Of a stretch of DNA of 64,000 nt, positions 1 to 64,000 are shown in pieces; position 1 is the stretch's first letter; each line of letters starts with the position of its first letter. The notes below the pieces were generated by a model. It had not been told where the DNA came from. It made no database searches and worked only from the letters and a program-made list of their open reading frames with translations. Made by a program: the position numbers and the translations under genes. Source of the stretch: Gracilariopsis chorda (Eukaryota > Rhodophyta > Florideophyceae > Gracilariales > Gracilariaceae); NCBI GenBank assembly GCA_003194525.1, contig NBIV01000152.1, forward strand, positions 118,651 through 182,650, written 5' to 3'.

Positions 1-141
1 AGTGAGGCACGAGAGAGAAATTCGTCATGGACCGATTGGATGGAGATTGTGTTGACAACTAATAGTACCTTCGCCCTATCGCGCACATAAAGAGAAAAAG
101 AGTACGGAGGAGCGGGTTAGCATGTGTGGAAGTTGGTCACA

Positions 142-465
142 ATGATGAAGAAACGCACTACAAAAGTCGGAAAGATTCAACCAATCAAGAAGTCTTTGGA
201 CGACGGCGGCCGCAAAGGCCCTCTGCCGCGCTCTAGTTCCGCTCCTGCATCATCGAACTCGAAGGACGCATCGTGTATTAATCGGTCGAACAGCATGCCT
301 AAAATTAGCACAGGTAGCTGCAAGTGTGGACACGACGCCATGGATCATCAGACGAGCTCCTGCTCCGTGCCGATGTGCAGCAACTCGATTACGAAGTGCG
401 TGCGTGTAGGATGCAAAGGTTCTCGAAAGTGCTACTTGCATTCCTCGACTGCCTTCGTGAACTAG
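142..465 (+). CDS. Small Cys/His-rich basic protein (left-arm copy)
   Basis: Unrecognised protein of 107 residues if it starts at the ATG at 142; the frame opens slightly earlier at a GTG. The N-terminus is basic and rich in Lys, Arg and Ser. The C-terminal half is a compact Cys/His cluster that begins CKCGHDAMDHQ and continues through CSVPMC, KCVRVGCK and KCYLH. The spacing suggests metal binding, but it matches no zinc-finger class I can name. The copy in the other arm differs by only a few residues (for example Arg-Lys to His-Glu near residue 31). Expression and function are unknown. Confidence 0.5.
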   Translation: MMKKRTTKVGKIQPIKKSLDDGGRKGPLPRSSSAPASSNSKDASCINRSNSMPKISTGSCKCGHDAMDHQTSSCSVPMCSNSITKCVRVGCKGSRKCYLHSSTAFVN

Positions 466-1211
466 TTACATCTCTGAATACTGGTATGCGAAGATGAGGT
501 GTGTTTGCGCTCGAAGGTGACCTCTTTCAAGTCTGCGTAGCAGTGTGTGATGCCACCGCCTGTGACAGTTCTGTCAGACTCAGAAATTCCATGGCAGAGT
601 AATGATTTGCGAGCGCGTCGGCGTGGTGGCGTTGGGCACGGCGGGTTGTTTCTCTGAGGGAAATAAAGGCGTTAGACTCTAATCAAACTTCTTCCAACAG
701 AGCACGAATGCCTTATGTGTGAAGCTTGTGGTGGCGACGTGACGTTCTTTTCATGGCTGTCGATCGACGTGAAGCTTCTTCTCACGCTGCCAGCCGACTG
801 CTGCAGTCTAAACCCCAAAGCGTTGACGTTTTGCACGGAACGCACCTTGTGAGTCTGCACGATGGCAGAGGCGGCGATGCCTCCGTCATCCTTGCGGTCT
901 TTCATCCTTAATCTTCACGCGCGGCTTTGTTACATCTCCACTGCTTTCCCGGCGCGTAGATCTGAACCCCTTTATTACAGTATCTGTTTCCCGGTAGCGT
1001 GGCCCCATTCACCTTCACCACAGCCTCAAGATCATCATCCACAACCTGATCGACTACCCCCGAGCTTAGCGTGTTCACGGGAGGCCTACGGAGCTCTTCC
1101 CTCGTCCTACCAGCGCGCGCTACTCTCCTTGATGCGTACAGCCTTCGCTCCGCACCTGCATCGTTCTTGCCATTCCCGCCGCTCCCGCCGCGCTGCCTGT
1201 GGCGCGTGTAT
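466..1211. other. Left-arm stretch with no supported gene
   Basis: No recognisable gene. A 77-codon minus-strand ORF at 672-905 is mirrored at 8838-9071 with almost the same sequence, but it has no known motif and may be chance. The mirror stretch 8532-9269 is equivalent. Confidence 0.4.
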
Positions 1212-1688
1212 CTAACCGCGTGCGTGGCACGACGTCAGCTGAAGAAGTACGGCGAGTGGCGCACGACGTGCAGCTCGCGCAGCATGTCGCGTCTGTAACA
1301 ACAGCACAGCGCCTTGCGCAGTATCGCCAACTTTGTACCGACCGCGATAGTCGGGTCCCGCACACTCCGCATCAAAGGCAACAAACGTGCCATCGGTCTT
1401 GAGCGCGACGTCACTCCACACGCCTCCGTACGAAGAAATCGAGCACAGCTCCACGCCATCGCCCACGAGCAGCACGCGCACGGGCTGGTTCGCAAACCGG
1501 ACGGCAACGCGCGTGCCATCCGCACTGAACGTGATGCAATGCACGCAGTCATAACCTCCAAAGAACTCGGAGCACTTGAAGCCATCGCTGAGGCTCCACA
1601 AGCACCCGTTCTAGCCCGAATAGAACGCCACAAGCGTGCCATCTGCACTGAACGTAGCACAGGCGGCCACCCTGTTGCATTGAACTAG
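1212..1688 (-). pseudogene. Beta-propeller (WD40-like) protein fragment, left arm
   Basis: Mirror of 8055-8531. Three successive repeats share an F/L-S/K-A/T-D-G-T core (TFSADGTLVAF, TFSADGTRVAV, LKTDGTFVAF), as in blades of a WD40-type or related propeller. The first and second repeats are separated by an in-frame TAG at 1611-1613 that is present in both arms. Only about 155 codons remain and no propeller is complete, so this is a gene fragment fixed before the arms duplicated. Confidence 0.55.
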
Positions 1689-2614
1689 CTAGTGCAGCTC
1701 GGTGCCGTCACCGACGTGTACCACACGCTGCCCACTCGCTGGAAACAATTCGATTCGAGCAGTGCCGTGGCGACGGTGTTCTTACCCGCGCCGTGCGCTC
1801 GCGGCCGCCAGCGCACCGATGACGCGCAGCGGGCGCCACCGACAACTTGCGCAGCGCGACGGCGCGCGACGACAGCCTCCGCTCGAACAGCCGTGCCGCA
1901 CGAGTACTGTCGCGGCACAGCTGAGCTCCGCCGCTGTCGTCGACGTGCGTCATTCGACGCGTCGGCCAGGTCTCCAAGAGTGGCGGCAGCGATTCTCTTC
2001 ACGCGGTACTGAGAAGAAGTGGAAAGTCTTTGCTCGCATATCCCCACAATCTCCTTCGCGTACAAGCGAAGTCCGGCCTGGGTAGGCTACTTGGTGCATC
2101 ATCATTCCACACATCCTTCCAGTTCTTGATGGCATCTCCCGCGTCATCGTCCGTTCGCGCCGACCCATGTAAGCTAAAGGCAGAATGGAGCTTGCATGCC
2201 GGTGTGCAGTGTCCGGTGCCATTCGCCACAAGCCAGCAGCCATGGATGAGGCAAGCGCACGATCGCGTGGATCCTCCGATGTGGCGTTCTTGGCAATTTG
2301 CCGGCAGAACTGGCCAACTTCGTGGACACTACACAGCTTTGCAGCCCTACCGGCCGCGCTTCACCATTGCCAACGGGCATATGCGAAACAGGTTGTAGAA
2401 AACGGGACTGATTTCCTCTATGGCGCAAAAAGATTTGCCGAACGTGAGATGAACAATGGTACTGGCACCAGACCGCAATGGAGCATTTGGCCGTTCTATT
2501 CCGCAGAGGAAAGCTCATCATTGAGAACGAACTCTGTGCGCTGTCGTTTACTATACTCGTATTGTATGAGTAGTTGCGCATCTTGAAGTCCCAACAAAAC
2601 CGCAGAACGAGCTA

Positions 2615-2953
2615 CTACTGGCTTTCCTTCACAAAATATTTGTCTTCTCGTGGAAGGTAGCCAGATGCCCCGCTCATCACTCCAACTGACCTCGGTTCAA
2701 CTGATGACCCGGCAGCAACGTCTATTGGTGACGTGAACCTGGAATTTGGTACAGAAGGATTCGAGTAGTTCTTAATAGCCGTCTCTGCCATATCACGAAA
2801 GTGCTGCAAACATTCATCGTCTAGTTTCTCCAAAGCAAGACGTCCAATCGTAAAGTGAATGAGCATATCACGACCAACTATGCGAGCTCCTTTTGAAAAC
2901 ATATCTTTCATTGTCTGCTCCAGATCAAAAAAAGTTATGTCAGAGCTTAGCAA
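2615..2953 (-). CDS. Unknown ORF downstream of the chaperone fragment, left arm
   Basis: Open frame of about 112 codons immediately downstream of the Grp170-like piece on the same strand. It has a predicted helical N-terminal half and a Ser/Pro-rich C-terminal half. No domain is recognised. There is no upstream ATG in frame (first codon TTG; internal Met at residue 15), so it may be a 3' exon. Its copy at 6790-7128 is apparently identical in protein sequence. Confidence 0.35.
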   Translation of the reverse strand: MLSSDITFFDLEQTMKDMFSKGARIVGRDMLIHFTIGRLALEKLDDECLQHFRDMAETAIKNYSNPSVPNSRFTSPIDVAAGSSVEPRSVGVMSGASGYLPREDKYFVKESQ

Positions 2954-2983
2954 TGCGTCAGTCTTTCTGTTATTGAGCAGCTA

Positions 2984-3531
2984 TTACTTTGACGAGTCCT
3001 TCAATTTCTTCAGCACATCAACCACCCCTTTTACTTTAACGTTCGCGTAGAGTGTGCGTTGTGAAAAACGACTCTCTCCAGACTTATCCATTTCAAGGAA
3101 CAGCCGAAGGCCAAATTCCTTATTCTTGTTGAGACTGAACGTCTTCTTGGATGGCATCTTCGCCACGCGTCAGGGAACAACTGCACTTTCTGAACCGGTT
3201 GTTTTGCAAAACTGGAAAACATGCCCGACTTGGGCTCATTCTCAATCTCTGCTGAAATGGGTCCGCCATACACATCTTCGAAGTCCAGCTTACGAACGCG
3301 GAAAGTGCTGCTCAGAGAAGCCGCAAAACCCACACCGCCCATGACGGCAGCTTCATCAGTGTTGATGCTCTTTTTCAGGGTGGTGATACCCACCGAGTCG
3401 CAAATCTCGCTCTGCACTTTTGGTGTGCGACTAGCGCATCCAAACGGAACGACAGCATCCAGATCCGAAGCCTTCAAATCGGCCTTGTGCAACACTGCTT
3501 TCGCCGGGCCGCCAACAAGCTCAAGGTGACA
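2984..3531 (-). pseudogene. Grp170/HYOU1-like Hsp70-family fragment, left arm
   Basis: Piece of an Hsp110/Grp170-type chaperone, an ER-lumenal Hsp70 relative in the family. The segment spans the end of the nucleotide-binding domain (SRTPKVQSEI, then a loop ending INTDEAAVMGG) and the start of the substrate-binding region. The usual Hsp70 Gly-Gly before the arginine loop is altered (PFGCASRTPKV). A frameshift near 3160-3170 separates the first frame from the continuation (MPSKKTFSLNKNKEFGLRL and onward), which matches the typical beta-strand region of this family. It is therefore a broken internal fragment with neither the N-terminal ATPase core nor the C-terminal helical domain. Confidence 0.75.
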
Positions 3532-3786
3532 GGCATACGCATGTAACCTTTTAATGCCGTACAGTATGAGAGGGTTTCCTAAAGGGGTGTTTAGAACGCC
3601 TTAGAAAAACCTATTCACAATTTCATTCACAAAACGCTTCTACTTCGGCTGCCAAAGTTCGGCACAAAAGTACAGATACAGTACTGAGACACGTGGACAC
3701 AGCCGCAGAGCAGCATCCACCACAGTTCTATGTGTGCTCAAAAGCCACGAGTCTTTCTCGCAGCCGCGATCGGCTCTCCTCCGCCA

Positions 3787-3876
3787 AGCGGCACCCAGCC
3801 CCTTCCATGGTGGACCCCCGACAAAGTCGCCTGCAGCGCCGCGCTTTAAAAATTGCGTTGCGAAGAACTTCGTCGG
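3787..3876. repeat. Dispersed ~90-bp repeat, copy 1
   Basis: A short block also present, inverted, at about 5868-5957 and again at about 49463-49553. Shared words on the right-arm strand include gcaatttttaaagcg-like and ccaccatgg...ggctgggtgccgctt runs. The third copy lies outside the inverted repeat and forms the 3' end of an unknown ORF there. Confidence 0.65.
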
Positions 3877-4287
3877 GAAGAGTCACTGTGAGAGCTACGT
3901 ATAAGAGACGCAGCCACGGCGTAGAAGAATATGGCTGCGCCCAACGTAGCTCTACTAGGCTGGGTGGAGCGATGCGTTGTGTAATCTAACTTTTCTTTTT
4001 CCCCTTGTCTTTGCTCTCTCCAAACCATTCGGTATTCACATCTAGTACACCAAGCATAGGTACGTCTCCGAGACCTTCAGCCTCATCAGCGTGGTTGGAA
4101 ACGATTTCTTCGACTGCGAGTGTCAGTGTTTCTGTGGGCGCATCAACGAGCATGGTTGTTAGCATGGGAAGTGTTTCTGGTACTCCGAGTGTGAGCGCGT
4201 CAGAGCGAATGTCGATAAGCCCTTCTAAGTCGGCAGTGCATCCGCTACAGTGGTGTTACTGATATCTGCTACGGCCAACACCGTCAC

Positions 4288-5455
4288 AACTGCCGTATCT
4301 GCTCTTCGCTCTCGCGACCCACTTCGTCCTTCCTCTTTCCCCTTTTTAGGGTAGCACCTCCCGCTATCCGCGGCCCTCGTGTGCGCATCCGCTCACACAC
4401 CCCCACTTACGTGGAAACATACCTCTACTGAGGATCACACCCCGCTCACGCGGATACCGATTCTTCGCCTTCACCTCCCTCCCCGAGTCGCGACAGGTGT
4501 CCCTGGTCTTACAAACCGGCTTCGCCGTGACACCTCTGGGAGGGCTCTACCCAACTGGCTTCACCTCGTGAGAGGAAGATCCCGGACGTCTTTCGGTGTT
4601 TTTCCCCTTTGGGGCATTGCACCACACATCCTCAAGCACATTTGTGACTTCTTGGACTGACATAGTTGCCTCAGAGATTGCGATGAACCCAGGTCTACTA
4701 CCACTTTGTCGTTCCCCGGGAGCCAATATACCTTCCCTGGTTGTGGATGAATCAGCCAATGTTGGGCATTCCATATTACGACAAGAACGCACTTGGTGCG
4801 TTCAACACGACCGTTAACAAGAAGCAAACAACCCGCTGCGTACGTCCGCCAGGCATCAGACCTACCCGAGTTGCTGCCTTCGTGCGAAACAGCGACTGCG
4901 ACGGATCTCCACAACGCGTCTGGACACCAGAAATGCTTCCTGTGAGTAGCGTTGCGTGGTCGGCGCGCGTTTTGCGGCCGGGAGTGCGCTCAATCTTCTC
5001 ATCTCGACAGACTGGCGCCCGTTCTCACGTCACAAGGCTCTTCGAACCGGAAACAAGTTTTGGAAGAAGCCGTGCAATGCGAAGCTAAGATGAAAGGGAG
5101 ACAGACGTCGATGGGCGATGTTGGAAGGGATAGAACTTTGGACATTTTGTGACTGTTTTTCGAGACTCGTTCCGCGCGATGATTTCCGTTTCATCAGACG
5201 GGGAGCCCGTACCCGTCTTACTTGCTGATGGCGAACTACGCGGGGTGGAACTGAATAGCAGAACGGCCGTAGTTGATGCACTAGACATTGGTAATTTGCT
5301 TGCACTCGGGCTTTGGATGATTGCACCCGACGAGATCGATGGGCTTGCAGAGGATGCAAAAGGTATCCCAGACAAAGACAAACTGGTGCTTGGTGCTTCT
5401 GATACCATTTCCGTAACATCAGAAGGCGCGACCAAGTCTCCCGAGCTCGCTGAAG
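4288..5455. other. Spacer between inverted-repeat arms, with a retroelement remnant
   Basis: This 1.17-kb unique stretch separates the arms. About 4330-4640 resembles the reverse complement of roughly 60050-60460, the leader just upstream of the Gag-like ORF near 60 kb. A shared block around 4570-4630 (gaggaagatc, then a ccctttggggcattgca-like run) is the clearest match. The spacer thus contains a plus-oriented remnant of the same LTR retroelement family. The right part (5149-5487) is an open but unrecognised Asp/Glu/Leu-rich frame that runs towards the right arm; its reverse strand is Ser/Thr-rich. I cannot tell which strand, if either, codes. Confidence 0.7.
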
Positions 5456-5867
5456 GTGACGGTGTTGGCCGTAGCAGATATCAGTAACACCACTGTAGCG
5501 GATGCACTGCCGACTTAGAAGGGCTTATCGACATTCGCTCTGACGCGCTCACACTCGGAGTACCAGAAACACTTCCCATGCTAACAACCACGCTCGTTGA
5601 TGCGCCCACAGAAACACTGACACTCGCAGTCGAAGAAATCGTTTCCAACCACGCTGATGAGGCTGAAGGTCTCGGAGACGCACCTATGCTTGGTGTACTA
5701 GATGTGAATACCGAATGGTTTGGAGAGAGCAAAGACAAGGGGAAAAAGAAAAGTTAGATTACACAACGCATCGCTCCACCCAGCCTAGTAGAGCTACGTT
5801 GGGCGCAGCCATATTCTTCTACGCCGTGGCTGCGTCTCTTATACGTAGCTCTCACAGTGACTCTTCC

Positions 5868-5957
5868 CGACGAAGTTCTTCGCAACGCAATTTTTAAAGC
5901 GCGGCGCTGCAGGCGACTTTGTCGGGGGTCCACCATGGAAGGGGCTGGGTGCCGCTT
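5868..5957. repeat. Dispersed ~90-bp repeat, copy 2
   Basis: Mirror copy of 3787-3876 in the right arm, in the same orientation as the copy at 49463-49553. Confidence 0.65.
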
Positions 5958-6211
5958 GGCGGAGGAGAGCCGATCGCGGCTGCGAGAAAGACTCGTGGCT
6001 TTTGAGCACACATAGAACTGTGGTGGATGCTGCTCTGCGGCTGTGTCCACGTGTCTCAGTACTGTATCTGTACTTTTGTGCCGAACTTTGGCAGCCGAAG
6101 TAGAAGCGTTTTGTGAATGAAATTGTGAATAGGTTTTTCTAAGGCGTTCTAAACACCCCTTTAGGAAACCCTCTCATACTGTACGGCATTAAAAGGTTAC
6201 ATGCGTATGCC

Positions 6212-6759
6212 TGTCACCTTGAGCTTGTTGGCGGCCCGGCGAAAGCAGTGTTGCACAAGGCCGATTTGAAGGCTTCGGATCTGGATGCTGTCGTTCCGTT
6301 TGGATGCGCTAGTCGCACACCAAAAGTGCAGAGCGAGATTTGCGACTCGGTGGGTTTCACCACCCTGAAAAAGAGCATCAACACTGATGAAGCTGCCGTC
6401 ATGGGCGGTGTGGGTTTTGCGGCTTCTCTGAGCAGCACTTTCCGCGTTCGTAAGCTGGACTTCGAAGATGTGTATGGCGGACCCATTTCAGCAGAGATTG
6501 AGAATGATCCCAAGTCGGGCATGTTTTCCAGTTTTGCAAAACCACCGGTTCAGAAAGTGCAGTTGTTCCCTGACGCGTGGCGAAGATGCCATCCAAGAAG
6601 ACGTTCAGTCTCAACAAGAATAAGGAATTTGGCCTTCGGCTGTTCCTTGAAATGGATAAGTCTGGAGAGAGTCGTTTTTCACAACGCACACTCTACGCGA
6701 ACGTTAAAGTAAAAGGGGTGGTTGATGTGCTGATGAAATTGAAGGACTCGTCAAAGTAA
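6212..6759 (+). pseudogene. Grp170/HYOU1-like Hsp70-family fragment, right arm
   Basis: Mirror of the left-arm fragment. It begins in frame with LELVGGPAKAVLHKADL, the helix that precedes the lobe-II loop in Hsp110/Grp170 proteins, continues through SRTPKV and DEAAVMGG, and changes frame near 6575-6585. A few substitutions separate the arms (for example Ile to Phe in VGITTL/VGFTTL). Both copies share the same truncation and frameshift, so they were copied as a pseudogene. Confidence 0.75.
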
Positions 6760-6789
6760 TAGCTGCTCAATAACAGAAAGACTGACGCA

Positions 6790-7128
6790 TTGCTAAGCTC
6801 TGACATAACTTTTTTTGATCTGGAGCAGACAATGAAAGATATGTTTTCAAAAGGAGCTCGCATAGTTGGTCGTGATATGCTCATTCACTTTACGATTGGA
6901 CGTCTTGCTTTGGAGAAACTAGACGATGAATGTTTGCAGCACTTTCGTGATATGGCAGAGACGGCTATTAAGAACTACTCGAATCCTTCTGTACCAAATT
7001 CCAGGTTCACGTCACCAATAGACGTTGCTGCCGGGTCATCAGTTGAACCGAGGTCAGTTGGAGTGATGAGCGGGGCATCTGGCTACCTTCCACGAGAAGA
7101 CAAATATTTTGTGAAGGAAAGCCAGTAG
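6790..7128 (+). CDS. Unknown ORF downstream of the chaperone fragment, right arm
   Basis: Mirror of 2615-2953 with the same predicted protein. The perfect match is no more than expected from the overall arm identity, so it does not show selection. Confidence 0.35.
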   Translation: MLSSDITFFDLEQTMKDMFSKGARIVGRDMLIHFTIGRLALEKLDDECLQHFRDMAETAIKNYSNPSVPNSRFTSPIDVAAGSSVEPRSVGVMSGASGYLPREDKYFVKESQ

Positions 7129-8054
7129 TAGCTCGTTCTGCGGTTTTGTTGGGACTTCAAGATGCGCAACTACTCATACAATACGAGTATAGTAAACGAC
7201 AGCGCACAGAGTTCGTTCTCAATGATGAGCTTTCCTCTGCGGAATAGAACGGCCAAATGCTCCATTGCGGTCTGGTGCCAGTACCATTGTTCATCTCACG
7301 TTCGGCAAATCTTTTTGCGCCATAGAGGAAATCAGTCCCGTTTTCTACAACCTGTTTCGCATATGCCCGTTGGCAATGGTGAAGCGCGGCCGGTAGGGCT
7401 GCAAAGCTGTGTAGTGTCCACGAAGTTGGCCAGTTCTGCCGGCAAATTGCCAAGAACGCCACATCGGAGGATCCACGCGATCGTGCGCTTGCCTCATCCA
7501 TGGCTGCTGGCTTGTGGCGAATGGCACCGGACACTGCACACCGGCATGCAAGCTCCATTCTGCCTTTAGCTTACATGGGTCGGCGCGAACGGACGATGAC
7601 GCGGGAGATGCCATCAAGAACTGGAAGGATGTGTGGAATGATGATGCACCAAGTAGCCTACCCAGGCCGGACTTCGCTTGTACGCGAAGGAGATTGTGGG
7701 GATATGCGAGCAAAGACTTTCCACTTCTTCTCAGTACCGCGTGAAGAGAATCGCTGCCGCCACTCTTGGAGACCTGGCCGACGCGTCGAATGACGCACGT
7801 CGACGAAAGCGGCGGAGCTCAGCTGTGCCGCGACAGTACTCGTGCGGCACGGCTGTTCGAGCGGAGGCTGTCGTCGCGCGCCGTCGCGCTGCGCAAGTTG
7901 TCGGTGGCGCCCGCTGCGCGTCATCGGTGCGCTGGCGGCCGCGAGCGCACGGCGCGGGTAAGAACACCTTCGCCACGGCACTGCTCGAATCGAATTGTTT
8001 CCAGCGAGTGGGCAGCGTGTGGTACACGTCGGTGACGGCACCGAGCTGCACTAG

Positions 8055-8531
8055 CTAGTTCAATGCAACAGGGTGGCCGCCGGTGCTACGTTCAGTGCAG
8101 ATGGCACGCTTGTGGCGTTCTATTCGGGCTAGAACGGGTGCTTGTGGAGCCTCAGCGATGGTGTCAAGTGCTCCAAGTTCTTTGGAGGTTATGACTGCGT
8201 GCATTGCATCACGTTCAGTGCGGATGGCACGCGCGTTGCCGTCCGGTTTGCGAACCAGCCCGTGCGCGTGCTGCTCGTGAGCGATGGCGTGGAGCTGTGC
8301 TCGATTTCTTCGTACGGAGGCGTGTCGAGTGACGTCGCGCTCAAGACCGATGGCACGTTTGTTGCCTTTGATGCGGAGTGTGCGGGACCCGACTATCGCG
8401 GTCGGTACAAAGTTGGCGATACTGCGCAAGGCGCTGTGCTGTTGTTACAGACGCGACATGCTGCGCGAGCTGCGCATCGTGCGCCACTCGCCGTACTTCT
8501 TCAGCTGACGTCGTGCCACGCACGCGGTTAG
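8055..8531 (+). pseudogene. Beta-propeller (WD40-like) protein fragment, right arm
   Basis: Mirror of 1212-1688. The frame opens after a TAG at 8052, is cut by TAG at 8130-8132 and then runs to 8531. ADGT-type blade cores recur at about 30-45-residue intervals. Differences from the left copy are mostly conservative or silent. The parent protein cannot be identified from so short a piece. Confidence 0.55.
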
Positions 8532-9269
8532 ATACACGCGCCACAGGCAGCGCGGCGGGAGCGGCGGGAATGGCAAGAACGATGCAGGTGCGGAGCGAAG
8601 GCTGTACGCATCACGGAGAGTAGCGCGCGCTGGTAGGACGAGGGAAGAGCTCCTTAGGCCTCCCGTGAACACGCTAAGCTCGGGGGTAGTCGATCAGGTT
8701 GTGGATGATGATCTTGAGGCTGTGGTGAAGGTGAATGGGGCCAAGCTACCGGGAATTAGATACTGTAATAAAGGGGTTCAGATCTACGCGCCGGGAAAGC
8801 AGTGGAGATGTAACAAAGCCGCGCGTGAAGATTAAGGATGAAAGACCGCAAGGATGACGGAGGCATCGCCGCCTCTGCCATCGTGCAGACTCACAAGGTG
8901 CGTTCCGTTCAAAACGTCAACGATTTGGGCTTTAGACTGCAGCAGTCGGCTGGCAGCGTGAGAAGAAGCTTCACGTCGATCGACAGCCATGAAAAGAACG
9001 TCACGTCGCCACCACAAGCCTCACACATAAGGCATTCGTGCTCTGTTGGAAGAAGTGTGATTAGAGTCTAACGCCTTTATTTCCCTCAGAGAAACAACCC
9101 GCCGTGCCCAACGCCGACGCGCTCGCAAATCATTACTCTGCCATGGAATTTCTGAGTCTGACAGAACTGTCACAGGCGGTGGCATCACACACTGCTACGC
9201 AGACTTGAAAGAGGTCACCTTCGAGCGCAAACACACCTCATCTTCGCATACCAGTATTCAGAGATGTAA

Positions 9270-9593
9270 CTAGTTCACGAAGGCAGTCGAGGAATGCAAG
9301 TAGCACTTTCGAGAACATTTGCATCCTACACGCACGCACTTCGTAATCGAGTTGCTGCACATCGGCACGGAGCAGGAGCTCGTCTGATGATCCATGGCGT
9401 CGTGTCCACACTTGCAGCTACCTGTGCTAATTTTAGGCATGCTGTTCGACCGATTAATACACGATGCGTCCTTCGAGTTCGATGATGCAGGAGCGGAACT
9501 AGAGCGCGGCAGAGGGCCTTCGTGGCCGCCGTCGTCCAAAGACTTCTTGATTGGTTGAACCTTTCCGACTTTTGTAGTGCGTTTCTTCATCAT
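9270..9593 (-). CDS. Small Cys/His-rich basic protein (right-arm copy)
   Basis: Mirror copy of the ORF at 142-465. The frame is kept and all Cys and His residues of the cluster are present, with one extra Cys (VGCKCS instead of VGCKGS). Scattered substitutions with no indel or stop in either copy weakly support a real protein. This is the outermost gene of the inverted repeat and lies 140 bp inside the arm end. Confidence 0.5.
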   Translation of the reverse strand: MMKKRTTKVGKVQPIKKSLDDGGHEGPLPRSSSAPASSNSKDASCINRSNSMPKISTGSCKCGHDAMDHQTSSCSVPMCSNSITKCVRVGCKCSRKCYLHSSTAFVN

Positions 9594-10001
9594 TGTGACC
9601 AACTTCCACACATGCTAACCCGCTCCTCCGTACTCTTTTTCTCTTTATGTGCGCGATAGGGCGAAGGTACTATTAGTTGTCAACACAATCTCCATCCAAT
9701 CGGTCCATGACGAATTTCTCTCTCGTGCCTCACTATTTCTCGAAGGTGAATCAAAAACTGATCTTTACTTAAGCCTTGTCGTTTGGCACGAACTTAGCAA
9801 GTTCTAACCAACAGAATCTATGCAGTTATTGGCTGAAAACCTGTATTTCCACTACTGTCATCATGATTTCAAAAGCGCCAGAGAACAGACAACGCCTTGG
9901 AAGATGCGTCAAAAGCGCGGCTCTGTACTCGCTTGGTGCAAAGGTTGCTTCATTTGTTCGTTTCCAACAACAATCGCTCGTCTCCCTTACCACATGCCGC
10001 G

Positions 10002-11447
10002 ATGGCTGAAGAAAACACACATGAGGAGCTCTTTTATGAGAAATTTCCATACGAAATTCGCTTCTTGCTCTTAGGAAAGAACCGTCGCAAGGTTCTGATG
10101 ACTCGTGATGGCGGGGAATGGGATCTACCTGTCGTGGAATACCAATCGAAATCAGGTAGAAACTTGGCTACTCGATGTTGTCATGACATGGGAAAGGCGT
10201 TCAGTGGCGAATGTGAAGTCCGTTTTGCCGCTGTGATTGAGCTTTTGGGTAAATGGTTGGTCTGGAGTCGGAAGAAGAAGAAGAAGCGCGCACACGCAAT
10301 GTTGGTTCTAGCTGAGTGTGTCTCTCATGAAGACGTGGAGAATCTAGTATTACCCCATGACTCTGAATGGAAGAACTCGAGTTTTGTGTCGTCCATACTC
10401 AGTGCCTACAAAGAAAACATTCCGTTGCGTTCGCTTTTCGCGTTGGTTGCCGGTGCTATGGCACCAAGCACCGAACTTCTCAGTTCTTTTAAAGATCCAC
10501 GTTATAAGTTTGGATGGTATCGAAAGGCTGCCAGCCTTCTAACATCTACCGCCGTTGCTGATTGCGCAAAGCATATTGGTACTGTCTCGCAAGTCCAGGT
10601 TTCAGAAACGTCGACAGTGCTGCGAACCGAATCTTCCCTGGGATATTACTATCTTAAATCACCCACTCATGGGTGTGAGGAGACTTCTATTACGCACAAA
10701 GTCGCAGAGTTGCTTCCTTTAGTCTGTCCAGAGGTGTTGAATATATGTACATCTCTGAATTGTTTCGTCACTCGAGGACTTGGACTACCCATCAAACAGA
10801 CGGAATACCGCGTGATTGTACGCAAACTGGGATATCTTCATTTTGAGTCATTGTCGCATATCGAGAAGCTGAGGAGTTGCGGATGCCCTGTTCGAGATCT
10901 AGATAAGCTGTCAAAGAAGATCGACGTTTGGGCGGAGGGGAGGGAATTTACTCGAGGCGATCCGATTGCAGAGCAGCAAATGCGAGAGCTCAAACCTCTC
11001 CTAAAGAGAATGTGTGCACAACTTGCGTCTCTGGACATTCCGCTAACTCTTATTCACGGTGACGTAGCGCGTTCCAATTCAGCAAGAACTCATACACAGG
11101 AGACAGACGCTCTTTTGTTTGACTGGGAGTTTGCGTGCATTTCCCACCCGCTTTTTGACTTTCACCGGATCGCTGATGAAAGCAAGGACTCCATAATGAT
11201 TGATGAGTACCTGATAAAATGGTTTCCACTCGAACAGTTGGAGGAAGCCCGAAATGCGTATGAGATTGGAGTGCATCTTGGGTATTTTGTGAAAGTGTGG
11301 GCTCTTTCAGACCGACTTGAAGAATCTGCTCCTCAACTTGTTTCGCCCCTGGCTTTCTGGGCACGTGAACTGTTAAGAGATAGATACTGGGCACTTGTCT
11401 CGCGTATAGCTGATATAGCGGGATCAGCGGCGGGGGAGGGCTCGTAG
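10002..11447 (+). CDS. Kinase-like protein: Nudix-like region plus APH domain
   Basis: Intact 481-residue ORF from the ATG at 10002; the frame opens earlier only at a TTG. The C-terminal third has the aminoglycoside/choline phosphotransferase (APH) signature: catalytic loop LIHGDVARSN (H-x-D-x4-N) and the metal-binding DWE in LLFDWEFACISHP, about 20 residues later. The first 110 residues resemble a degenerate Nudix fold (LLLGKNRRKVL, then GGEWDLP), but no complete Nudix box is visible. Substrate unknown. Two related fragments lie at 42853-43557 and 52337-52567, so this is the intact member of a small local family. It starts 267 bp outside the inverted repeat. Confidence 0.8.
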   Translation: MAEENTHEELFYEKFPYEIRFLLLGKNRRKVLMTRDGGEWDLPVVEYQSKSGRNLATRCCHDMGKAFSGECEVRFAAVIELLGKWLVWSRKKKKKRAHAMLVLAECVSHEDVENLVLPHDSEWKNSSFVSSILSAYKENIPLRSLFALVAGAMAPSTELLSSFKDPRYKFGWYRKAASLLTSTAVADCAKHIGTVSQVQVSETSTVLRTESSLGYYYLKSPTHGCEETSITHKVAELLPLVCPEVLNICTSLNCFVTRGLGLPIKQTEYRVIVRKLGYLHFESLSHIEKLRSCGCPVRDLDKLSKKIDVWAEGREFTRGDPIAEQQMRELKPLLKRMCAQLASLDIPLTLIHGDVARSNSARTHTQETDALLFDWEFACISHPLFDFHRIADESKDSIMIDEYLIKWFPLEQLEEARNAYEIGVHLGYFVKVWALSDRLEESAPQLVSPLAFWARELLRDRYWALVSRIADIAGSAAGEGS

Positions 11448-11449
11448 GG

Positions 11450-12084
11450 GTGACGAAAGGTATGGTCACGATCGCCGACGCCTAGATCTGGGGGAGGGGG
11501 AGGACAATAAGCACGAAGATGATCGGGAGCCAGAGGGGGAGCAGGATAGTAGAGAATGCCATGATCACGAGCGATGGGGACTGCGCGAAGTGCACAAGGA
11601 GCTTGGGAAACGGCGTCTGGATCGGAGAATTGCATGTAGTGCGAATCGCCGATACGAGTATCTCGATGCGTATTTTACATTTATGTGGTATCGAATGGAA
11701 TGGGTGAGAACTGTGCTTGGCAGATGGGTGGAATCATTTCATGCGAGGAGTGGAAATGAATTGTGCCAGGATATTACAACGGATGTTATGAAGGATGTTC
11801 GGGTTGATGTTGAGTTGAGCAAGATTATGGGTGGTGTTTCGAAAGAGCGGAAATGGAAGGAGATGCTAGGAAGACGTGGAATACTATGCAGGCTTATGTG
11901 GGAGTTGCAGAATGAGTTAGAGAACAAGGTGATGAGCAAGAACAATTGGGAGACAAGGAATGAAAAAGACAAAGAAACGAGGAATGGGGAAAAAGCTGTC
12001 AAATCAAGGAGAACGGAGATGGGAGCTACGACGATGATGTTGATGTTATTGGCGTTTCCGGGTTTGAAAGCAGAGGTGGTCTAG
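11450..12084 (+). CDS. Charged ORF of unknown function
   Basis: A frame overlapping and following the end of the APH gene. It begins with an Arg/Asp/Glu-rich stretch (around RRRLDLGEGEDNKHEDD) reminiscent of RD/RE-type tails, then a helical, Trp/Met-containing segment. It has no clear ATG near its start and no homologue I recognise. The frame continues in phase after a TAG at 12082-12084 to 12342. The DNA here is strongly purine-rich, which alone favours open frames, so coding status is doubtful. Confidence 0.25.
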
Positions 12085-12695
12085 TCAGTAGACTCCGCGA
12101 ATGTGGGAGTAGGAGAGCAAGCGGATTTTTCCTGTATAAATCTGGGATGTTGTAATGAATTCGAGAGGGTATCAGGGGATGTCAGCAATAGACATGTCGA
12201 AAGCAATGGAAGCAATGGAGGGCAAGAAGTTCTTGAGGCGCCGTTAAGGAAGGCGACTGTGATGATTCGAGTGATATGTGGGACCCAAGCGATGGGAGTA
12301 GAAGCAGAGATACGAGAAAAAGGGAAGTGCACTCTTAAGTAAATGACGATGGAAGGAGGTTCAAATGAAAGTGGTGGCGTGATACTTTTCTTGGAAGGTT
12401 GGATGGACTCAAAGAATGTCAGGAGAGCATATGGATTTCAGGAGTGACACTGGAGTCGGTAAGCATAGCGTACGGTGGAGAACCTATAAAGCATGTAGAA
12501 GTGAACAAGGAGACTACGGTACGAATTTGGACGGAGTGGGGTCCGCTCTGGATAGGGTTCTGTCGATTTGAGTTGGAGGGCAATGTCTCAAGACAATGAA
12601 AATGCGCGAGAGTCGTCAACGCTGGTCCCGTTGAACAATCTGATTTCATACAGTATGGTCAGCTAGTGTAGCTGTTCAGGAAGAGGTTTTACGTG
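12085..12695. other. Purine-rich stretch with no supported gene
   Basis: G/A-rich on the plus strand with only short ORFs. Nothing else recognised. Confidence 0.4.
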
Positions 12696-14351
12696 TCAGA
12701 CGATGAAGCTGAGCAGAACGCGCTGAGGGACTCGCGCGTACTGGTTCTTGAGTCGCTGAAGAGATGGCATTAGGTTCAGATCGAAAGAATGTTCTTGTGT
12801 ATGAAACAGAGCACACAAAAAACAGAGAGGAATCCTTGCCATGCCTCGAGCAACAACGGCAGCGTGACTTGTCATACCACCCCTACTGGTTACAATTCCG
12901 ACTGCGGCGTGCATACCATGATATCTTCGGGGGAGGTTTCTGCACGGCATAGTATTGCCTTCCCGCCTGCGTGGGCAATTCGCTCGGCTTCATCGGCGCT
13001 GAACACGATGTGTCCTGAAAGCTGCTCCGGTTGAAGCAGGCAACCCACGCGCGATGATTTGGCGCTCTGCTCTCGGGTCTAATGTGGGATGCAGCAGCTG
13101 ATTAAGAAAGCTTAGATCAACTCTCATAACAGCCTGATCGTCATTGATAACACCCTCATCCACCATATCGCACGCAATCTTCAATCTTCAAAGCAGCACT
13201 AGCAGTGCGTTTTCCGACTCGCGTTTGTAGCATGTACCACTTCCCGCGCTGCACAGTGAATTCGATGTCCTGCATGTCCCCATAATGCTTCTCCAGGCTG
13301 TGACGCACAGCATTCAACTTCTGAAACACCTCCGGCATGACCTCTTCCATAGCAGGTAGCTTCGAACGATGTGCTAGTTTGCCAGCAACATTCATCTGTT
13401 GCGGAGTACGGATTCCAGCCACGACAACTTCACCTTGAGCATTCACAAGATACTCACCGTATAATGCATAATCACCAGTTGCGGGATCGCGTGTGAACGC
13501 AACACCAGTAGCTGAGTCATCACCCATATTTCCAAACACCATAGCTTGCACATTGACGGCAGTAACCCAGTCGATCGGAATGTTGTGCAGTCTTCTGTAA
13601 GTCACAGCTCGTGCATTCTTCCAAGAGCAGAAAACAGCAGCGAAAGCATCCCATAGTTGCATGTGAGGATCCTGAGGAAAGTATCTACCTGCCTGTTCAT
13701 GAATCTTGAGCTTGTACTCACAGATGACGTCTTGCAAATCATGAGATGTCAGTTCCGTATCTAAAGTAAGTCCGCAAACTTTTTGTGCTTGTGCAGTATA
13801 TCTGCAAAGTGGTGATGATCGAAGCCCATCACGACGTCTCCAAACATCTGAATGAAGCGGCAATAACTGTCGTAAGCAAATCGATGATCGCCTGATTGCG
13901 TCTCCAGTTCTCTGACGGTGTGATCATTCAGGCCGAGATTGAGCACAATGTCCATCATTCCTGGTACAGAAGCGCGAGCGCCAGAAGGTACAGAAACTAA
14001 TAACGGACGATGCGCATTTCCAAAACGAGCTCCCGTAAGTTTTTCCACCATCAAGAGAGACTTGGCCACATTGCTCTCCAGTCCGGGGGGATAGTTTCCA
14101 CCTTGTTTACTAACAAGGTGCACACCTCGATGGTAATCGTGAGGCCCCGGGGGTACCGGTAAGCCGAATGCAGACATCTGGGCAAGGCCGGCAACCTTGC
14201 CACCCAGAACGGCCCTCATTTCCTCATTTCCCTCTGCATTGCCATTACCAAATGAGTACACATATCTACCCTGTTTGAACTGACTCTTGTCAGGCATCGC
14301 AAGTGGTACCTGATTGCTAAGCAAGTTGGAAAGAGTGATAGCAGTATTCAT
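12696..14351 (-). pseudogene. Pyruvate phosphate dikinase, truncated and frameshifted
   Basis: PPDK interconverts ATP, phosphate and pyruvate with AMP, pyrophosphate and phosphoenolpyruvate. The N-terminal nucleotide-binding domain is clear (LGGKVAGLAQMSAFGLPVPPG near the start; PGMMDIVLNLGLND; NVQAMVFGNMGDDSATGVAF; YGEYLVNAQGE). The phosphohistidine domain carries the catalytic motif [13 protein letters not shown]. At least three frame changes occur, near 13800, 13180 and 13020. Sequence after the histidine domain is unrelated, so the C-terminal PEP/pyruvate-binding barrel is missing. The ATG at 14351 is a plausible start. Open frame extends further upstream and could include a targeting peptide, but I cannot show one. 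Confidence 0.9.
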
Positions 14352-14913
14352 GATCGAATTGGAGAAAAGACTTGAAGCAAGAAACAGAAGAGATATGTGA
14401 GAATGAGGCTGGGTGGCAGGGCTTGAGGCTCTGGATATGCGCACAGACTCCACGATGAAGCTGTACAGCTTTTGTAGAGCATTGTTTGCGAATGAAGTTG
14501 GTGCGTGTTCTGATTGAGATCCGGTTGCCGTCGATGTGACGAAGTGGAAGTGGAGATTGCGATTGGCAAAATTTGCTGATGGGTGGGCTGCACATTTGTG
14601 TGAGACAGCCCTCGGCTCCCCGGAGTATGAACTGTGTTGCGTGCAGCGGAGATCTGAGGCGTGTAGTGTGTGACTCTCAGGTGAAAGAAGTGCGGGTGTG
14701 GAAAGTGAAAAGCGAGGAGGTGAATTTGGGACCGATTCAAGTTCCAAACCATCCCAGTGGCTTTTGCCGTAGGAAGGAAGTGGGATATCGCCAGCAGATA
14801 GTTCGCGAATGCCACTTTTGACGAGCTCGCAGCGCCAATAACCAGGTCTCCCGAACCTAGATTGAGCATCCACGCAAATAACGTGCTCGGAACTTGCGAC
14901 TTGGTAGCTGGCA

Positions 14914-15738
14914 CTAGATCACATCGCTGTTTCTTCGATCACATAAAGTCAAGTCTTCGTCAGAATTAGAGCATACCTGTCGTAATTTGTTTGCTTCTGC
15001 CGCAAAACCATGTAGTGAATGTCGTTTGGATGCATTTGAAGTATCCTTGACTTCGTGAAACGGAGTCATGAAATCGTCATCAGAATCTGAATGTGTCTCG
15101 TCATTATCATTCAGATGCACGGAAGTGGTGGGCATTTTGAACGATTTCATTATCATTGGGGTCTCCTTGATTTCAGTACCAGTCGACTCGGTCGTCTTGG
15201 GTTTTGGTCTACGTTTTGACTTACGCTTGTATGTACCAAAGCCACCGATTGGGTCTACAGCATGAGCATGCGGTCTTGAATTAGAGAAATTCAAAACGTT
15301 TCGTTTTCTCAAAGAACTCAATGTAGAGTAATGCTTCGGCTGCAACTGCTGAGCTGCAATGTCAGTGCTCAGAGGTATACTGCATGGATATCTCCTTCGA
15401 AAGAGATGAGTCTTCTCCACTCCCCGGTCAAAGATTCTTATCGCCGGCACAGCAATTGCACTTTGTAATGCATTTTCATTTTGTCTCGACGGAGTTACTA
15501 TTCGCTGATGTTCAGCAACACTGTCAAGTGAAAGAGGTCTTGGCATGAATTTGGGCGCCTGAAAACCATGCATTCTGTCTGGAAACTGTTCAAACAGCGC
15601 AAAATCGTTGCGGTAGACTGGTTGTCTTCGAGAGCGATTTCTGATTTGCAGTAAGAAGCTCTCATCGCGAAGATCTCTCTTTGCTCGGCGGCAGCGTTCG
15701 TCGAGATCTTGGCGTAAACGAACTCGACCGCATTGCAA
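14914..15738 (-). CDS. Unknown basic Ser/Asp-rich protein
   Basis: Open frame of 274 codons on the same strand as the PPDK pseudogene and 40 bp upstream of the stretch in front of it. No domain is recognised. The middle is basic (TYKRKSKRRPKPK) and the C-terminal part is acidic and Ser-rich (DNDETHSDSDDDF), as in disordered nuclear proteins. There is no ATG at the start of the frame, so the 5' end may be an exon boundary. It overlaps a plus-strand ORF at its 5' end; only one of the two is likely real there. Confidence 0.35.
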   Translation of the reverse strand: MQCGRVRLRQDLDERCRRAKRDLRDESFLLQIRNRSRRQPVYRNDFALFEQFPDRMHGFQAPKFMPRPLSLDSVAEHQRIVTPSRQNENALQSAIAVPAIRIFDRGVEKTHLFRRRYPCSIPLSTDIAAQQLQPKHYSTLSSLRKRNVLNFSNSRPHAHAVDPIGGFGTYKRKSKRRPKPKTTESTGTEIKETPMIMKSFKMPTTSVHLNDNDETHSDSDDDFMTPFHEVKDTSNASKRHSLHGFAAEANKLRQVCSNSDEDLTLCDRRNSDVI

Positions 15739-16349
15739 TTGCCATCCAGGCCGCCGCAGAAGCCGGCTATGAAGCTGTCGGGGACAAGTGGATCCGAGAA
15801 ATCACCGTGCAGTTGTCCACCGTTGGCAGGGGTATCCTCATCACACCCACTCCCACACCGCTTGGTATCCTGGTCGGCCTCCTCGGACGCCTGAATGTCG
15901 TTCACGGAACCTCCATACACGGCCTTCCGACCGGTGACCGCTGGTTTGCAGAAACGGAGGCAGAGTACTGCACTGATGCGCAGTCGCGTTTGAGCCTGTT
16001 GACCAATTTCCAATGCAGTGAACGTCATATGATTCGTCAACCAGTGTTCAAGCACCCCATTCGTGAAGTCCCTCGATGGATGACAAAGCTGTTGGAGAGT
16101 CTTGTTCGCGGCGAACACGAAGCATCAAACGAGGCGTACGTGGAGATGATGGCTGTGAAGAACTCCGAGGCTTCGCCGGATGGTCTGGAGAGCGCAGTGG
16201 TGTACGAACGTTTCTTTCGAAGACTAGCGGATGAAGAAAGTAGTAGCATTGGACTTGCTCAGAGCCATGGTAGACTTTTGCCGCGGTGGACCCCAGTTTA
16301 TAGTCGTGGTAGGCTTGCGTCCAAACGGACTTGTTCAGAGCCATGGTAG
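15714..16349 (+). CDS. Unknown ORF ending in tandem repeats
   Basis: Plus-strand open frame of about 210 codons. The central part (around VFKHPIREVPRWMTKLLESL) looks like an ordinary helical protein, but no family is recognised. The last 30 or so codons are read through the 76-bp tandem repeat starting at 16251, so the original C-terminus was probably replaced. No in-frame ATG exists at the start. Confidence 0.3.
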   Translation, partial: VNELDRIAIAIQAAAEAGYEAVGDKWIREITVQLSTVGRGILITPTPTPLGILVGLLGRLNVVHGTSIHGLPTGDRWFAETEAEYCTDAQSRLSLLTNFQCSERHMIRQPVFKHPIREVPRWMTKLLESLVRGEHEASNEAYVEMMAVKNSEASPDGLESAVVYERFFRRLADEESSSIGLAQSHGRLLPRWTPVYSRGRLASKRTCSEPW

Positions 16350-16550
16350 ACTTTTGCCGCGGTGGGCCCCAGTTTATAGTCGTGGTAGGCTTGCGTTAAA
16401 ATGGACTTGTTCAGAGCCATGGTAGACTTTTGCCGCGGTGGGCCCCAGTTTATAGTCGTGGTAGGCTTGCGTCCAAACGGACTTGTTCAGAGCCATGGTA
16501 GACGTTTGCCGCGGTGGGCCCCAATCTATAGTTGTGCTAAGGTTACGACA
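16251..16550. repeat. 76-bp tandem repeat, about four copies
   Basis: Copies begin at 16251, 16328, 16404 and 16480, each starting gacttg(c/t)tcagagccatgg. The period is 76-77 bp. The first three are nearly identical and the last decays after about 60 bp. The unit is open in one frame, so reading frames run through it. Confidence 0.95.
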
Positions 16551-17024
16551 AAGGCAAAGCTTCCAAAGTGCTGCTATAGATAACGATCATACAGCGAGCG
16601 ACGCCAAAAACGGCGCTAGATAGTCAAAGCTATGATGAGCTGCGCGGCAGAATGGCTGATCTTTGAGCAGCATACCGTCGCTTTCGTACGTAGACAGCAG
16701 CTACGAACATGTGTGCTTCTTCGAAGGGGCAGCAATCGGCGACAAAAACGACACGCACGGCGACTGTGGCGCGACGGGGGGCGCCAGACGTGAGCGCAGC
16801 TTTGCATCCTGCAGGGGTGCGCGAGCAAGAGCGACTCACAAACAGCACGCATTGTGGTCTCGGCACTGCCGACTCGGCAGCGCGCACCTCGCACATCGTT
16901 GGCTTCCGCACACATTAACTTCGAGTGATGTCACATCATTGTCCTCGAATTTTCAAAATTTTGAACCACTGTAGGAGCCGCAGTGTCACACTGCGTGCAT
17001 TTTGAACATTCGTGCATCAATAAA

Positions 17025-17063
17025 GGTCATTCAGCGAGCGTCGTCGACGTTCGCTGTATGACC
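17025..17063. other. Short hairpin
   Basis: ggtcat...cagcga pairs with tcgctg...atgacc around a gtcgtcgac core, giving a 39-bp near-perfect stem-loop. A related half-site (catacagcgagcgacg) lies near 16590. Function unknown; it may be a transposon end or a structured RNA. Confidence 0.6.
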
Positions 17064-17248
17064 ACATTTGATCCCAACGCTCGATCAACAGCAATAAAGA
17101 GGCAAGGAGCTGTGATGTGGTTGTGTTTCAGAGCACAAACTATTTTTAAGTAGTTTGGTGCACTCACATGTACAAGTAGTTTACCAAAAGGTACCTGAAA
17201 GGTTTTAAACTTTCAAACAAGTAACATCTACTACTTAAAGACAGGCAT

Positions 17249-17345
17249 GTGTCCATCCTAGTCTCTCCAGTCCATCCCAGTCTCTCTCGTCCATCCTTCT
17301 CTCTTCCGTCCATCCTTGTCTCTTCCGTCCATCGTAGTCTCTTCA
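17249..17345. repeat. Short ~20-bp tandem repeat
   Basis: Four to five imperfect copies of a gtccatcctagtctctcc-type unit. It sits just upstream of the ATG at 17376, so it would lie in the promoter or 5' untranslated region of that ORF. Confidence 0.8.
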
Positions 17346-17375
17346 TTTTCTTACATCATTACCATTTTTCGAACA

Positions 17376-17852
17376 ATGACTCGCAGAAACAACGCTAACC
17401 CCACGCAAAATGAGAATTCCATTGTCCAACCTCATTCAGATCAAGACATCATTGACTATCTTTCGTGCGCCTCTCCAGCGACAAAAGAGAAACTCCGTGA
17501 GGAAGCTCAAATATCTCGCAAACCTATAACCGAGAGGCATGTGCGATCATTGGTCATCAGCGAAATGGAAACTAATAAGAAGGAAATGGAGAACAAGATT
17601 GCCGATGGTATCGAGAACTTTTCAACATCCATCCTCGCGTTTATTGAGGTCAGACTAAACGATTTGGAAGAACGTCTTCATGCCAGAATGAGTCGTTCGT
17701 TATCGAGCATGCGACAAGGCGCCAAGGCTGTTGGTGCGATCCGTAAACCTTACCGTGGTGCAAATTCCAAATCTATGGCCTCCTCTTCATCGCTTACTAC
17801 GTGTGTCTTTTGCGAGATGAAGGTTGGTTGCTTTCGCCATAAGAAATGTTGA
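17376..17852 (+). CDS. Small coiled-coil protein of unknown function
   Basis: 158-residue ORF from the ATG at 17376. It has a polar N-terminus, then a long predicted helix or coiled coil (from about residue 45 to 115, rich in Glu, Lys and Leu, including EMETNKKEMENK). A short Cys/His tail follows (CVFCEMKVGCFRHKKC) that could bind a metal. It is open throughout. No homologue recognised. A short coiled coil plus a terminal Cys cluster also occurs in retroelement ORF1/Gag proteins, so mobile-element origin is possible. Confidence 0.5.
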   Translation: MTRRNNANPTQNENSIVQPHSDQDIIDYLSCASPATKEKLREEAQISRKPITERHVRSLVISEMETNKKEMENKIADGIENFSTSILAFIEVRLNDLEERLHARMSRSLSSMRQGAKAVGAIRKPYRGANSKSMASSSSLTTCVFCEMKVGCFRHKKC

Positions 17853-17895
17853 ACCTTGGAGATTAGACATGTCATCTGTAGTTGATGTTTACATG

Positions 17896-18720
17896 TTAGA
17901 TGACAATGAATAAACAGAGTTGACAGGCGCCCATTTGACACTCACGCTTGAACTGTGGTACACTTTCGCATACGACTTTCACATTTTTGGCTCCCCCGAA
18001 AATGAAGTCCCGGTTCCTGTCGGCGTCGTGGGAAGATTCTTCAGAGGTTGAATCATAACCATACGGAAGACGGATGACGATGGCAAGGACCTCGTTAGGA
18101 AGGCTGACTATGTCAAAGAGCTCGATGTTTGGGCAAGTTGAGCAACGCGGCAAGAAATGTCTGGTCTGGTGTGAGTGATCCATCCGAGAGACATGAGGCG
18201 GGATTTAGACGATAGCCAGTTCGAGGAAGCTGTTTCTGGGATCATGCTCCGAGAATGAAGATGAGTTGGGCAGCGTTCTGGCGGAGTGTACAACTTGAAA
18301 CTCTCGCCATCGGCGATACGGCAGTGGCATGTCGTCGTCCGGCTTGACCACATCGCCGCGCCCAGCGGTGGACGCTTCTGTCAGCGGTAACGCACTCCAT
18401 GTGGGAGGCACGCACGGCGTGAGGTCGCGGGAATGCCATGGCGGCGGATGCAGCGATGGCTGTGGGCTGCAACACTGAGTGAAGTCGTCGAGGGAGTGCC
18501 GCGACCGCGCCATGAGCGCGTAGGTAGCAGTAACGGCGGCCAGATGCGGCGGCTGCGGCGGTGCAAACGGCCACTGCAGAGGGGGGAGTGTTGTGGAACC
18601 CGATATGAACGGCTGCGGTGAGCACAGCAGCTGCACGACCGAAAGAAGGGGCTGATCAGCCGTGGAGGAAGCAGCTCGCGGCCGACGGGCGGTGTTAAAG
18701 GCGGCGTTGTACTGCGACAT
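17896..18720 (-). CDS. Unknown Pro/Ser-rich ORF with one in-frame stop
   Basis: One frame of 275 codons from an ATG at 18720, interrupted only by TAA at 18205-18207. The N-terminal two-thirds is rich in Pro, Ser and Ala; the last 95 codons are more ordinary (SLPNEVLAIVIRLPYG). No domain recognised. The uninterrupted phase across the stop is the main argument that it was once a single gene; composition alone could also explain the opening. Confidence 0.3.
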
Positions 18721-18729
18721 TGTGATGAT

Positions 18730-19432
18730 GTTGTTCGGCGGGGTTACGGATGTGGAAGCGGCGGTGGGTGTGGGGACTAGTTAGCCAAGTGGTGGGACGG
18801 GTGCACGGAGCGCGGTGCGAGGAGAGCTGCCGACGGGTGAGCTGCGTTTAAATGGAATGGAGAGAAGGATCGGACGGAATGTTTGTTACAATAAAATGTA
18901 CACTAGGGCGAGAAATGACGATGTGCAAGCCGAGCAAGTTACAGGAGGCGTTCAAAGCGGTTGAAACACGGCAGCTGTAGCGATTGTGCATGTGTATAAT
19001 TCGCGCTCATAAACGAGAAGAGAAGCAATGGCATGATGACGAGGTTGATCGCGCGCGTTGCACATCAAGCACAAGGCGTTCTGCTGCGGCGTGTGCCGCT
19101 GCCTGGAGAATCACAGCGTCAGAATCGCAGCGTCAGAATCGCAGCGTGCATGGCTGTAGAAGCGCTCAAACAGGTGGCGGCAGCAAAACGTAATGTGATC
19201 GGTACAGAAGCCCGTTTGAGGAATCCAACTTTTACCTCAGCATCAGCGTGAGAGCCGAGTGCACTGCACATCACTGATCCTTTTCCATCGCATACAACTC
19301 ATACCATGCGACCACCAGCCACGCCTCCATCGCCCATGGCGCCACCCCACCCATTTCGGCTTCGGCTGTGCAAGCAGCACTTGGTCGCGCAGCTGGCGCC
19401 CACCTACCGCATGTCCATCCTGCACTGCGCCG
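18730..19432. other. Stretch without a supported gene
   Basis: Contains short direct repeats (agaatcgcagcgtc near 19110-19140) and a few short ORFs. No gene recognised upstream of the COQ5 fragment. Confidence 0.4.
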
Positions 19433-19708
19433 CGCGCACGCTTCCTCATGCGCGAGTTTGCCGCCGTGCATCATCCCATGCTGCGCAGCTTGTACGACGC
19501 GTATTCTTTCAATGTGATTCCGCGCATTGGCCAGCTGGTGGCGCGAGACCGTCACTCGTACCAGTATTTGGTCGAGTCCATCAGCGCGTTCCCGCCACAG
19601 CATCAGTTTGCTGACATGATCAAGCATTGTGGCTTTCGCCATGTAACTGTTACTGACTACACCGGCGCTATTGGCGCATGTTACTCTGCTTTCAAACCAC
19701 CTCAATAG
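19433..19708 (+). pseudogene. COQ5/UbiE methyltransferase C-terminal fragment
   Basis: COQ5/UbiE C-methylates the ring of ubiquinone or menaquinone precursors. The 90 codons here match the C-terminus: FLMREFA, then PMLRSLYDAYSFNVIP, GQLVARDRHSYQYLVESI, FADMIKHCGFR and a terminal TGAIGACYSAFK. The SAM-binding N-terminal two-thirds is absent upstream. The last exon seems intact and ends at a natural stop, so this is a 5'-truncated fragment or a lone 3' exon. Confidence 0.85.
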
Positions 19709-19747
19709 CTAGAAACTTTCTTGGACGACCCTCGCGGTACTTTCAAA

Positions 19748-20642
19748 TTAAGAAGGGTGCGGATATCCTTGCTCGTTCTGGTTCAGTGTCCACCTAATGG
19801 TCAAAGCAGAACACCGGTACGGTGATGTTGCCCCAACCATAAAAGGCGCGTAAAGAAGTGGATCATGACCAAGATGGCAAACGTATGAAACCGGAAGGGA
19901 TAGGCCATTGTGTATCAGATGAGCAGGAAGATGACGGCAACCAAGAAGAGTGGTCATGTACGACCAGTTGGCGAACGAAAAGCTGGAAGGACCACTAGCC
20001 ATTGATGTCACCACCCGAAAGTGGCATATCTACCGGATCATGTGATGAAGTGACAGGGTTCACCCGTGAGGACTTGCGCTCTATCGGAGACCGTATCTCG
20101 TACCTTATCAGGTATCATAACAGGAGAGGTAAGATCAGGAACCAGAAGGAGATCGGCCATCTGCTAAATACCCTCGAGAGGTACTACGCATTTTTCGTGG
20201 TGTACCAGATGGGGACAGTTTTCGGTTACGGCTACTTGCGTCTACGATCTGTTTGCACCTGTGTGGTGCTGCATGCATGCATCGCGATAGCGTCCCCTTT
20301 TACGGTTGAGCACCGCCATGCTGCTGCACTCTCTGATCAACAGTGAACTCCTGCCTGTGATTAGCCGAATTTGTACTGCTTTTACTACAAGTAGATTCAG
20401 CCCTTTCCGCTGCAACGTCGCAATACCGTGTCACACGTGGAAGCAGTTTGTACGCCTTCATACACTCGCCCTACCGAAGGTGAACATCCCGCCGAACCTT
20501 TCTGGCATAACTTTGACTGACTCATCATATGAGCCCCCCCTTGGTGTATGAGCTTCAATGGCGACGTGGCCATTATAATCGATCGCATGTAAGCCCACCC
20601 ATCCCAACGCGCTACATCATCACCCATCGTGTAGATACGAGG
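19748..20642. other. Unassigned flank of the transposon-like unit
   Basis: Short ORFs occur on both strands (minus 20397-20627; plus 20002-20346). The minus-strand ORF ending at 20397 continues in phase with the unit at 20643-22733 after a stop at 20643. It may be the remainder of that element, but I recognise no transposase catalytic motif. Confidence 0.3.
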
Positions 20643-22733
20643 TTAACATTTTAGCTCGAGCCCCATCAGCTTCGAGTATGATACGGGTGTAAGTGCCTTT
20701 CCTAGCAACTCGCCCGCCCGCATACACTCCTCCTCCTTGGGCGTTTCGATGTACTGATTGTACGAAAGCCTGTTGCGCAGCGCTTTTCTGTCAATTGTTA
20801 CTTCGTACTTGCCCTCCACCAGTCGTATAATATCGACAAACGGTATATGAAGCTCGTGTTTCATTTCACAGGCTTCGTTATGGAGATCTGGGGGTAGGTG
20901 TTTTCTAACTTACGCCAAATCAGGACTGTGGTTATGTGTGGCAATCTTCAAATTACAGGAGTACCATTTCACCGTACTATCATCATCTTCTTTGGTAGAC
21001 ATCCCGTCGACGGTTCTAATGATACACATGAATTCACAACCTCTCCCCTTGCACTTGATTACACCTCGCTTCAGTACACATCCCTTCCTCTTTGTTCCAT
21101 CGGTGCCAGAGGCGCCGTAAATATGCTTATGGTACGTAGACGAGCGAGTGTAAACATCGTATCTAAAGACAGAAGCAATATGCTGCACCTGCTCCAAAAC
21201 CTATACCCCAGATGCATTCTCTGGTACCCTGGATATGAAGCACAACAGTGCTTCTACGAGCAAAGCACTGCTTTTGCCAGCACCCTCTCCTACAACAGTA
21301 GACTTCCCAGAAGTGTCATCTGATGACTCTTTTGAAGAAGTCACAAACTCAGGCTCCGATAACTGTTCTGAGATCTCGCAAAACATTCATTGCAACAAGA
21401 CTGAATCTTCTTCAAGAACGCTGTCCACAAAAAGAGATCTGTCTTGAACTACATTCTCGTCTGATACTTCCTCGTCGACCACTCTGTCCTCATATCCATC
21501 CATAGTAGTCTGCACTTCCTCGTCCTCATCAACAGTTCCTCGCACGCTTTCTTCCCTACTAATCGTAACCTTTGCCATGTTCTCATTAGAAGGCTGGCCA
21601 ACTATACCTTCCCTACTGGCTGACACCACCCGGGGTGCGATAGTTTGGAAACGAGGCGTAGCATTTCCCGCACTCCTGTTTAGAATAGCTCCTAGCACAA
21701 TTTCATTCCTCGAGTTATCCAAAGAGCCAGCTGCACCAGATCTGGATTCCCGACAATAAAACGGAGTCAGAATCATCTTGAACAGGTTCCAGTGAGAAGC
21801 GGACTTCATAAAAGACTTATCTTCTTCCCAATCACGAATCCTGTTCCGAATTGATGCAATTACCGCGTCGTATCTCTCCATAGAAAAACTTTCATGTGCC
21901 ATATGAGATTCATGGTTGTGTGGTGACGCTCGGGACAACGTCCAAAGCATTGTAGACCTCTGTAGCTTTCCAACTATTGCTCCCCTACAACAGTCTGGGC
22001 GCTTGTAGCGTATGCATTGTAGACGAGCATTGACAAGATGATGCTCTTGAACGCACTTTCTAGTTATCTTTTGGAAGCTTTGTATCCCAAACGATTCACC
22101 AGACCTGCACAGCTCCAGAAGAAAGTATGGCAAGTCCTGTGTTTCCCACTTCTCCTTCACATGTCTTTCTTGTTGCAAAACCTGTGTTTCGCTTAGCAGA
22201 GCTGTCTCGCCAGTTCTGTTCATATTCTTCTTTAAAGCCGAGTGTATTATCTCATCCAGTAAGCCGCGAATGATAGTTGATGAGTCATCGAAGCGAATGC
22301 GTCTTCTCCGATGGTATTCACGTACACCCTCATGGCATTGATACCCGTACCACACTCTTTGCTTGGACTGCACTGCTCTGAGGTTCTCCCTACGCCTGTC
22401 GCAGGCCTTCGTCTCAAATTGTTCTTCTCTTTCAGGCATAGCGCCTCTTTCGAGTGCTGAGAACGCTTTATTGATAATCTCCGTTATATCCAAGTCAGAC
22501 TGCTCAACGTCAAACCCACGTTTATTATCATTCCCAACTGAACAGTCCATCTCGACCATCTCATCCATTCTACGGATAGTATCTTTCAACCTATACGTTT
22601 CTCTCACTTCTCGTACCCGCCCTACCCTTTTGGAATGTTGAAACGCTGACACCCCCCTTCTCCAATCTCCACACAACCGCTTTCTTCTGCGGCTCCAATA
22701 ATGCCTTGAACTCTGTAATTTGCAGCGTCCCAT
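20643..22733 (-). pseudogene. Transposon-like protein with FLYWCH-type zinc fingers
   Basis: One frame of 697 codons with three isolated stops (TGA 21387-21389, TAG 21201-21203, TAA 20910-20912) and no frameshift. Two stretches resemble FLYWCH/WRKY-GCM1-type fingers of Mutator-like elements. The first has RLQCIRYKRPDCCRGAI followed about 25 residues later by HNH; the second has VIKCKGRGCEF followed by HNHSPD. Between them lies a long acidic linker. After the second finger the frame continues as an ordinary helical sequence. Together with the Ulp1 protease just upstream, this suggests a MULE-type element, but I found no DDE transposase core. Confidence 0.55.
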
Positions 22734-23592
22734 CTGTACAGAACTGTTAGTTTGTGGTCGTATCCAGAGGCAAATGTCTTCTCAGGAAGAAAAGTGTTAC
22801 CCTTAGCGAGGGTTGTGTACGCTGCAAGAACATAGGCGCCACAACTATAGCTATCCGGCTGCCTCTGAACCTTCAGCAAGTCCAAAAGATAGTTCTTTGT
22901 TGAGGTCTGCCATCACACAAGCTTTTTCGTAAAAGCATTGTCAAAGGCTGCTTTGAAGAAGTCAATGATATACTACGGACACCTCCATCGAACACTGTCC
23001 CCATAAAAAACCGTTCGAACCTCTACCTTCTTTAATGCGCTGATAGTTCTTCGACCCAACACAAGTCGCCAGTGCTCTCCATTGAAATTCAGAGGGCATA
23101 CTACGGTTGTTACCTCGGTATTCTCCGTAAAGAGACGCTCCCGGAACGGCTCCAAGAACTTATCAAGATGTTTTTTTTTTTGTATTTCTTGGACGAACCT
23201 CTCTTGTAGAAAGACTCTGCTAGTCTGACAAGATATGCGCCAGTCAGAAAGGTACAGAAGACTACTCCAGCTTTGGGTTCTAAACTGGCAATGCCAGCAG
23301 TTATGAGTGCGTTACATAGATACTTCTTCCGGTAGCAGTTTCGGATGAATACGTTAGAAACTTGCTGGTTTCTATCGTTGATCAACAGTCGAGATATATG
23401 GTTGAGCAATGCATTGGAACCACTGCCAATCTCAAGCCTTACGTTTTTATCTATATCCGTAACAAAACGGTCTACTTCTTTTCGCTCCGAGTCTGTAAGC
23501 TGCCCATAACTTGTCGTCTTCTCTGTAACAGAGCGCTTCATGTTCGCATCAGGGTCCGTTATGTACAGAAAAGACTTTCGATGTCGACTCAC
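22622..23592 (-). pseudogene. C48 (Ulp1-like) cysteine protease, frameshifted
   Basis: Ulp1/SENP-family proteases cleave SUMO-like modifiers, and related copies are carried by several DNA transposons. The catalytic order His-Asp-Gln-Cys is visible: NGEHWRLV (His), FYGDSV (Asp), then RQPDSYSCGAY (Gln and Cys). The reading frame changes near 23170, next to a run of T on the plus strand (A in the coding strand), again between about 22975 and 22890, and again near 22650 where it passes into the FLYWCH-like frame. All four catalytic residues survive, but no single frame covers them. Confidence 0.75.
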
Positions 23593-23599
23593 AAAGAAA

Positions 23600-25200
23600 G
23601 GTTTCTGGTTAGTGTAGAACGCACAATTGTAAGCGCGCTCAATGGAAAGTGTGATTTCAGGTTACCGTGTGCTGATATTCTTATCGCATGGGCTCCTCTT
23701 TTCCAGTATCTTCTCTTGGATAGAAAGCGGATTCGCGTGCTGACTGCTGATTTGTGAACAAGCGCGAGGTTGTTGGCAAGCGCTGCGTTGTTGGCGAGCT
23801 CTGGATCGCATGAAGACTGCTGCGGGTCTGTGGGCAGGCGCTGTGTGGGGAAGCCTGCGATGAGACAAAGGGAGTGGTAGGGCGTGGGCTGGTGCTAGGT
23901 AGTGGTCAAGTGGGCGAGAGGGCGGCTGTTGAGGAAAGACTCAAAATGGCGGACGGGTGACGAGGAGAAATGACCTCAAGCACGATCGGGCAGTTCTCGA
24001 GAGAATGGCTGATCCAGTGCTTGAATCAGCCACAGATCTCGCACATGTGTTGCGTCCGCGTCGCAGCGTTGAAAATGCTCAAAATACAGGTTGGCAGCAA
24101 TGTTTTAGTAGTGAACGCTGATTGGCCGAGGCTGCGCAGATGGGCATGTGTCATGCTGTGGTTGGATACTCGTGGCGCGCGTGCCTGGGAACCTGAACTC
24201 TACATTCTTATTGGTCTACAGAAAAAGCTCATACAGTAGCTCACGAGGCCGTACTCTCCTGTACTGCACTCGCTTGCGCTACCCTGTACTCTGAGCCCTC
24301 ATTGGCGGTGTTCTTACTCATTTTACCATGAGTAAATTCAGCCCCTGCCCCGGCGGCGTAGCCGACAGTGGGTGCTGTGTATTTATTGACATTCATGTAC
24401 GCATTGCAGCACTTTATGGTGTGGTGCTCAGTTCGTAAAGTACACTACGAGTCACTGCATGCAATTTCCATGCTCAATACAGGCTTTATTGATAAAAAAG
24501 ACCCTCACTTCAGCACTGATTTGGCCAAGCCTCAAAAGCCCTCTGCATGCTTCTTACGCCATTTACAATTTAATAATAGAAGAGTACCTCTGAAACCCCC
24601 TAAAACGTTTTCAGTTTGTAAAGTTGACAAATCAAATCAATGGCCATGACTAAAACACGGCTTCGTCGCGTTTACCCTGTACTAGTATACTCGCCAAAAG
24701 ATAATCCGTGCTGCACAAAGCTCGAAGTACTGGATAAGGTATCATTTGAGGCGGGGTGCCGCTTCAAACTGCAAATTTCCCTTGGAATATTGTGGCCGCG
24801 TATCTCTTGCCTTTTTTTTACAGGTTTGATCTAGTAGAGTAAAACTTCCCTATTCCAGAACGGTTTTTAATAATACAACAATAGCTTTCGTACGGCCTAA
24901 CATGGTTGTGTCGGGGTTTATTCATTTGAACGTTTGGCGCAGTGTTGTAAAAACCTCGAGAAAACCCCATCTACAAAACCCCAAGCAGTCCCCGCATTTA
25001 CTTCGTAAACGTAACAAATACCCGAATTGTTTTATGGTAATACGTATGCAGCGATTTCCGCCATCAACCCTTCATTTCTCACATAATCACACACGCTTTC
25101 TATACGTGACTACATAATGTAGGTTGCTATGAATTTTTGTTTACATGTGTTGTGAAAAACACCGGCTGATATTTTTGGGGAGAGAACCCGATATGTACAT
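23600..25200. other. 1.6-kb stretch without a supported gene
   Basis: Only short unlinked ORFs. AT-rich in the second half. Nothing recognised. Confidence 0.5.
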
Positions 25201-25614
25201 CCCTTGCATAGCTCTCTGATTAGAACCACGCCGATCGCGTTGAGCCGAAGAAGGTTCCTGTTGCGTTGCAGCACGACGGACGTCACGATCGGTCGCCTGA
25301 CGATTTGCACGATTATCTGGCGTCTCTGAAGTCCATGCCGAAGCAGTCGCTGTATTGCCAGCCTCACGAACCACATCAGCCTGCGCCGCCGAGTGTCCAC
25401 CTCCTCTTCTTCTTGCACGTTCCCAATCAGCCGAACTCTGTGCTTCGCGCTGCTCAGCAGTTTCATTTGCTCTCCGTGCTGCAGATCGTTCCCTATCACG
25501 CCGTCGCCTCTCCGCCCTTTGCTCGTTTGATTCCGTCTGATGCCTTGCGGCAGTACGTTGACCGTTCTGCTCACGTGCAGCACACCGTGAAACACTAGGC
25601 TGAGGTGGAGGCAT
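25141..25614 (-). pseudogene. N-terminal stub of the Helitron Rep-helicase
   Basis: Starts at ATG 25614 and gives about 157 residues. The first ~135 match the N-terminus of the full Helitron protein, an Arg/Glu-rich low-complexity region (ESNEQRAERRRRDRERSAAR). After QRDRRGSNQRAMQ the sequence diverges and ends at a TAG-type stop. No enzymatic domain remains. Confidence 0.85.
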
Positions 25615-26940
25615 TATAGAAGAAACTGAGCACTCGCCAAAGAAAGCAGAGACTCCGAGACAGGTAAAGCAAGGCGAAGAACAGAATGAAGAGAAAGGAA
25701 AATATGTGGTCGATAAAAGAATGTGCTGCGCGCTGCAAAACCCTTTTGTACACCTAGCACCGAAGTTTTTGATGTTTGCAACGAAGATAAAATATCTTGA
25801 CCACAAACAAACCACCTAGATTGATGAAAAACCTGTACAGAAGAAACAGGGGGCCGTGCCTGGAAAGTCTGCCAGGACTGCGAGATTTACAAACCCAAAA
25901 TATCTCGACAAACTCTGTGCTGGACGTACTTTAGTCCGAAGGCGGTTTCCTGTGGTACAACCAATAGGGTGTCAAGTACCAGTGGCGTAGTCTGCTTGGA
26001 AAACCTTTGGCAGGAGCGCGAGGAGGGGTCGACCTGAACGGTAGAAGTTGGATAACCAAATGGGTGTGGCAGCACCAAACCACTAGGGGCGCAAGATAAT
26101 CAGGCAGGCTTACCGTAACCAATTGGTAGTGTTGGTAGTACGGCGCACACAATTTAGTAAAGCCTGAATAGTCTTAGCTAAACCAAGAGGTTGAGTGTAG
26201 AAACCAGTTAGTATCACAAAGAGCCAAGAGGTGCTTACCTTTATCATGCTTGGTGAAGGAGCGCTGTGCCAACCTTTAGGGTGAGCAAGGCTCAACCTCA
26301 GGTGCACTCGGTTCCGTGGCATAGTTTGGGACCAGCCCTAGTGGCATGGTTAAAACCCACAGTAGCAGAACGTCAATACCTACCTAAAATAATTAAATAA
26401 ATTGGCTAACTAATTAGTTAGCCACTCAAACCCACGTGGCACACTCACCAATTGGTCCAGCGCGCGTTGCGCTGCCCATGGAATCAGATCTCACTGTATC
26501 ACATTTCCCTTTAACAGTTCCCTAGATCTACACAGAGCCGCTGTTGCTCGACTCGTACTCTGTTGTCCTCTCTCTACACTCTTTAAAACCTACTCTTTCA
26601 GCGCAAAGCATGTTTGGTAGGGTGCTATCGTACCTCACGTGAACGCCACCCAGAAATAGTTGTAAAACCAATTAAATCTGGATGACGAACGCGTTATCCG
26701 GAGAGAAAGTTACACTTAACAGATCCCACCAGTACCGCCAGCGTACCTTTTTCAGACGTACAGACTGGCCCAGAGTACTGGAACATACACCTTAGGTTAA
26801 CCACAGCAAAGGAGAACGCCAGCGCTCAGTGGGCAAGCGCCATGCTTCCACTTGGCATCCTCTTTGCCGATTTTGCAGGCAAGGAGTTCGAGTTTTCTGC
26901 AAAACAGACACACAAACATTGTATTTAGTATAATGGGGGA
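25208..26940 (-). mobile_element. 3'-truncated Helitron copy
   Basis: Matches the 5' part of the full element (about 32895-34308) in the same order and orientation: 5' terminal sequence, untranslated leader and start of the Rep-helicase ORF. Homology stops at about 25208, so almost all of the Rep and helicase region is missing. A 553-bp insertion (25951-26503) interrupts the leader. At the 5' end the matching sequence stops at tttagtataatggggga (26940). Confidence 0.85.
25951..26503. mobile_element. Solo LTR with 5-bp target-site duplication
   Basis: A 553-bp insertion that begins TGTGGTAC and ends GTATCACA (TG...CA termini). It is flanked by tttcc at 25946-25950 and again at 26504-26508. 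The uninterrupted Helitron leader at about 33638-33650 has a single tttccctttaac, which proves the insertion and its 5-bp duplication. No coding sequence is inside. Size, termini and duplication fit a solo LTR left by recombination. Confidence 0.85.
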
Positions 26941-27779
26941 GACAAGTGGCTCCTATGGGGCCTTCGCACGCAAACGTTAGGATTGCTTGGTTGAACGTCC
27001 CTTCAGTCGTACAGAAAAGCTGCATCGAAAACGTGACTTACCAAATAAGTGAAAATAGTACTTGTGCGCATAAAAAGTGCACTACTAACTCTTTCTTTCA
27101 ACGCATGATCGAAGACAGTGGCAAGGTGCTCCGCATGAAGTCTGTGGACGCTTTGATGTCAGAAATCGCGTAAACCGTGTAGTCGGGATCTGCATATGGT
27201 CACGTGAAGGAGAGTAGCACCGTTGCACAAAGCACCGTCGTCTGTAGCGATTTCGTACTTACCAAAACTGAACAGAGCTTTGGGGCCACCTGTAGTATAC
27301 CGTGCAATGCAATCACAGCAGTACGCAGCTTCTGTTCGCGCGCGTGTTAAGTTATGGTGGCTTCTATCGCATCAGGATCTGGGCGTGAATCTGTAGAGCG
27401 TTGCTTGGTGAACGAAAGCAGAATAGTCATGCATTCCACCATTGCGCATAAAGTCGTCATTCAGAACATTGTCACGTATAGCTTTCTTGCGGGAGCATCT
27501 CGGAAGGCAGCACCGCGTCTGGCAGTAATGCGGTAAACGATGCTACCATGGGGTTTTAAAACCTCCGCGTATACCACAGCAATGTAGAGCATTGTCGCGC
27601 CTAGCATCATAGCGCCTCGAACCGTAGCATTGTTGCGTTTAGCAACTTCGCGCCTAGCCTCTTTTTTTAGAGCATAGTTATGCGGAGCGTTGTTTAAGGC
27701 ATCATTGTGTGCCGTTTTGTGGTGTAGAGGAGTGTAGACGTGCCGGCAAGTAAATGCGTGTACACTTATGTAGTGCAAG

Positions 27780-28212
27780 TTCATGTTCGTATGGTAACTA
27801 CAGCAAAGGAAAAGAGGAGCGCTCAGCCCGCAAATGGCATGGAACGCATTAGTGTACCGTGCAGATTCATTGGTGTGGATAACCATGGTTTACTATAGCG
27901 TGCAATGCCATTCGTGCACATGACTGTTCAAAGATAATAATTTAAGCTGTCTTGTGCGCTGCGCTGCAATGGCTCGGTTACTGTAGTGCAACGTACGGGT
28001 TACTGTAGGTAGACGGCTGGGCTACTGTGCCGTGCCAATGGCGCCAGGTGGAAACGTGTCGCATTATGCAATGCAGGTTGCCTCTTGGAGCGCATAAAGT
28101 TACACGTTTCCACTTGGCGTCCTCCTTGCTGATTTTCCAGCCAATGAGTGGGCGCTTGCTGACGGACAGACAGACAGACAGACAGACTTCCGCTTTAGTA
28201 TAAGTGGGGGGA
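27780..28212 (-). mobile_element. Short Helitron 5'-terminal copy
   Basis: Homologous to 33925-34308: the untranslated leader plus the 5' end, but with no ORF. It contains the 16-bp inverted repeat described separately and a cagacaga microsatellite. The 5' end is at tttagtataagtgggggga (28212). The flank continues as acaagtggctcc plus a cgtgcttcgcacg hairpin, also seen next to the copy ending at 26940. Confidence 0.75.
28043..28118. other. Stem-loop in Helitron leader (short copy)
   Basis: gccaggtggaaacgtg (28043-28058) pairs with cacgtttccacttggc (28103-28118), with one G:T-type mismatch. It is conserved at the same place in the full element (34139-34214), so it is part of the element rather than chance. 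Confidence 0.85.
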
Positions 28213-28240
28213 CAAGTGGCTCCATTACGTGCTTCGCACG
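28213..28240. other. Hairpin adjoining a Helitron 5' end
   Basis: cgtgcttcgcacg is a perfect short hairpin about 15 bp outside the Helitron 5' terminus. A decayed version lies at the same distance from the copy ending at 26940. It could be the 3' hairpin of an adjacent Helitron in the same orientation, though the bases after it are not a textbook CTRR. Confidence 0.45.
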
Positions 28241-28415
28241 TGTTAAGGAGTGAAAGAACCATTGGGGTGAAAGAAGTATTTGTGTAGCGTTTGTTGGGTA
28301 ATGAGTTTGTAGAATGCAAGTATTTTTGGGGGGTAAGAAGGGAGAAGAAAAGAAAAAGATGAAAGAAAAAGATGAAAGAAAAAGGAAGACGTTTACTTAA
28401 AACTATCAAGTTCCT

Positions 28416-31400
28416 CTACGAAAGAACTTCGGGGTACACTACATTATTGGTAGAGGTGCTACCGGCAGGGAGACAGGCCACGATGTTGGACGGGTTGGTG
28501 GTCCGAGAAAAGGCGACGTACAGCTGGCCATGCGTGAAACAGCCATCACGCAAATCCAGTCCGATGCGACCACTATACGACTGACTCTGTGCCTTATTGG
28601 TAGTGATGGCAAAACAGACACGTACTGGGAACTGGGTGCGAGTGAAGTTGGGAACCGGAAAGTTGTCGTCTCCAGGTCCACAGGGCATGCGCGGCAGGCA
28701 TAGTGCGTTGCCACGATTTACTCCAAAAGCAAGTCGAAGGAACAGTACGTTGCTTTGCATGTCTTCTACGGTATAGATGGCACCATTGACGTGGCCGTTT
28801 GAGGGATCCAAGTTGCGAAGGAGCATAACCAAAAAACCCTTTTTGAGTTTGAGGCGATGGTCTGGCAGCGCTGACCCCGCAGTGAGAGTGTTGAGCATCT
28901 CGACAGGGTACTGCAGCGCGGCACCGTCCTCGTCGCCCACCTTGTCCGCACTGAGGTACGTGCGATACGCTCCAGGTATCATGTGGCCTACATAGTCGTT
29001 GAGCTCTGGTAGGCGATAGTTTCGTGCGGTTATAATCACCGTTGACGTTAGCCAATCCGCATCTACGTACCTTTGAGCGATACCATCAAAGACCTTACGG
29101 ACCATGTTGCGGAATGACTCCACACATTGTACGGACTGTGGCAGGGTGAAGGGGTGCTTTCGGGGGACAGTGCCTGGCAGTCTGCCCTCTCCAATCTGCA
29201 AGAGAGTGTGTGGAAAGTGCAGTGCTTCCTGTGTTGCTGTGGGGTCTCGAAGGAGCGTAGAGAGCCGCATGTTCTCAGTCAATCTCAAGGTGCGAAAGTG
29301 AGAAAAGAGACTTGAGCGTTTGATGCAAGCGTTGACGATCACTGATCGAGAGCCGCCACGAACAACGGGGAGAATCTGTCGAAAGTCGCCAGAAAGCAAT
29401 ACGAACTTGCCTCCAAAGGGGAGCTGCGAGCGCGTTATGTCACGAAGAGTGCGGTCTACGGCTTCGACGCAGAAGCGATGACACATTACGATCTCGTCCC
29501 AGATAATGAGGTCGACGTTCTTCATCCGATTGGCCAGGTGCGAGTTGACTGGGATGTTGCACGTGCTCTCAGCGGTGGCTGGGATAGGAATCCTGAACAC
29601 CGAGTGGGCGGTCCGACCGCCCTCAAGCAGTATGGCTGCTGCAGCAGACGTGGCTACCGTAAGGATGGACTTGCCACATAGTCATAACGTAGCCTGAATT
29701 GCCTTGGAGAGGAAGGTCTTGCCGGTTCCACCCGGAGCATCCAAGAAGAAGACGCGAGTGGTTGGCTGCGTTGCCGTAGAAGGACCACCAAGACCCTGCA
29801 AGCTCTCCGCGGACACGCCAGGAAGGATGGCACCCACGACGGTATTGAACGCCAGACGCTGACACTCATTGAAGAGAGGGAGGGCAGCTTGCACATTTTC
29901 GTTCAGCTCGGACTGGATTTGCTGCGGAGACCGAGTTGGAGCGCGCAGTTCCGGTAGGTCTTCCATAGGTATTGGAAGACCGTACGATGACAGAGACGCC
30001 AGTGTGCCACCCATTTCTTGCAGTGCCTTTTGCACTTCTAAGAGAACGTAAGAGCTGGCTCTCTCGTCGTCGGCCAATGCCTGCATCATGCCACGATGTC
30101 GAGCCCGTATATCCTGAAGGAACATCTATAGATGCTGCTCCCACAGAGTACGGGGGTCCGACGGCTCGCAGTAGAGCAAGATGGTGGCAAACAAATGAGA
30201 GAGCGGAACAAATGAGGAGCGAAAAGACTCGCGTAGTGCCCGTCTCCACTCGCTGTCATCGGCTAGAAGGCCCTTCTTGAGGCAGGCCTCCCTGAAGCTA
30301 CCACACTGCTGACCATCCACGGTGCGGAGATGTTGAAAGGAAGTAGCACCTGCTGTGTGGGTCAAGAGTAAGCGGAGGTAGTACCGCTCACTCTCTCGTG
30401 GACTGGCAGTGAAAATGCGCCCAACTACATGCGCGCCGCTGCCAGTGAAGTCATATAGATCGGCTGCAGCGGCCGCTGAGGAGGAGTTGGGCTGGCTTCG
30501 AGACCCCGAACGACGTCGGAGACACGCACGCGGCTTCCAGCATTTGCTTGATTTGTTCCAATTAAAGTACCTCGGGAACTGGGCATAAGGGATATGCTGT
30601 GCGCCGGGGTACTTTTGGTTGGCCACAAACCACTCAGTGAGCTTGATTCCTGCCCGCTCTCTGTTAGCAGCAGAGTGCTCGTTGCCTTCCCGGAAGAACA
30701 CCCTATGGTGATCTTCTAAGTGTACTTCAAGCCGCACGACGGGTGGATTGCGCTCAACAATGTCAAACGCAAGCATCCGCCACACCGCCTCGGAGGCTGA
30801 CACATACCGTGCGTCCTGGAAGTTCTGGATCTCGTCATGGCGTCCGTTCTCATCTACAATCTCCATGGTGACTCTGTCGGAACCCTTGCACACATACTTG
30901 AAGAGGTACTTGATACCGCCAAGTCGCGATACGCAGAGCTCAACGTTGATGTGGCATGCAAACCGGCGGAGAAGCTCTGGGCAATGTGGAACCACCCACA
31001 AATTGTCCAACGTCACTACGCGCTGTCAACGCCCGGCCCTGCAGCTTCGTTCCACAGACACCCCGCCCTCGGAAGGGGCGCGTCGTCGGTAGCTGATGTA
31101 GTACTCATTCTCAAGCCGTGCAGTTTCGGAGCGAAACGGCTTCGGAAAGTGCTTCGAGGAGGTCAGCTCGCGCATGCACAGCGCTGACCGGTTTCCAGCA
31201 CCGCACGGAGTGTGAATCATGTGCTTGAGCACCAACTCTTGTAAGGTGGCGTCGGAGGAAGGAGGAATCTCAGCTGAGATGAGCTCGTCAATGTGAGCAG
31301 GGTCTCGGAGCTGCTGCTTTGCATCTTCGTTGAGGAAGAAGATAATGTGCGCGTGTGGTAGGCCTCACTTTTGGAACTCGACCACCCGCACGTGAGCCAC

Positions 31401-33305
31401 AACGGCTCCAAAGAACTGTTCATCAATGACGAACGACATCAACGCTTTCATCTTGAGACGAAACACTCTAGCACAAAGATCGGGTCGATCGGGAGCGCGC
31501 TGACCATGGAAGAGCGCCCTGGTGATCTCAGGCCAGTTTGGATTGCATGTCATCGTGAGAAAGATATCGGGGTGCCCAATAGTGTTGGATATGGCGATGA
31601 TGTCGTGCATTTGCTGTCTCATGTATCGGTCACCTCCTACAAATGTGGAGGGCAACACGAACAGTCGTCCAGCGCGAACGGCATCGGCCTCATCCACGCC
31701 AAGCAGAGAGTCACCCAGGCTCTCCAGCAGAGATGTATAGTCCGCAGCTCGAATTCTGTCCTGGTTGTGTCGTAAGTAAGGCAAACGCTCCGACTCAACC
31801 TTGCAGAACTGGTCAACCATGTACTGCTCGAAGAGCCGCTTTCCGCGTAGAATCGTACTGAACTCGGTCGGTCTCTCGAAAAGCTGCCACGAATAATACA
31901 TCAGCGGAGTGACCTTCTTCTCTCGCGAGGCGTTTGGTGGGCAATATCTCATCTCAGGGTGCCATCCGTCCTGGCCACGTGGGAACAAAAGAACGTAGCT
32001 CAAGGGATCGTACGATCTGTGACTGTCGGGGATAGTGTCCAGCACCTCATCGCCATTTGTATTCAACACGCCACGCCTACGCACAACAATATCGCGCGTC
32101 CCGATCTCGCCGTCCGCATTCCCTGGAATGATGGCGGCTACTTGCGACGCCTCGGGCCCGTTGTAGCGACGAACATGCTCGCCGCAAGGCCGTCTATCAG
32201 CATGAATCACCATCTGATACGTAATTGCTGGCGTGTCGGCGAGAGCCCACTCGCGCAGGCTGCAGAATGTCTGCACGTATGGATTCCCCGTGTGCAGCAT
32301 GGCTGCCAACTGAGACAGCAGTTCCGGTTGGAGGCGGGGCAGCAACCCCGCTCGCCTCGCAGACTGCGCGTCATAGTCGGTGTCATGGATGTACACAGAC
32401 AGAAACGCGGGCTGGACGCCCTGAGCGGGAATGAGCGGACCCATGTAGTGATAGATCTGTCCCTGCATTGTGACCGTAGGATGGAAGGTAGAGTCTCCTA
32501 AACCACGGTTCACCCAGTTTGCCTTGACGGAAGCCATAGACAAAACGGAGTTGTAAGCACGGATCTCAGCACGAAAGTGGTTCTCTCGCGGGCCAGTCCC
32601 AGTCAACAGTTGACGAACAAGAGGCAGAGGCTCCAGAAGCGCAGGAAAGCTGAGATGCCCCTTTGCACAGCACTGCGAGAAAAGAGGTTGCGAGCGGGAG
32701 CTGCTCACAAACCTTTCCTCTTTGAAGTGCAACGCTTTGCAGAAACGGCACTCTACATTCATGAGACCGAGGTCCATGTAGCCGGTCTCGTCAACAACAT
32801 CAGATTGAAACAGTCTCCGAACAACGCTTTGCCTCTCACGCTGGGATTGAAGACGACGTTGTCTATCTGTTTCTCCTTCAAAGTCTCGTGACTCTTGCAT
32901 AGCTCTCTGATTAGAGCCACGCCGATCGCGTTGAGCCAAAGGAGGTTCCTGTTGCCTTGCAGCACGACGGGCGTCACGATCGTTTGTCTGACGATTTGCG
33001 CGATTAACTGGCGTTTCTGAAGCTCGTGCCGAAGCAGTTGCTACCCGGTTAGACTCACGATTGTCATCAGTCTGCGACGTAGATGCCCTGGCTCTTCTCG
33101 TTCTTGCACGTTCCCTATCAGCCGCTCTCCGTGCTTCACCCTGCTCTGCAGTTTCATTAGCTCTTCGAGCGGCAGCTCGGTCTCTATCACGACGCCTTCT
33201 CTCAGCCCGTTGCTCGTTGGACTCTGCTTGACGTCTTGCAGTGGCACGTTGACGCCGCTGCTGACGTCCAGTATCACCCAAGTCACTGGGCTGCGTTGGA
33301 GGCAT
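28416..33305 (-). pseudogene. Helitron Rep-helicase, one frame with four in-frame stops
   Basis: 1,629 codons from ATG 33305. Domains in order: Arg/Glu-rich N-terminus (1-140); CxxC-type finger (VECRFCKALHF, then CCAKGH); Rep domain with the HUH motif LPHAHIIFF and the tyrosine motif KYLFKYVCKG; Pif1-type helicase with Walker A APGGTGKTFL, Walker B LIIWDEIVMCH, GDFRQILPVV, and a final ITTNKAQSQ...LYVAFSRT block. The same frame is cut by TGA (31365-31367, just before GLPHAH, where relatives have Arg), TGA (31026-31028), TAG (30126-30128) and TGA (29682-29684). There is no indel, so decay is recent or unusual. Confidence 0.95.
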
Positions 33306-34138
33306 TAAAAAAAAAAAACAAGTACACTGCGAAGACGACAGAGACTCAAAGAACAGCTGAAGCAGAAGAAAGAAGAGAAAAAAAAAAGAAAAATATGTGG
33401 TCGATACAAAATGTGCTACGGGCTGCCAAACCCTTTTATACACCTAGCACCAAAGTTTTGGATCGTTGCAACGAAGATAAAAATATCTTGACCACAAGGA
33501 AACCGCCTAGATTGAGGACTGACCTGTACAGAGTAAACAGGGGGCCGTGCCTGGAGAGCCTTCCAGGACTGCGAGATTTACAATCCCAAAATCGCTAGGC
33601 AACTCTGTGCTGGACGTACTTTAGTCCGAAGACCGTTTCCCTTTAACAGTTCCTTAGATCCAGACAGAGCCGCTGTTGCTCGACTCGTACTCTGTTGTCC
33701 CCTTTCTAGACTCTTCAAGGGCTACTCCTTCCGCGCAAAAGCACGTTTGGTAGGGAGCTATCGTACCTCACGTGAACGCCACCCAGAAATAGTTGCCGAA
33801 CCAATTAAATCTGGATGACGAACGCGTTATTCGGTGAGAAAGTTAAACTTAACAGATCCCGCCAGTACCGCCAGCGTACCTTTTTCAGACGTCCTGACTC
33901 GCCCAGAGTGCTAGAACCCACACCGTAGGTTGACCACAGCGGAGGAGAAGGCGAGCGCTCAGTGGGCGAGTGCATTGCACGCTTTTGTATATAGCGTGCA
34001 ATACCATTGGTGCACATGACCGTTGAAAAATACTAATTAAAACGGTCATGTGCACTGCACTGCAACGGCTCGGTTACTGCAGTGTAACGGGTGGGCTACT
34101 TTAGGTAAACGGCTAGGCTACTGTGGCGTGCAAAGGGC

Positions 34139-34214
34139 GCCAGGTGGAAACGTGTCGCATTATGCGGTGCAAGATGCCTCTTGGAGCGCATAAAATGCCA
34201 CGTTTCCACTTGGC
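34139..34214. other. Stem-loop in Helitron leader (full copy)
   Basis: gccaggtggaaacgtg (34139-34154) and cacgtttccacttggc (34199-34214). It is conserved with 28043-28118 and lies about 95 bp inside the 5' terminus. It may matter for replication or expression. Confidence 0.85.
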
Positions 34215-34394
34215 AGCCTCATTGCCGTTTTTGCAGCCAATGACTGTCCGTAGAGGAACAGACAGACACACAGACACACAAACATTGTCTTTAGTATAAG
34301 TGGGGGGAGTAGAGTACAAGAGAGGAGTAGAGTACGTAGATACTGGGGTCTTTCTCTTGAGATGAATTTTCCCTAAAACTATATTATGTAGTTC

Positions 34395-35645
34395 CTAATA
34401 CCGGGAATATCCTTCAATTTGGAACCCGGCCACAACGGGATTTATCCTCTGAAGAGTAGTGCTAGCCTCAACAAGCTCGTATTGTAAGACTGCGTTCGAT
34501 GCCACTAGACTTACGGCAAACACACTGTTCCTAGCTACCAATGCACTCGCGGCGCTTGTTACGCCTGTTGTCGAGAACACTGCGGATGCCAGCGACCCCA
34601 TCGTGCAGGATAACATTCTGATCCCAATCAATCGAAATGTTTTAGCTGGACTGCGGAGAAAAAGAGTTGTTTTCAAGGAATTGCTTAATGCTGCAATCAG
34701 TGTTTTGCTAAACGTTCTTTCACGCATATGCGGTAGCAACGTATACTTCGTACTGAAATACGTACCCGTGAACAACGATATTAAACCAATTTGACAGAGG
34801 TAACTAAACGCGCCAACGCTAGCGCCGCCGACCGAGAAGGCAATGCAACTGGTCTCCGAATTGGAACCCAACGTATTGGCAGGGGTGTGTAACTAGGCAA
34901 ACATAAACAAGACGATATTGAATGGGACTAACAGTGCGAATAGTAAACCCCCAAATTCGAGAAACGCTCGTTTTCGCCACCTATAACGATCCAATGCGTT
35001 AAATGGTGTCCATTGAAGAGATCCAAATGCAGAGTTAATATAAGCGACACCGCCTTCAATAACCAAAATACGCAAAAAGCTCTGAATAAAGCACTGAAGG
35101 AATGTTTGGAGAGCAAAATGAACCTGTGTGTTTGTCGGACCTGGAATGGCATACTGCAGCAAAGGACTAGAAACCCCGTACATGATTGTAAAAGTGACCA
35201 TAAAAACTACGGAAGAGGCGAGGAGTCGCCTTGAACTAAACATGTTCCAAAATGCAAAGTTTGTTGCCAAGTTTCCCACACGTTCTACATATCTAACAAT
35301 ATGAGGCCTTTCCTTTAGTATAGCGTCGACAACGCCCGGCTGCAAAATCCTGCTACGGACCTGAAGCGCTTTTACAGCTGTACAGACGTCATGAAGCTCT
35401 TGTTTTAGTTCTTCAGTTATATCTTGCATTCCTCTCACTTCAAATGCATTACTGGTTGTTGGAAGTTTTACCTGTAGCACGTCATTGATGGACACGACCG
35501 TGCGTTGTGGAAGCATATGGATTGTAGTAGTACAATCGCTGATAGGACCTGCGCATATTGGAATACGTGTTTCGTACGACTGCGTACCGTGTAGAGCTGA
35601 GGACTTGATATGCGACAGATTGTTTCCAAAGACCGCTAATAACAA
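34395..35645 (-). pseudogene. Unknown membrane protein, paralogue A
   Basis: About 416 codons in one frame, cut only by TAG at 34893-34895. The N-terminal ~110 residues are soluble; hydrophobic segments follow (around ASSVVFMVTFTIMYGV, GGLLFALLVPFNIVLFMF and GGASVGAFSYL), so three to five membrane spans are likely. It aligns end to end with paralogue B at 36386-37366. Shared landmarks are SYE-x2-IPI, ADVLQ/NDVLQ, TPFN followed by a Trp-Arg pair, and RLIG at the C-terminus. No ATG is in frame at the start; an ATG lies in another frame next to a run of nine G at 35647-35655, so a G-run slip may have removed the start. Family unknown. Confidence 0.65.
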
Positions 35646-36293
35646 AGCCCCCCCCCATTCGATGCCAATTGCTGCGTTACAATGTTAAAACATCAAATTT
35701 CATTTTGTTTTGCCAGCAAAGTTGCGCAATTGGGTATTTTCTGCGAGATATGAATTTAAGGGTTCCGTACTCAGGCCTTAAGAGTGACTTGTATCTTAAA
35801 AACCCCTAAAACCACTTTCAAGCACCCCTTAAAACCCCTAAGAAAACCCACTCCATTCTGTGGCCTGAAAACAACAAAAAACCACGGTGTTCACCAGGGC
35901 TTCATTTTGAAAACCCTTAAAAGACCCCCTTGTCATGAAACCACCCTTGTTCTCTGGTGACCCTATTGTAATTCCCAAAGGATACGTTTTGATATTCTTC
36001 ATGTCCTCACTGAAACTGGGTATGCGGTTATTCAGGCATGCGAAACGCCCGTTCAACGCAAAGTATGAAACGCACAGCACATACCCAAACGGCTCACTTA
36101 ACTCAACTTTCTGAAAAGCCCTTATTCATTATTATCATATGGGGTTTTACATATCGTAAAGGCTTGTAATGTTTACGTACCGCATTCTTACACCCAGAGC
36201 CCTTCATATACGAGTTTATATCCCTAATTCTCCTGCATAGAAATGAAATTGGTATTCGAGTACATTTACCTGTCTAAAGTTGTTTCTAAAGCC
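35646..36293. other. Shared intergenic region between divergent paralogues
   Basis: AC-rich with several aaaacccctaaaacc-like runs at 35795-35940, which look like degenerate telomere-type repeats but are irregular. It presumably contains both promoters. No gene. Confidence 0.5.
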
Positions 36294-36302
36294 TATAAAT
36301 AG
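36294..36302 (+). promoter_or_regulatory. TATA box for paralogue B
   Basis: tataaatag lies 84 bp upstream of the ATG at 36386, a suitable place for transcription to start about 30 bp downstream of it. No equivalent was found for paralogue A. Confidence 0.55.
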
Positions 36303-36385
36303 AGAGAAGCACCCCACCTCCAACATAACGGCACTAGATTGATTCTCTTCGAAAACACCTCACTCCTTCCAGCTTTCTAAGCTTC

Positions 36386-37366
36386 ATGAGATCTTACGAG
36401 TCTTGTATACCGATTCAATTCGGCCCGCCAGTTCCCTGTGACACAACAGTTACTTGTTCAGAAGAGTATACCACTATATCATTTGCAGATGTGCTGCAAC
36501 TCACTGTACCCAAGCAAGGTGAAAACTATCATATAAGAAGCGTCCAGAACCCAAGTACGGACGTAATGAAAGAGCTGCGACAAATCTATATTGATGTTAC
36601 TAATCTTCCCAGTCATGACGTCTTGCTCCAAAAGGCTCAACTAACCCGCCTACTCTCCGATCGATATCATATTGCCATGTGCATCCAAAACCTTAAAACA
36701 ACACATCATACCCCTAATATTTGGAGCTTGTTCAGTCTTTCCAGATGTTTGTATTCATCTCTCGTCTTATGACTTGCTCACACATTGATGAAAGGTATCA
36801 TAGGCGGGACAGTTACTTTTGTTTTGAGAGGTCCTAAAAATTCCCTGTTTCGCTTTGCCCGCAAGGCTTTGTTCCATTGCTTCACCCAGAGTGACCTGAA
36901 TATTGTGATTGGAGGGAGTGCAAAGCACTTTTTGACTGCAGTGTGCGGACAGTTATGTAGAACCCCCTTCAATCGCAGCATTGCATACTCATGGAGGACT
37001 AGATCAATACTTCAATTTGCGGGGTCTTTATTAACCAGTCTGCTTCCTGTCAACATAGCCTTATATGTCACACATCTTCTCATCCCTTCTGGCAAAACAC
37101 TGCAATCCGAAGTGACCAAGAAATGTATCGCTTACTCTCTAAGCGGCTCACTGACGGGTGGCTTTACATACCTCTTGGATGTCTGGATTCTATCTAGAGT
37201 AACAAGAACCTATGCAAATACAACCTACACATTGCACCGTAATATACCACCTAGATCCCTACATCATGCCGCAGTGAACGCCGTAAAACGCTCTATACGC
37301 TGTGCATTCTTCATAATCGCGCCGGTAACTACATGTCGGCTGATTGGCTTAAAGATGTTCTCCTGA
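36386..37366 (+). pseudogene. Unknown membrane protein, paralogue B
   Basis: 326 codons from ATG 36386 to 37366 in one frame, broken only by TGA at 36770-36772. Order as in paralogue A: soluble N-terminal region beginning MRSYESCIPIQFGPP, then hydrophobic segments (around LQFAGSLLTSLLPVNIALYV and GSLTGGFTYLLDVWIL), ending CRLIGLKMF. Alignment with A runs straight through both stops, which fall at different positions in the two copies. Sequence similarity is moderate, so the duplication is old, yet each copy has exactly one stop and no frameshift. A TATA box precedes it. Confidence 0.65.
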
Positions 37367-37447
37367 AATCTAGCTGCTTTCACATCAAGTCTTTTCTCCT
37401 CACGGAATTTAGGTGGTACACGAACCCCGATCCTAGTCGCCAATATA

Positions 37448-37714
37448 GCTGCCGGTAGTTGCATTCATGGCGCCGGCAGCATGAGTGGACATGGGCGAGG
37501 GCACTTCCAATTTTCATAGGTAGTTGGCTGTAAGAAAGAAGCAGCAAAGCAAGGTGTGTGGGGACGTAGGCTGTACAAATCGATGGAGACGTAAGGTGGG
37601 CGTGGCGTTTGAGTGGACAGGCGGCGACACCAGCCACCGACGAGGGTGAATTGGATTTGGGCGTATTGGTGTCCGAGCAGGTGGTCGGTGAGCTCCATGA
37701 GCATTGGGAGAATG
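37448..37714. repeat. 267-bp direct repeat, copy 1
   Basis: Matches 37789-38055 with a handful of differences (for example agaaagaagc and agaaaggagc). The copies are 341 bp apart with about 74 bp of unrelated spacer. Short ORFs inside read in both copies, but I see no supported gene. Confidence 0.95.
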
Positions 37715-37788
37715 TCCAACTGCTTTTTACCATTCGTTTACATTGTTCTACTTGTGTGGGACCACCAGAGAGCAACAACACTGCAAAC

Positions 37789-38055
37789 GCTGCCGGTAGT
37801 GGCATTCATGGCGCCGGCAGCATGAGTGGACATGGGCGAGGGCACTTCCAATTTTCATAGGTAGTTGGCTGTAAGAAAGGAGCAGCCAAGCAAGGTGTGT
37901 GAGGACGTAGGCTGTACAAATCGATGGAGACGTAAGGTGGGCGTGGCGTTTGAGTGGACAGGCGGCGACACCAGCCACCGACGAGGGTGAATTAGATTTG
38001 GGCGTATTGGTGTCCGAGCAGGTGGTCGGTGAGCTCCATGAGCATTGAGAGAATG
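37789..38055. repeat. 267-bp direct repeat, copy 2
   Basis: Second copy of 37448-37714 in the same orientation. It starts gctgccggtagtggcattcatgg and ends gagcattgagagaatg. Confidence 0.95.
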
Positions 38056-38833
38056 ATATCTTTATCGTTGCATCTATCTACTGTTCTAAACCTCACTTAC
38101 TTGCGAGCTCGAAGTGAAAGCGTTGTTGTTTATTGTCCAGGCCGTTGCTGGTGCTTTGCTAAACCATCGCGCCTGGCTTGCACATCGATATGGTGCGCCT
38201 ACTCGAAACAACCACAACGCTCGGCCGATTAATCTGCGTGTTCGAGTTTCTACGCCCACTGGCATACTCCCTCGCCCACGCGAGCGGACTCTCTCGCGTG
38301 GCGGAGCACTAACTGGGCAAGAAGAACGTGCACGGCGGTGCCAGCCACCTCGGAGGCAACGTAATGGGCGCGGCAATCGCGGCTCGCGTGATAGGCACGG
38401 TGCAGTTACCTTCGGTAGAATCATTCAGCACAGCAGCGGCACTGCTGCTAGGGCTGCTCGCGTACGACGTGTGGTACCCACTGGGTATTCGGCACGGACG
38501 TGATAGCGGCCGTAGCAGTAGAGCTACAAACGCCGCCGCGACTGGCCTTACCGGGCGTCATACTCGGGCTGGGCGACGTCGCCGTTCCAGGCCTAATCGG
38601 CGCACGTCCGGGCGCGATATGCCCCAATAACGCGCGCCCTTACAGCCGAGTCGCCACTGCAGTTTGTGTTTGAAGCTTTGCCTTACGCGTCCCGCTTTTG
38701 ACGTATTTTGAAACTGCCAATTTCGCATGGCCGCCGCGCCCCTCTTTCCAGCTCCCAACTGCAACTCTGCGTCTGAGCTTTCCGTCGTAGCACTGTCCGT
38801 TACCGTCGGGAGTCTTGTGAAGAAGAGTGAAAT

Positions 38834-39527
38834 ATGAATACCAATGCCTCTGAACTTCTAAAGGCTATGGAGCAGCGTATGGCAAAAATTGAAAAAAGGA
38901 TGGAAGTCTTGGAAGAGATGGAAGTATGTGAAGAGATGGAAAAGCTTGAGGAGGAAGGCTCTGCTAAACGTGTGAACAACCTTAGGAACGAGTTAACAGG
39001 TGAGTTCTCGTTTTGTATGTCTGCTTTCTACAGTTTGGACTTGTGTTCACGAACACTGGTTTCTGACGTACGTTTTGGTGGGATAATGTCGGCTGCAACT
39101 TCTGCAGAGAGAGTGGCAGCAATTGCTACAGCGCGAGAGGAGTTGAAACGTTTGGGAATGGAATTGATAGAGAAAATGAAACAACAAGTAAGCTTTATCT
39201 ATATGTGCTTTGGAATATTATCATTGTTCTAACTTGTTCTTGCAGAGGAGACGCCTGCTGAAGAGCCGCAACGCAAATGACGCCCTCAGAGCTCCGATTA
39301 GAAGGCTGGAGCGAACCGTCTGGATTTTGCGACTGCTTGTTTGGAGTGCTTTTGTTATGGTAATCGCACTTTTTCTAGTTTATCAGAGTCTTGAAGGAAA
39401 GAGAAAGACACAGAGTACAGCCACCCCAGAGTACTCCATAGAATCTTTGCCCGGTATCATAACCAGCACGCACTCAGGAAGCAGCAGTAGTCACGCTGCT
39501 TTGACTTCCTGTGACAACCCTCTCTGA
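38834..39527 (+). CDS. Spliced tail-anchored coiled-coil protein
   Basis: Three exons: 38834-38999, 39108-39187 and 39246-39527. Intron 1 (39000-39107) is gtgagt...ttctgcag; intron 2 (39188-39245) is gtaagc...cttgcag. Both keep phase. Intron 1 is 108 nt and open, so its retention would also be in frame. The protein of about 175 residues has a long charged coiled coil (LLKAMEQRMAKIEKRMEVLE at the start), a second helix ending in a basic patch (RRRLLKSRN), then one hydrophobic span (LLVWSAFVMVIALFLVYQ) and a short Ser/Thr-rich tail. This resembles a tail-anchored, SNARE-like or tethering protein, but no SNARE layer pattern is demonstrated. It is one of the few apparently intact genes in the window. 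Confidence 0.65.
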
Positions 39528-39531
39528 ACGT

Positions 39532-39869
39532 TTACGCTCGCGCCCAAAAGCCGTCACTATGGTGTGCCCTTCGCCGAGCTCTCTTGCCACGCGCATGGCG
39601 CCCGCCACGGTGGTGCCGGACTACATGTCGAGACACAGGACCTCCTCCTGCATCAGTTTGTAAACCACGTCCAACACCTGCGTGCACTGGTGCGCAACAA
39701 AAAACGAACAAACAGTAAATGACCACGCGCGCAGGCCACGTACCGGAGTCATTAACTCGGACTTGCCGTAGATCTTGCAGCCGGTTCGCGGGAGGAGCGC
39801 CGCAACTTGATGAGGGGGGATCGTGCCGATGGCGTCCACGATGCTGTAAAACAAATTGCCGGCAAGCAC
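39532..39869 (-). pseudogene. Cysteine synthase remnant with internal deletion
   Basis: Cysteine synthase (O-acetylserine thiol-lyase) makes cysteine from O-acetylserine and sulfide using PLP. The N-terminal piece reads SIVDAIGTIPP and TGCKIYGKSELM. After a GT-AG intron-like segment (39678-39743, gtacgt...cacgcag) it jumps to a C-terminal piece, VLDVVYKLMQEE, then SGTTVAGAMRVARELG. The PLP-lysine region between them is gone. An in-frame TAG (39621-39623) sits just before the SGTTVAGA block. The join at an intron suggests exon loss by recombination within introns. Confidence 0.8.
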
Positions 39870-39879
39870 GCGGCGCGGC

Positions 39880-40075
39880 GGGAGCGGCTTGGTGGCGGGA
39901 GCGGCTTGGTGGCGGGAGCGGCTTGGTGGCGGGAGCGGCTTAGTGGCGGGGGCGGCTCAGTGGCGGGAGCGGCTTAGTGGTGGGAGCGGCTTAGTGGCGG
40001 GAGCGGCTTGGTGGCGGGAGCAGCTTAGTGGCGGGAGCGGCTTGGTGCCGTGAGTGGCTTGGCGGTGGTGTCTTG
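39880..40075. repeat. 18-bp G-rich minisatellite
   Basis: About ten imperfect copies of gcggcttggtggcgggag. Adjacent to the 5' end of the cysteine-synthase remnant. Confidence 0.9.
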
Positions 40076-40452
40076 AGCGGTGGCGTCTTGAGCGGTGGTG
40101 ACTATCATTAGAGGGTGGCGGCGGGTTCGTGGGGGGAGCGACACTTGAGTGCAACGGAGCCAACAGGGAAGGGAAACGTGGGACGAAGAGGTGGCGGAGC
40201 GGGATGATAGGCGTATGCTGGCCTTTTGATAAGACGCTTTTGCGCCCGGGGTGCCACGTACGTGGAGCATGTTGCCATCATTCTAGGGTATCTGCATCCA
40301 CATACACAAAGGAAGGTCATGATATGATGAGAAGGCGGGGGTCTTGCAGATGGAATGGTGGTAGGCTGACATATCTTGTCAGGTTCTACCAGGTAGACTG
40401 ACATATCGGGTTAAGGGTTACATATCGGTTCAGTGTATCAAAAGGTTGATCT

Positions 40453-40821
40453 TTACACGCATACCTGGTAGGGGTTGAGCTTTACTTGAAGCTTCCAATA
40501 TAAATCTACCGTTGCACAAGACTGACCACCAACATGGTGTGACGTTTGCGAAACGGCCGGGCGTCTAATTCTGGTCCGGTTGGCGAAAGTTCCCGCCAAG
40601 AGTGAGTGATGTTTCTGTAAGCGCTCGGAGAGGTGTTCAACTCTCGTTACTTGTATGAGTTCGGAGAGAGAAGGGTAGGGCTGCGGAGCATGATTCAGGG
40701 AACTTTCGACTTCAAGCACAAACGCTATGCCGCGCAGAGTCGTTAGGCCCAGTCTACTGCTTAAAAGCTCGGCACGCCACACTTGCCCCGCAATCGTAGC
40801 TGCATTGACCTTCGACGCCAT
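40453..40821 (-). CDS. Unknown ORF divergent from the acidic-repeat gene
   Basis: 122 codons with an ATG at 40821, only 14 bp from the frame start of the divergently oriented gene at 40836. No domain recognised. If both are real they share a very short 5' region, which makes one of the two starts doubtful. Confidence 0.3.
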   Translation of the reverse strand: MASKVNAATIAGQVWRAELLSSRLGLTTLRGIAFVLEVESSLNHAPQPYPSLSELIQVTRVEHLSERLQKHHSLLAGTFANRTRIRRPAVSQTSHHVGGQSCATVDLYWKLQVKLNPYQVCV

Positions 40822-40835
40822 CTGAAGTTGAAACG

Positions 40836-42653
40836 TTGGATATGGTGAGGTGCGTTACACGATCACAGACTCGCGCCCTGCAAGAATTGTCCGCCAATAC
40901 CATGGGTGAGGCACCTAGAGATCTGCCAGAACCTGTCCAGAGGAAGAAGGGAAAGGGGAATGCCCGTCATGCTGCCAAAGAAATCTACAAGGAGACGGGG
41001 CGCGATGTGCGTGAGGGTCCGAATCTAAGCGAAAAACCTGAAGTGAGCGATGCCTCAAATATGAGAGATGAGCCCAATGAGCCCTATGTGGGAGATCAGC
41101 CCGATGAACCTGTGAGGGGCAATGAGCCCAAAGTGAGAGATCAGCCCGATGAGCCGAACGGCGATGAGGAGCCTGAAGTGGAAGATCAGCCTGACCAGCC
41201 CGTAAACGACAATGAGTCCGAAATGGGCGATGAGCCCAATGAGCCCGAAGAGGGCATTGAGCCCAATGAGCCCGAAAAGGGCATTGAGCCCGAGAAGCCC
41301 GAAGAGGGCAATGAGCCCGAGAAGCCCGAAGAGGGCAATGAGCCCGAGAAGCCCGAAGAGGGCAATGAGCCCGAGAAGCCCGAAGAGGGCAATGAGCCCG
41401 ATAAGCCCGAAGAGGGCAATGAGCACCATGAGCCCTAAGATGGCGATAGGCCTCATGAGCCCAAAAAGGGAGATGAGCCGCTTGTGGATGGGCTTGAGGA
41501 ACAACAGGTCAATTGGGACGGGAGCCGGGCCACTGACTCCTCGGAATGTAAAGAATTGGAAAGCTGTATTGAAGAGTACTTGGATTGTGAGGAATTTATG
41601 GGAGTGGGAAGCACCGAGAAGCCAGAAGCTGCGAACGAGCCCTTAGCCAATGCTATAGAGCGGGTTGATATATGTCAAGAGGATGATATGAGCAAGGCAG
41701 AAAGCGAAACTTTCATTAATGGTACAATACCCGACATTCTGCGCTGGGCCATTCACTACCACCGAAGGATGTCGGTTGCAGGCACCAATATCACATTACC
41801 AAGGCCGCCTGCAATTGCTGTCGGAGAAAGCGTCACATTTTGGAACGGAGGAAAGCGGTTCTGGGAGAACGTTACCCGCTTCGCGAGTGGTATGCCTCCT
41901 TTTGGACAATTCGAGAATGTACTGTACGCTATGGAGCGATATCCGTCCTCGGTCCTAGTACATACTGGCTTCAAACTCCTCTTTGAGAAGTAAAAGAAGA
42001 TCGGGAACAAGTCAGTTCCAACTCTCATACCAAGCTCTAATGTCTTCTTGGAGTTCAGTGTGCTGAAGGCCAACAGCATCGCTAAAGACTGGTACGAGGA
42101 AGATTCTCACACGAGACTGCAAGAGGCTGCAGTCCACTTGACGGCCGTGGCTGAGTATGTATTGCGATGTGCTTTCATCTCTTTTCAACCCGGTAGCAAT
42201 GCATTATTCCCTAGCATGCTCACAACGAGCATAACAATGGCCGGAAGTGAAGAAGATCCCCTGCTAGTGCTTCCGAGCTCGAAAGGACTGTTGAGGGATC
42301 TATCGGAAGAAGACGCTTACGACTGTCTCAATCTTGCTATGAAGGACGCTCACAATGCAGTTATCCGTGGTAGCGCAGTCTCGGGTAGAAAGAATGGCAA
42401 GAAACGATGTAACTCCACCAGTCGTGAGCGGCTCAAACTCCAGAACCTCCTGGATATCCCCTCAGAAGTTTTAAACCTACTGATTGCGAACTTGAGAGAG
42501 TCCGTAACTACGACAGCATCAGCTAGGGAAAGATCTGAGGAGCTCGATTCCGACGAATTCGAATACCAGATGAAGAAGATATTTCGTGGAGTTATGGCTC
42601 TCTACAGACATGTTGGGATGAAGTTCTTTGTGGATGTATTTGGATCCGAGTGA
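40836..42653 (+). pseudogene. Unknown large protein with acidic repeats, two in-frame stops
   Basis: A single frame of about 605 codons, cut by TAA at 41436-41438 and TAA at 41991-41993, with no frameshift. The N-terminal region is basic, then an acidic Pro/Glu region containing about five tandem copies of a nine-residue EPEKPEEGN unit (27 bp, 41283-41425). The C-terminal ~300 residues form a folded-looking domain (ILRWAIHYHRR; GGKRFWENVTRFAS; AMERYPSSVLVHTGF; LTAVAEYVLRCAF). That domain is clearly paralogous to the ORF at 63192-63899. The first stop falls at the end of the repeat array, the second in the middle of the domain. Function unknown. Confidence 0.7.
41283..41425. repeat. 27-bp coding minisatellite
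   Basis: Unit gagcccgagaagcccgaaga plus gggcaat, about five copies, in frame with the surrounding ORF. Flanking shorter variants extend the Glu/Pro region on both sides. Confidence 0.95.
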
Positions 42654-42852
42654 GTCTTCGACTCCAGCGTGGGACCAAGTGGATTTGGATTTACGTCTAT
42701 TCCTCTGCCCAAAGAGAGGTGTAACTGTAAATGGGATCATTTCTCGATGCGACAGAAGTCGCTCTCTTTTCTGTTAGGAGAGATATCGCTTTTGAAGAAC
42801 GTAACCCATGAATTGTGACAGCTTGTTGTCACCACCAAATTGAAGATTGCTA

Positions 42853-43557
42853 TTAAACATCCATCTGTCCCCTGTTCCCAGACTTCAAACGACTCTGCAT
42901 TATTCTCCATGCAGTGTCAAAGAACATGTCTAACTCACAGTTTAATGCTGGCGTTCGGTGACGAAATGCGAGCGCAATACCTCGAAGTTTTAGAAGCCAT
43001 CCCAATGGATGAGCAATGTCGTAGGCTTCCCTAAGGCGGTCTATCGGCTCGTAGTCAATCCATGTTTGTAAGTAGCGGTCGCGTTCTGCGGCGGAAATGT
43101 CTTCATGGATCAGATGGAAGTCGTAAAAAGGGTGAGATAGGGCAGCAAAGTGCCAGTCGTAAAACATTGTCTCCTTCCTACTCTCAGGATCTTTCTTCAA
43201 TCCTGCATTGCAGAAGGAGAGGTATCCATGCGTCAACGTTAGCGGAATGGCGTACTCGTCCAAACTTCAAGGAAAGTGATCGAAGGTCGCCGCGGAAGCG
43301 TAGGGCCCTTGGGAGACACTTGGCGTCCTCATCACAGAGCTCCAGAGCCAGTATCCTTATGTCGTTTCCAGGGTCATCAGTCAGGTAGACAAATCAAGAT
43401 ACGTTTGTCTCACCTGAAGTGACATGAAGAACAGCGAAGACGCCGTCAAAATCCTCACCCGGCTGAATTATGGACAGAACAATGCGAATGTGCCCGATGA
43501 GCTTGGAGACGTACACCCAAACAGGCCATTCTCTCGCGGATTTCATTGCGGTGCTTA
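42853..43557 (-). pseudogene. APH-family fragment with altered catalytic loop
   Basis: Related to the gene at 10002-11447. The part at 42853-43263 aligns with its kinase domain: IPLTLTHGYLSFCNAG, FYDWHFAALSHPFYDFH and a DRLREAYDIAHPLGWLLK tail. The catalytic Asp of HGD is Tyr here (HGYL), while DW is kept. Upstream to about 43557, minus-strand pieces (IRIVLSIIQPGEDFDGVFAV and following) match the N-terminal region in other frames. This is a degenerated paralogue. Confidence 0.65.
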
Positions 43558-43859
43558 AGAGTTTAGACAGTGCTCAGAATTGAAGAAGAAAAGCCGGCAG
43601 TCGCTCCAGAAGCGAAGACCAGCCTTGGCACAATGTCCCCTGACCATTTCGATGCCAGGGCAAAAGCTTTTTGGCGCAAATGAGAGCAACCCTTCACCCT
43701 TGGGCAGCAATTGCAGCAGGCTCTGGTTAGCTGCTGACCATTATCAAAGGCACCGTTGTACCTCGGCATTGCAGACCCCGCGCGTGGTTTTTCGTCACAC
43801 AGCAGTACGATGCATCGGTAATTCAGCACTGGCGATCGTCTGCAACCTTCGGTTCATCG

Positions 43860-45038
43860 GTGCAGCTCTCATCCGCTCACTCGCCGCTCACGTCCGATGT
43901 ATTTCTCTCCACCAACCGCTTGGCACCACTGGCTCCTTCCTCAACGGTTCTCCGCTTCGCAGATGCGACTATTCTCGCCACCGCTGCTCCACACTCCCAC
44001 CCCACTATTGACTTCCGCTCAAAAGCTGCCGCTGTTGGAGTGATTCCCCTCACGTGGACTCGCAAAGAGCAGCAACCAGCACTTCGAGAAACGATCACAG
44101 CTCGACTGATTGATCGCTCATTACGCGCTGCAACACCTGGCGCACATGTCTGTGTGAACGTTTTTGGAACCCGACGCACCTCAGACCCGCCTTTGGATGC
44201 ACTCGCTGTCAATGCTGCTTCGGCCGCTGCTGCTGCGCCACCAGCTTGGAAAGAGCCTATTGCAGCTGAGCCTGTGGCATCAAAAGCACTGCTCTCTACG
44301 TTTGTTGCCATAAGTGAACAGCGACGCGTGCTCTGCCTTTCGATTCAGGCAGCTAATGCAGCGGATTCTCTCATTACCGATGCCGTAGCGGAGGCTTTAG
44401 AAGCGGCTGTTCTTCTTATTCAGCTGCAGAAGGGTTATCATCGAATGGTCTTAGATCTGCGAGAGCGAGAGGGCTTGTCCTCTTTCCCAAGACAACAACC
44501 GCATCCGCAACAGCAACCGGAGTCCTTTCTAGTTCCGGACGAAACAGTCACAAATCAAATCTTCCAACACGCCGTTAAGATATTCGACCAAGCCTTTGCA
44601 AAGTGCAGAGATCGCCATGGAAAAGCACATCGAGCGCACGTTTTAACAACTACACAGTAACAAGTACTCGATCATTTCGAAGCGTATAACCCCTCCCATG
44701 TTTGTCGCATCATAGATGCAGCCGCTCGTGAGGCTTTTCCCTCTAGGATCTTCAAGGACCGATGTCGCCTTGATGGGCGTGCGCCTTCTCAAGTCCGTCG
44801 GCTACGAGCAGAAGCTGCTGTATTGCCTGGTGATGTACATCGCTCTTACTTATTTGAGCGAGGCGATACCCAAGTGCCCGGTCATGCCACCATAGGGCTT
44901 TTGGCTCGGGCGGCAAAGGTTGAAAAACACACTGATGGAGCCGATCAGAGACCCTTTTTTGTTCACTGCACTTGTCCTTCTTATGCTACCGGGGAGCCTG
45001 GTGGTCCGTCTTCTTTATCGAGAACGAGGACAGTTTGA
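43860..45038 (+). pseudogene. Polynucleotide phosphorylase (PNPase), truncated
   Basis: PNPase is a phosphorolytic 3'-5' exoribonuclease, organellar in eukaryotes. First RNase PH domain: VLRFADATILATA, DFRSKAAAVGVIPL, ARLIDRSLRA, ALAVNAASAAAA. Second domain start: RLDGRAPSQVRRLRAEAAVL and LFERGDTQV, ending at ATGEPGG. Beyond about 45010 no PNPase sequence continues, so the second catalytic half and the KH/S1 domains are missing. A TAA at 44658-44660 lies in frame between the helical linker and the second domain. The first codon is not ATG, so a 5' exon may be lost. Confidence 0.85.
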
Positions 45039-45039
45039 A

Positions 45040-46500
45040 GCGGCTCGGCTGGGTCGTCGGACGTAATTGAGGCTGCGACCGGGGCGCACGCGCGCGTACA
45101 GAGCCATGTGTTCACCGAAGGAGCTAGCGGTATCGAGAGAGCTTGCGGCAGTGAGTGTGGCGGCGTTTCCGCGCGGATGCATTTGAGAAAGTACAGCTGA
45201 GGGAGGGTGCGGAGAAATGTCAGCAATGTTTCTCTGCAGCGTGAGCGTCAAGCGCAGCACATGCATGGAGTGCAGCAGCGGGCGCGCGTGCGTGCGCACT
45301 TGTGCACTTGGTAGTGGTCGCACGCGCATGTTGGGATAGAAAAATGGCGCATGCTGAACGATGGCGCTTTCCATGGTGGTGATCGGAAGCCAGAAGAGGA
45401 CATTGTTGCACGCGCGCTTGAGCAAAGAACGGGAAGGGGAGCGAAAGCAAAGCACAGAGCGCATGCAGCAGACGGGCGCGAATGGTGAGTTCGAACATGG
45501 CAGAGGCAGACACGCCACGACGATGAGCTCGGAATAGATATGTTAGTACGCAGCGCTGCGCAGCGCGAACGGCACCTCTGCCGAATAGAAGCGCACCAGC
45601 GTGTGGGTGTGTTGTTGCTCACACAGTTGTACTACGGCAGAGATGAGCAAACAGACGTCAGTCTCGTGAGCTGCACGCTGCGAACTTTGCCAACTCTCGA
45701 AAGGAACGCGGTGGATGATTGGCTTAGAAACGCTCCGCGCGCAGGAGAGCTGTCTCAAGTTTGGTGTGATGAGCGCGAAGCGTTTGCGTATATAAAGAAG
45801 TGCTCAGTGCGCGCCACACTGGCGTCGGGCCGTGCCGTCGCGATAGCGTGCAGAGTGCTGGCGCACGCGCGTGCGCCAGCACTCTGCACGTTCACGCCGT
45901 GGTGGCGTTACACGCGCTGTCACTCTTTGTTATCGTAGTGCGGCGCGTGCTGCTGCTCGCCGCCTTCGTGTTCGACGTCGCCGTCGTGCGCACTCGGGAG
46001 CGCGCTCGAGCTCGAACAGCGCGCATGCAGGTAGCAGCTGTCGGCGCGACGCGTGGTGACTAAGAAGCGGCTGTGCCTAGCACAGGCGCTGACCATCATG
46101 CATAGCACGCCGGCAGCGACGCGCCCGTCGTTGCACAGCGCGCACCCGTTGCCGCCGCATCTTGCGCCGCGCCGTGGGCATCTGCAAATTTTGGCATCGC
46201 AACGTTCCGCGCTTGTCGCGCGCGAGCGCGCATTGATCTGCATAGCCGCGCCGCCAAACTGCCGGCGCCGCCACATACACGCGCCGCCTCTGTTTTCAGG
46301 CTCCCGCCGCAGTTTGCTTGCCCTTCGTGCGTGTCATGCTGCATGACTCATGCACCGCCGCGCGTGTGAAGCAAGAGGGCCCACAAGCGCAAATCGCAGA
46401 CAAAAAAAAGGCATGTATGGTTTCCACCCCCGCTGCCACCGGCGCGCGCCCGCCCTTAAGCCTCCTTGTACCCCCACTCCCCCCACAAACGATACATCTC
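45040..46500. other. GC-rich stretch without a supported gene
   Basis: High in CG and GCGC words, giving many long spurious open frames on both strands. It contains the 44-bp palindrome. No gene recognised. Confidence 0.45.
45847..45890. other. 44-bp perfect palindrome
   Basis: Reads cgtgcagagtgctggcgcac from 45847 and its exact reverse complement up to 45890, centred on a cg dinucleotide with no spacer. Flanking bases do not pair. It can form a strong hairpin or cruciform. Confidence 0.95.
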
Positions 46501-47100
46501 ATGGGACAAGATGGAGCCTCGTTAATGCTGGTCATGCTTTTCATGGCAGTCACCTCCTCTGGAGCGTCAGAACAGATTGCCTTTTCTTTTCTTCTCTTAT
46601 ATCATGCGATGTGTTCAGGACATGTATCAACCCCAATTACTCAGGGCAGCAAGTGATCTTTCTCTCTCGTGTTGTGATTCTGGTCTTTGGACTCATCATG
46701 GGAGAACTTGGTATCGCTCTGCATCATATTGGTGTCAACTTGGACTTTCTGTACAAGGAAATGGGGGTATCCATTGGTCCCGCAGTTGTTCCAGTCGCTT
46801 ATTCAATATCCTGGGGTCGTTGCTCTTCACGGGGGCCGTTATAGGAGCCTGGACTGGGTTGATCTGCAGTATGTCTATCTGGTTTGCATACGGAGCTTCA
46901 TTCAGGGTGTAACCATAGGGAACCTGCAAGAAGATGAAGTGATGTTGGCTGGAAATCTGGCTTCTATTCTATCGTCCGGGCTGGTGTGCACAATAGTGAG
47001 TATCTTCAAGCCCGATGACTGTGATTGGAGCACAACAAAGACCATTCCTTTGATCGAAGATGAAGAGGAACGAGACAAACGATTGGTGACTACAGAATGA
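46501..47100 (+). pseudogene. DUR3-type urea symporter fragment
   Basis: DUR3 is a plasma-membrane sodium- or proton-coupled urea transporter of the SSF family. Matching pieces in order: LMLVMLFMAVTSSGASEQIA (46501 onward); FGLIMGELGIALHHIGVNL; GAVIGAWTGLICSMSIWFA; VTIGNLQEDEVMLAGNLASI; FKPDDCDWSTTKTIPL. They lie in three successive frames, so at least three frameshifts separate them. The N-terminal half is absent. The segment corresponds to the last four to five membrane spans. Confidence 0.85.
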
Positions 47101-47591
47101 TTATAGACGCATTGCGAGGCAAGGATATGGAATTAGATGAAGAATATGGAAGTGTGAAAGAAGGGCTAGGAAAGACGGAGGCACTGGAACTGATCAGGGA
47201 GCCTGTGACGCTTTCTAGTTCATGGGTGTTGCGCAATGACCGGGAAGTATGGTTTCAGCTATACGGGAGACTAGTAGGAAGCAGTGAGGAAGACGAAATA
47301 CGGGAATACTTGATCAAAGCGAGGCAATACGCAGAGAAACCCTGGATTCGATGTGCTCATGGATTGTTGAAGCAAGCTGGAGGTGTTGTAGAACGAAGTT
47401 GGAACATGGAGGGAGAGTTACTATGTGCGTGTTTTTGTCGAAATCGTACTTCTTCATCCACAACGGCTGCTCGTTTTCGTTTCATGAACCTTGAGAAACT
47501 GGTTGTATTTTGTTTCCTTTTAGCGTTCTTTTTTCTTGTGATGCTGCGCTTTCTACCCATCACAATTCCACAATTGTATCCCCAAGGGTAA
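47097..47591 (+). CDS. ORF continuing the DUR3 fragment
   Basis: 164 codons in a different frame immediately after the DUR3 piece. The first 130 residues are charged and the end has one hydrophobic span (LVVFCFLLAFFFLVMLRFLP). This order suits the cytoplasmic loop and last membrane helix of a DUR3-like transporter, but no residue-level match is convincing. It may be the diverged 3' end of the same pseudogene. Confidence 0.4.
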   Translation: MIIDALRGKDMELDEEYGSVKEGLGKTEALELIREPVTLSSSWVLRNDREVWFQLYGRLVGSSEEDEIREYLIKARQYAEKPWIRCAHGLLKQAGGVVERSWNMEGELLCACFCRNRTSSSTTAARFRFMNLEKLVVFCFLLAFFFLVMLRFLPITIPQLYPQG

Positions 47592-47599
47592 GCTGACGT

Positions 47600-48145
47600 T
47601 TGAAAGAGAATATTGTTACGGTGGAACGATGACTGGTGGCACGACACCGAATTATAGCACGTCTGTGTCCGAATGTCCTGGAGCCTGGAAAGAGTTTAAA
47701 AAATCCTATGAAATCCCACGTGGTCAATTATTGGCAATCATCGGGCCTTTTATGTGTTAACAAATATCTTTCGAATCTCAGCACTCAAAAAGGTGCGCCA
47801 GTGGCGATGTTCTCCTTCACGGTCCGTATGGTATTTTCGGTACCTCTGGTACCTCCGCTCACGCTCCTCCACGATGGAGGCTCCACCGCAGCAATTAAAT
47901 TGACGAGCTCTACTTGGATGGTGATCAGGAGAATACTGTACTCTTTGCTACTAAAAGGTGATGTACGCACAAGAATCTTGAAGAGCGCAGCAGATGCAGG
48001 GAAGATGTAGTACGTAATTTTCGAGCTTGTTTCACCTGCAATATCTGTGTTGTGAGCACAAGAGGATTGAAGCGCGCAGCCTGGTGGCAGCAACAGTTAA
48101 CTTCTGAACACATTTCCAGTTACTCGTTCTATTTAGTTGCTAAAC
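47600..48145. other. Stretch without a supported gene
   Basis: Short ORFs in several frames between the DUR3 and amylase remnants. Nothing recognised. Confidence 0.4.
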
Positions 48146-48149
48146 CATC

Positions 48150-48653
48150 CCAGCTGTGCCTTTATCCCCGCCGCAAATGTCCGTTAATCGTCCAGATTGG
48201 TGGTCCCGTTATCAGCCGCTCAGCTGTGCTGTGGAGGGCAAAAGTGGTACAAGATCTCAGTTTCAATCCATGGTGCAGCGCTGCGCCAAGGTAGGCGTCG
48301 ACATCTATGTGGATGCGATCATTAATCATATGGCTGCTTTGGATCGTAACTTCCCAGATGTTCCGTACTCTCCGAATGATTTCTATAGCTGTGTCACGCC
48401 CATCAACTACAATAATGGTTTCGACGTGCAGAACTGTGACTTGGTCGGTTTGAACGATTTGAAGACTGAATCTGAATACGTTCGTAATAGGATTGCGGGG
48501 TATATGAATGACCTAATTAGTCTAGGTGTCAAGGGCTTTCGTATCGATACCGCAAAGCATATGCCCTCTGATGACATTGCTGCTATCATCGCCAAGTTTC
48601 ACAAGCTCGTGTATATCTTTCAAGAAGTAATTGGCGCAATTGGTATGAAGTAA
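48150..48653 (+). pseudogene. Alpha-amylase (GH13) fragment
   Basis: Internal piece of a GH13 alpha-amylase (endo-hydrolysis of alpha-1,4-glucan). It starts at the SPPQMSVNRPDWWSRYQPLS region and keeps the conserved DAIINHM block, YNNGFDVQNCDLVGLNDL, and GFRIDTAKHM with the catalytic nucleophile Asp, then FQEVIG with the acid/base Glu. The frame is open, but the sequence ends just after the Glu and begins after strand 1, so most of the barrel is missing. Confidence 0.85.
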
Positions 48654-48721
48654 AGTCACTCAAAGAAGATCTTGGAAATCAACGCCGCTTTTCGGTACAT
48701 GACAAAAAGAAAAATGGCTGT

Positions 48722-49603
48722 ATGTGTGACGAAAGCATGAAGCACGTTGGGTCAAAGTTTCTAGCAAGCAAGGAAGCCTTGCGAGTTCAGCTACAATCGC
48801 AAACTGAGAAGGTGCTTGCTGAGGCTACTAAGACCATATTCGATATCCAACAGAAGCATATTCAAGACTTGAACCTTCCCTTCCGAAACTTGAAGCAAAG
48901 CCCATGCAAGCGGAATCCGAACAAAATTTCTGTTTCGGTCAATTCGCACAAACCTCCCTGTGGCCGGAACAGTCCGGTAGAGAACGATGAGGTGAAACAA
49001 GCTCTGGGCAGAACTCTGTCCATATTGTAAGTTCCTTTTGTCTTTATTATTCTTAAACACTAGTTTCAGCCAAACAACTAACACATACCTCACAGCACGT
49101 CAAATTTGTCTGCGATGTCTACAGATGAAGTTGTATCTCAAGCATTTCAGGAAGGTTCTGCGGCGGTGGACCCTAGAGTACTAAAATTGATATTCATGGA
49201 AAGTCTTCATCGCAGCAGCTTCAAAATATATGGTCTTGAAAGAGAGTGGCGTGAGCTCAGCAATGCTGTGGATGAGAAACTGAGAACCCTAACTACCGCA
49301 ACGGACGGAGAAAAGCCAAGACTTTTGGAAGAACCGGTGGAGATGCCACGCCGTGTGCACTTCAAGCGCAGCGACGATCGTCGTGCATGTCGAGCCAGAG
49401 AACAAACTGCTGATCCAGTTAGTCGCGTCAACGATACCCTTTTCTTCACAGCAAATTCATACGACGTTCTTTGCAGCGCAATTTCTAAAGCGTGGCGCTG
49501 CTGGGGACGTCGTTGGGGGACCACCATGGGGACGGCTGGGTGCCGCTTGCCGCAACTCCGCAAGCCCGTGCGACGGCAGGGAGATCAGCGTTATGTACAA
49601 TAA
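48722..49603 (+). CDS. Unknown spliced gene
   Basis: Two exons: 48722-49026 and 49096-49603. The intron (49027-49095) is gtaagt...cctcacag, 69 nt, phase 2, and joins an SIF-TSNLSAM reading without a stop. The product of about 270 residues is helical in the middle (FKIYGLEREWRELSNAVDEK) with no known domain. The last 45 residues come from the dispersed repeat at 49463-49553, so the true C-terminus may have been lost. Confidence 0.45.
49463..49553. repeat. Dispersed ~90-bp repeat, copy 3
   Basis: Diverged copy of the block in the inverted-repeat arms, roughly 80 percent alike by eye. It supplies the last part of the ORF ending at 49603, so that C-terminus is probably repeat-derived. Confidence 0.65.
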
Positions 49604-49609
49604 AAATGC

Positions 49610-50530
49610 AGTGGAAGCACGTGAAACGATTTTTGTCAACATGGCCTATGTTTTTCTACTCTACATACTCCGCATCGTAACGCGCTACTTGTTTGAAGGG
49701 TATTCATCGACCACCTCTCCGAAGTACTGTGAGCTTCACCAGAGGTCTTCAGGGTCTCTCAGTTTACTCTGTAGCCGGCAATCCTCATAATGGATCGACT
49801 GGGTGGTAATCTAAGCCATGCTACACTACGATTGCTCGCTGCATGATCAATGCGGGTGACAACTTGCAATTCATCACCGTATTCATACTACAAAACCGTC
49901 CAGCGGCGTTCGTTTTCGTCTTGGACGGCTGCTGCCGACGCAAGCTCTGCTGTCCATCCTTTCTTTTGCAACTGTTTCACTCTCGCTCTCTTTGTTTCGC
50001 AGATTTATTTTCATTCCGGCCACCCCCGCAGGAGTAGATAGAGCCTCCTGGGCTCTCCTGAAAGCTATGAGACCTTCCCATATTTGTAGCAAAGCATATG
50101 GCTCTGCCGATTCGTATCTCATACATTGTTCCGAAACAATAAAGATGATCCGATAATTCCATATCAAGAAAGCAATAGTACCCCCTAGAACCGCATATGT
50201 GCGGCATTCTAAATGAGAAACACTCTGAATTCATCAGAGGGGAGCTAGCTGCCCGCATGGCAATTGATTTATTCACTTTCACAAAAAAGGAATTTTCCGG
50301 CATGACATGGTATCTCAATCTGCTTTTCTTCACGCCACGATCTTGAGAGTTGTTGATCTTGGCAAGTACAGAGCCGCGCGTTGAAGCTGCGGTTTCTTGT
50401 CGCGCATTCCTTACGCCTGGGCCACGCTTCCCATATCCTACGTCGTCGACAGAAAACACGCAGCCCACGCCGGAAGTTTTTATGGCTTTAGAAGACTATC
50501 CGTTCTCAGGTAAGGGTTACTGAGACGAAA
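49610..50530. other. Stretch without a supported gene
   Basis: A 163-codon minus-strand ORF (49977-50468) is open but has no recognised motif. Otherwise nothing is seen. Confidence 0.4.
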
Positions 50531-50536
50531 GTAAAC

Positions 50537-52033
50537 GTGCAAAGAATGTCAATGACAAGCGATGGCTTCATCAAGTACCCAGAATTGCCTACTGGAACTG
50601 ATGTGTGCAAACTAAGTGATCATGCTTACGACTCTCTAGTGTATCAAATTTCTGATGACGCTAGCAGTTCAAGCGTGGAAACTTTTGTTCAAGATGAGCA
50701 CGTCAGCTCACGAGCTCGTATCGTTTTCCGCGTCGGCAGCGATGATGTTTTGCGCGTTAAAGTAGGTCGGAGTGAACACCAGATTGAAATTGTGTCGGAT
50801 CTACCGGGAACAGATCGAGTTTTGCGTCCCAGCAACTCACTAAAGCTGTCGAGCAGACAAGTGAGAGTGTACAAAAAATGGAGTCAGTTGCTCATGACAG
50901 GTCAGGTGTACTTTACTGGTCCTTTTGCGTGTGTGAATCGCATCACAGGCGCTTCCCCCGAATTCCAAGCACAAGTTGAAGCCGATTGACCTGTGCCGAT
51001 CCATATAGATGAAATCCCAAACGGGTTGCTAGGTTTCAAGGTCCGTTCATTGGGACTGAGCAGAAGTATCGGAAGGAGGATCTACCATGTCTCGAACAGT
51101 GGAGATGTGAACCTGGGGGAAGTAAACAACGAAGTTATATATCTCGGAAGTGGTAGACTGCGCAGCGTATATTTCGAGTCAGATAGTTCGTCAGATGATG
51201 ACTACATGGGAGAAGGAGAAGACGAAGAAGTAGCTGACGACATTTGCGATTGTGAAAACTTGGTATTGCGCTACAGAGAGGTAGCTGCAAAGTACAATCT
51301 TGAAGCATTCGCCGATCAAGTACTTCGTGATGGCCTTCAACACCAAGCTAAAAACAGCAGCATAGAAGATGTTGAACGTAGAACAGTGCTCCACGCCTTC
51401 CGCAAATACCCTTTTACAGGGTTTATGGAAGTTGCAGAAACATTTCGCTTTGAGGCATTGCTCCGTCCTAAGCCAAATACGTCGCATCGAGGGAGATGGG
51501 TGTATCGAATAGCAGCAACGCGGCTACGGGATCTAGTAGATTTTGATGCAAAGGTATGCAAGGGAGAGTATGAAGTTATTAGAATCGACGTGCGCCGCCG
51601 ATACATGACAACCAGAAGGGACGTAAGAAAAGTGCGAGAAATATGTCGCCTAGCGAGCTGTGTGTGTGAGATCGCTCGTAAGTCACAGTTGTCCATACAA
51701 GAAGTACACCGGCTCTTTCTTAAAGTTCCAGGTTCGCACACAAACCACGTTTTCGGAGCTTGCTATGCACACCGAAGAGGAGTGTATAGCGGGGAAAGGA
51801 CGGAGAGCGAACCAGGATGCATTTGTTTGGAGAACGCTTTGAGGCTTCGAGATGTCGTAGGTGTTATATGCAACCAGTTTGGCACACCGATACGCGAGAC
51901 GCGCTCTGGGTTGTTCCCTGTTATCGAGGCTCGTAACGGGTACGCTCACATTTGTTCTTGGACGAAAGAGGACACGATGTTGCCAAGTGGAGTAGATCTT
52001 GACACAAAGATTGCAGGGATCATCAGACCATAA
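50537..52033 (+). pseudogene. Unknown protein of ~498 codons with one in-frame TGA
   Basis: A single frame from 50537 (first clear Met is MQRMSM) to the TAA at 52033, interrupted only by TGA at 50987-50989. The N-terminal half is beta-rich in appearance (ARIVFRVGSDDVLRVKVGRS). A very acidic Ser/Asp segment (SDSSSDDDYMGEGEDEE) precedes a helical, Arg-rich C-terminal half (DVRRRYMTTRRDVRKVREI), with a Cys/His-containing end. No domain recognised. Codon-like periodicity persists across the stop, so it was recently one gene or is read through. Confidence 0.6.
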
Positions 52034-52336
52034 TATGCGAAATCAACCACATGACAAACATGCAGGGAAGACTTGAGTTGAACAGTCAGAAAACGTCGGC
52101 CAATCATCCGGAAAGAAAGTAAGAATGAATGTTATTGCACGGTTACTGGTGTAGTCCCTTCCGACAAGCGGCGCGTGTGGCCGACGGCTGTGAGCCGATG
52201 GGGCCCCTCTCCGACCGCTTCCAGGATGCTCGTCAAAGTCCCATGTCCCGTAGTACTCGACGAGCCCATTTCGTTATGCAAAGTAGAGAGGAAACCCCCC
52301 CTGATGCAGCGCAACTGAATATCTTTTCATTCTCCT

Positions 52337-52567
52337 TCACACGGCGGGATATATACTTGCAAGATATGCAATAATCCGTTTCCGATGCCGAAACCTCTGA
52401 CTAGAGGTGGGGCCATGAAACTCGTTGATCAAGTTTACTACGAAATCGAAGAACATGTAGTTTCCTGTATCTTGATTCCAGTAAATATTCGAACACCACA
52501 GATCGTTGTGTGTTACGGTTGCTATGATGGAGGGCAGCGTTGGATCAGGGGCACAGCCGGTGGGCAT
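52337..52567 (-). pseudogene. APH-like kinase fragment
   Basis: Short frame with a kinase catalytic-loop look: VTHNDLWCSNIYW (H-x-D-x4-N), then YMFFDFV about 15 residues later. Distantly similar to the proteins at 10002-11447 and 42853-43263. It ends at a stop after YLASIYPAV; no N-terminal lobe is found upstream. Confidence 0.5.
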
Positions 52568-52963
52568 GTAGAACGGGCGGTATGGGTGGCGAGTATGTAC
52601 GAGGTATGGGGAGTAAGGCAGTGTGGAATAAGATGGACGGAAGGTGGGGGGCTATGGGATGTTGCGTGAGGAAGAAGCGCTGTGTGCTTTTCAAGGGGGA
52701 GGGGAGGGACGGAAGAGGTTGGTAGGGTGGGAGAAGAAGCGGGTGGAAGGGATGGAGAAAGTAAAAGCTAACTTACGTATACATGCATCGTTTCTGACAC
52801 GTTAACGTCGTCTGGTAGCTCGATGAACGTTATATGACGCGAAGCTACATGCAACAGTTCAAAACAAAAACGCGGATCTCATACTTTCTCGATCTTTCGA
52901 TGGAGACACAAGTTGTGCACAGTTCGATAACGCATGGCAGATCGCCACACTGATTGCAAGCGA

Positions 52964-53164
52964 TTATGTAAATGAAGTTAGTGGCTCGCTAAACTCCCCC
53001 AGTGTTCTCTTCGGTGAGAATTGAGTACATGAATTCATGTTCTGATCAGCGGACTCCAACTCGCCTTCCACGCAAACGCCATTGTGGAGCTCAAAACGCA
53101 GGTTTCTGCCACACAGTGCTTTGATGAAAAAGACTAACGTGGTTTGCTCGGTAGATCTCCCCAT
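52964..53164 (-). pseudogene. Sm-like (LSM) protein fragment
   Basis: From ATG 53164 the protein reads TTLVFFIKALCGRNLRFEL, then HNGVCVEGELESADQNMN. This is the Sm1 motif (strand 1-3 with a conserved Gly and Asp-x3-Met-Asn), closest in style to the SmD/LSM10 group. After MNS the sequence no longer resembles an Sm fold; Sm motif 2 is absent or lies beyond an unmarked intron. Sm-like proteins build RNA-binding heptamer rings. Confidence 0.5.
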
Positions 53165-53169
53165 TTCAG

Positions 53170-54030
53170 CAATGCATGATCGAACTTCACCTCGGTGATG
53201 AAGTAAGTGCAGGGAATTTATGTACAACTTCAAGAGCGATGAGCTACGTCGATGCACTACTGCACCGATTTAAAGCAATGCTGGGACTTGCTAGATATTG
53301 ATTCCTTTACCAGCCTTGAGTTACACTAGAATACGAGCCACCACAGGTTGTACACAGACTCACCAGTTGACCGACACAAGGTGGATGTACGACTGTACGT
53401 GTACAGGATTGTGCAAAGCCGTTTCTCTTATCAATCGTACAGGTTGACGATGTTTTCACGGCTTCTATCTACCACTAGACGCAGAGCTGGTTATTGAGCA
53501 CCAGTAGGCAACTTGTTACCGCGTTGACAACAGGCAACGCACGTTGTAGTACCAAACAATACACGTAGAGGATGAAGCAAACGGTTAGTGGTCTACCTGC
53601 CTTGAACCGATGGATTTGTGTATACTCAGCAAGTAGATATTGTGAGCTGGTTAGCGCGTGTTTCGCCACAACGAATGACTTCACATACCGTTGGTAACGT
53701 TTTACACCGATGAGGTTCATCGGTGTACGCCGGTGCATAGTACTGTAGTGTTAGCGCTGATGAAAATGGTTGCAGTGCTGCATGACAAGAATTTGAAATT
53801 TGAACAACCCATCGTGGAAGGAACAGACATCACTCGTGGTTGTGTTTGATGGCACAGTTTCATCATGCATCTCAGGCCTTGCGCCCAACCCCTCTTCCCC
53901 CGTCTCGCGTTGCTCGCGTTTTCGTCGAGCCGTCTTTGTCCTGCCCGGGCTTCCATAAGCAGCCCGTCTCACACGCGTATTGCGCTCAACCCGCGTGAAG
54001 TCGCCTTCCCAAACGCCCTCGCCGTAGTCT
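53170..54030. other. Stretch without a supported gene
   Basis: Several short minus-strand ORFs without recognisable motifs. The end (53950-54050) may hold a 5' exon of the downstream GATA-like gene. Confidence 0.4.
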
Positions 54031-54051
54031 CTCGCTGCCTCTGATATTGAC

Positions 54052-55431
54052 GTGCCGTGCCCACCGTTGAGCGTACCGCCGTTGCTGCACATCTCCGTAC
54101 AGCCGTCGCCCAATACACTTGCGGAGCCGTTTGCCACCGCCGTGCGCACTAACGGTGCAACAAACGACCAGTACTTGCAGCTTGCCAACTTCACCAGTGC
54201 CAAGTACGAGTTGTTGGATGATCACCTTCTGTTTAAGCGCCACATGGATGATCCACAATCCGGCTTGATTCACCAGCGCCTCGCGTACAAGATCCGCCAG
54301 CTCTATGCCCAAGGCCGTGCCGACATGTGTGTGTGCGAGGTCGGCAACGTGCACCTTTTTGATTCATCTTCGTCGTCGTCGTCACCGAGCCCGCTCCCGT
54401 CTCGCCGTTCTTCTTCCGTGCTTGTGCCGCACATTACCACCACGTCCTTTAGCGCGCGCCAATCGCCGCATCGTCGTTCTCCACGGTCAGCCGCCTTCGT
54501 TGCTTCGCACACAAACACCTCCCCGCTCATGCATATCGAGATCACCAGCGAGCAAAGCTCTCGCCGCACTGACTTTACGACCAAATGGGTCAAGTACGCC
54601 CAAGGCGGTGTCAATGAGTGTGTTCTCTGTGCGTGCAAATGTATACCGCTTTCGGCAACTTTGGAATAGGTAAAGGGCGGTGCCAAACGATAAACGACGC
54701 TTGCTGTGCTCGTTTTCGCTTGGAGAACGCAAATTGAGCGATGAGGCGCTGCAAGCCGCGCGTTTCCTTGTTGCGCGTCGCATGAATACAATATGAGCTG
54801 CGTCCTCTGCCAGGATCCCGCAACCAAAACTCTGTGGAACACGGAACATCTTTGCAATTCTTGCTTTCAGTCGTACGTCAACAAGGAGGTCGTGGTATAC
54901 CAAGCTAAGCACAGCTCCAAGCGAAGGGCGCTGCGGCCGTTCCCATTCTCGTTGGAGCACGACGTGGTATCCTTCCGCAGGCGATCCAAGTCAGCTCCGT
55001 TCGACTACCACGATCCTCGCCTCGAACGCCGCCTTCCACGGCAACCTGGTACGCCTCCCTCTCACTCCCCACACCCACCGTCACCTGAGGTGCTGTTAGG
55101 AGCAAATTCACCACAAACAAGCCAACCCCTCCTTTTCACGCCAGCACCACTTCAGCTCCCACTACCGTCTTCACCTTTGGCAATGGCTGCGTCCGGAAAT
55201 GGCGGCACGAACAACGATCATTCATTCGTTTCTGATGACGATGACGGTCCATGGATTCAGGCCTTAGCGGCCACGAAGGAATCCTTCAAAGCTCGTGTCG
55301 ACAAGCTTCGTGCAGAGATTGAAGCATTGAAAGCGGAGAACAACATGCTGAGACAGAAGCTGATTGACGCCAAACAGATACTGGCTCAAAGCAAGCAGTT
55401 GCAATCCGCAATGGACGCTCTACTGAATTGA
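54052..55431 (+). CDS. Spliced GATA-like zinc-finger protein with leucine zipper
   Basis: Exons 54052-54617 and 54798-55431; the intron (54618-54797) is gtgtgt...atgag. Splicing removes an in-frame stop at 54667 and joins VN-D-CVLC in phase. The joined finger is CVLCQDPATKTLWNTEHLCN followed by SC: Cys-x2-Cys, a T-x-LW loop, then LCNxC, the pattern of a GATA-type finger with a shorter loop. A basic Arg-rich stretch follows (SSKRRALR, FRRRSKS), then a Pro/Ser-rich linker and a C-terminal coiled coil (KLRAEIEALKAENNMLRQKL). It is probably a transcription factor. There is no ATG at the start of exon 1; a stop lies about 24 bp upstream, so a further 5' exon is likely. Confidence 0.6.
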
Positions 55432-55947
55432 TGTCTTTCTCTCTGTTAATCGGAGTGTACCAGAAATATGTGGCCAGTAGCGGGGCGATGCGATGTTTTT
55501 TATTGAATCTGATGACCAGTGGTTGGTAGTTGGAATACTGCAGGTACCGTTGGTAAGCAATGCACGCCAGGTTGCGTGCACGGCGAGATTTGGAGCGTAA
55601 ACTGCGCATATTATTCACGATGACGGTTCTTTCTTGCATCAGTAGTTCATACTTTGTGCGCAAGTTGTCGTTTTGCTCCAGAAATCACATCTTGGCTTAC
55701 TTCTTTCTCACTCCATCCACCACTAAACTATGAAATATAACCGTTCTGATGGTGCCCTGTCGTTGCCGCTCAGCCTCCATATCAAGCACATTCGCTGCAC
55801 CGCTTGTCTTATCGACGAAATCATCATGCGTCGCACATGCTACCCTTGGTGTGACTTTTTTACTTAGGTCCATTGACTAACCCAGCCCATCATAGACTGT
55901 AGCCTTTGCAATTGCTCTCACACTCATCCGGACGCCCTTAAAAGTAT

Positions 55948-56424
55948 CTAAAGACCGTAGCGTAGTAGGTACGGAAGTGGCCTTCTTTCACTATAGAGAA
56001 GCAGGACAATGCAATCGAAATTATGGTAGCTCGAGACGGTACAATTACTCGTCTCCATCTTCTTACTCTCCTTGAGGTATTCGAGCAACAACTCGTAGCC
56101 CGGTGAGCTCTCACCGAATTCCTTAATGACACAGCTGGTGGCACCGACCACCTTAGCGGCATTACCCTCCTTGTCGATCTTGCAAAGACCAGCCCATTCA
56201 CCAAGTTGCTTCTTATCCGGCACGCGCACGAGCGCCACTTCATGGACAGCACAAAGCGCATCGATCAAACGCGTGTATCGCGGCTCGTCACAGTCAGAAG
56301 CGAGGATGCACAGTTGCACCTGACCGCGATCCAGAGCCTTTACGACTTCGTTCAGACCACGGAACAATCCGTCGTGTACGACAGACTTTTTGAGCACCTC
56401 TTGCAGGGCCTTGAGGATGTCCAT
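55948..56424 (-). CDS. RPS12: Ribosomal protein eS12
   Basis: Small-subunit cytosolic ribosomal protein of the L7Ae/L30e fold. The match is continuous: ALQEVLKKSVVHDGL, CILASDCDEPRYTRLIDALC, KQLGEWAGLCKIDKEG and SSCVIKEFG-type core (TSCVIKEFG), ending EYLKESKK. Typical eS12 proteins end near this point; here the frame runs on for about 37 residues, so either the stop is lost or an intron begins at gagagtaagaag. An acidic N-terminal extension (AVPEDVRE) lies in frame upstream of the ATG at 56424 after a TGA, and an MSDE-like start lies in another frame, so the 5' end is also uncertain (frameshift or exon). It may be a recent duplicate. Confidence 0.85.
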   Translation of the reverse strand: MDILKALQEVLKKSVVHDGLFRGLNEVVKALDRGQVQLCILASDCDEPRYTRLIDALCAVHEVALVRVPDKKQLGEWAGLCKIDKEGNAAKVVGATSCVIKEFGESSPGYELLLEYLKESKKMETSNCTVSSYHNFDCIVLLLYSERRPLPYLLRYGL

Positions 56425-56429
56425 TTCTC

Positions 56430-58370
56430 TGACATCTTCGGGGACGGCGTCATCGGAACTTCGTCAGACATAGCGGGTTACATGGGTTGTGCGTTTTTGC
56501 GAAAAGGGACAGTGATCAAGGTTGTCACCAGACAAGGTTCTTCCAACGTGATGAGGTATTTCACTGATGGGGCGGGCACGTCCGGAGTACGTGTACAAGT
56601 TTCATAAGATCTTTGATCCGTTCAGAATCTCGTGTTCGGTAACGCGGGAACGTTGGGCAGCAGCGCTGGAGCGACAAAATTACAGAAGATGAATCTTCAG
56701 ATTCATCGCTGTTCGCCATCCAACGCGATCTGCCCACCACAGACGCCTATCCACGAAGGGCAGATAAGATAGTGTAACTTGAGCGCACAGCTTTCGCTCT
56801 AATGCGAGTATTTTCGGTACATGTCGTTGTTGTACGGCGCAACGATCTTCGTGTTTACGAATGAACAGAAATATATCGGAGGTGACGGAGGCGATACAAG
56901 AATAAGCCGCAATACGGATTGAATATAACACATCAATAGTAACTAAAGTCGGCTCGACGCCATGTCATCCATAACCATGTCGCGCTTCTCCGCCAGCAAG
57001 TCATGCACACTTCCGTCGTAGAGGCGACCGTCTTGTTCCCGCTGCCAATGCGATCATGAAATTCAATCGTACCCTTCTCGTTGGAGACGCAATCTTCTAT
57101 AGAATGTGCCACAAACACGGGCAAGCAGAATCGTTCAGCCTCACTCATGATTTTTTCACAACTATGCAAGACCGCTGATACCATTCAAGGCTCGAAAGAT
57201 AGAAGGAAAGAAAGAGAGCTCCAACCTGTCTACCGTAACAAAGAGGAAATAATGGGTTCTCCGACTACAGCCATGCGTCACATTGAACTACTTTCTACTC
57301 ATGGGGATGTAGCACGCGTGCACAGCAATTTTGCGACGAGCTTACAAAGATAGTGGTGGTACATCAGTGGCTGTTGGGATATTATGTGAGTGGGCTCTAT
57401 CATCTATGGATACTGACGGTGCGGAAGCCATTTGCTTCGCAACAGCAGTCCTATATCAACTTGCCATGCGACTAGCGAACGTTCGCTCGACTTGAAGAAA
57501 GATCAAGAACGGTACAATTCTAAAACGATACAAGAAAGAAATCCACCACGCACGGAACGATGCCTCCCGATCATCTTTAAGCACCCTGACTGGAAATGTA
57601 CCACGTTCCCGTCGTCCCGCTTCCCTCACGCTTTCAGGAACCCAATGCATCGCTCTTTTTCTGTATCGCTTGTTTATAACGCAGTGGCACATTCAAAGCA
57701 AATTTGTCCTTCTCTCATATCTTTTGCAAATGTTGGGTTGTCTGCTTGAGCTCCCTCACGGCTTCCTCCACTCCCCATGCTTCTTCCGGCTTTTTATCCG
57801 ATCTGCACAGGCTAGCAAAAAGCTAAGCAAGATAGTTATCTGCACGTGCTCCTCCAGTGAGTTGCTCTTGTGAGTTGAGCGATATCTTCAGCTGGTTTCG
57901 CTTGTGAATCATCTTCCTCTTCTCGACACCAGTTTTTTTCTTAAACACGTTAGCCAAAGCCTGACCCAAAAATACAACGATGGGAATGCGATACTCTGGC
58001 AGAAATCGAGAAACGCATTTTATCAGTGCCCTGGCTGAAGCCATGATATCGGGCGTCACAACGTTGTGAATGCAGTTCGAAACGAGGGCAAATACTGCGT
58101 TCTGCGAATGAAACCCCCCACATCTCTTTTGAAGACAGGTTATCGTTAAAGATTAGTCAGCAAAACCATGGGTACTTCCTTAAGATCTGCGGTTGTTGCA
58201 CTGCCCATTTCTGTAACTTTTAGGAAATCAACGTGAGGATTGTTCCTCCGTCCGATATTTGCTGATATGCGAGCCCCGAAAATTATGACCTTCCGTGACT
58301 ATGACAAAGGAGAGGACTGTGGTCCTGTAGGTCGCGCGATAGCATCAACAGCAGTCTGATTCAAGAAACC
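56430..58370. other. 1.9-kb stretch without a supported gene
   Basis: Short ORFs only. A minus-strand frame at 57823-58059 is helical with no recognised domain. Confidence 0.45.
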
Positions 58371-58377
58371 ACCAAGG

Positions 58378-58818
58378 TCAAGAAAAGACACCAGATTTGT
58401 CGGATCCATATGATTGAATCGAAGGAGGCCTTGGAATGCAAGCTTGTCTCCTCGCTTCCTCGGTATTTTCAAGATCTAGCAAGTCCCTCTGACATGCTCC
58501 AAAGCTAATGAATTGATCTAATTTCCAAGCCGCCGTAATAGCACGTTCTCCATTCTCGTAGTAATGCGACAATGTTACAATAGGTTCTTCTTCCTGAAGA
58601 CCACGAACTACGTACAAAAGGCAGTGCGATCGAATAGAAACATGATCAAAGAACAGCTCCCATGGCAGAATTTGCGGAGATAAGTCTGCCATAAGAACAA
58701 TCGGACTACTCTTCGATCGCTGAACCGCAGATGACCAGCTCAAAAACTTGTGAGGCTCCCGTAGAACGTTATAGCCAACACCCCTAATAATTCCTGAATC
58801 CCGGTCCTCGTGCCACAC
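58378..58818 (-). CDS. Unknown ORF downstream of the Gag-like region
   Basis: 146 codons overlapping the end of the Gag-like frame. The segment VLMADLSPQILPWELFF has a faint resemblance to the PWE region of CHAT/separase-type peptidases, but no catalytic His or Cys is evident. It may be part of a chimeric retroelement or a host fragment. Confidence 0.3.
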   Translation of the reverse strand: MWHEDRDSGIIRGVGYNVLREPHKFLSWSSAVQRSKSSPIVLMADLSPQILPWELFFDHVSIRSHCLLYVVRGLQEEEPIVTLSHYYENGERAITAAWKLDQFISFGACQRDLLDLENTEEARRQACIPRPPSIQSYGSDKSGVFS

Positions 58819-60014
58819 GCGATCCCTTTTAAACCGTGAGAAGCACGGGAAGAACCTCTTACAGAGTTGAACTGGTCTTCGGCCATCCCTCTCAAGAAAA
58901 AGGGTAATGAGATAAACGCTTGGCCCTCATTCATGCTAAGGATATCGGCTTCCACTACAAAGCGGGCGAGGAAATCCAATATCATTATTGGATCCTCTCC
59001 AGAAAAGTTCTGGTTACGGAGGGAAAGATGCATTCGCTTGATGCAATCCCTCACTCTACCCGTTCTACGGGGCGTTCGATCCAATGGGGAGTCTTCGAGC
59101 CGGTAGTATCGGTATGATAGCAACCTCCGAAACATCGGGTCACTAGGTCGTAGCTCCTTCAAGCCTGCGTGCTTCCGGCCCTTCTGCCATGACCGGATAA
59201 CACCATGAGTGGCTGACGACCGCTTTGAGTGGGAGGAGCGTCCCTTTCGCTCATCCTCCGACGAGGAGTCCGACGAGACCTCTCCGACATGCTCTGTGCT
59301 GAATCCGAGTAATCGGTGTCCGAGTCGTAGCGCTTCGACTTCCGCCTACGGCGGCGTTCCTTTTTTCCCAGCATGCTGGTCGCGGTGCGACACCTCAGCA
59401 GCCAGTAAATCCAGGACTTCATCTCCAGTTCGGAGGATCTGTTCCACCGCCTCTAGGCGGGAGCGTAGCCGATCAAATCGGTCTTCGATCCCTTCGACGG
59501 AGGCAGCAGGTCCACCGAAACATTCAAACAGCATGTTGACGTCCGAACGCAAGGTTCGAAGATCCTCAGCAATTCCCTTTGCAGGGGTTTCCTCCACCAC
59601 CTCACGGAGGGCTTGGAATTCCCTAACAAGGGCGTTATGGGTGGCGCGCAGAGTGCGCACCTCTGCCTCCAAGGGGTTACCCTGGCGGCTGTCATCAACC
59701 GTTCGACGGGATCCCACCACCTCGACAGCGGGAGTCGGCCGGCTCACCGGATGTGGACCGTCAACTGCCGGAGCCTTGCCAGCGGCATCGGCCGGTTGGG
59801 ACAAAAGGGGCAACGGAATGTTCCGGGCTTCCCGGTTGGGGTTCGACGTTCGAGAGCCACCACCCCTCATGGGGATCTTGGAGACGAACCATCCATCGGG
59901 TTGGTCCGCCCCGTCGCGGGAGCGACTGCGAGTGACTGCCGCCTCCACATCGGAGTGCTTTCCGAGACATCGGGTAACCAAACCAAAGCTACCGGACTTC
60001 GGGTGTAGAAACAA
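58740..60014 (-). pseudogene. LTR-retroelement Gag-like polyprotein
   Basis: Two or three frames in order on the minus strand. 59346-60014: a 222-codon N-terminal region with a coiled coil (VREFQALREVVEE and the stretch after it). About 59159-59422: an Arg/Ser-rich segment. 58740-59162: a capsid-like region (RNQNFSGEDPIMILDFLARF, then ADILSMNEGQAFISLPFFLR and QFNSV) typical of Gag capsid helices. Frameshifts separate the segments. No protease, reverse transcriptase or integrase follows, so only the 5' part of an element remains. Confidence 0.65.
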
Positions 60015-60470
60015 ATCCTCAAAGAGGGAAAATCACCAAAGTGGGAAACTCCTGTTCTGCTAGGTCGGGAGACCACTTTGTAGTGCAATGCCCTGAAGGG
60101 GAAAGACACCACGAACACGTCCGAGATCTTCCTCCCTGGGAGTAAACCAGCGGCAAGAGCCACTTCTGGGGAAAGGCGCGACAAGTCGGGTGTAAGAGCG
60201 AGGCCGATCTCGTCTCCACGTTAGGTAGAGGAGTGAGGCAAAGAAGAAGGCGTAACCACGTGTGTGGGATCAACCTCTCCTGAGGAGTTGTGAGTGTCCA
60301 CGAGTGTGCGAGCAATGGCACGGAGCCGGGGCAAGCCGCGATTGGCGGATGTACCACCCGAAAAGGGGAAAAGGGGAAAAGTGAAAGAGAAGAGAAAGGG
60401 GAGTCACGAGGGTGACGACGGTTATTGGCAGTGCCGGTTGAGATATCCCTATACAGGGCGAACATGACAA
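60015..60470 (-). mobile_element. Retroelement leader shared with the inverted-repeat spacer
   Basis: Untranslated leader of the Gag-like element. About 60050-60460 read on the minus strand matches 4330-4640 on the plus strand in order and spacing. This shows two dispersed copies of the family in the window. Confidence 0.65.
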
Positions 60471-61680
60471 TAAGAGGTAAACACTTCTCAATATTGCGTT
60501 TGTTTAGATGTGCAAGGGGGATGGTCAACCCGTGGCTACGCACTATCCCTCCGAAGGAGTTGTATAGTCCGCGCGGGCGGTGAAGACCAGAGCCAAACCC
60601 GAGGTCAGGACCCTTGTTGGGGGAGTTTTTACTGTGCGGCCCCGGCGACGCCGGCGCACTAAGTTAGTGTTAGCGCTAGCTACAATTAATTACCATAAAT
60701 TAAGTAAAAACATCCCAAGTTTGGGGCAACCTCCTGCACTCTCACCGTGTCCCACGTTTCCTTCCCACCGTAGTGGTATCACTGCTAATCATAAGTACAC
60801 CTCACCAGGCCTCCGTCGAGTCACCAAGTTATGAACCGAACCATCGGAATTACCCTCGCAGAGGCGTTGCACTACAAAGAGCTATAGCACAGAACGGTTA
60901 AGGACTGTTACTATAGGTGCTCCTGTGTCGAATACGACTTAGAATTCCCACGGTCTGACCAAAGGGTCTTGAGTTGTGGGTTTTGGTTGCTGGTTGGCCT
61001 TCGCCTCCCTCACACCTGGCAGGTTGCCCTTCAATAGGCTGCGAAGCCACTCGGTAGTCTGGCTGTAATGTCTGAATGTGTGGCTCTCCACTAACTACAG
61101 TAATAAAATATAAGAAAATAAGTACTTAATTAGTTGGAGACCAACTACAAGTACCATGCACAGCAGTGCAGTGCCAAATTACTATTCATAGTTCACATTT
61201 CTCCATAAAGACGTAACTTCCCTGGTCCGACGCACAGTAGCGAATGCTACACGTGGATACTCTCCGCAAGAAGTTCTGCAATCCCTGCGAGGGCCTGTCT
61301 AACCAGAGCCTTACTCTGCAAAGAGTACTCGAACGAGAACCGAGTTTACCATTTGCTGGTGGCGCTTACTGTAGTACAGTGGAAACGTTGTCACTCGCCG
61401 CTGGTGTACGACACTGCGAACGGAGCCGTCATTACCTAAGTAGGTTTCCACACAATAAAACTATAATAATTACCTATAAAGTGGTGCACACCTCACGAGG
61501 TCCCACAAGTGAAGTTTCCACTTTCCGTCCAAAGTGGCAACAACCATAAAGGTAAATATCTCAAATTGGAACCAAAATTACCAGACGCGTACAGCGTACC
61601 ATCTGTCATCAGAATACATCATACCACCTGTACAGGTTCGGTATGGCCATTTTATTGGCATTCCACGAGAGATCAACTCA
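60471..61680. other. Stretch with no supported gene, possible LTR
   Basis: Expected position of the upstream LTR for the Gag-like element. I see no second copy to define ends and no clear primer-binding site. AT-rich near 60660-60720 and 61080-61140. Confidence 0.35.
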
Positions 61681-61689
61681 TATGTGAGA

Positions 61690-62260
61690 TATCGCATCAC
61701 TCCAATACCGGATATTCCTATGAGTAGAATTTCTCCTCTAACACCGCGCAAGCGTTGCTCTACACTCCGTATGCCTTCTTGGACAGCCAAGCCCATACAT
61801 TTTCTATAATGTTAATGTCCTGAATCTCGGCTGGCCAGTCCAAAACCGTTACATTATTGTCCTGTAGCCACTTTTTAGTAACATTTACACGATGGGGACT
61901 AGCCTCATCGTGCATAATACTTCAGTTCTTTCCAACAGCTTCCGCCTCAAATAGTAAAAGTTTTAGTAAAGCGTCTGCACATAAGAAGCGAAATTCAAAT
62001 CATTTTTAAATGCGACTATAGTTTCACGTCCATAAAAAAAACTTGAGGCCCAAACCGTAAGAAAATGAACCCTCTGCTGTATCTTTGGAAAAAACTTCAG
62101 GCTCCTTCCTGAGATCGTGTTAATAGCTCTCAAATCTATCGGGGCGGCCCAATTAAAACGTTTTATTATCCGAGAAAATCACATTCTTTTATTCTATAGC
62201 GTGCCAACGGAGAATAGCCTAGCTGATTTTAGGCGTAAAATTTTACTTTTTTTGTCATGT
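61690..62260 (-). pseudogene. Tc1/mariner transposase remnant
   Basis: Read on the minus strand in order: VIFSDNKTF, then RPDRF and HDLRKEPEVFSK (the typical FSDE...HDLRKE block), then IVAFKNDLNFASYVQTLY, then IMHDEASPHRVNVTKKWLQD, TVLDWPAEIQDINIIENVWA. These include the second catalytic Asp (HDEASPH) and the third acidic residue (IIENVW). Several stops and frame changes occur. The N-terminal DNA-binding domain and terminal inverted repeats were not found. Surrounding DNA is AT-rich. Confidence 0.85.
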
Positions 62261-62299
62261 GAGGTCCTTTGTTTGTCTTTTTGTATTGCAGATAAGGAA

Positions 62300-63180
62300 T
62301 CTCTTGCAAAATCTGTTAAACGCAACACATTTCAATATCTAGTACATGCATTTGTAAAGTTTGCGTGTATATGATTGGAAAAGTATAACATTGCAAACAA
62401 TAGTGCATTTGGTACCCTTTTTTGGTTGTCTCGGTTTTTTTTGTTGACTTCTTAAACGCATCAAATATAGCTAAACGGTAGTGCAGTGTCGCCTTATTAT
62501 TTTTGGAACTCTAGATGACTCAGTGCATGGGAACTGCAAGCCTTGAGTTGAGTTTTTTCGACATCGAAAAGAAACTTTTTACGCCGCATAATTTGAATGA
62601 AATAAAATGTGGAATTGGGGTGTGGAAGAAGTGTGAACGAGTAGTGCATAAACGGCGTTTGATCACCGTAGACCGTACTATTGCACGCCAATTTTAGTTT
62701 AAAATGAGCTGATGCTATAAAATTTGCTGCAATAAAGAAATTTCGTTTATTGTTTTTCAAATGATGTGATTAGGTAAGTCGTTTGCAAATATCTCTTTTC
62801 GTAGTATTTGGCGCTTTTAGGTTCGCTGTGGTGTTGTTTTCGAACAACAGAGCGTAGTTTGATGTTTATAGAGCTATTTGCTTTAGAGATATATGAATTT
62901 CGGGGAGTGTATAATTTTGACCCGCCGCACTGTAAGTGATAGACGCCTTTCTCATCTTCTGGCAATATAAAAAAATTTAAAAAAAGCTTCGTACAAAGTG
63001 TAATGTTACCGTGTGCCGCGAGCTGCCATGCAGCTCGTGATAAGGTTTTCTTGTCGTGTGCCAACACTCGTAAGGGTTGATCCGACATCACCACCACCCG
63101 GCCGCATTTACCTGGAAAGCCATGTCTACGGACTCGGAAAAAGCCTCATCTCCAACCGCACAAACGAGGACGCGGCGATG
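62300..63180. other. AT-rich stretch without a supported gene
   Basis: Many homopolymer runs and no recognised gene. Confidence 0.45.
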
Positions 63181-63191
63181 CGCACGTACAA

Positions 63192-64000
63192 CCGCGGAGC
63201 GGTAAGAGAGTTCGCCTCTGCGGTGATGAAGCTCAGGTTGCGTGTGGGTTTAAGCCTCAACGTGATGATCAGATATCAGAGCCGTCCCTGCGGTCAACGA
63301 GTCCTGAGGACTACACCTCGGCAGCAGTCCTTGGTGGAAAGCTCCCCTTAGTTTTGCGATGGGCTCGAGTGCTCTTGGACAATCACGTCAAGAAAAGTAA
63401 CCGTTTCATGAATGGACTGAGCTCTGCGGCAGTGGCGAAACGGCATATTCTGGAGGAAGTACATGTTCCCAAAAACGTTGTAGTGGAATTAAAAGCGGGC
63501 GACAAGTTATGGCATGGAGATCGACGATTCTGGACAAATGTGTTGGCGTTTGCAATGAAACTTCCCTCAATGAATGAGGTTAGTAATGTTCTTGATGCGA
63601 TGCGCTGCTACCCGTCGTCAGTGCTGTTCAACACAGGAGTGCAACAACTTTTCAGTACAGTCCGAAAACACGGCAAGAAATGCGCTCATGTCTCGCTTCC
63701 TCGTCCGAACGTTTTCTCGTCGTTTGACTGCTCGGCGCCAAGTGGAAATCCAACGAGCATGTGGTTCGAGAGCACCACTTACGGACGGGTCCAAGAGATA
63801 GCTGTACACATAAGCTCAGTTGCAGAGCATGTTTTGTGTGTGCATTTCATGCTCGGGAACAAAGTAACTGCACAAAGGAAGCATATGCAATCTTATTGAA
63901 GGCGCTAGAGGCAGGTATTGATCATATCGAACATGAGGATTTGTCGAGTGTTGTGAAATGGAGGGGTGCTGAATCTATTGAGAACACGGAGGTAGAAAAA
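63192..64000 (+). pseudogene. Paralogue of the 40.8-kb gene, frameshifted, cut by window edge
   Basis: Aligns with the C-terminal domain of 40836-42653: LVLRWARVLLDN, LKAGDKLWHGDRRFWTNVLA, LDAMRCYPSSVLFNTG, VQEIAVHISSVAEHVLCVHF. The frame is open through the position where the other copy has TAA (41991). A frameshift near 63870 moves the reading to KEAYAILLKALEAGIDHIEH, which matches EDAYDCLNLAMKDAHNAV of the first copy. The gene continues past 64000. The acidic repeat region is not present upstream here. Confidence 0.7.

Follow-up and report, generated by a model that had tools for sequence, protein, structure and literature searches.

Autonomous RepHel Helitrons, such as the bat element Helraiser, encode in one frame a Rep (HUH) nuclease with HAH and two-tyrosine motifs and a PIF1-type helicase, and they carry a 3' palindrome; the available part of the Helraiser description reports six residues as essential (H593, H595, Y727, Y731, K1068 and R1457; PMC4778049). 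Recent pseudogenes with stops are already known as well: the accessible portion of a study of ENAM describes, for two genera of baleen whales, inactivated genes that contain stops but are free of frameshifts (PMC2728479). Pseudo-pseudogenes, or read-through genes, as mentioned in the consulted part of PMC10235951, also present an in-frame stop within an otherwise intact frame. We analyzed a 64-kb stretch of DNA (hereafter the window) for which an earlier note had listed coding units interrupted by single stops. Our results suggest that these stops are likely to be ordinary nonsense mutations, located in copies of transposons and genes that were inactivated recently.

In-frame stops and the Helitron

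All 16 isolated stops listed by the earlier note are indeed found at the coordinates it gives (6 TGA, 5 TAG and 5 TAA). Open stretches of 100 codons or more that follow one another in the same frame numbered 21, against 1.3 on average and at most 4 in the chance model of 40 first-order Markov sequences; for stretches of at least 150 codons, the counts were five and zero. The residues opposite the six well-aligned stops, a list that omits both PNPase stops because of their weak alignment, are R, S, R, L, M and S (two of six Arg, none Gln). All three stop codons occur, with one to four stops per unit as the earlier note lists them, opposite these varied residues; simple codon reassignment is therefore unlikely, in agreement with that note. 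No Rfam match at gathering thresholds and no tRNA were found in the window.

The longest interrupted frame belongs to a Helitron:

28227..34308, minus strand: Helitron element, approximate extent (Pfam, Helraiser alignment, 5' flank common to the second copy, 3' palindrome)
near 34308 (5' end) and 28241-28227 (3' palindrome), minus strand: putative element ends, from the shared start sequence and the palindrome read from the sequence
28416..33443, minus strand: RepHel frame of about 1675 codons, four in-frame stops, no visible frameshift
31365..31367, minus strand: TGA, opposite Helraiser Arg, ungapped
31026..31028, minus strand: TGA, adjoining a 12-residue insertion relative to Helraiser
30126..30128, minus strand: TAG, opposite Helraiser Ser, ungapped
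29682..29684, minus strand: TGA, opposite Helraiser Arg, ungapped

Pfam matches to Helitron_like_N (Rep; 1.3e-47) and PIF1 (4.9e-55) fall in the same frame, which aligns to most of the Helraiser protein (7lcc; residues 21-588, 481-851 and 857-1464). Reading these alignments by eye, we found counterparts of all six essential residues, with the HUH histidines, the two tyrosines, the Walker A lysine and the arginine finger all present, as expected of a young copy. Judged from these domains and key residues in the sequence, the element belongs to the RepHel Helitrons, its frame broken by four stops. The earlier note had described a 4.9-kb frame free of frameshifts, and none is visible along the Helraiser alignment, which is not frameshift-aware and in whose poorly aligned stretches a short self-compensating pair could hide. 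The palindrome at the 3' end reads ACGTGC-GAA-GCACGT, and CTRR occurs once within 28151-28420, at 28198, inside a start-like sequence common to other copies. Searches of two collections, both viral or prokaryotic by description, confirmed no relatives, whether of the FLYWCH-like ORF, the 50.5-kb ORF and two pieces of the Helitron (viral_contigs) or of the Helitron N-terminal piece (genome_contigs).

It is extremely unlikely that some of the stops sit within short in-frame introns of intact genes. The insertion beside the stop at 31026 would be compatible with an intron, and the stop at 20910 overlaps GTAAGT with candidate acceptors. However, three of the four Helitron stops and both stops of the membrane paralogues described below lie in ungapped alignment, and a candidate GT-AG intron was found at 4 of 14 stops, relative to 29% of random in-frame codons, which indicates no enrichment (scan for GT-AG introns of 30-150 bases, length 3n and fairly strong donors, at the stops other than those of cysteine synthase and the propeller).

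Other units with internal stops

Two further units are homologous to each other only:

34395..35684, minus strand: membrane paralogue 1, stop TAG at 34893 opposite Leu of paralogue 2
36338..37366, plus strand: membrane paralogue 2, stop TGA at 36770 opposite Met of paralogue 1

The alignment of these paralogues spans 342 codons, is interrupted by a single gap of one codon and contains one internal stop in each sequence; the two are 31.6% identical and their synonymous sites are saturated. A lenient frameshift-aware alignment placed two mutually compensating shifts in paralogue 1 (35276/35256) and another shift at the margin of paralogue 2 (36364), none of which was counted. Paralogue 2 also presents a second in-frame stop at its end (37364; uncounted). 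An AlphaFold model of the two sequences (mean pLDDT of 31) was left unused.

Programmed or leaky read-through, by which single-stop genes such as these paralogues or the 50.5-kb gene would yield full-length protein, appears highly improbable. The paralogues are conserved to a similar degree to either side of each stop (0.27/0.25 and 0.35/0.37), which speaks for read-through, but a recent stop would leave the same pattern. C follows four of the six TGA stops and CTA, a leaky context, follows one of them; yet the 14 stops compared share no common context, the Helitron would require four such events in series, and no relatives with a conserved stop were found in the viral and prokaryotic collections searched. 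That some long-conserved genes, such as the membrane paralogues, tolerate one leaky internal stop, with apparent pseudogenes expressed full length, is very improbable. RNA editing fares no better: the facing residues are not as expected of A-to-I (Trp) or U-to-C (Arg/Gln) changes. Both causes had been put forward earlier, and we found no positive evidence for either.

The remaining units with stops are the following:

20650..23643, minus strand: transposon-like coding block, the 'FLYWCH-like' unit and a Ulp1/C48 protease domain (codon-usage HMM; Peptidase_C48, 4.6e-06)
40809..42653, plus strand: acidic-repeat gene with TAA stops at 41436 and 41991, taken as coding only from the continuity of its frame
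50492..52033, plus strand: 50.5-kb ORF with TGA at 50987, matching no family above cut-off
43731..45188, plus strand: PNPase remnant, stop TAA at 44658 and second stop at 45036
39579..39680, minus strand: cysteine-synthase-like fragment of 34 residues, TAG at 39621 opposite Ser of E. coli CysK

In the transposon-like block, where the FLYWCH-like unit and the C48 domain probably form a single unit, stops are found at 20910, 21201, 21387, 22913 and 22973, and the frame changes near 22632 and 23202, as indicated by codon usage only; the C48 part accounts for two of the stops and for both frame changes. The PNPase stops lie opposite Ala and Gly of the E. coli protein in a weak alignment, and under the most lenient penalty the frame becomes ambiguous near 44658 and beyond 45.0 kb. 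The 18-kb ORF, the acidic-repeat gene, the 50.5-kb gene and the FLYWCH unit gave no Pfam match above cut-off, and all Pfam matches of the propeller fragment fall below it; the propeller stop occurs in both arms of an inverted repeat. From the list of coding units first proposed, the Helitron frame and the membrane pair are confirmed, and the cysteine synthase, the propeller and the four units without a Pfam match above cut-off are weak. The codon-usage scan also marked a coding-like block at 58.4-60.0 kb with one stop and one frame change; like an amylase fragment, it was left out of the 9:8, 14:8 and 17:8 tallies given below.

Balance of stops and frameshifts

We compared these lesions with a unit broken by frameshifts and with the duplicated DNA of the window:

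12834..14273, minus strand: PPDK remnant, six single-base frameshifts (14147, 14109, 13768, 13170, 13019, 12921), no stop
25203..28212, minus strand: second Helitron copy, 5' part only, three matching stretches
1..9734, no strand assigned: inverted repeat, arms 1-4287 and 5456-9734, 99.1% identical, with 30 substitutions and one indel (8 bp)

The PPDK remnant presented six frameshifts and no stop at all four frameshift penalties tried. Together with the frame changes in the FLYWCH-like block, this speaks against a general lack of frameshifts. Blastn at first suggested that the frame of the second Helitron copy is broken. This reading was rejected: the coding piece of that copy (25614-25204) stays open over 137 codons without any gap relative to copy 1, and the gaps are confined to the 5' flank.

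Noncoding Helitron flanks contain 147 substitutions and 7 gaps, and the inverted repeat 30 and 1; none of the eight gaps has a length that is a multiple of three. Small indels in the window are thus about 25 times rarer than substitutions, a yardstick of 8 gaps and 199 substitutions (95% interval of the ratio: 0.017-0.081) in which gap counts vary with the aligner. The stop yield per substitution in the Helitron frame is 0.032-0.035 (about 3.4%). Given this rarity of indels and this stop yield, stops and frameshifts are expected in roughly equal numbers.

The homology-anchored units contain nine stops and eight frameshifts, where the duplicated DNA predicts a stop share of 0.42-0.55 (probability of at least that many stops: 0.25-0.67). 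This tally omits CysK (one stop), PNPase 45036, three FLYWCH-unit stops, the acidic-repeat gene (two) and the 50.5-kb gene (one). Adding the first three gives 14:8 (P = 0.03-0.29), and adding also the last two, units selected for staying in frame, gives 17:8 (P = 0.008-0.14); the 18-kb ORF, the propeller and the lenient shifts of the membrane pair enter none of these three tallies. The codon-usage scan of the whole window leaned to stops, with 28 stops and 11 frame changes in coding-like blocks, although it counts natural gene ends, misses short compensating shifts and saw only part of the PPDK lesions.

Lesion types are uneven across units. In frames homologous to working genes, the disabling lesions are four stops and no frameshift in the Helitron and six frameshifts and no stop in PPDK (P = 0.005; Fisher test, post hoc); all anchored units other than PPDK, the Helitron included, stand at 9/2 and also differ from PPDK (P = 0.002), and stops are in excess among them (P = 0.009-0.07). 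In the Helitron, 3.0-5.7 frameshifts are expected, with a probability of none of 0.03-0.11 when the indel ratio is set to 1/30 or 14/277, and of 0.005-0.009 at a ratio of 0.1; for this element taken by itself, P comes to 0.03-0.09 overall. The earlier argument that neutral decay should bring frameshifts is therefore weak, since frameshifts do occur in the window and only about three to six are expected in the Helitron.

The same duplicated DNA bears on two further origins of the lesions. Assembly or sequencing errors in otherwise intact genes are very unlikely. The central piece of the PPDK remnant is 69.6% identical to a bacterial enzyme and the lesions of the remnant are single-base indels only, which resembles uncorrected long-read error. 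However, across 4279 aligned bases the arms of the inverted repeat differ by one 8-bp gap and by no gap of a single base, and no indel is visible along the 5 kb of the Helitron frame; this argues against a uniform error rate. To our knowledge, stop-making substitutions are not typical residual sequencing errors. Directed C-to-T mutation, by methyl-CpG deamination or a RIP-like process, that turned CGA, CAG and CAA into stops before indels built up is very unlikely. It is a formally possible origin of every stop codon, and the two Helitron stops opposite Arg are compatible with CGA to TGA. However, four of the six well-aligned stops face Ser, Leu, Met and Ser, CpG observed/expected is 1.00 in the window with only slightly raised TpG (1.16) and CpA (1.13), and the 30 arm differences comprise 12 transitions and 18 transversions (6 CpG-type), without C-to-T excess. 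The proposal of recent mutation thus stands in its general form and fails in its C-to-T form.

Probable recent pseudogenisation and its known parallels

Under recent neutral pseudogenisation, the Helitron, the second transposon-like unit, the diverged membrane pair and the enzyme-gene remnants would have lost selection and gathered random lesions; with indels some 25-fold rarer than substitutions and few substitutions making stops, both lesion types would accumulate at similar numbers, and a young dead copy could hold a few stops and no frameshift. The copies are probably dead and untranslated, and their death recent. The mixed residues facing the stops are as would be expected for random substitutions. 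That both old membrane paralogues should have died only recently, each by a single stop, is something of a coincidence and counts against neutral decay.

The pattern of stops without frameshifts is largely one of ascertainment: a reader tracking open frames would spot copies with stops only and overlook frames that jump. Frame-following inspection can thus manufacture such a pattern, as indel-broken frames vanish from view. Using duplicated DNA of the same window as a yardstick makes the balance testable, and this balance looks close to ordinary. Read-through, if true, would matter for pseudogene annotation in this lineage, but nothing in the window requires it.

Relative to the Helraiser element as described in the part of PMC4778049 available, the Helitron of the window differs in its four in-frame stops and its approximate termini. 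Unlike the pseudo-pseudogenes mentioned in PMC10235951, the units of the window gave no indication, from the sequence, of being translated or of having a conserved stop. They resemble the baleen whale ENAM genes, as far as the available part of PMC2728479 describes them, in which stops are present while some copies are still without frameshifts; the window differs from that case in that several unrelated units are found within 64 kb, one of them showing frameshifts only.

Isolated stops in long open frames

All 16 in-frame stops named in the earlier note, which had claimed isolated stops without frameshifts in at least nine coding units, were found in place (TGA, 6; TAG, 5; TAA, 5). Same-frame pairs of open stretches split by a single stop, each stretch of at least 100 codons, numbered 21 in the window, relative to a mean of 1.3 and a maximum of 4 in 40 simulated first-order Markov sequences; at a minimum of 150 codons, five pairs were observed against none in the simulations. 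These runs of long open stretches are not chance, and some of the 21 pairs are not lesions (e.g., the terminus of the Helitron frame at 28416). The stops themselves are genuine, and most of them fall within former coding sequence. Two of them on the reverse strand, 30126 (TAG-ATG) and 21387 (TGA-ATG), are directly followed by ATG, possibly by chance.

The two membrane paralogues, each with one internal stop, align over 342 codons with 31.6% identity and a single one-codon gap. Saturation of synonymous (pS = 0.81) but not of nonsynonymous differences (pN = 0.47) indicates that these genes were long conserved as proteins. Their stops face Met or Leu in the partner, and conservation is similar on either side. 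A lenient frameshift-aware alignment proposed a compensating pair in paralogue 1 and an edge shift in paralogue 2; these shifts were left out of our tallies.

The Helitron and other interrupted units

The presence of a Helitron and of other transposon-like genes suggests that the window is eukaryotic. Domain matches in the Helitron frame (33443-28416, reverse strand) are to Helitron_like_N (1.3e-47) and to the PIF1 helicase (4.9e-55). Its alignment to Helraiser (7lcc_A, 1496 residues) covers residues 21-588, 481-851 and 857-1464 and contains four stops and no visible frameshift, although a compensating pair in a poorly aligned stretch could escape. Three stops fall where the alignment has no gaps (opposite Arg, Ser and Arg); the other, 31026, adjoins a 12-residue insertion. 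The element seems nearly complete, and a second copy is present:

28241-28227, Helitron 3' palindrome
near 34308, Helitron 5' end, in sequence repeated nearby
25203-28212, second Helitron copy, in three stretches

The first 137 codons of the second copy are open and gap-free relative to the first. A start-like sequence ending in TTATACTAAA is present at about 26.9, 28.2 and 34.3 kb (26846-34308), which suggests that Helitrons inserted head-to-tail.

Other features of the window:

1-9734, inverted repeat, arms of about 4.28 kb, 99.1% identical, spacer of 1.17 kb
9867-11447, forward, open APH-like kinase frame, no internal stops
22640-23230, reverse, Ulp1/C48 protease domain (4.6e-06), directly upstream of the FLYWCH-like unit
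48144-48650, forward, alpha-amylase catalytic-domain fragment terminated by a stop (PDB match 1.9e-44, Pfam 3.7e-12)
54028-54666, forward, frame with a sub-threshold match (1.1e-05, bit score under the Pfam cut-off) to Uma2, a mainly cyanobacterial family
55951-56463, reverse, open L7Ae/L30e-family frame, no internal stops (2.5e-27)

The FLYWCH-like unit gave no family match above cut-off; the adjoining C48 domain, interrupted by two additional stops, suggests a protease-carrying transposon. PNPase is recognizable to its stop at 44658 and further, but at that stop and beyond 45.0 kb the most lenient penalty leaves its frame ambiguous. The cysteine synthase match spans only 34 residues. No family match above cut-off was found for the acidic gene, the 50.5-kb gene or the 18-kb frame, whose coding status rests on frame continuity. 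The propeller stop (TAG) is present in both inverted-repeat arms, each of which holds an HSP70-like and a propeller-like fragment.

Frameshifts and the balance of lesions

The lack of frameshifts reported earlier does not extend to the whole window. A PPDK remnant (14273-12834, reverse strand), whose pieces are 53-70% identical to a bacterial enzyme, presents six single-base frameshifts and no stop, identically at four frameshift penalties (relative to Azospirillum PPDK); these could represent decay or residual assembly error. Within the FLYWCH/C48 block, a codon-usage HMM changed frame at 22632 and 23202, with further changes elsewhere. A reader tracking open frames without tools would see stop-only units and overlook frameshifted ones.

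Duplicated sequences provided an indel yardstick. Between the inverted-repeat arms there are 30 substitutions and a single 8-bp indel; the Helitron copies, compared over their noncoding flanks, show 147 substitutions with 7 gaps, and two small repeats (blastn) have 6 and 16 substitutions without gaps. Pooled, these give 199 substitutions to 8 gaps (ratio 0.040; 95% interval 0.017-0.081), or 277 to 14 over all blastn pieces, coding part included. Gap counts are aligner-dependent: for a 92-bp repeat, a second aligner found 12 substitutions and two 2-base gaps, and the gaps it placed in the Helitron flanks were also different. About 3.2-3.5% of single substitutions create a stop in the Helitron; with the indel ratio, the expected share of stops among disabling lesions is about 42-55%. 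Taken by itself, the Helitron combination of four stops with no frameshift has P = 0.03-0.09 (P < 0.01 at an indel ratio of 0.1).

Homology-anchored units total nine stops and eight frameshifts (P of at least nine stops, 0.25-0.67): Helitron 4/0, paralogues 1/0 each, PNPase 1/0, C48 2/2 and PPDK 0/6. Both C48 frame changes are based on codon usage rather than homology, and removing them gives 9:6 (P = 0.13-0.47). Other counts speak against a neutral balance. Excluding PPDK leaves a stop excess (9:2; P = 0.009-0.07). With weaker units included, the tally is 14:8 (P = 0.03-0.29); frame-continuity units, a set biased in favour of stops, bring it to 17:8 (P = 0.008-0.14). Across the window, coding-like blocks of the HMM contain 28 stops and 11 frame changes, a count leaning towards stops that takes in natural gene ends and overlooks short compensating shifts. 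Lesion type differs between PPDK and the Helitron (Fisher P = 0.005, a comparison picked post hoc), which may be due to chance, to a difference in age or to assembly errors remaining in PPDK.

Possible mechanisms and precedents

The C-to-T decay proposed earlier (CpG deamination or RIP) is not borne out: CpG observed/expected is 1.00 in the window, 18 of the 30 inverted-repeat substitutions are transversions (6/30 are CpG-type transitions), and only two of six well-aligned stops face Arg, the others facing Ser (2), Leu (1) and Met (1). These residues fit neither U-to-C editing (Arg/Gln expected) nor A-to-I editing (Trp expected). Nor do they fit reassignment to one residue, in agreement with the earlier doubt about it. 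Candidate in-frame introns containing the stops are no more frequent than expected at random (4 of 14 scanned stops, against 29% of random codons). Read-through is a weak lead only: C follows four of the six TGA stops, but no context common to the stops is visible.

The pattern is close to that of recently dead transposons and genes, accentuated by how it was found. One study (PMC4778049) gives H593, H595, Y727, Y731, K1068 and R1457 as required by Helraiser, and equivalents of all six are present in the Helitron frame (alignments read by eye). Stops without frameshifts also have a precedent in the enamelin gene of two baleen whale genera (PMC2728479).
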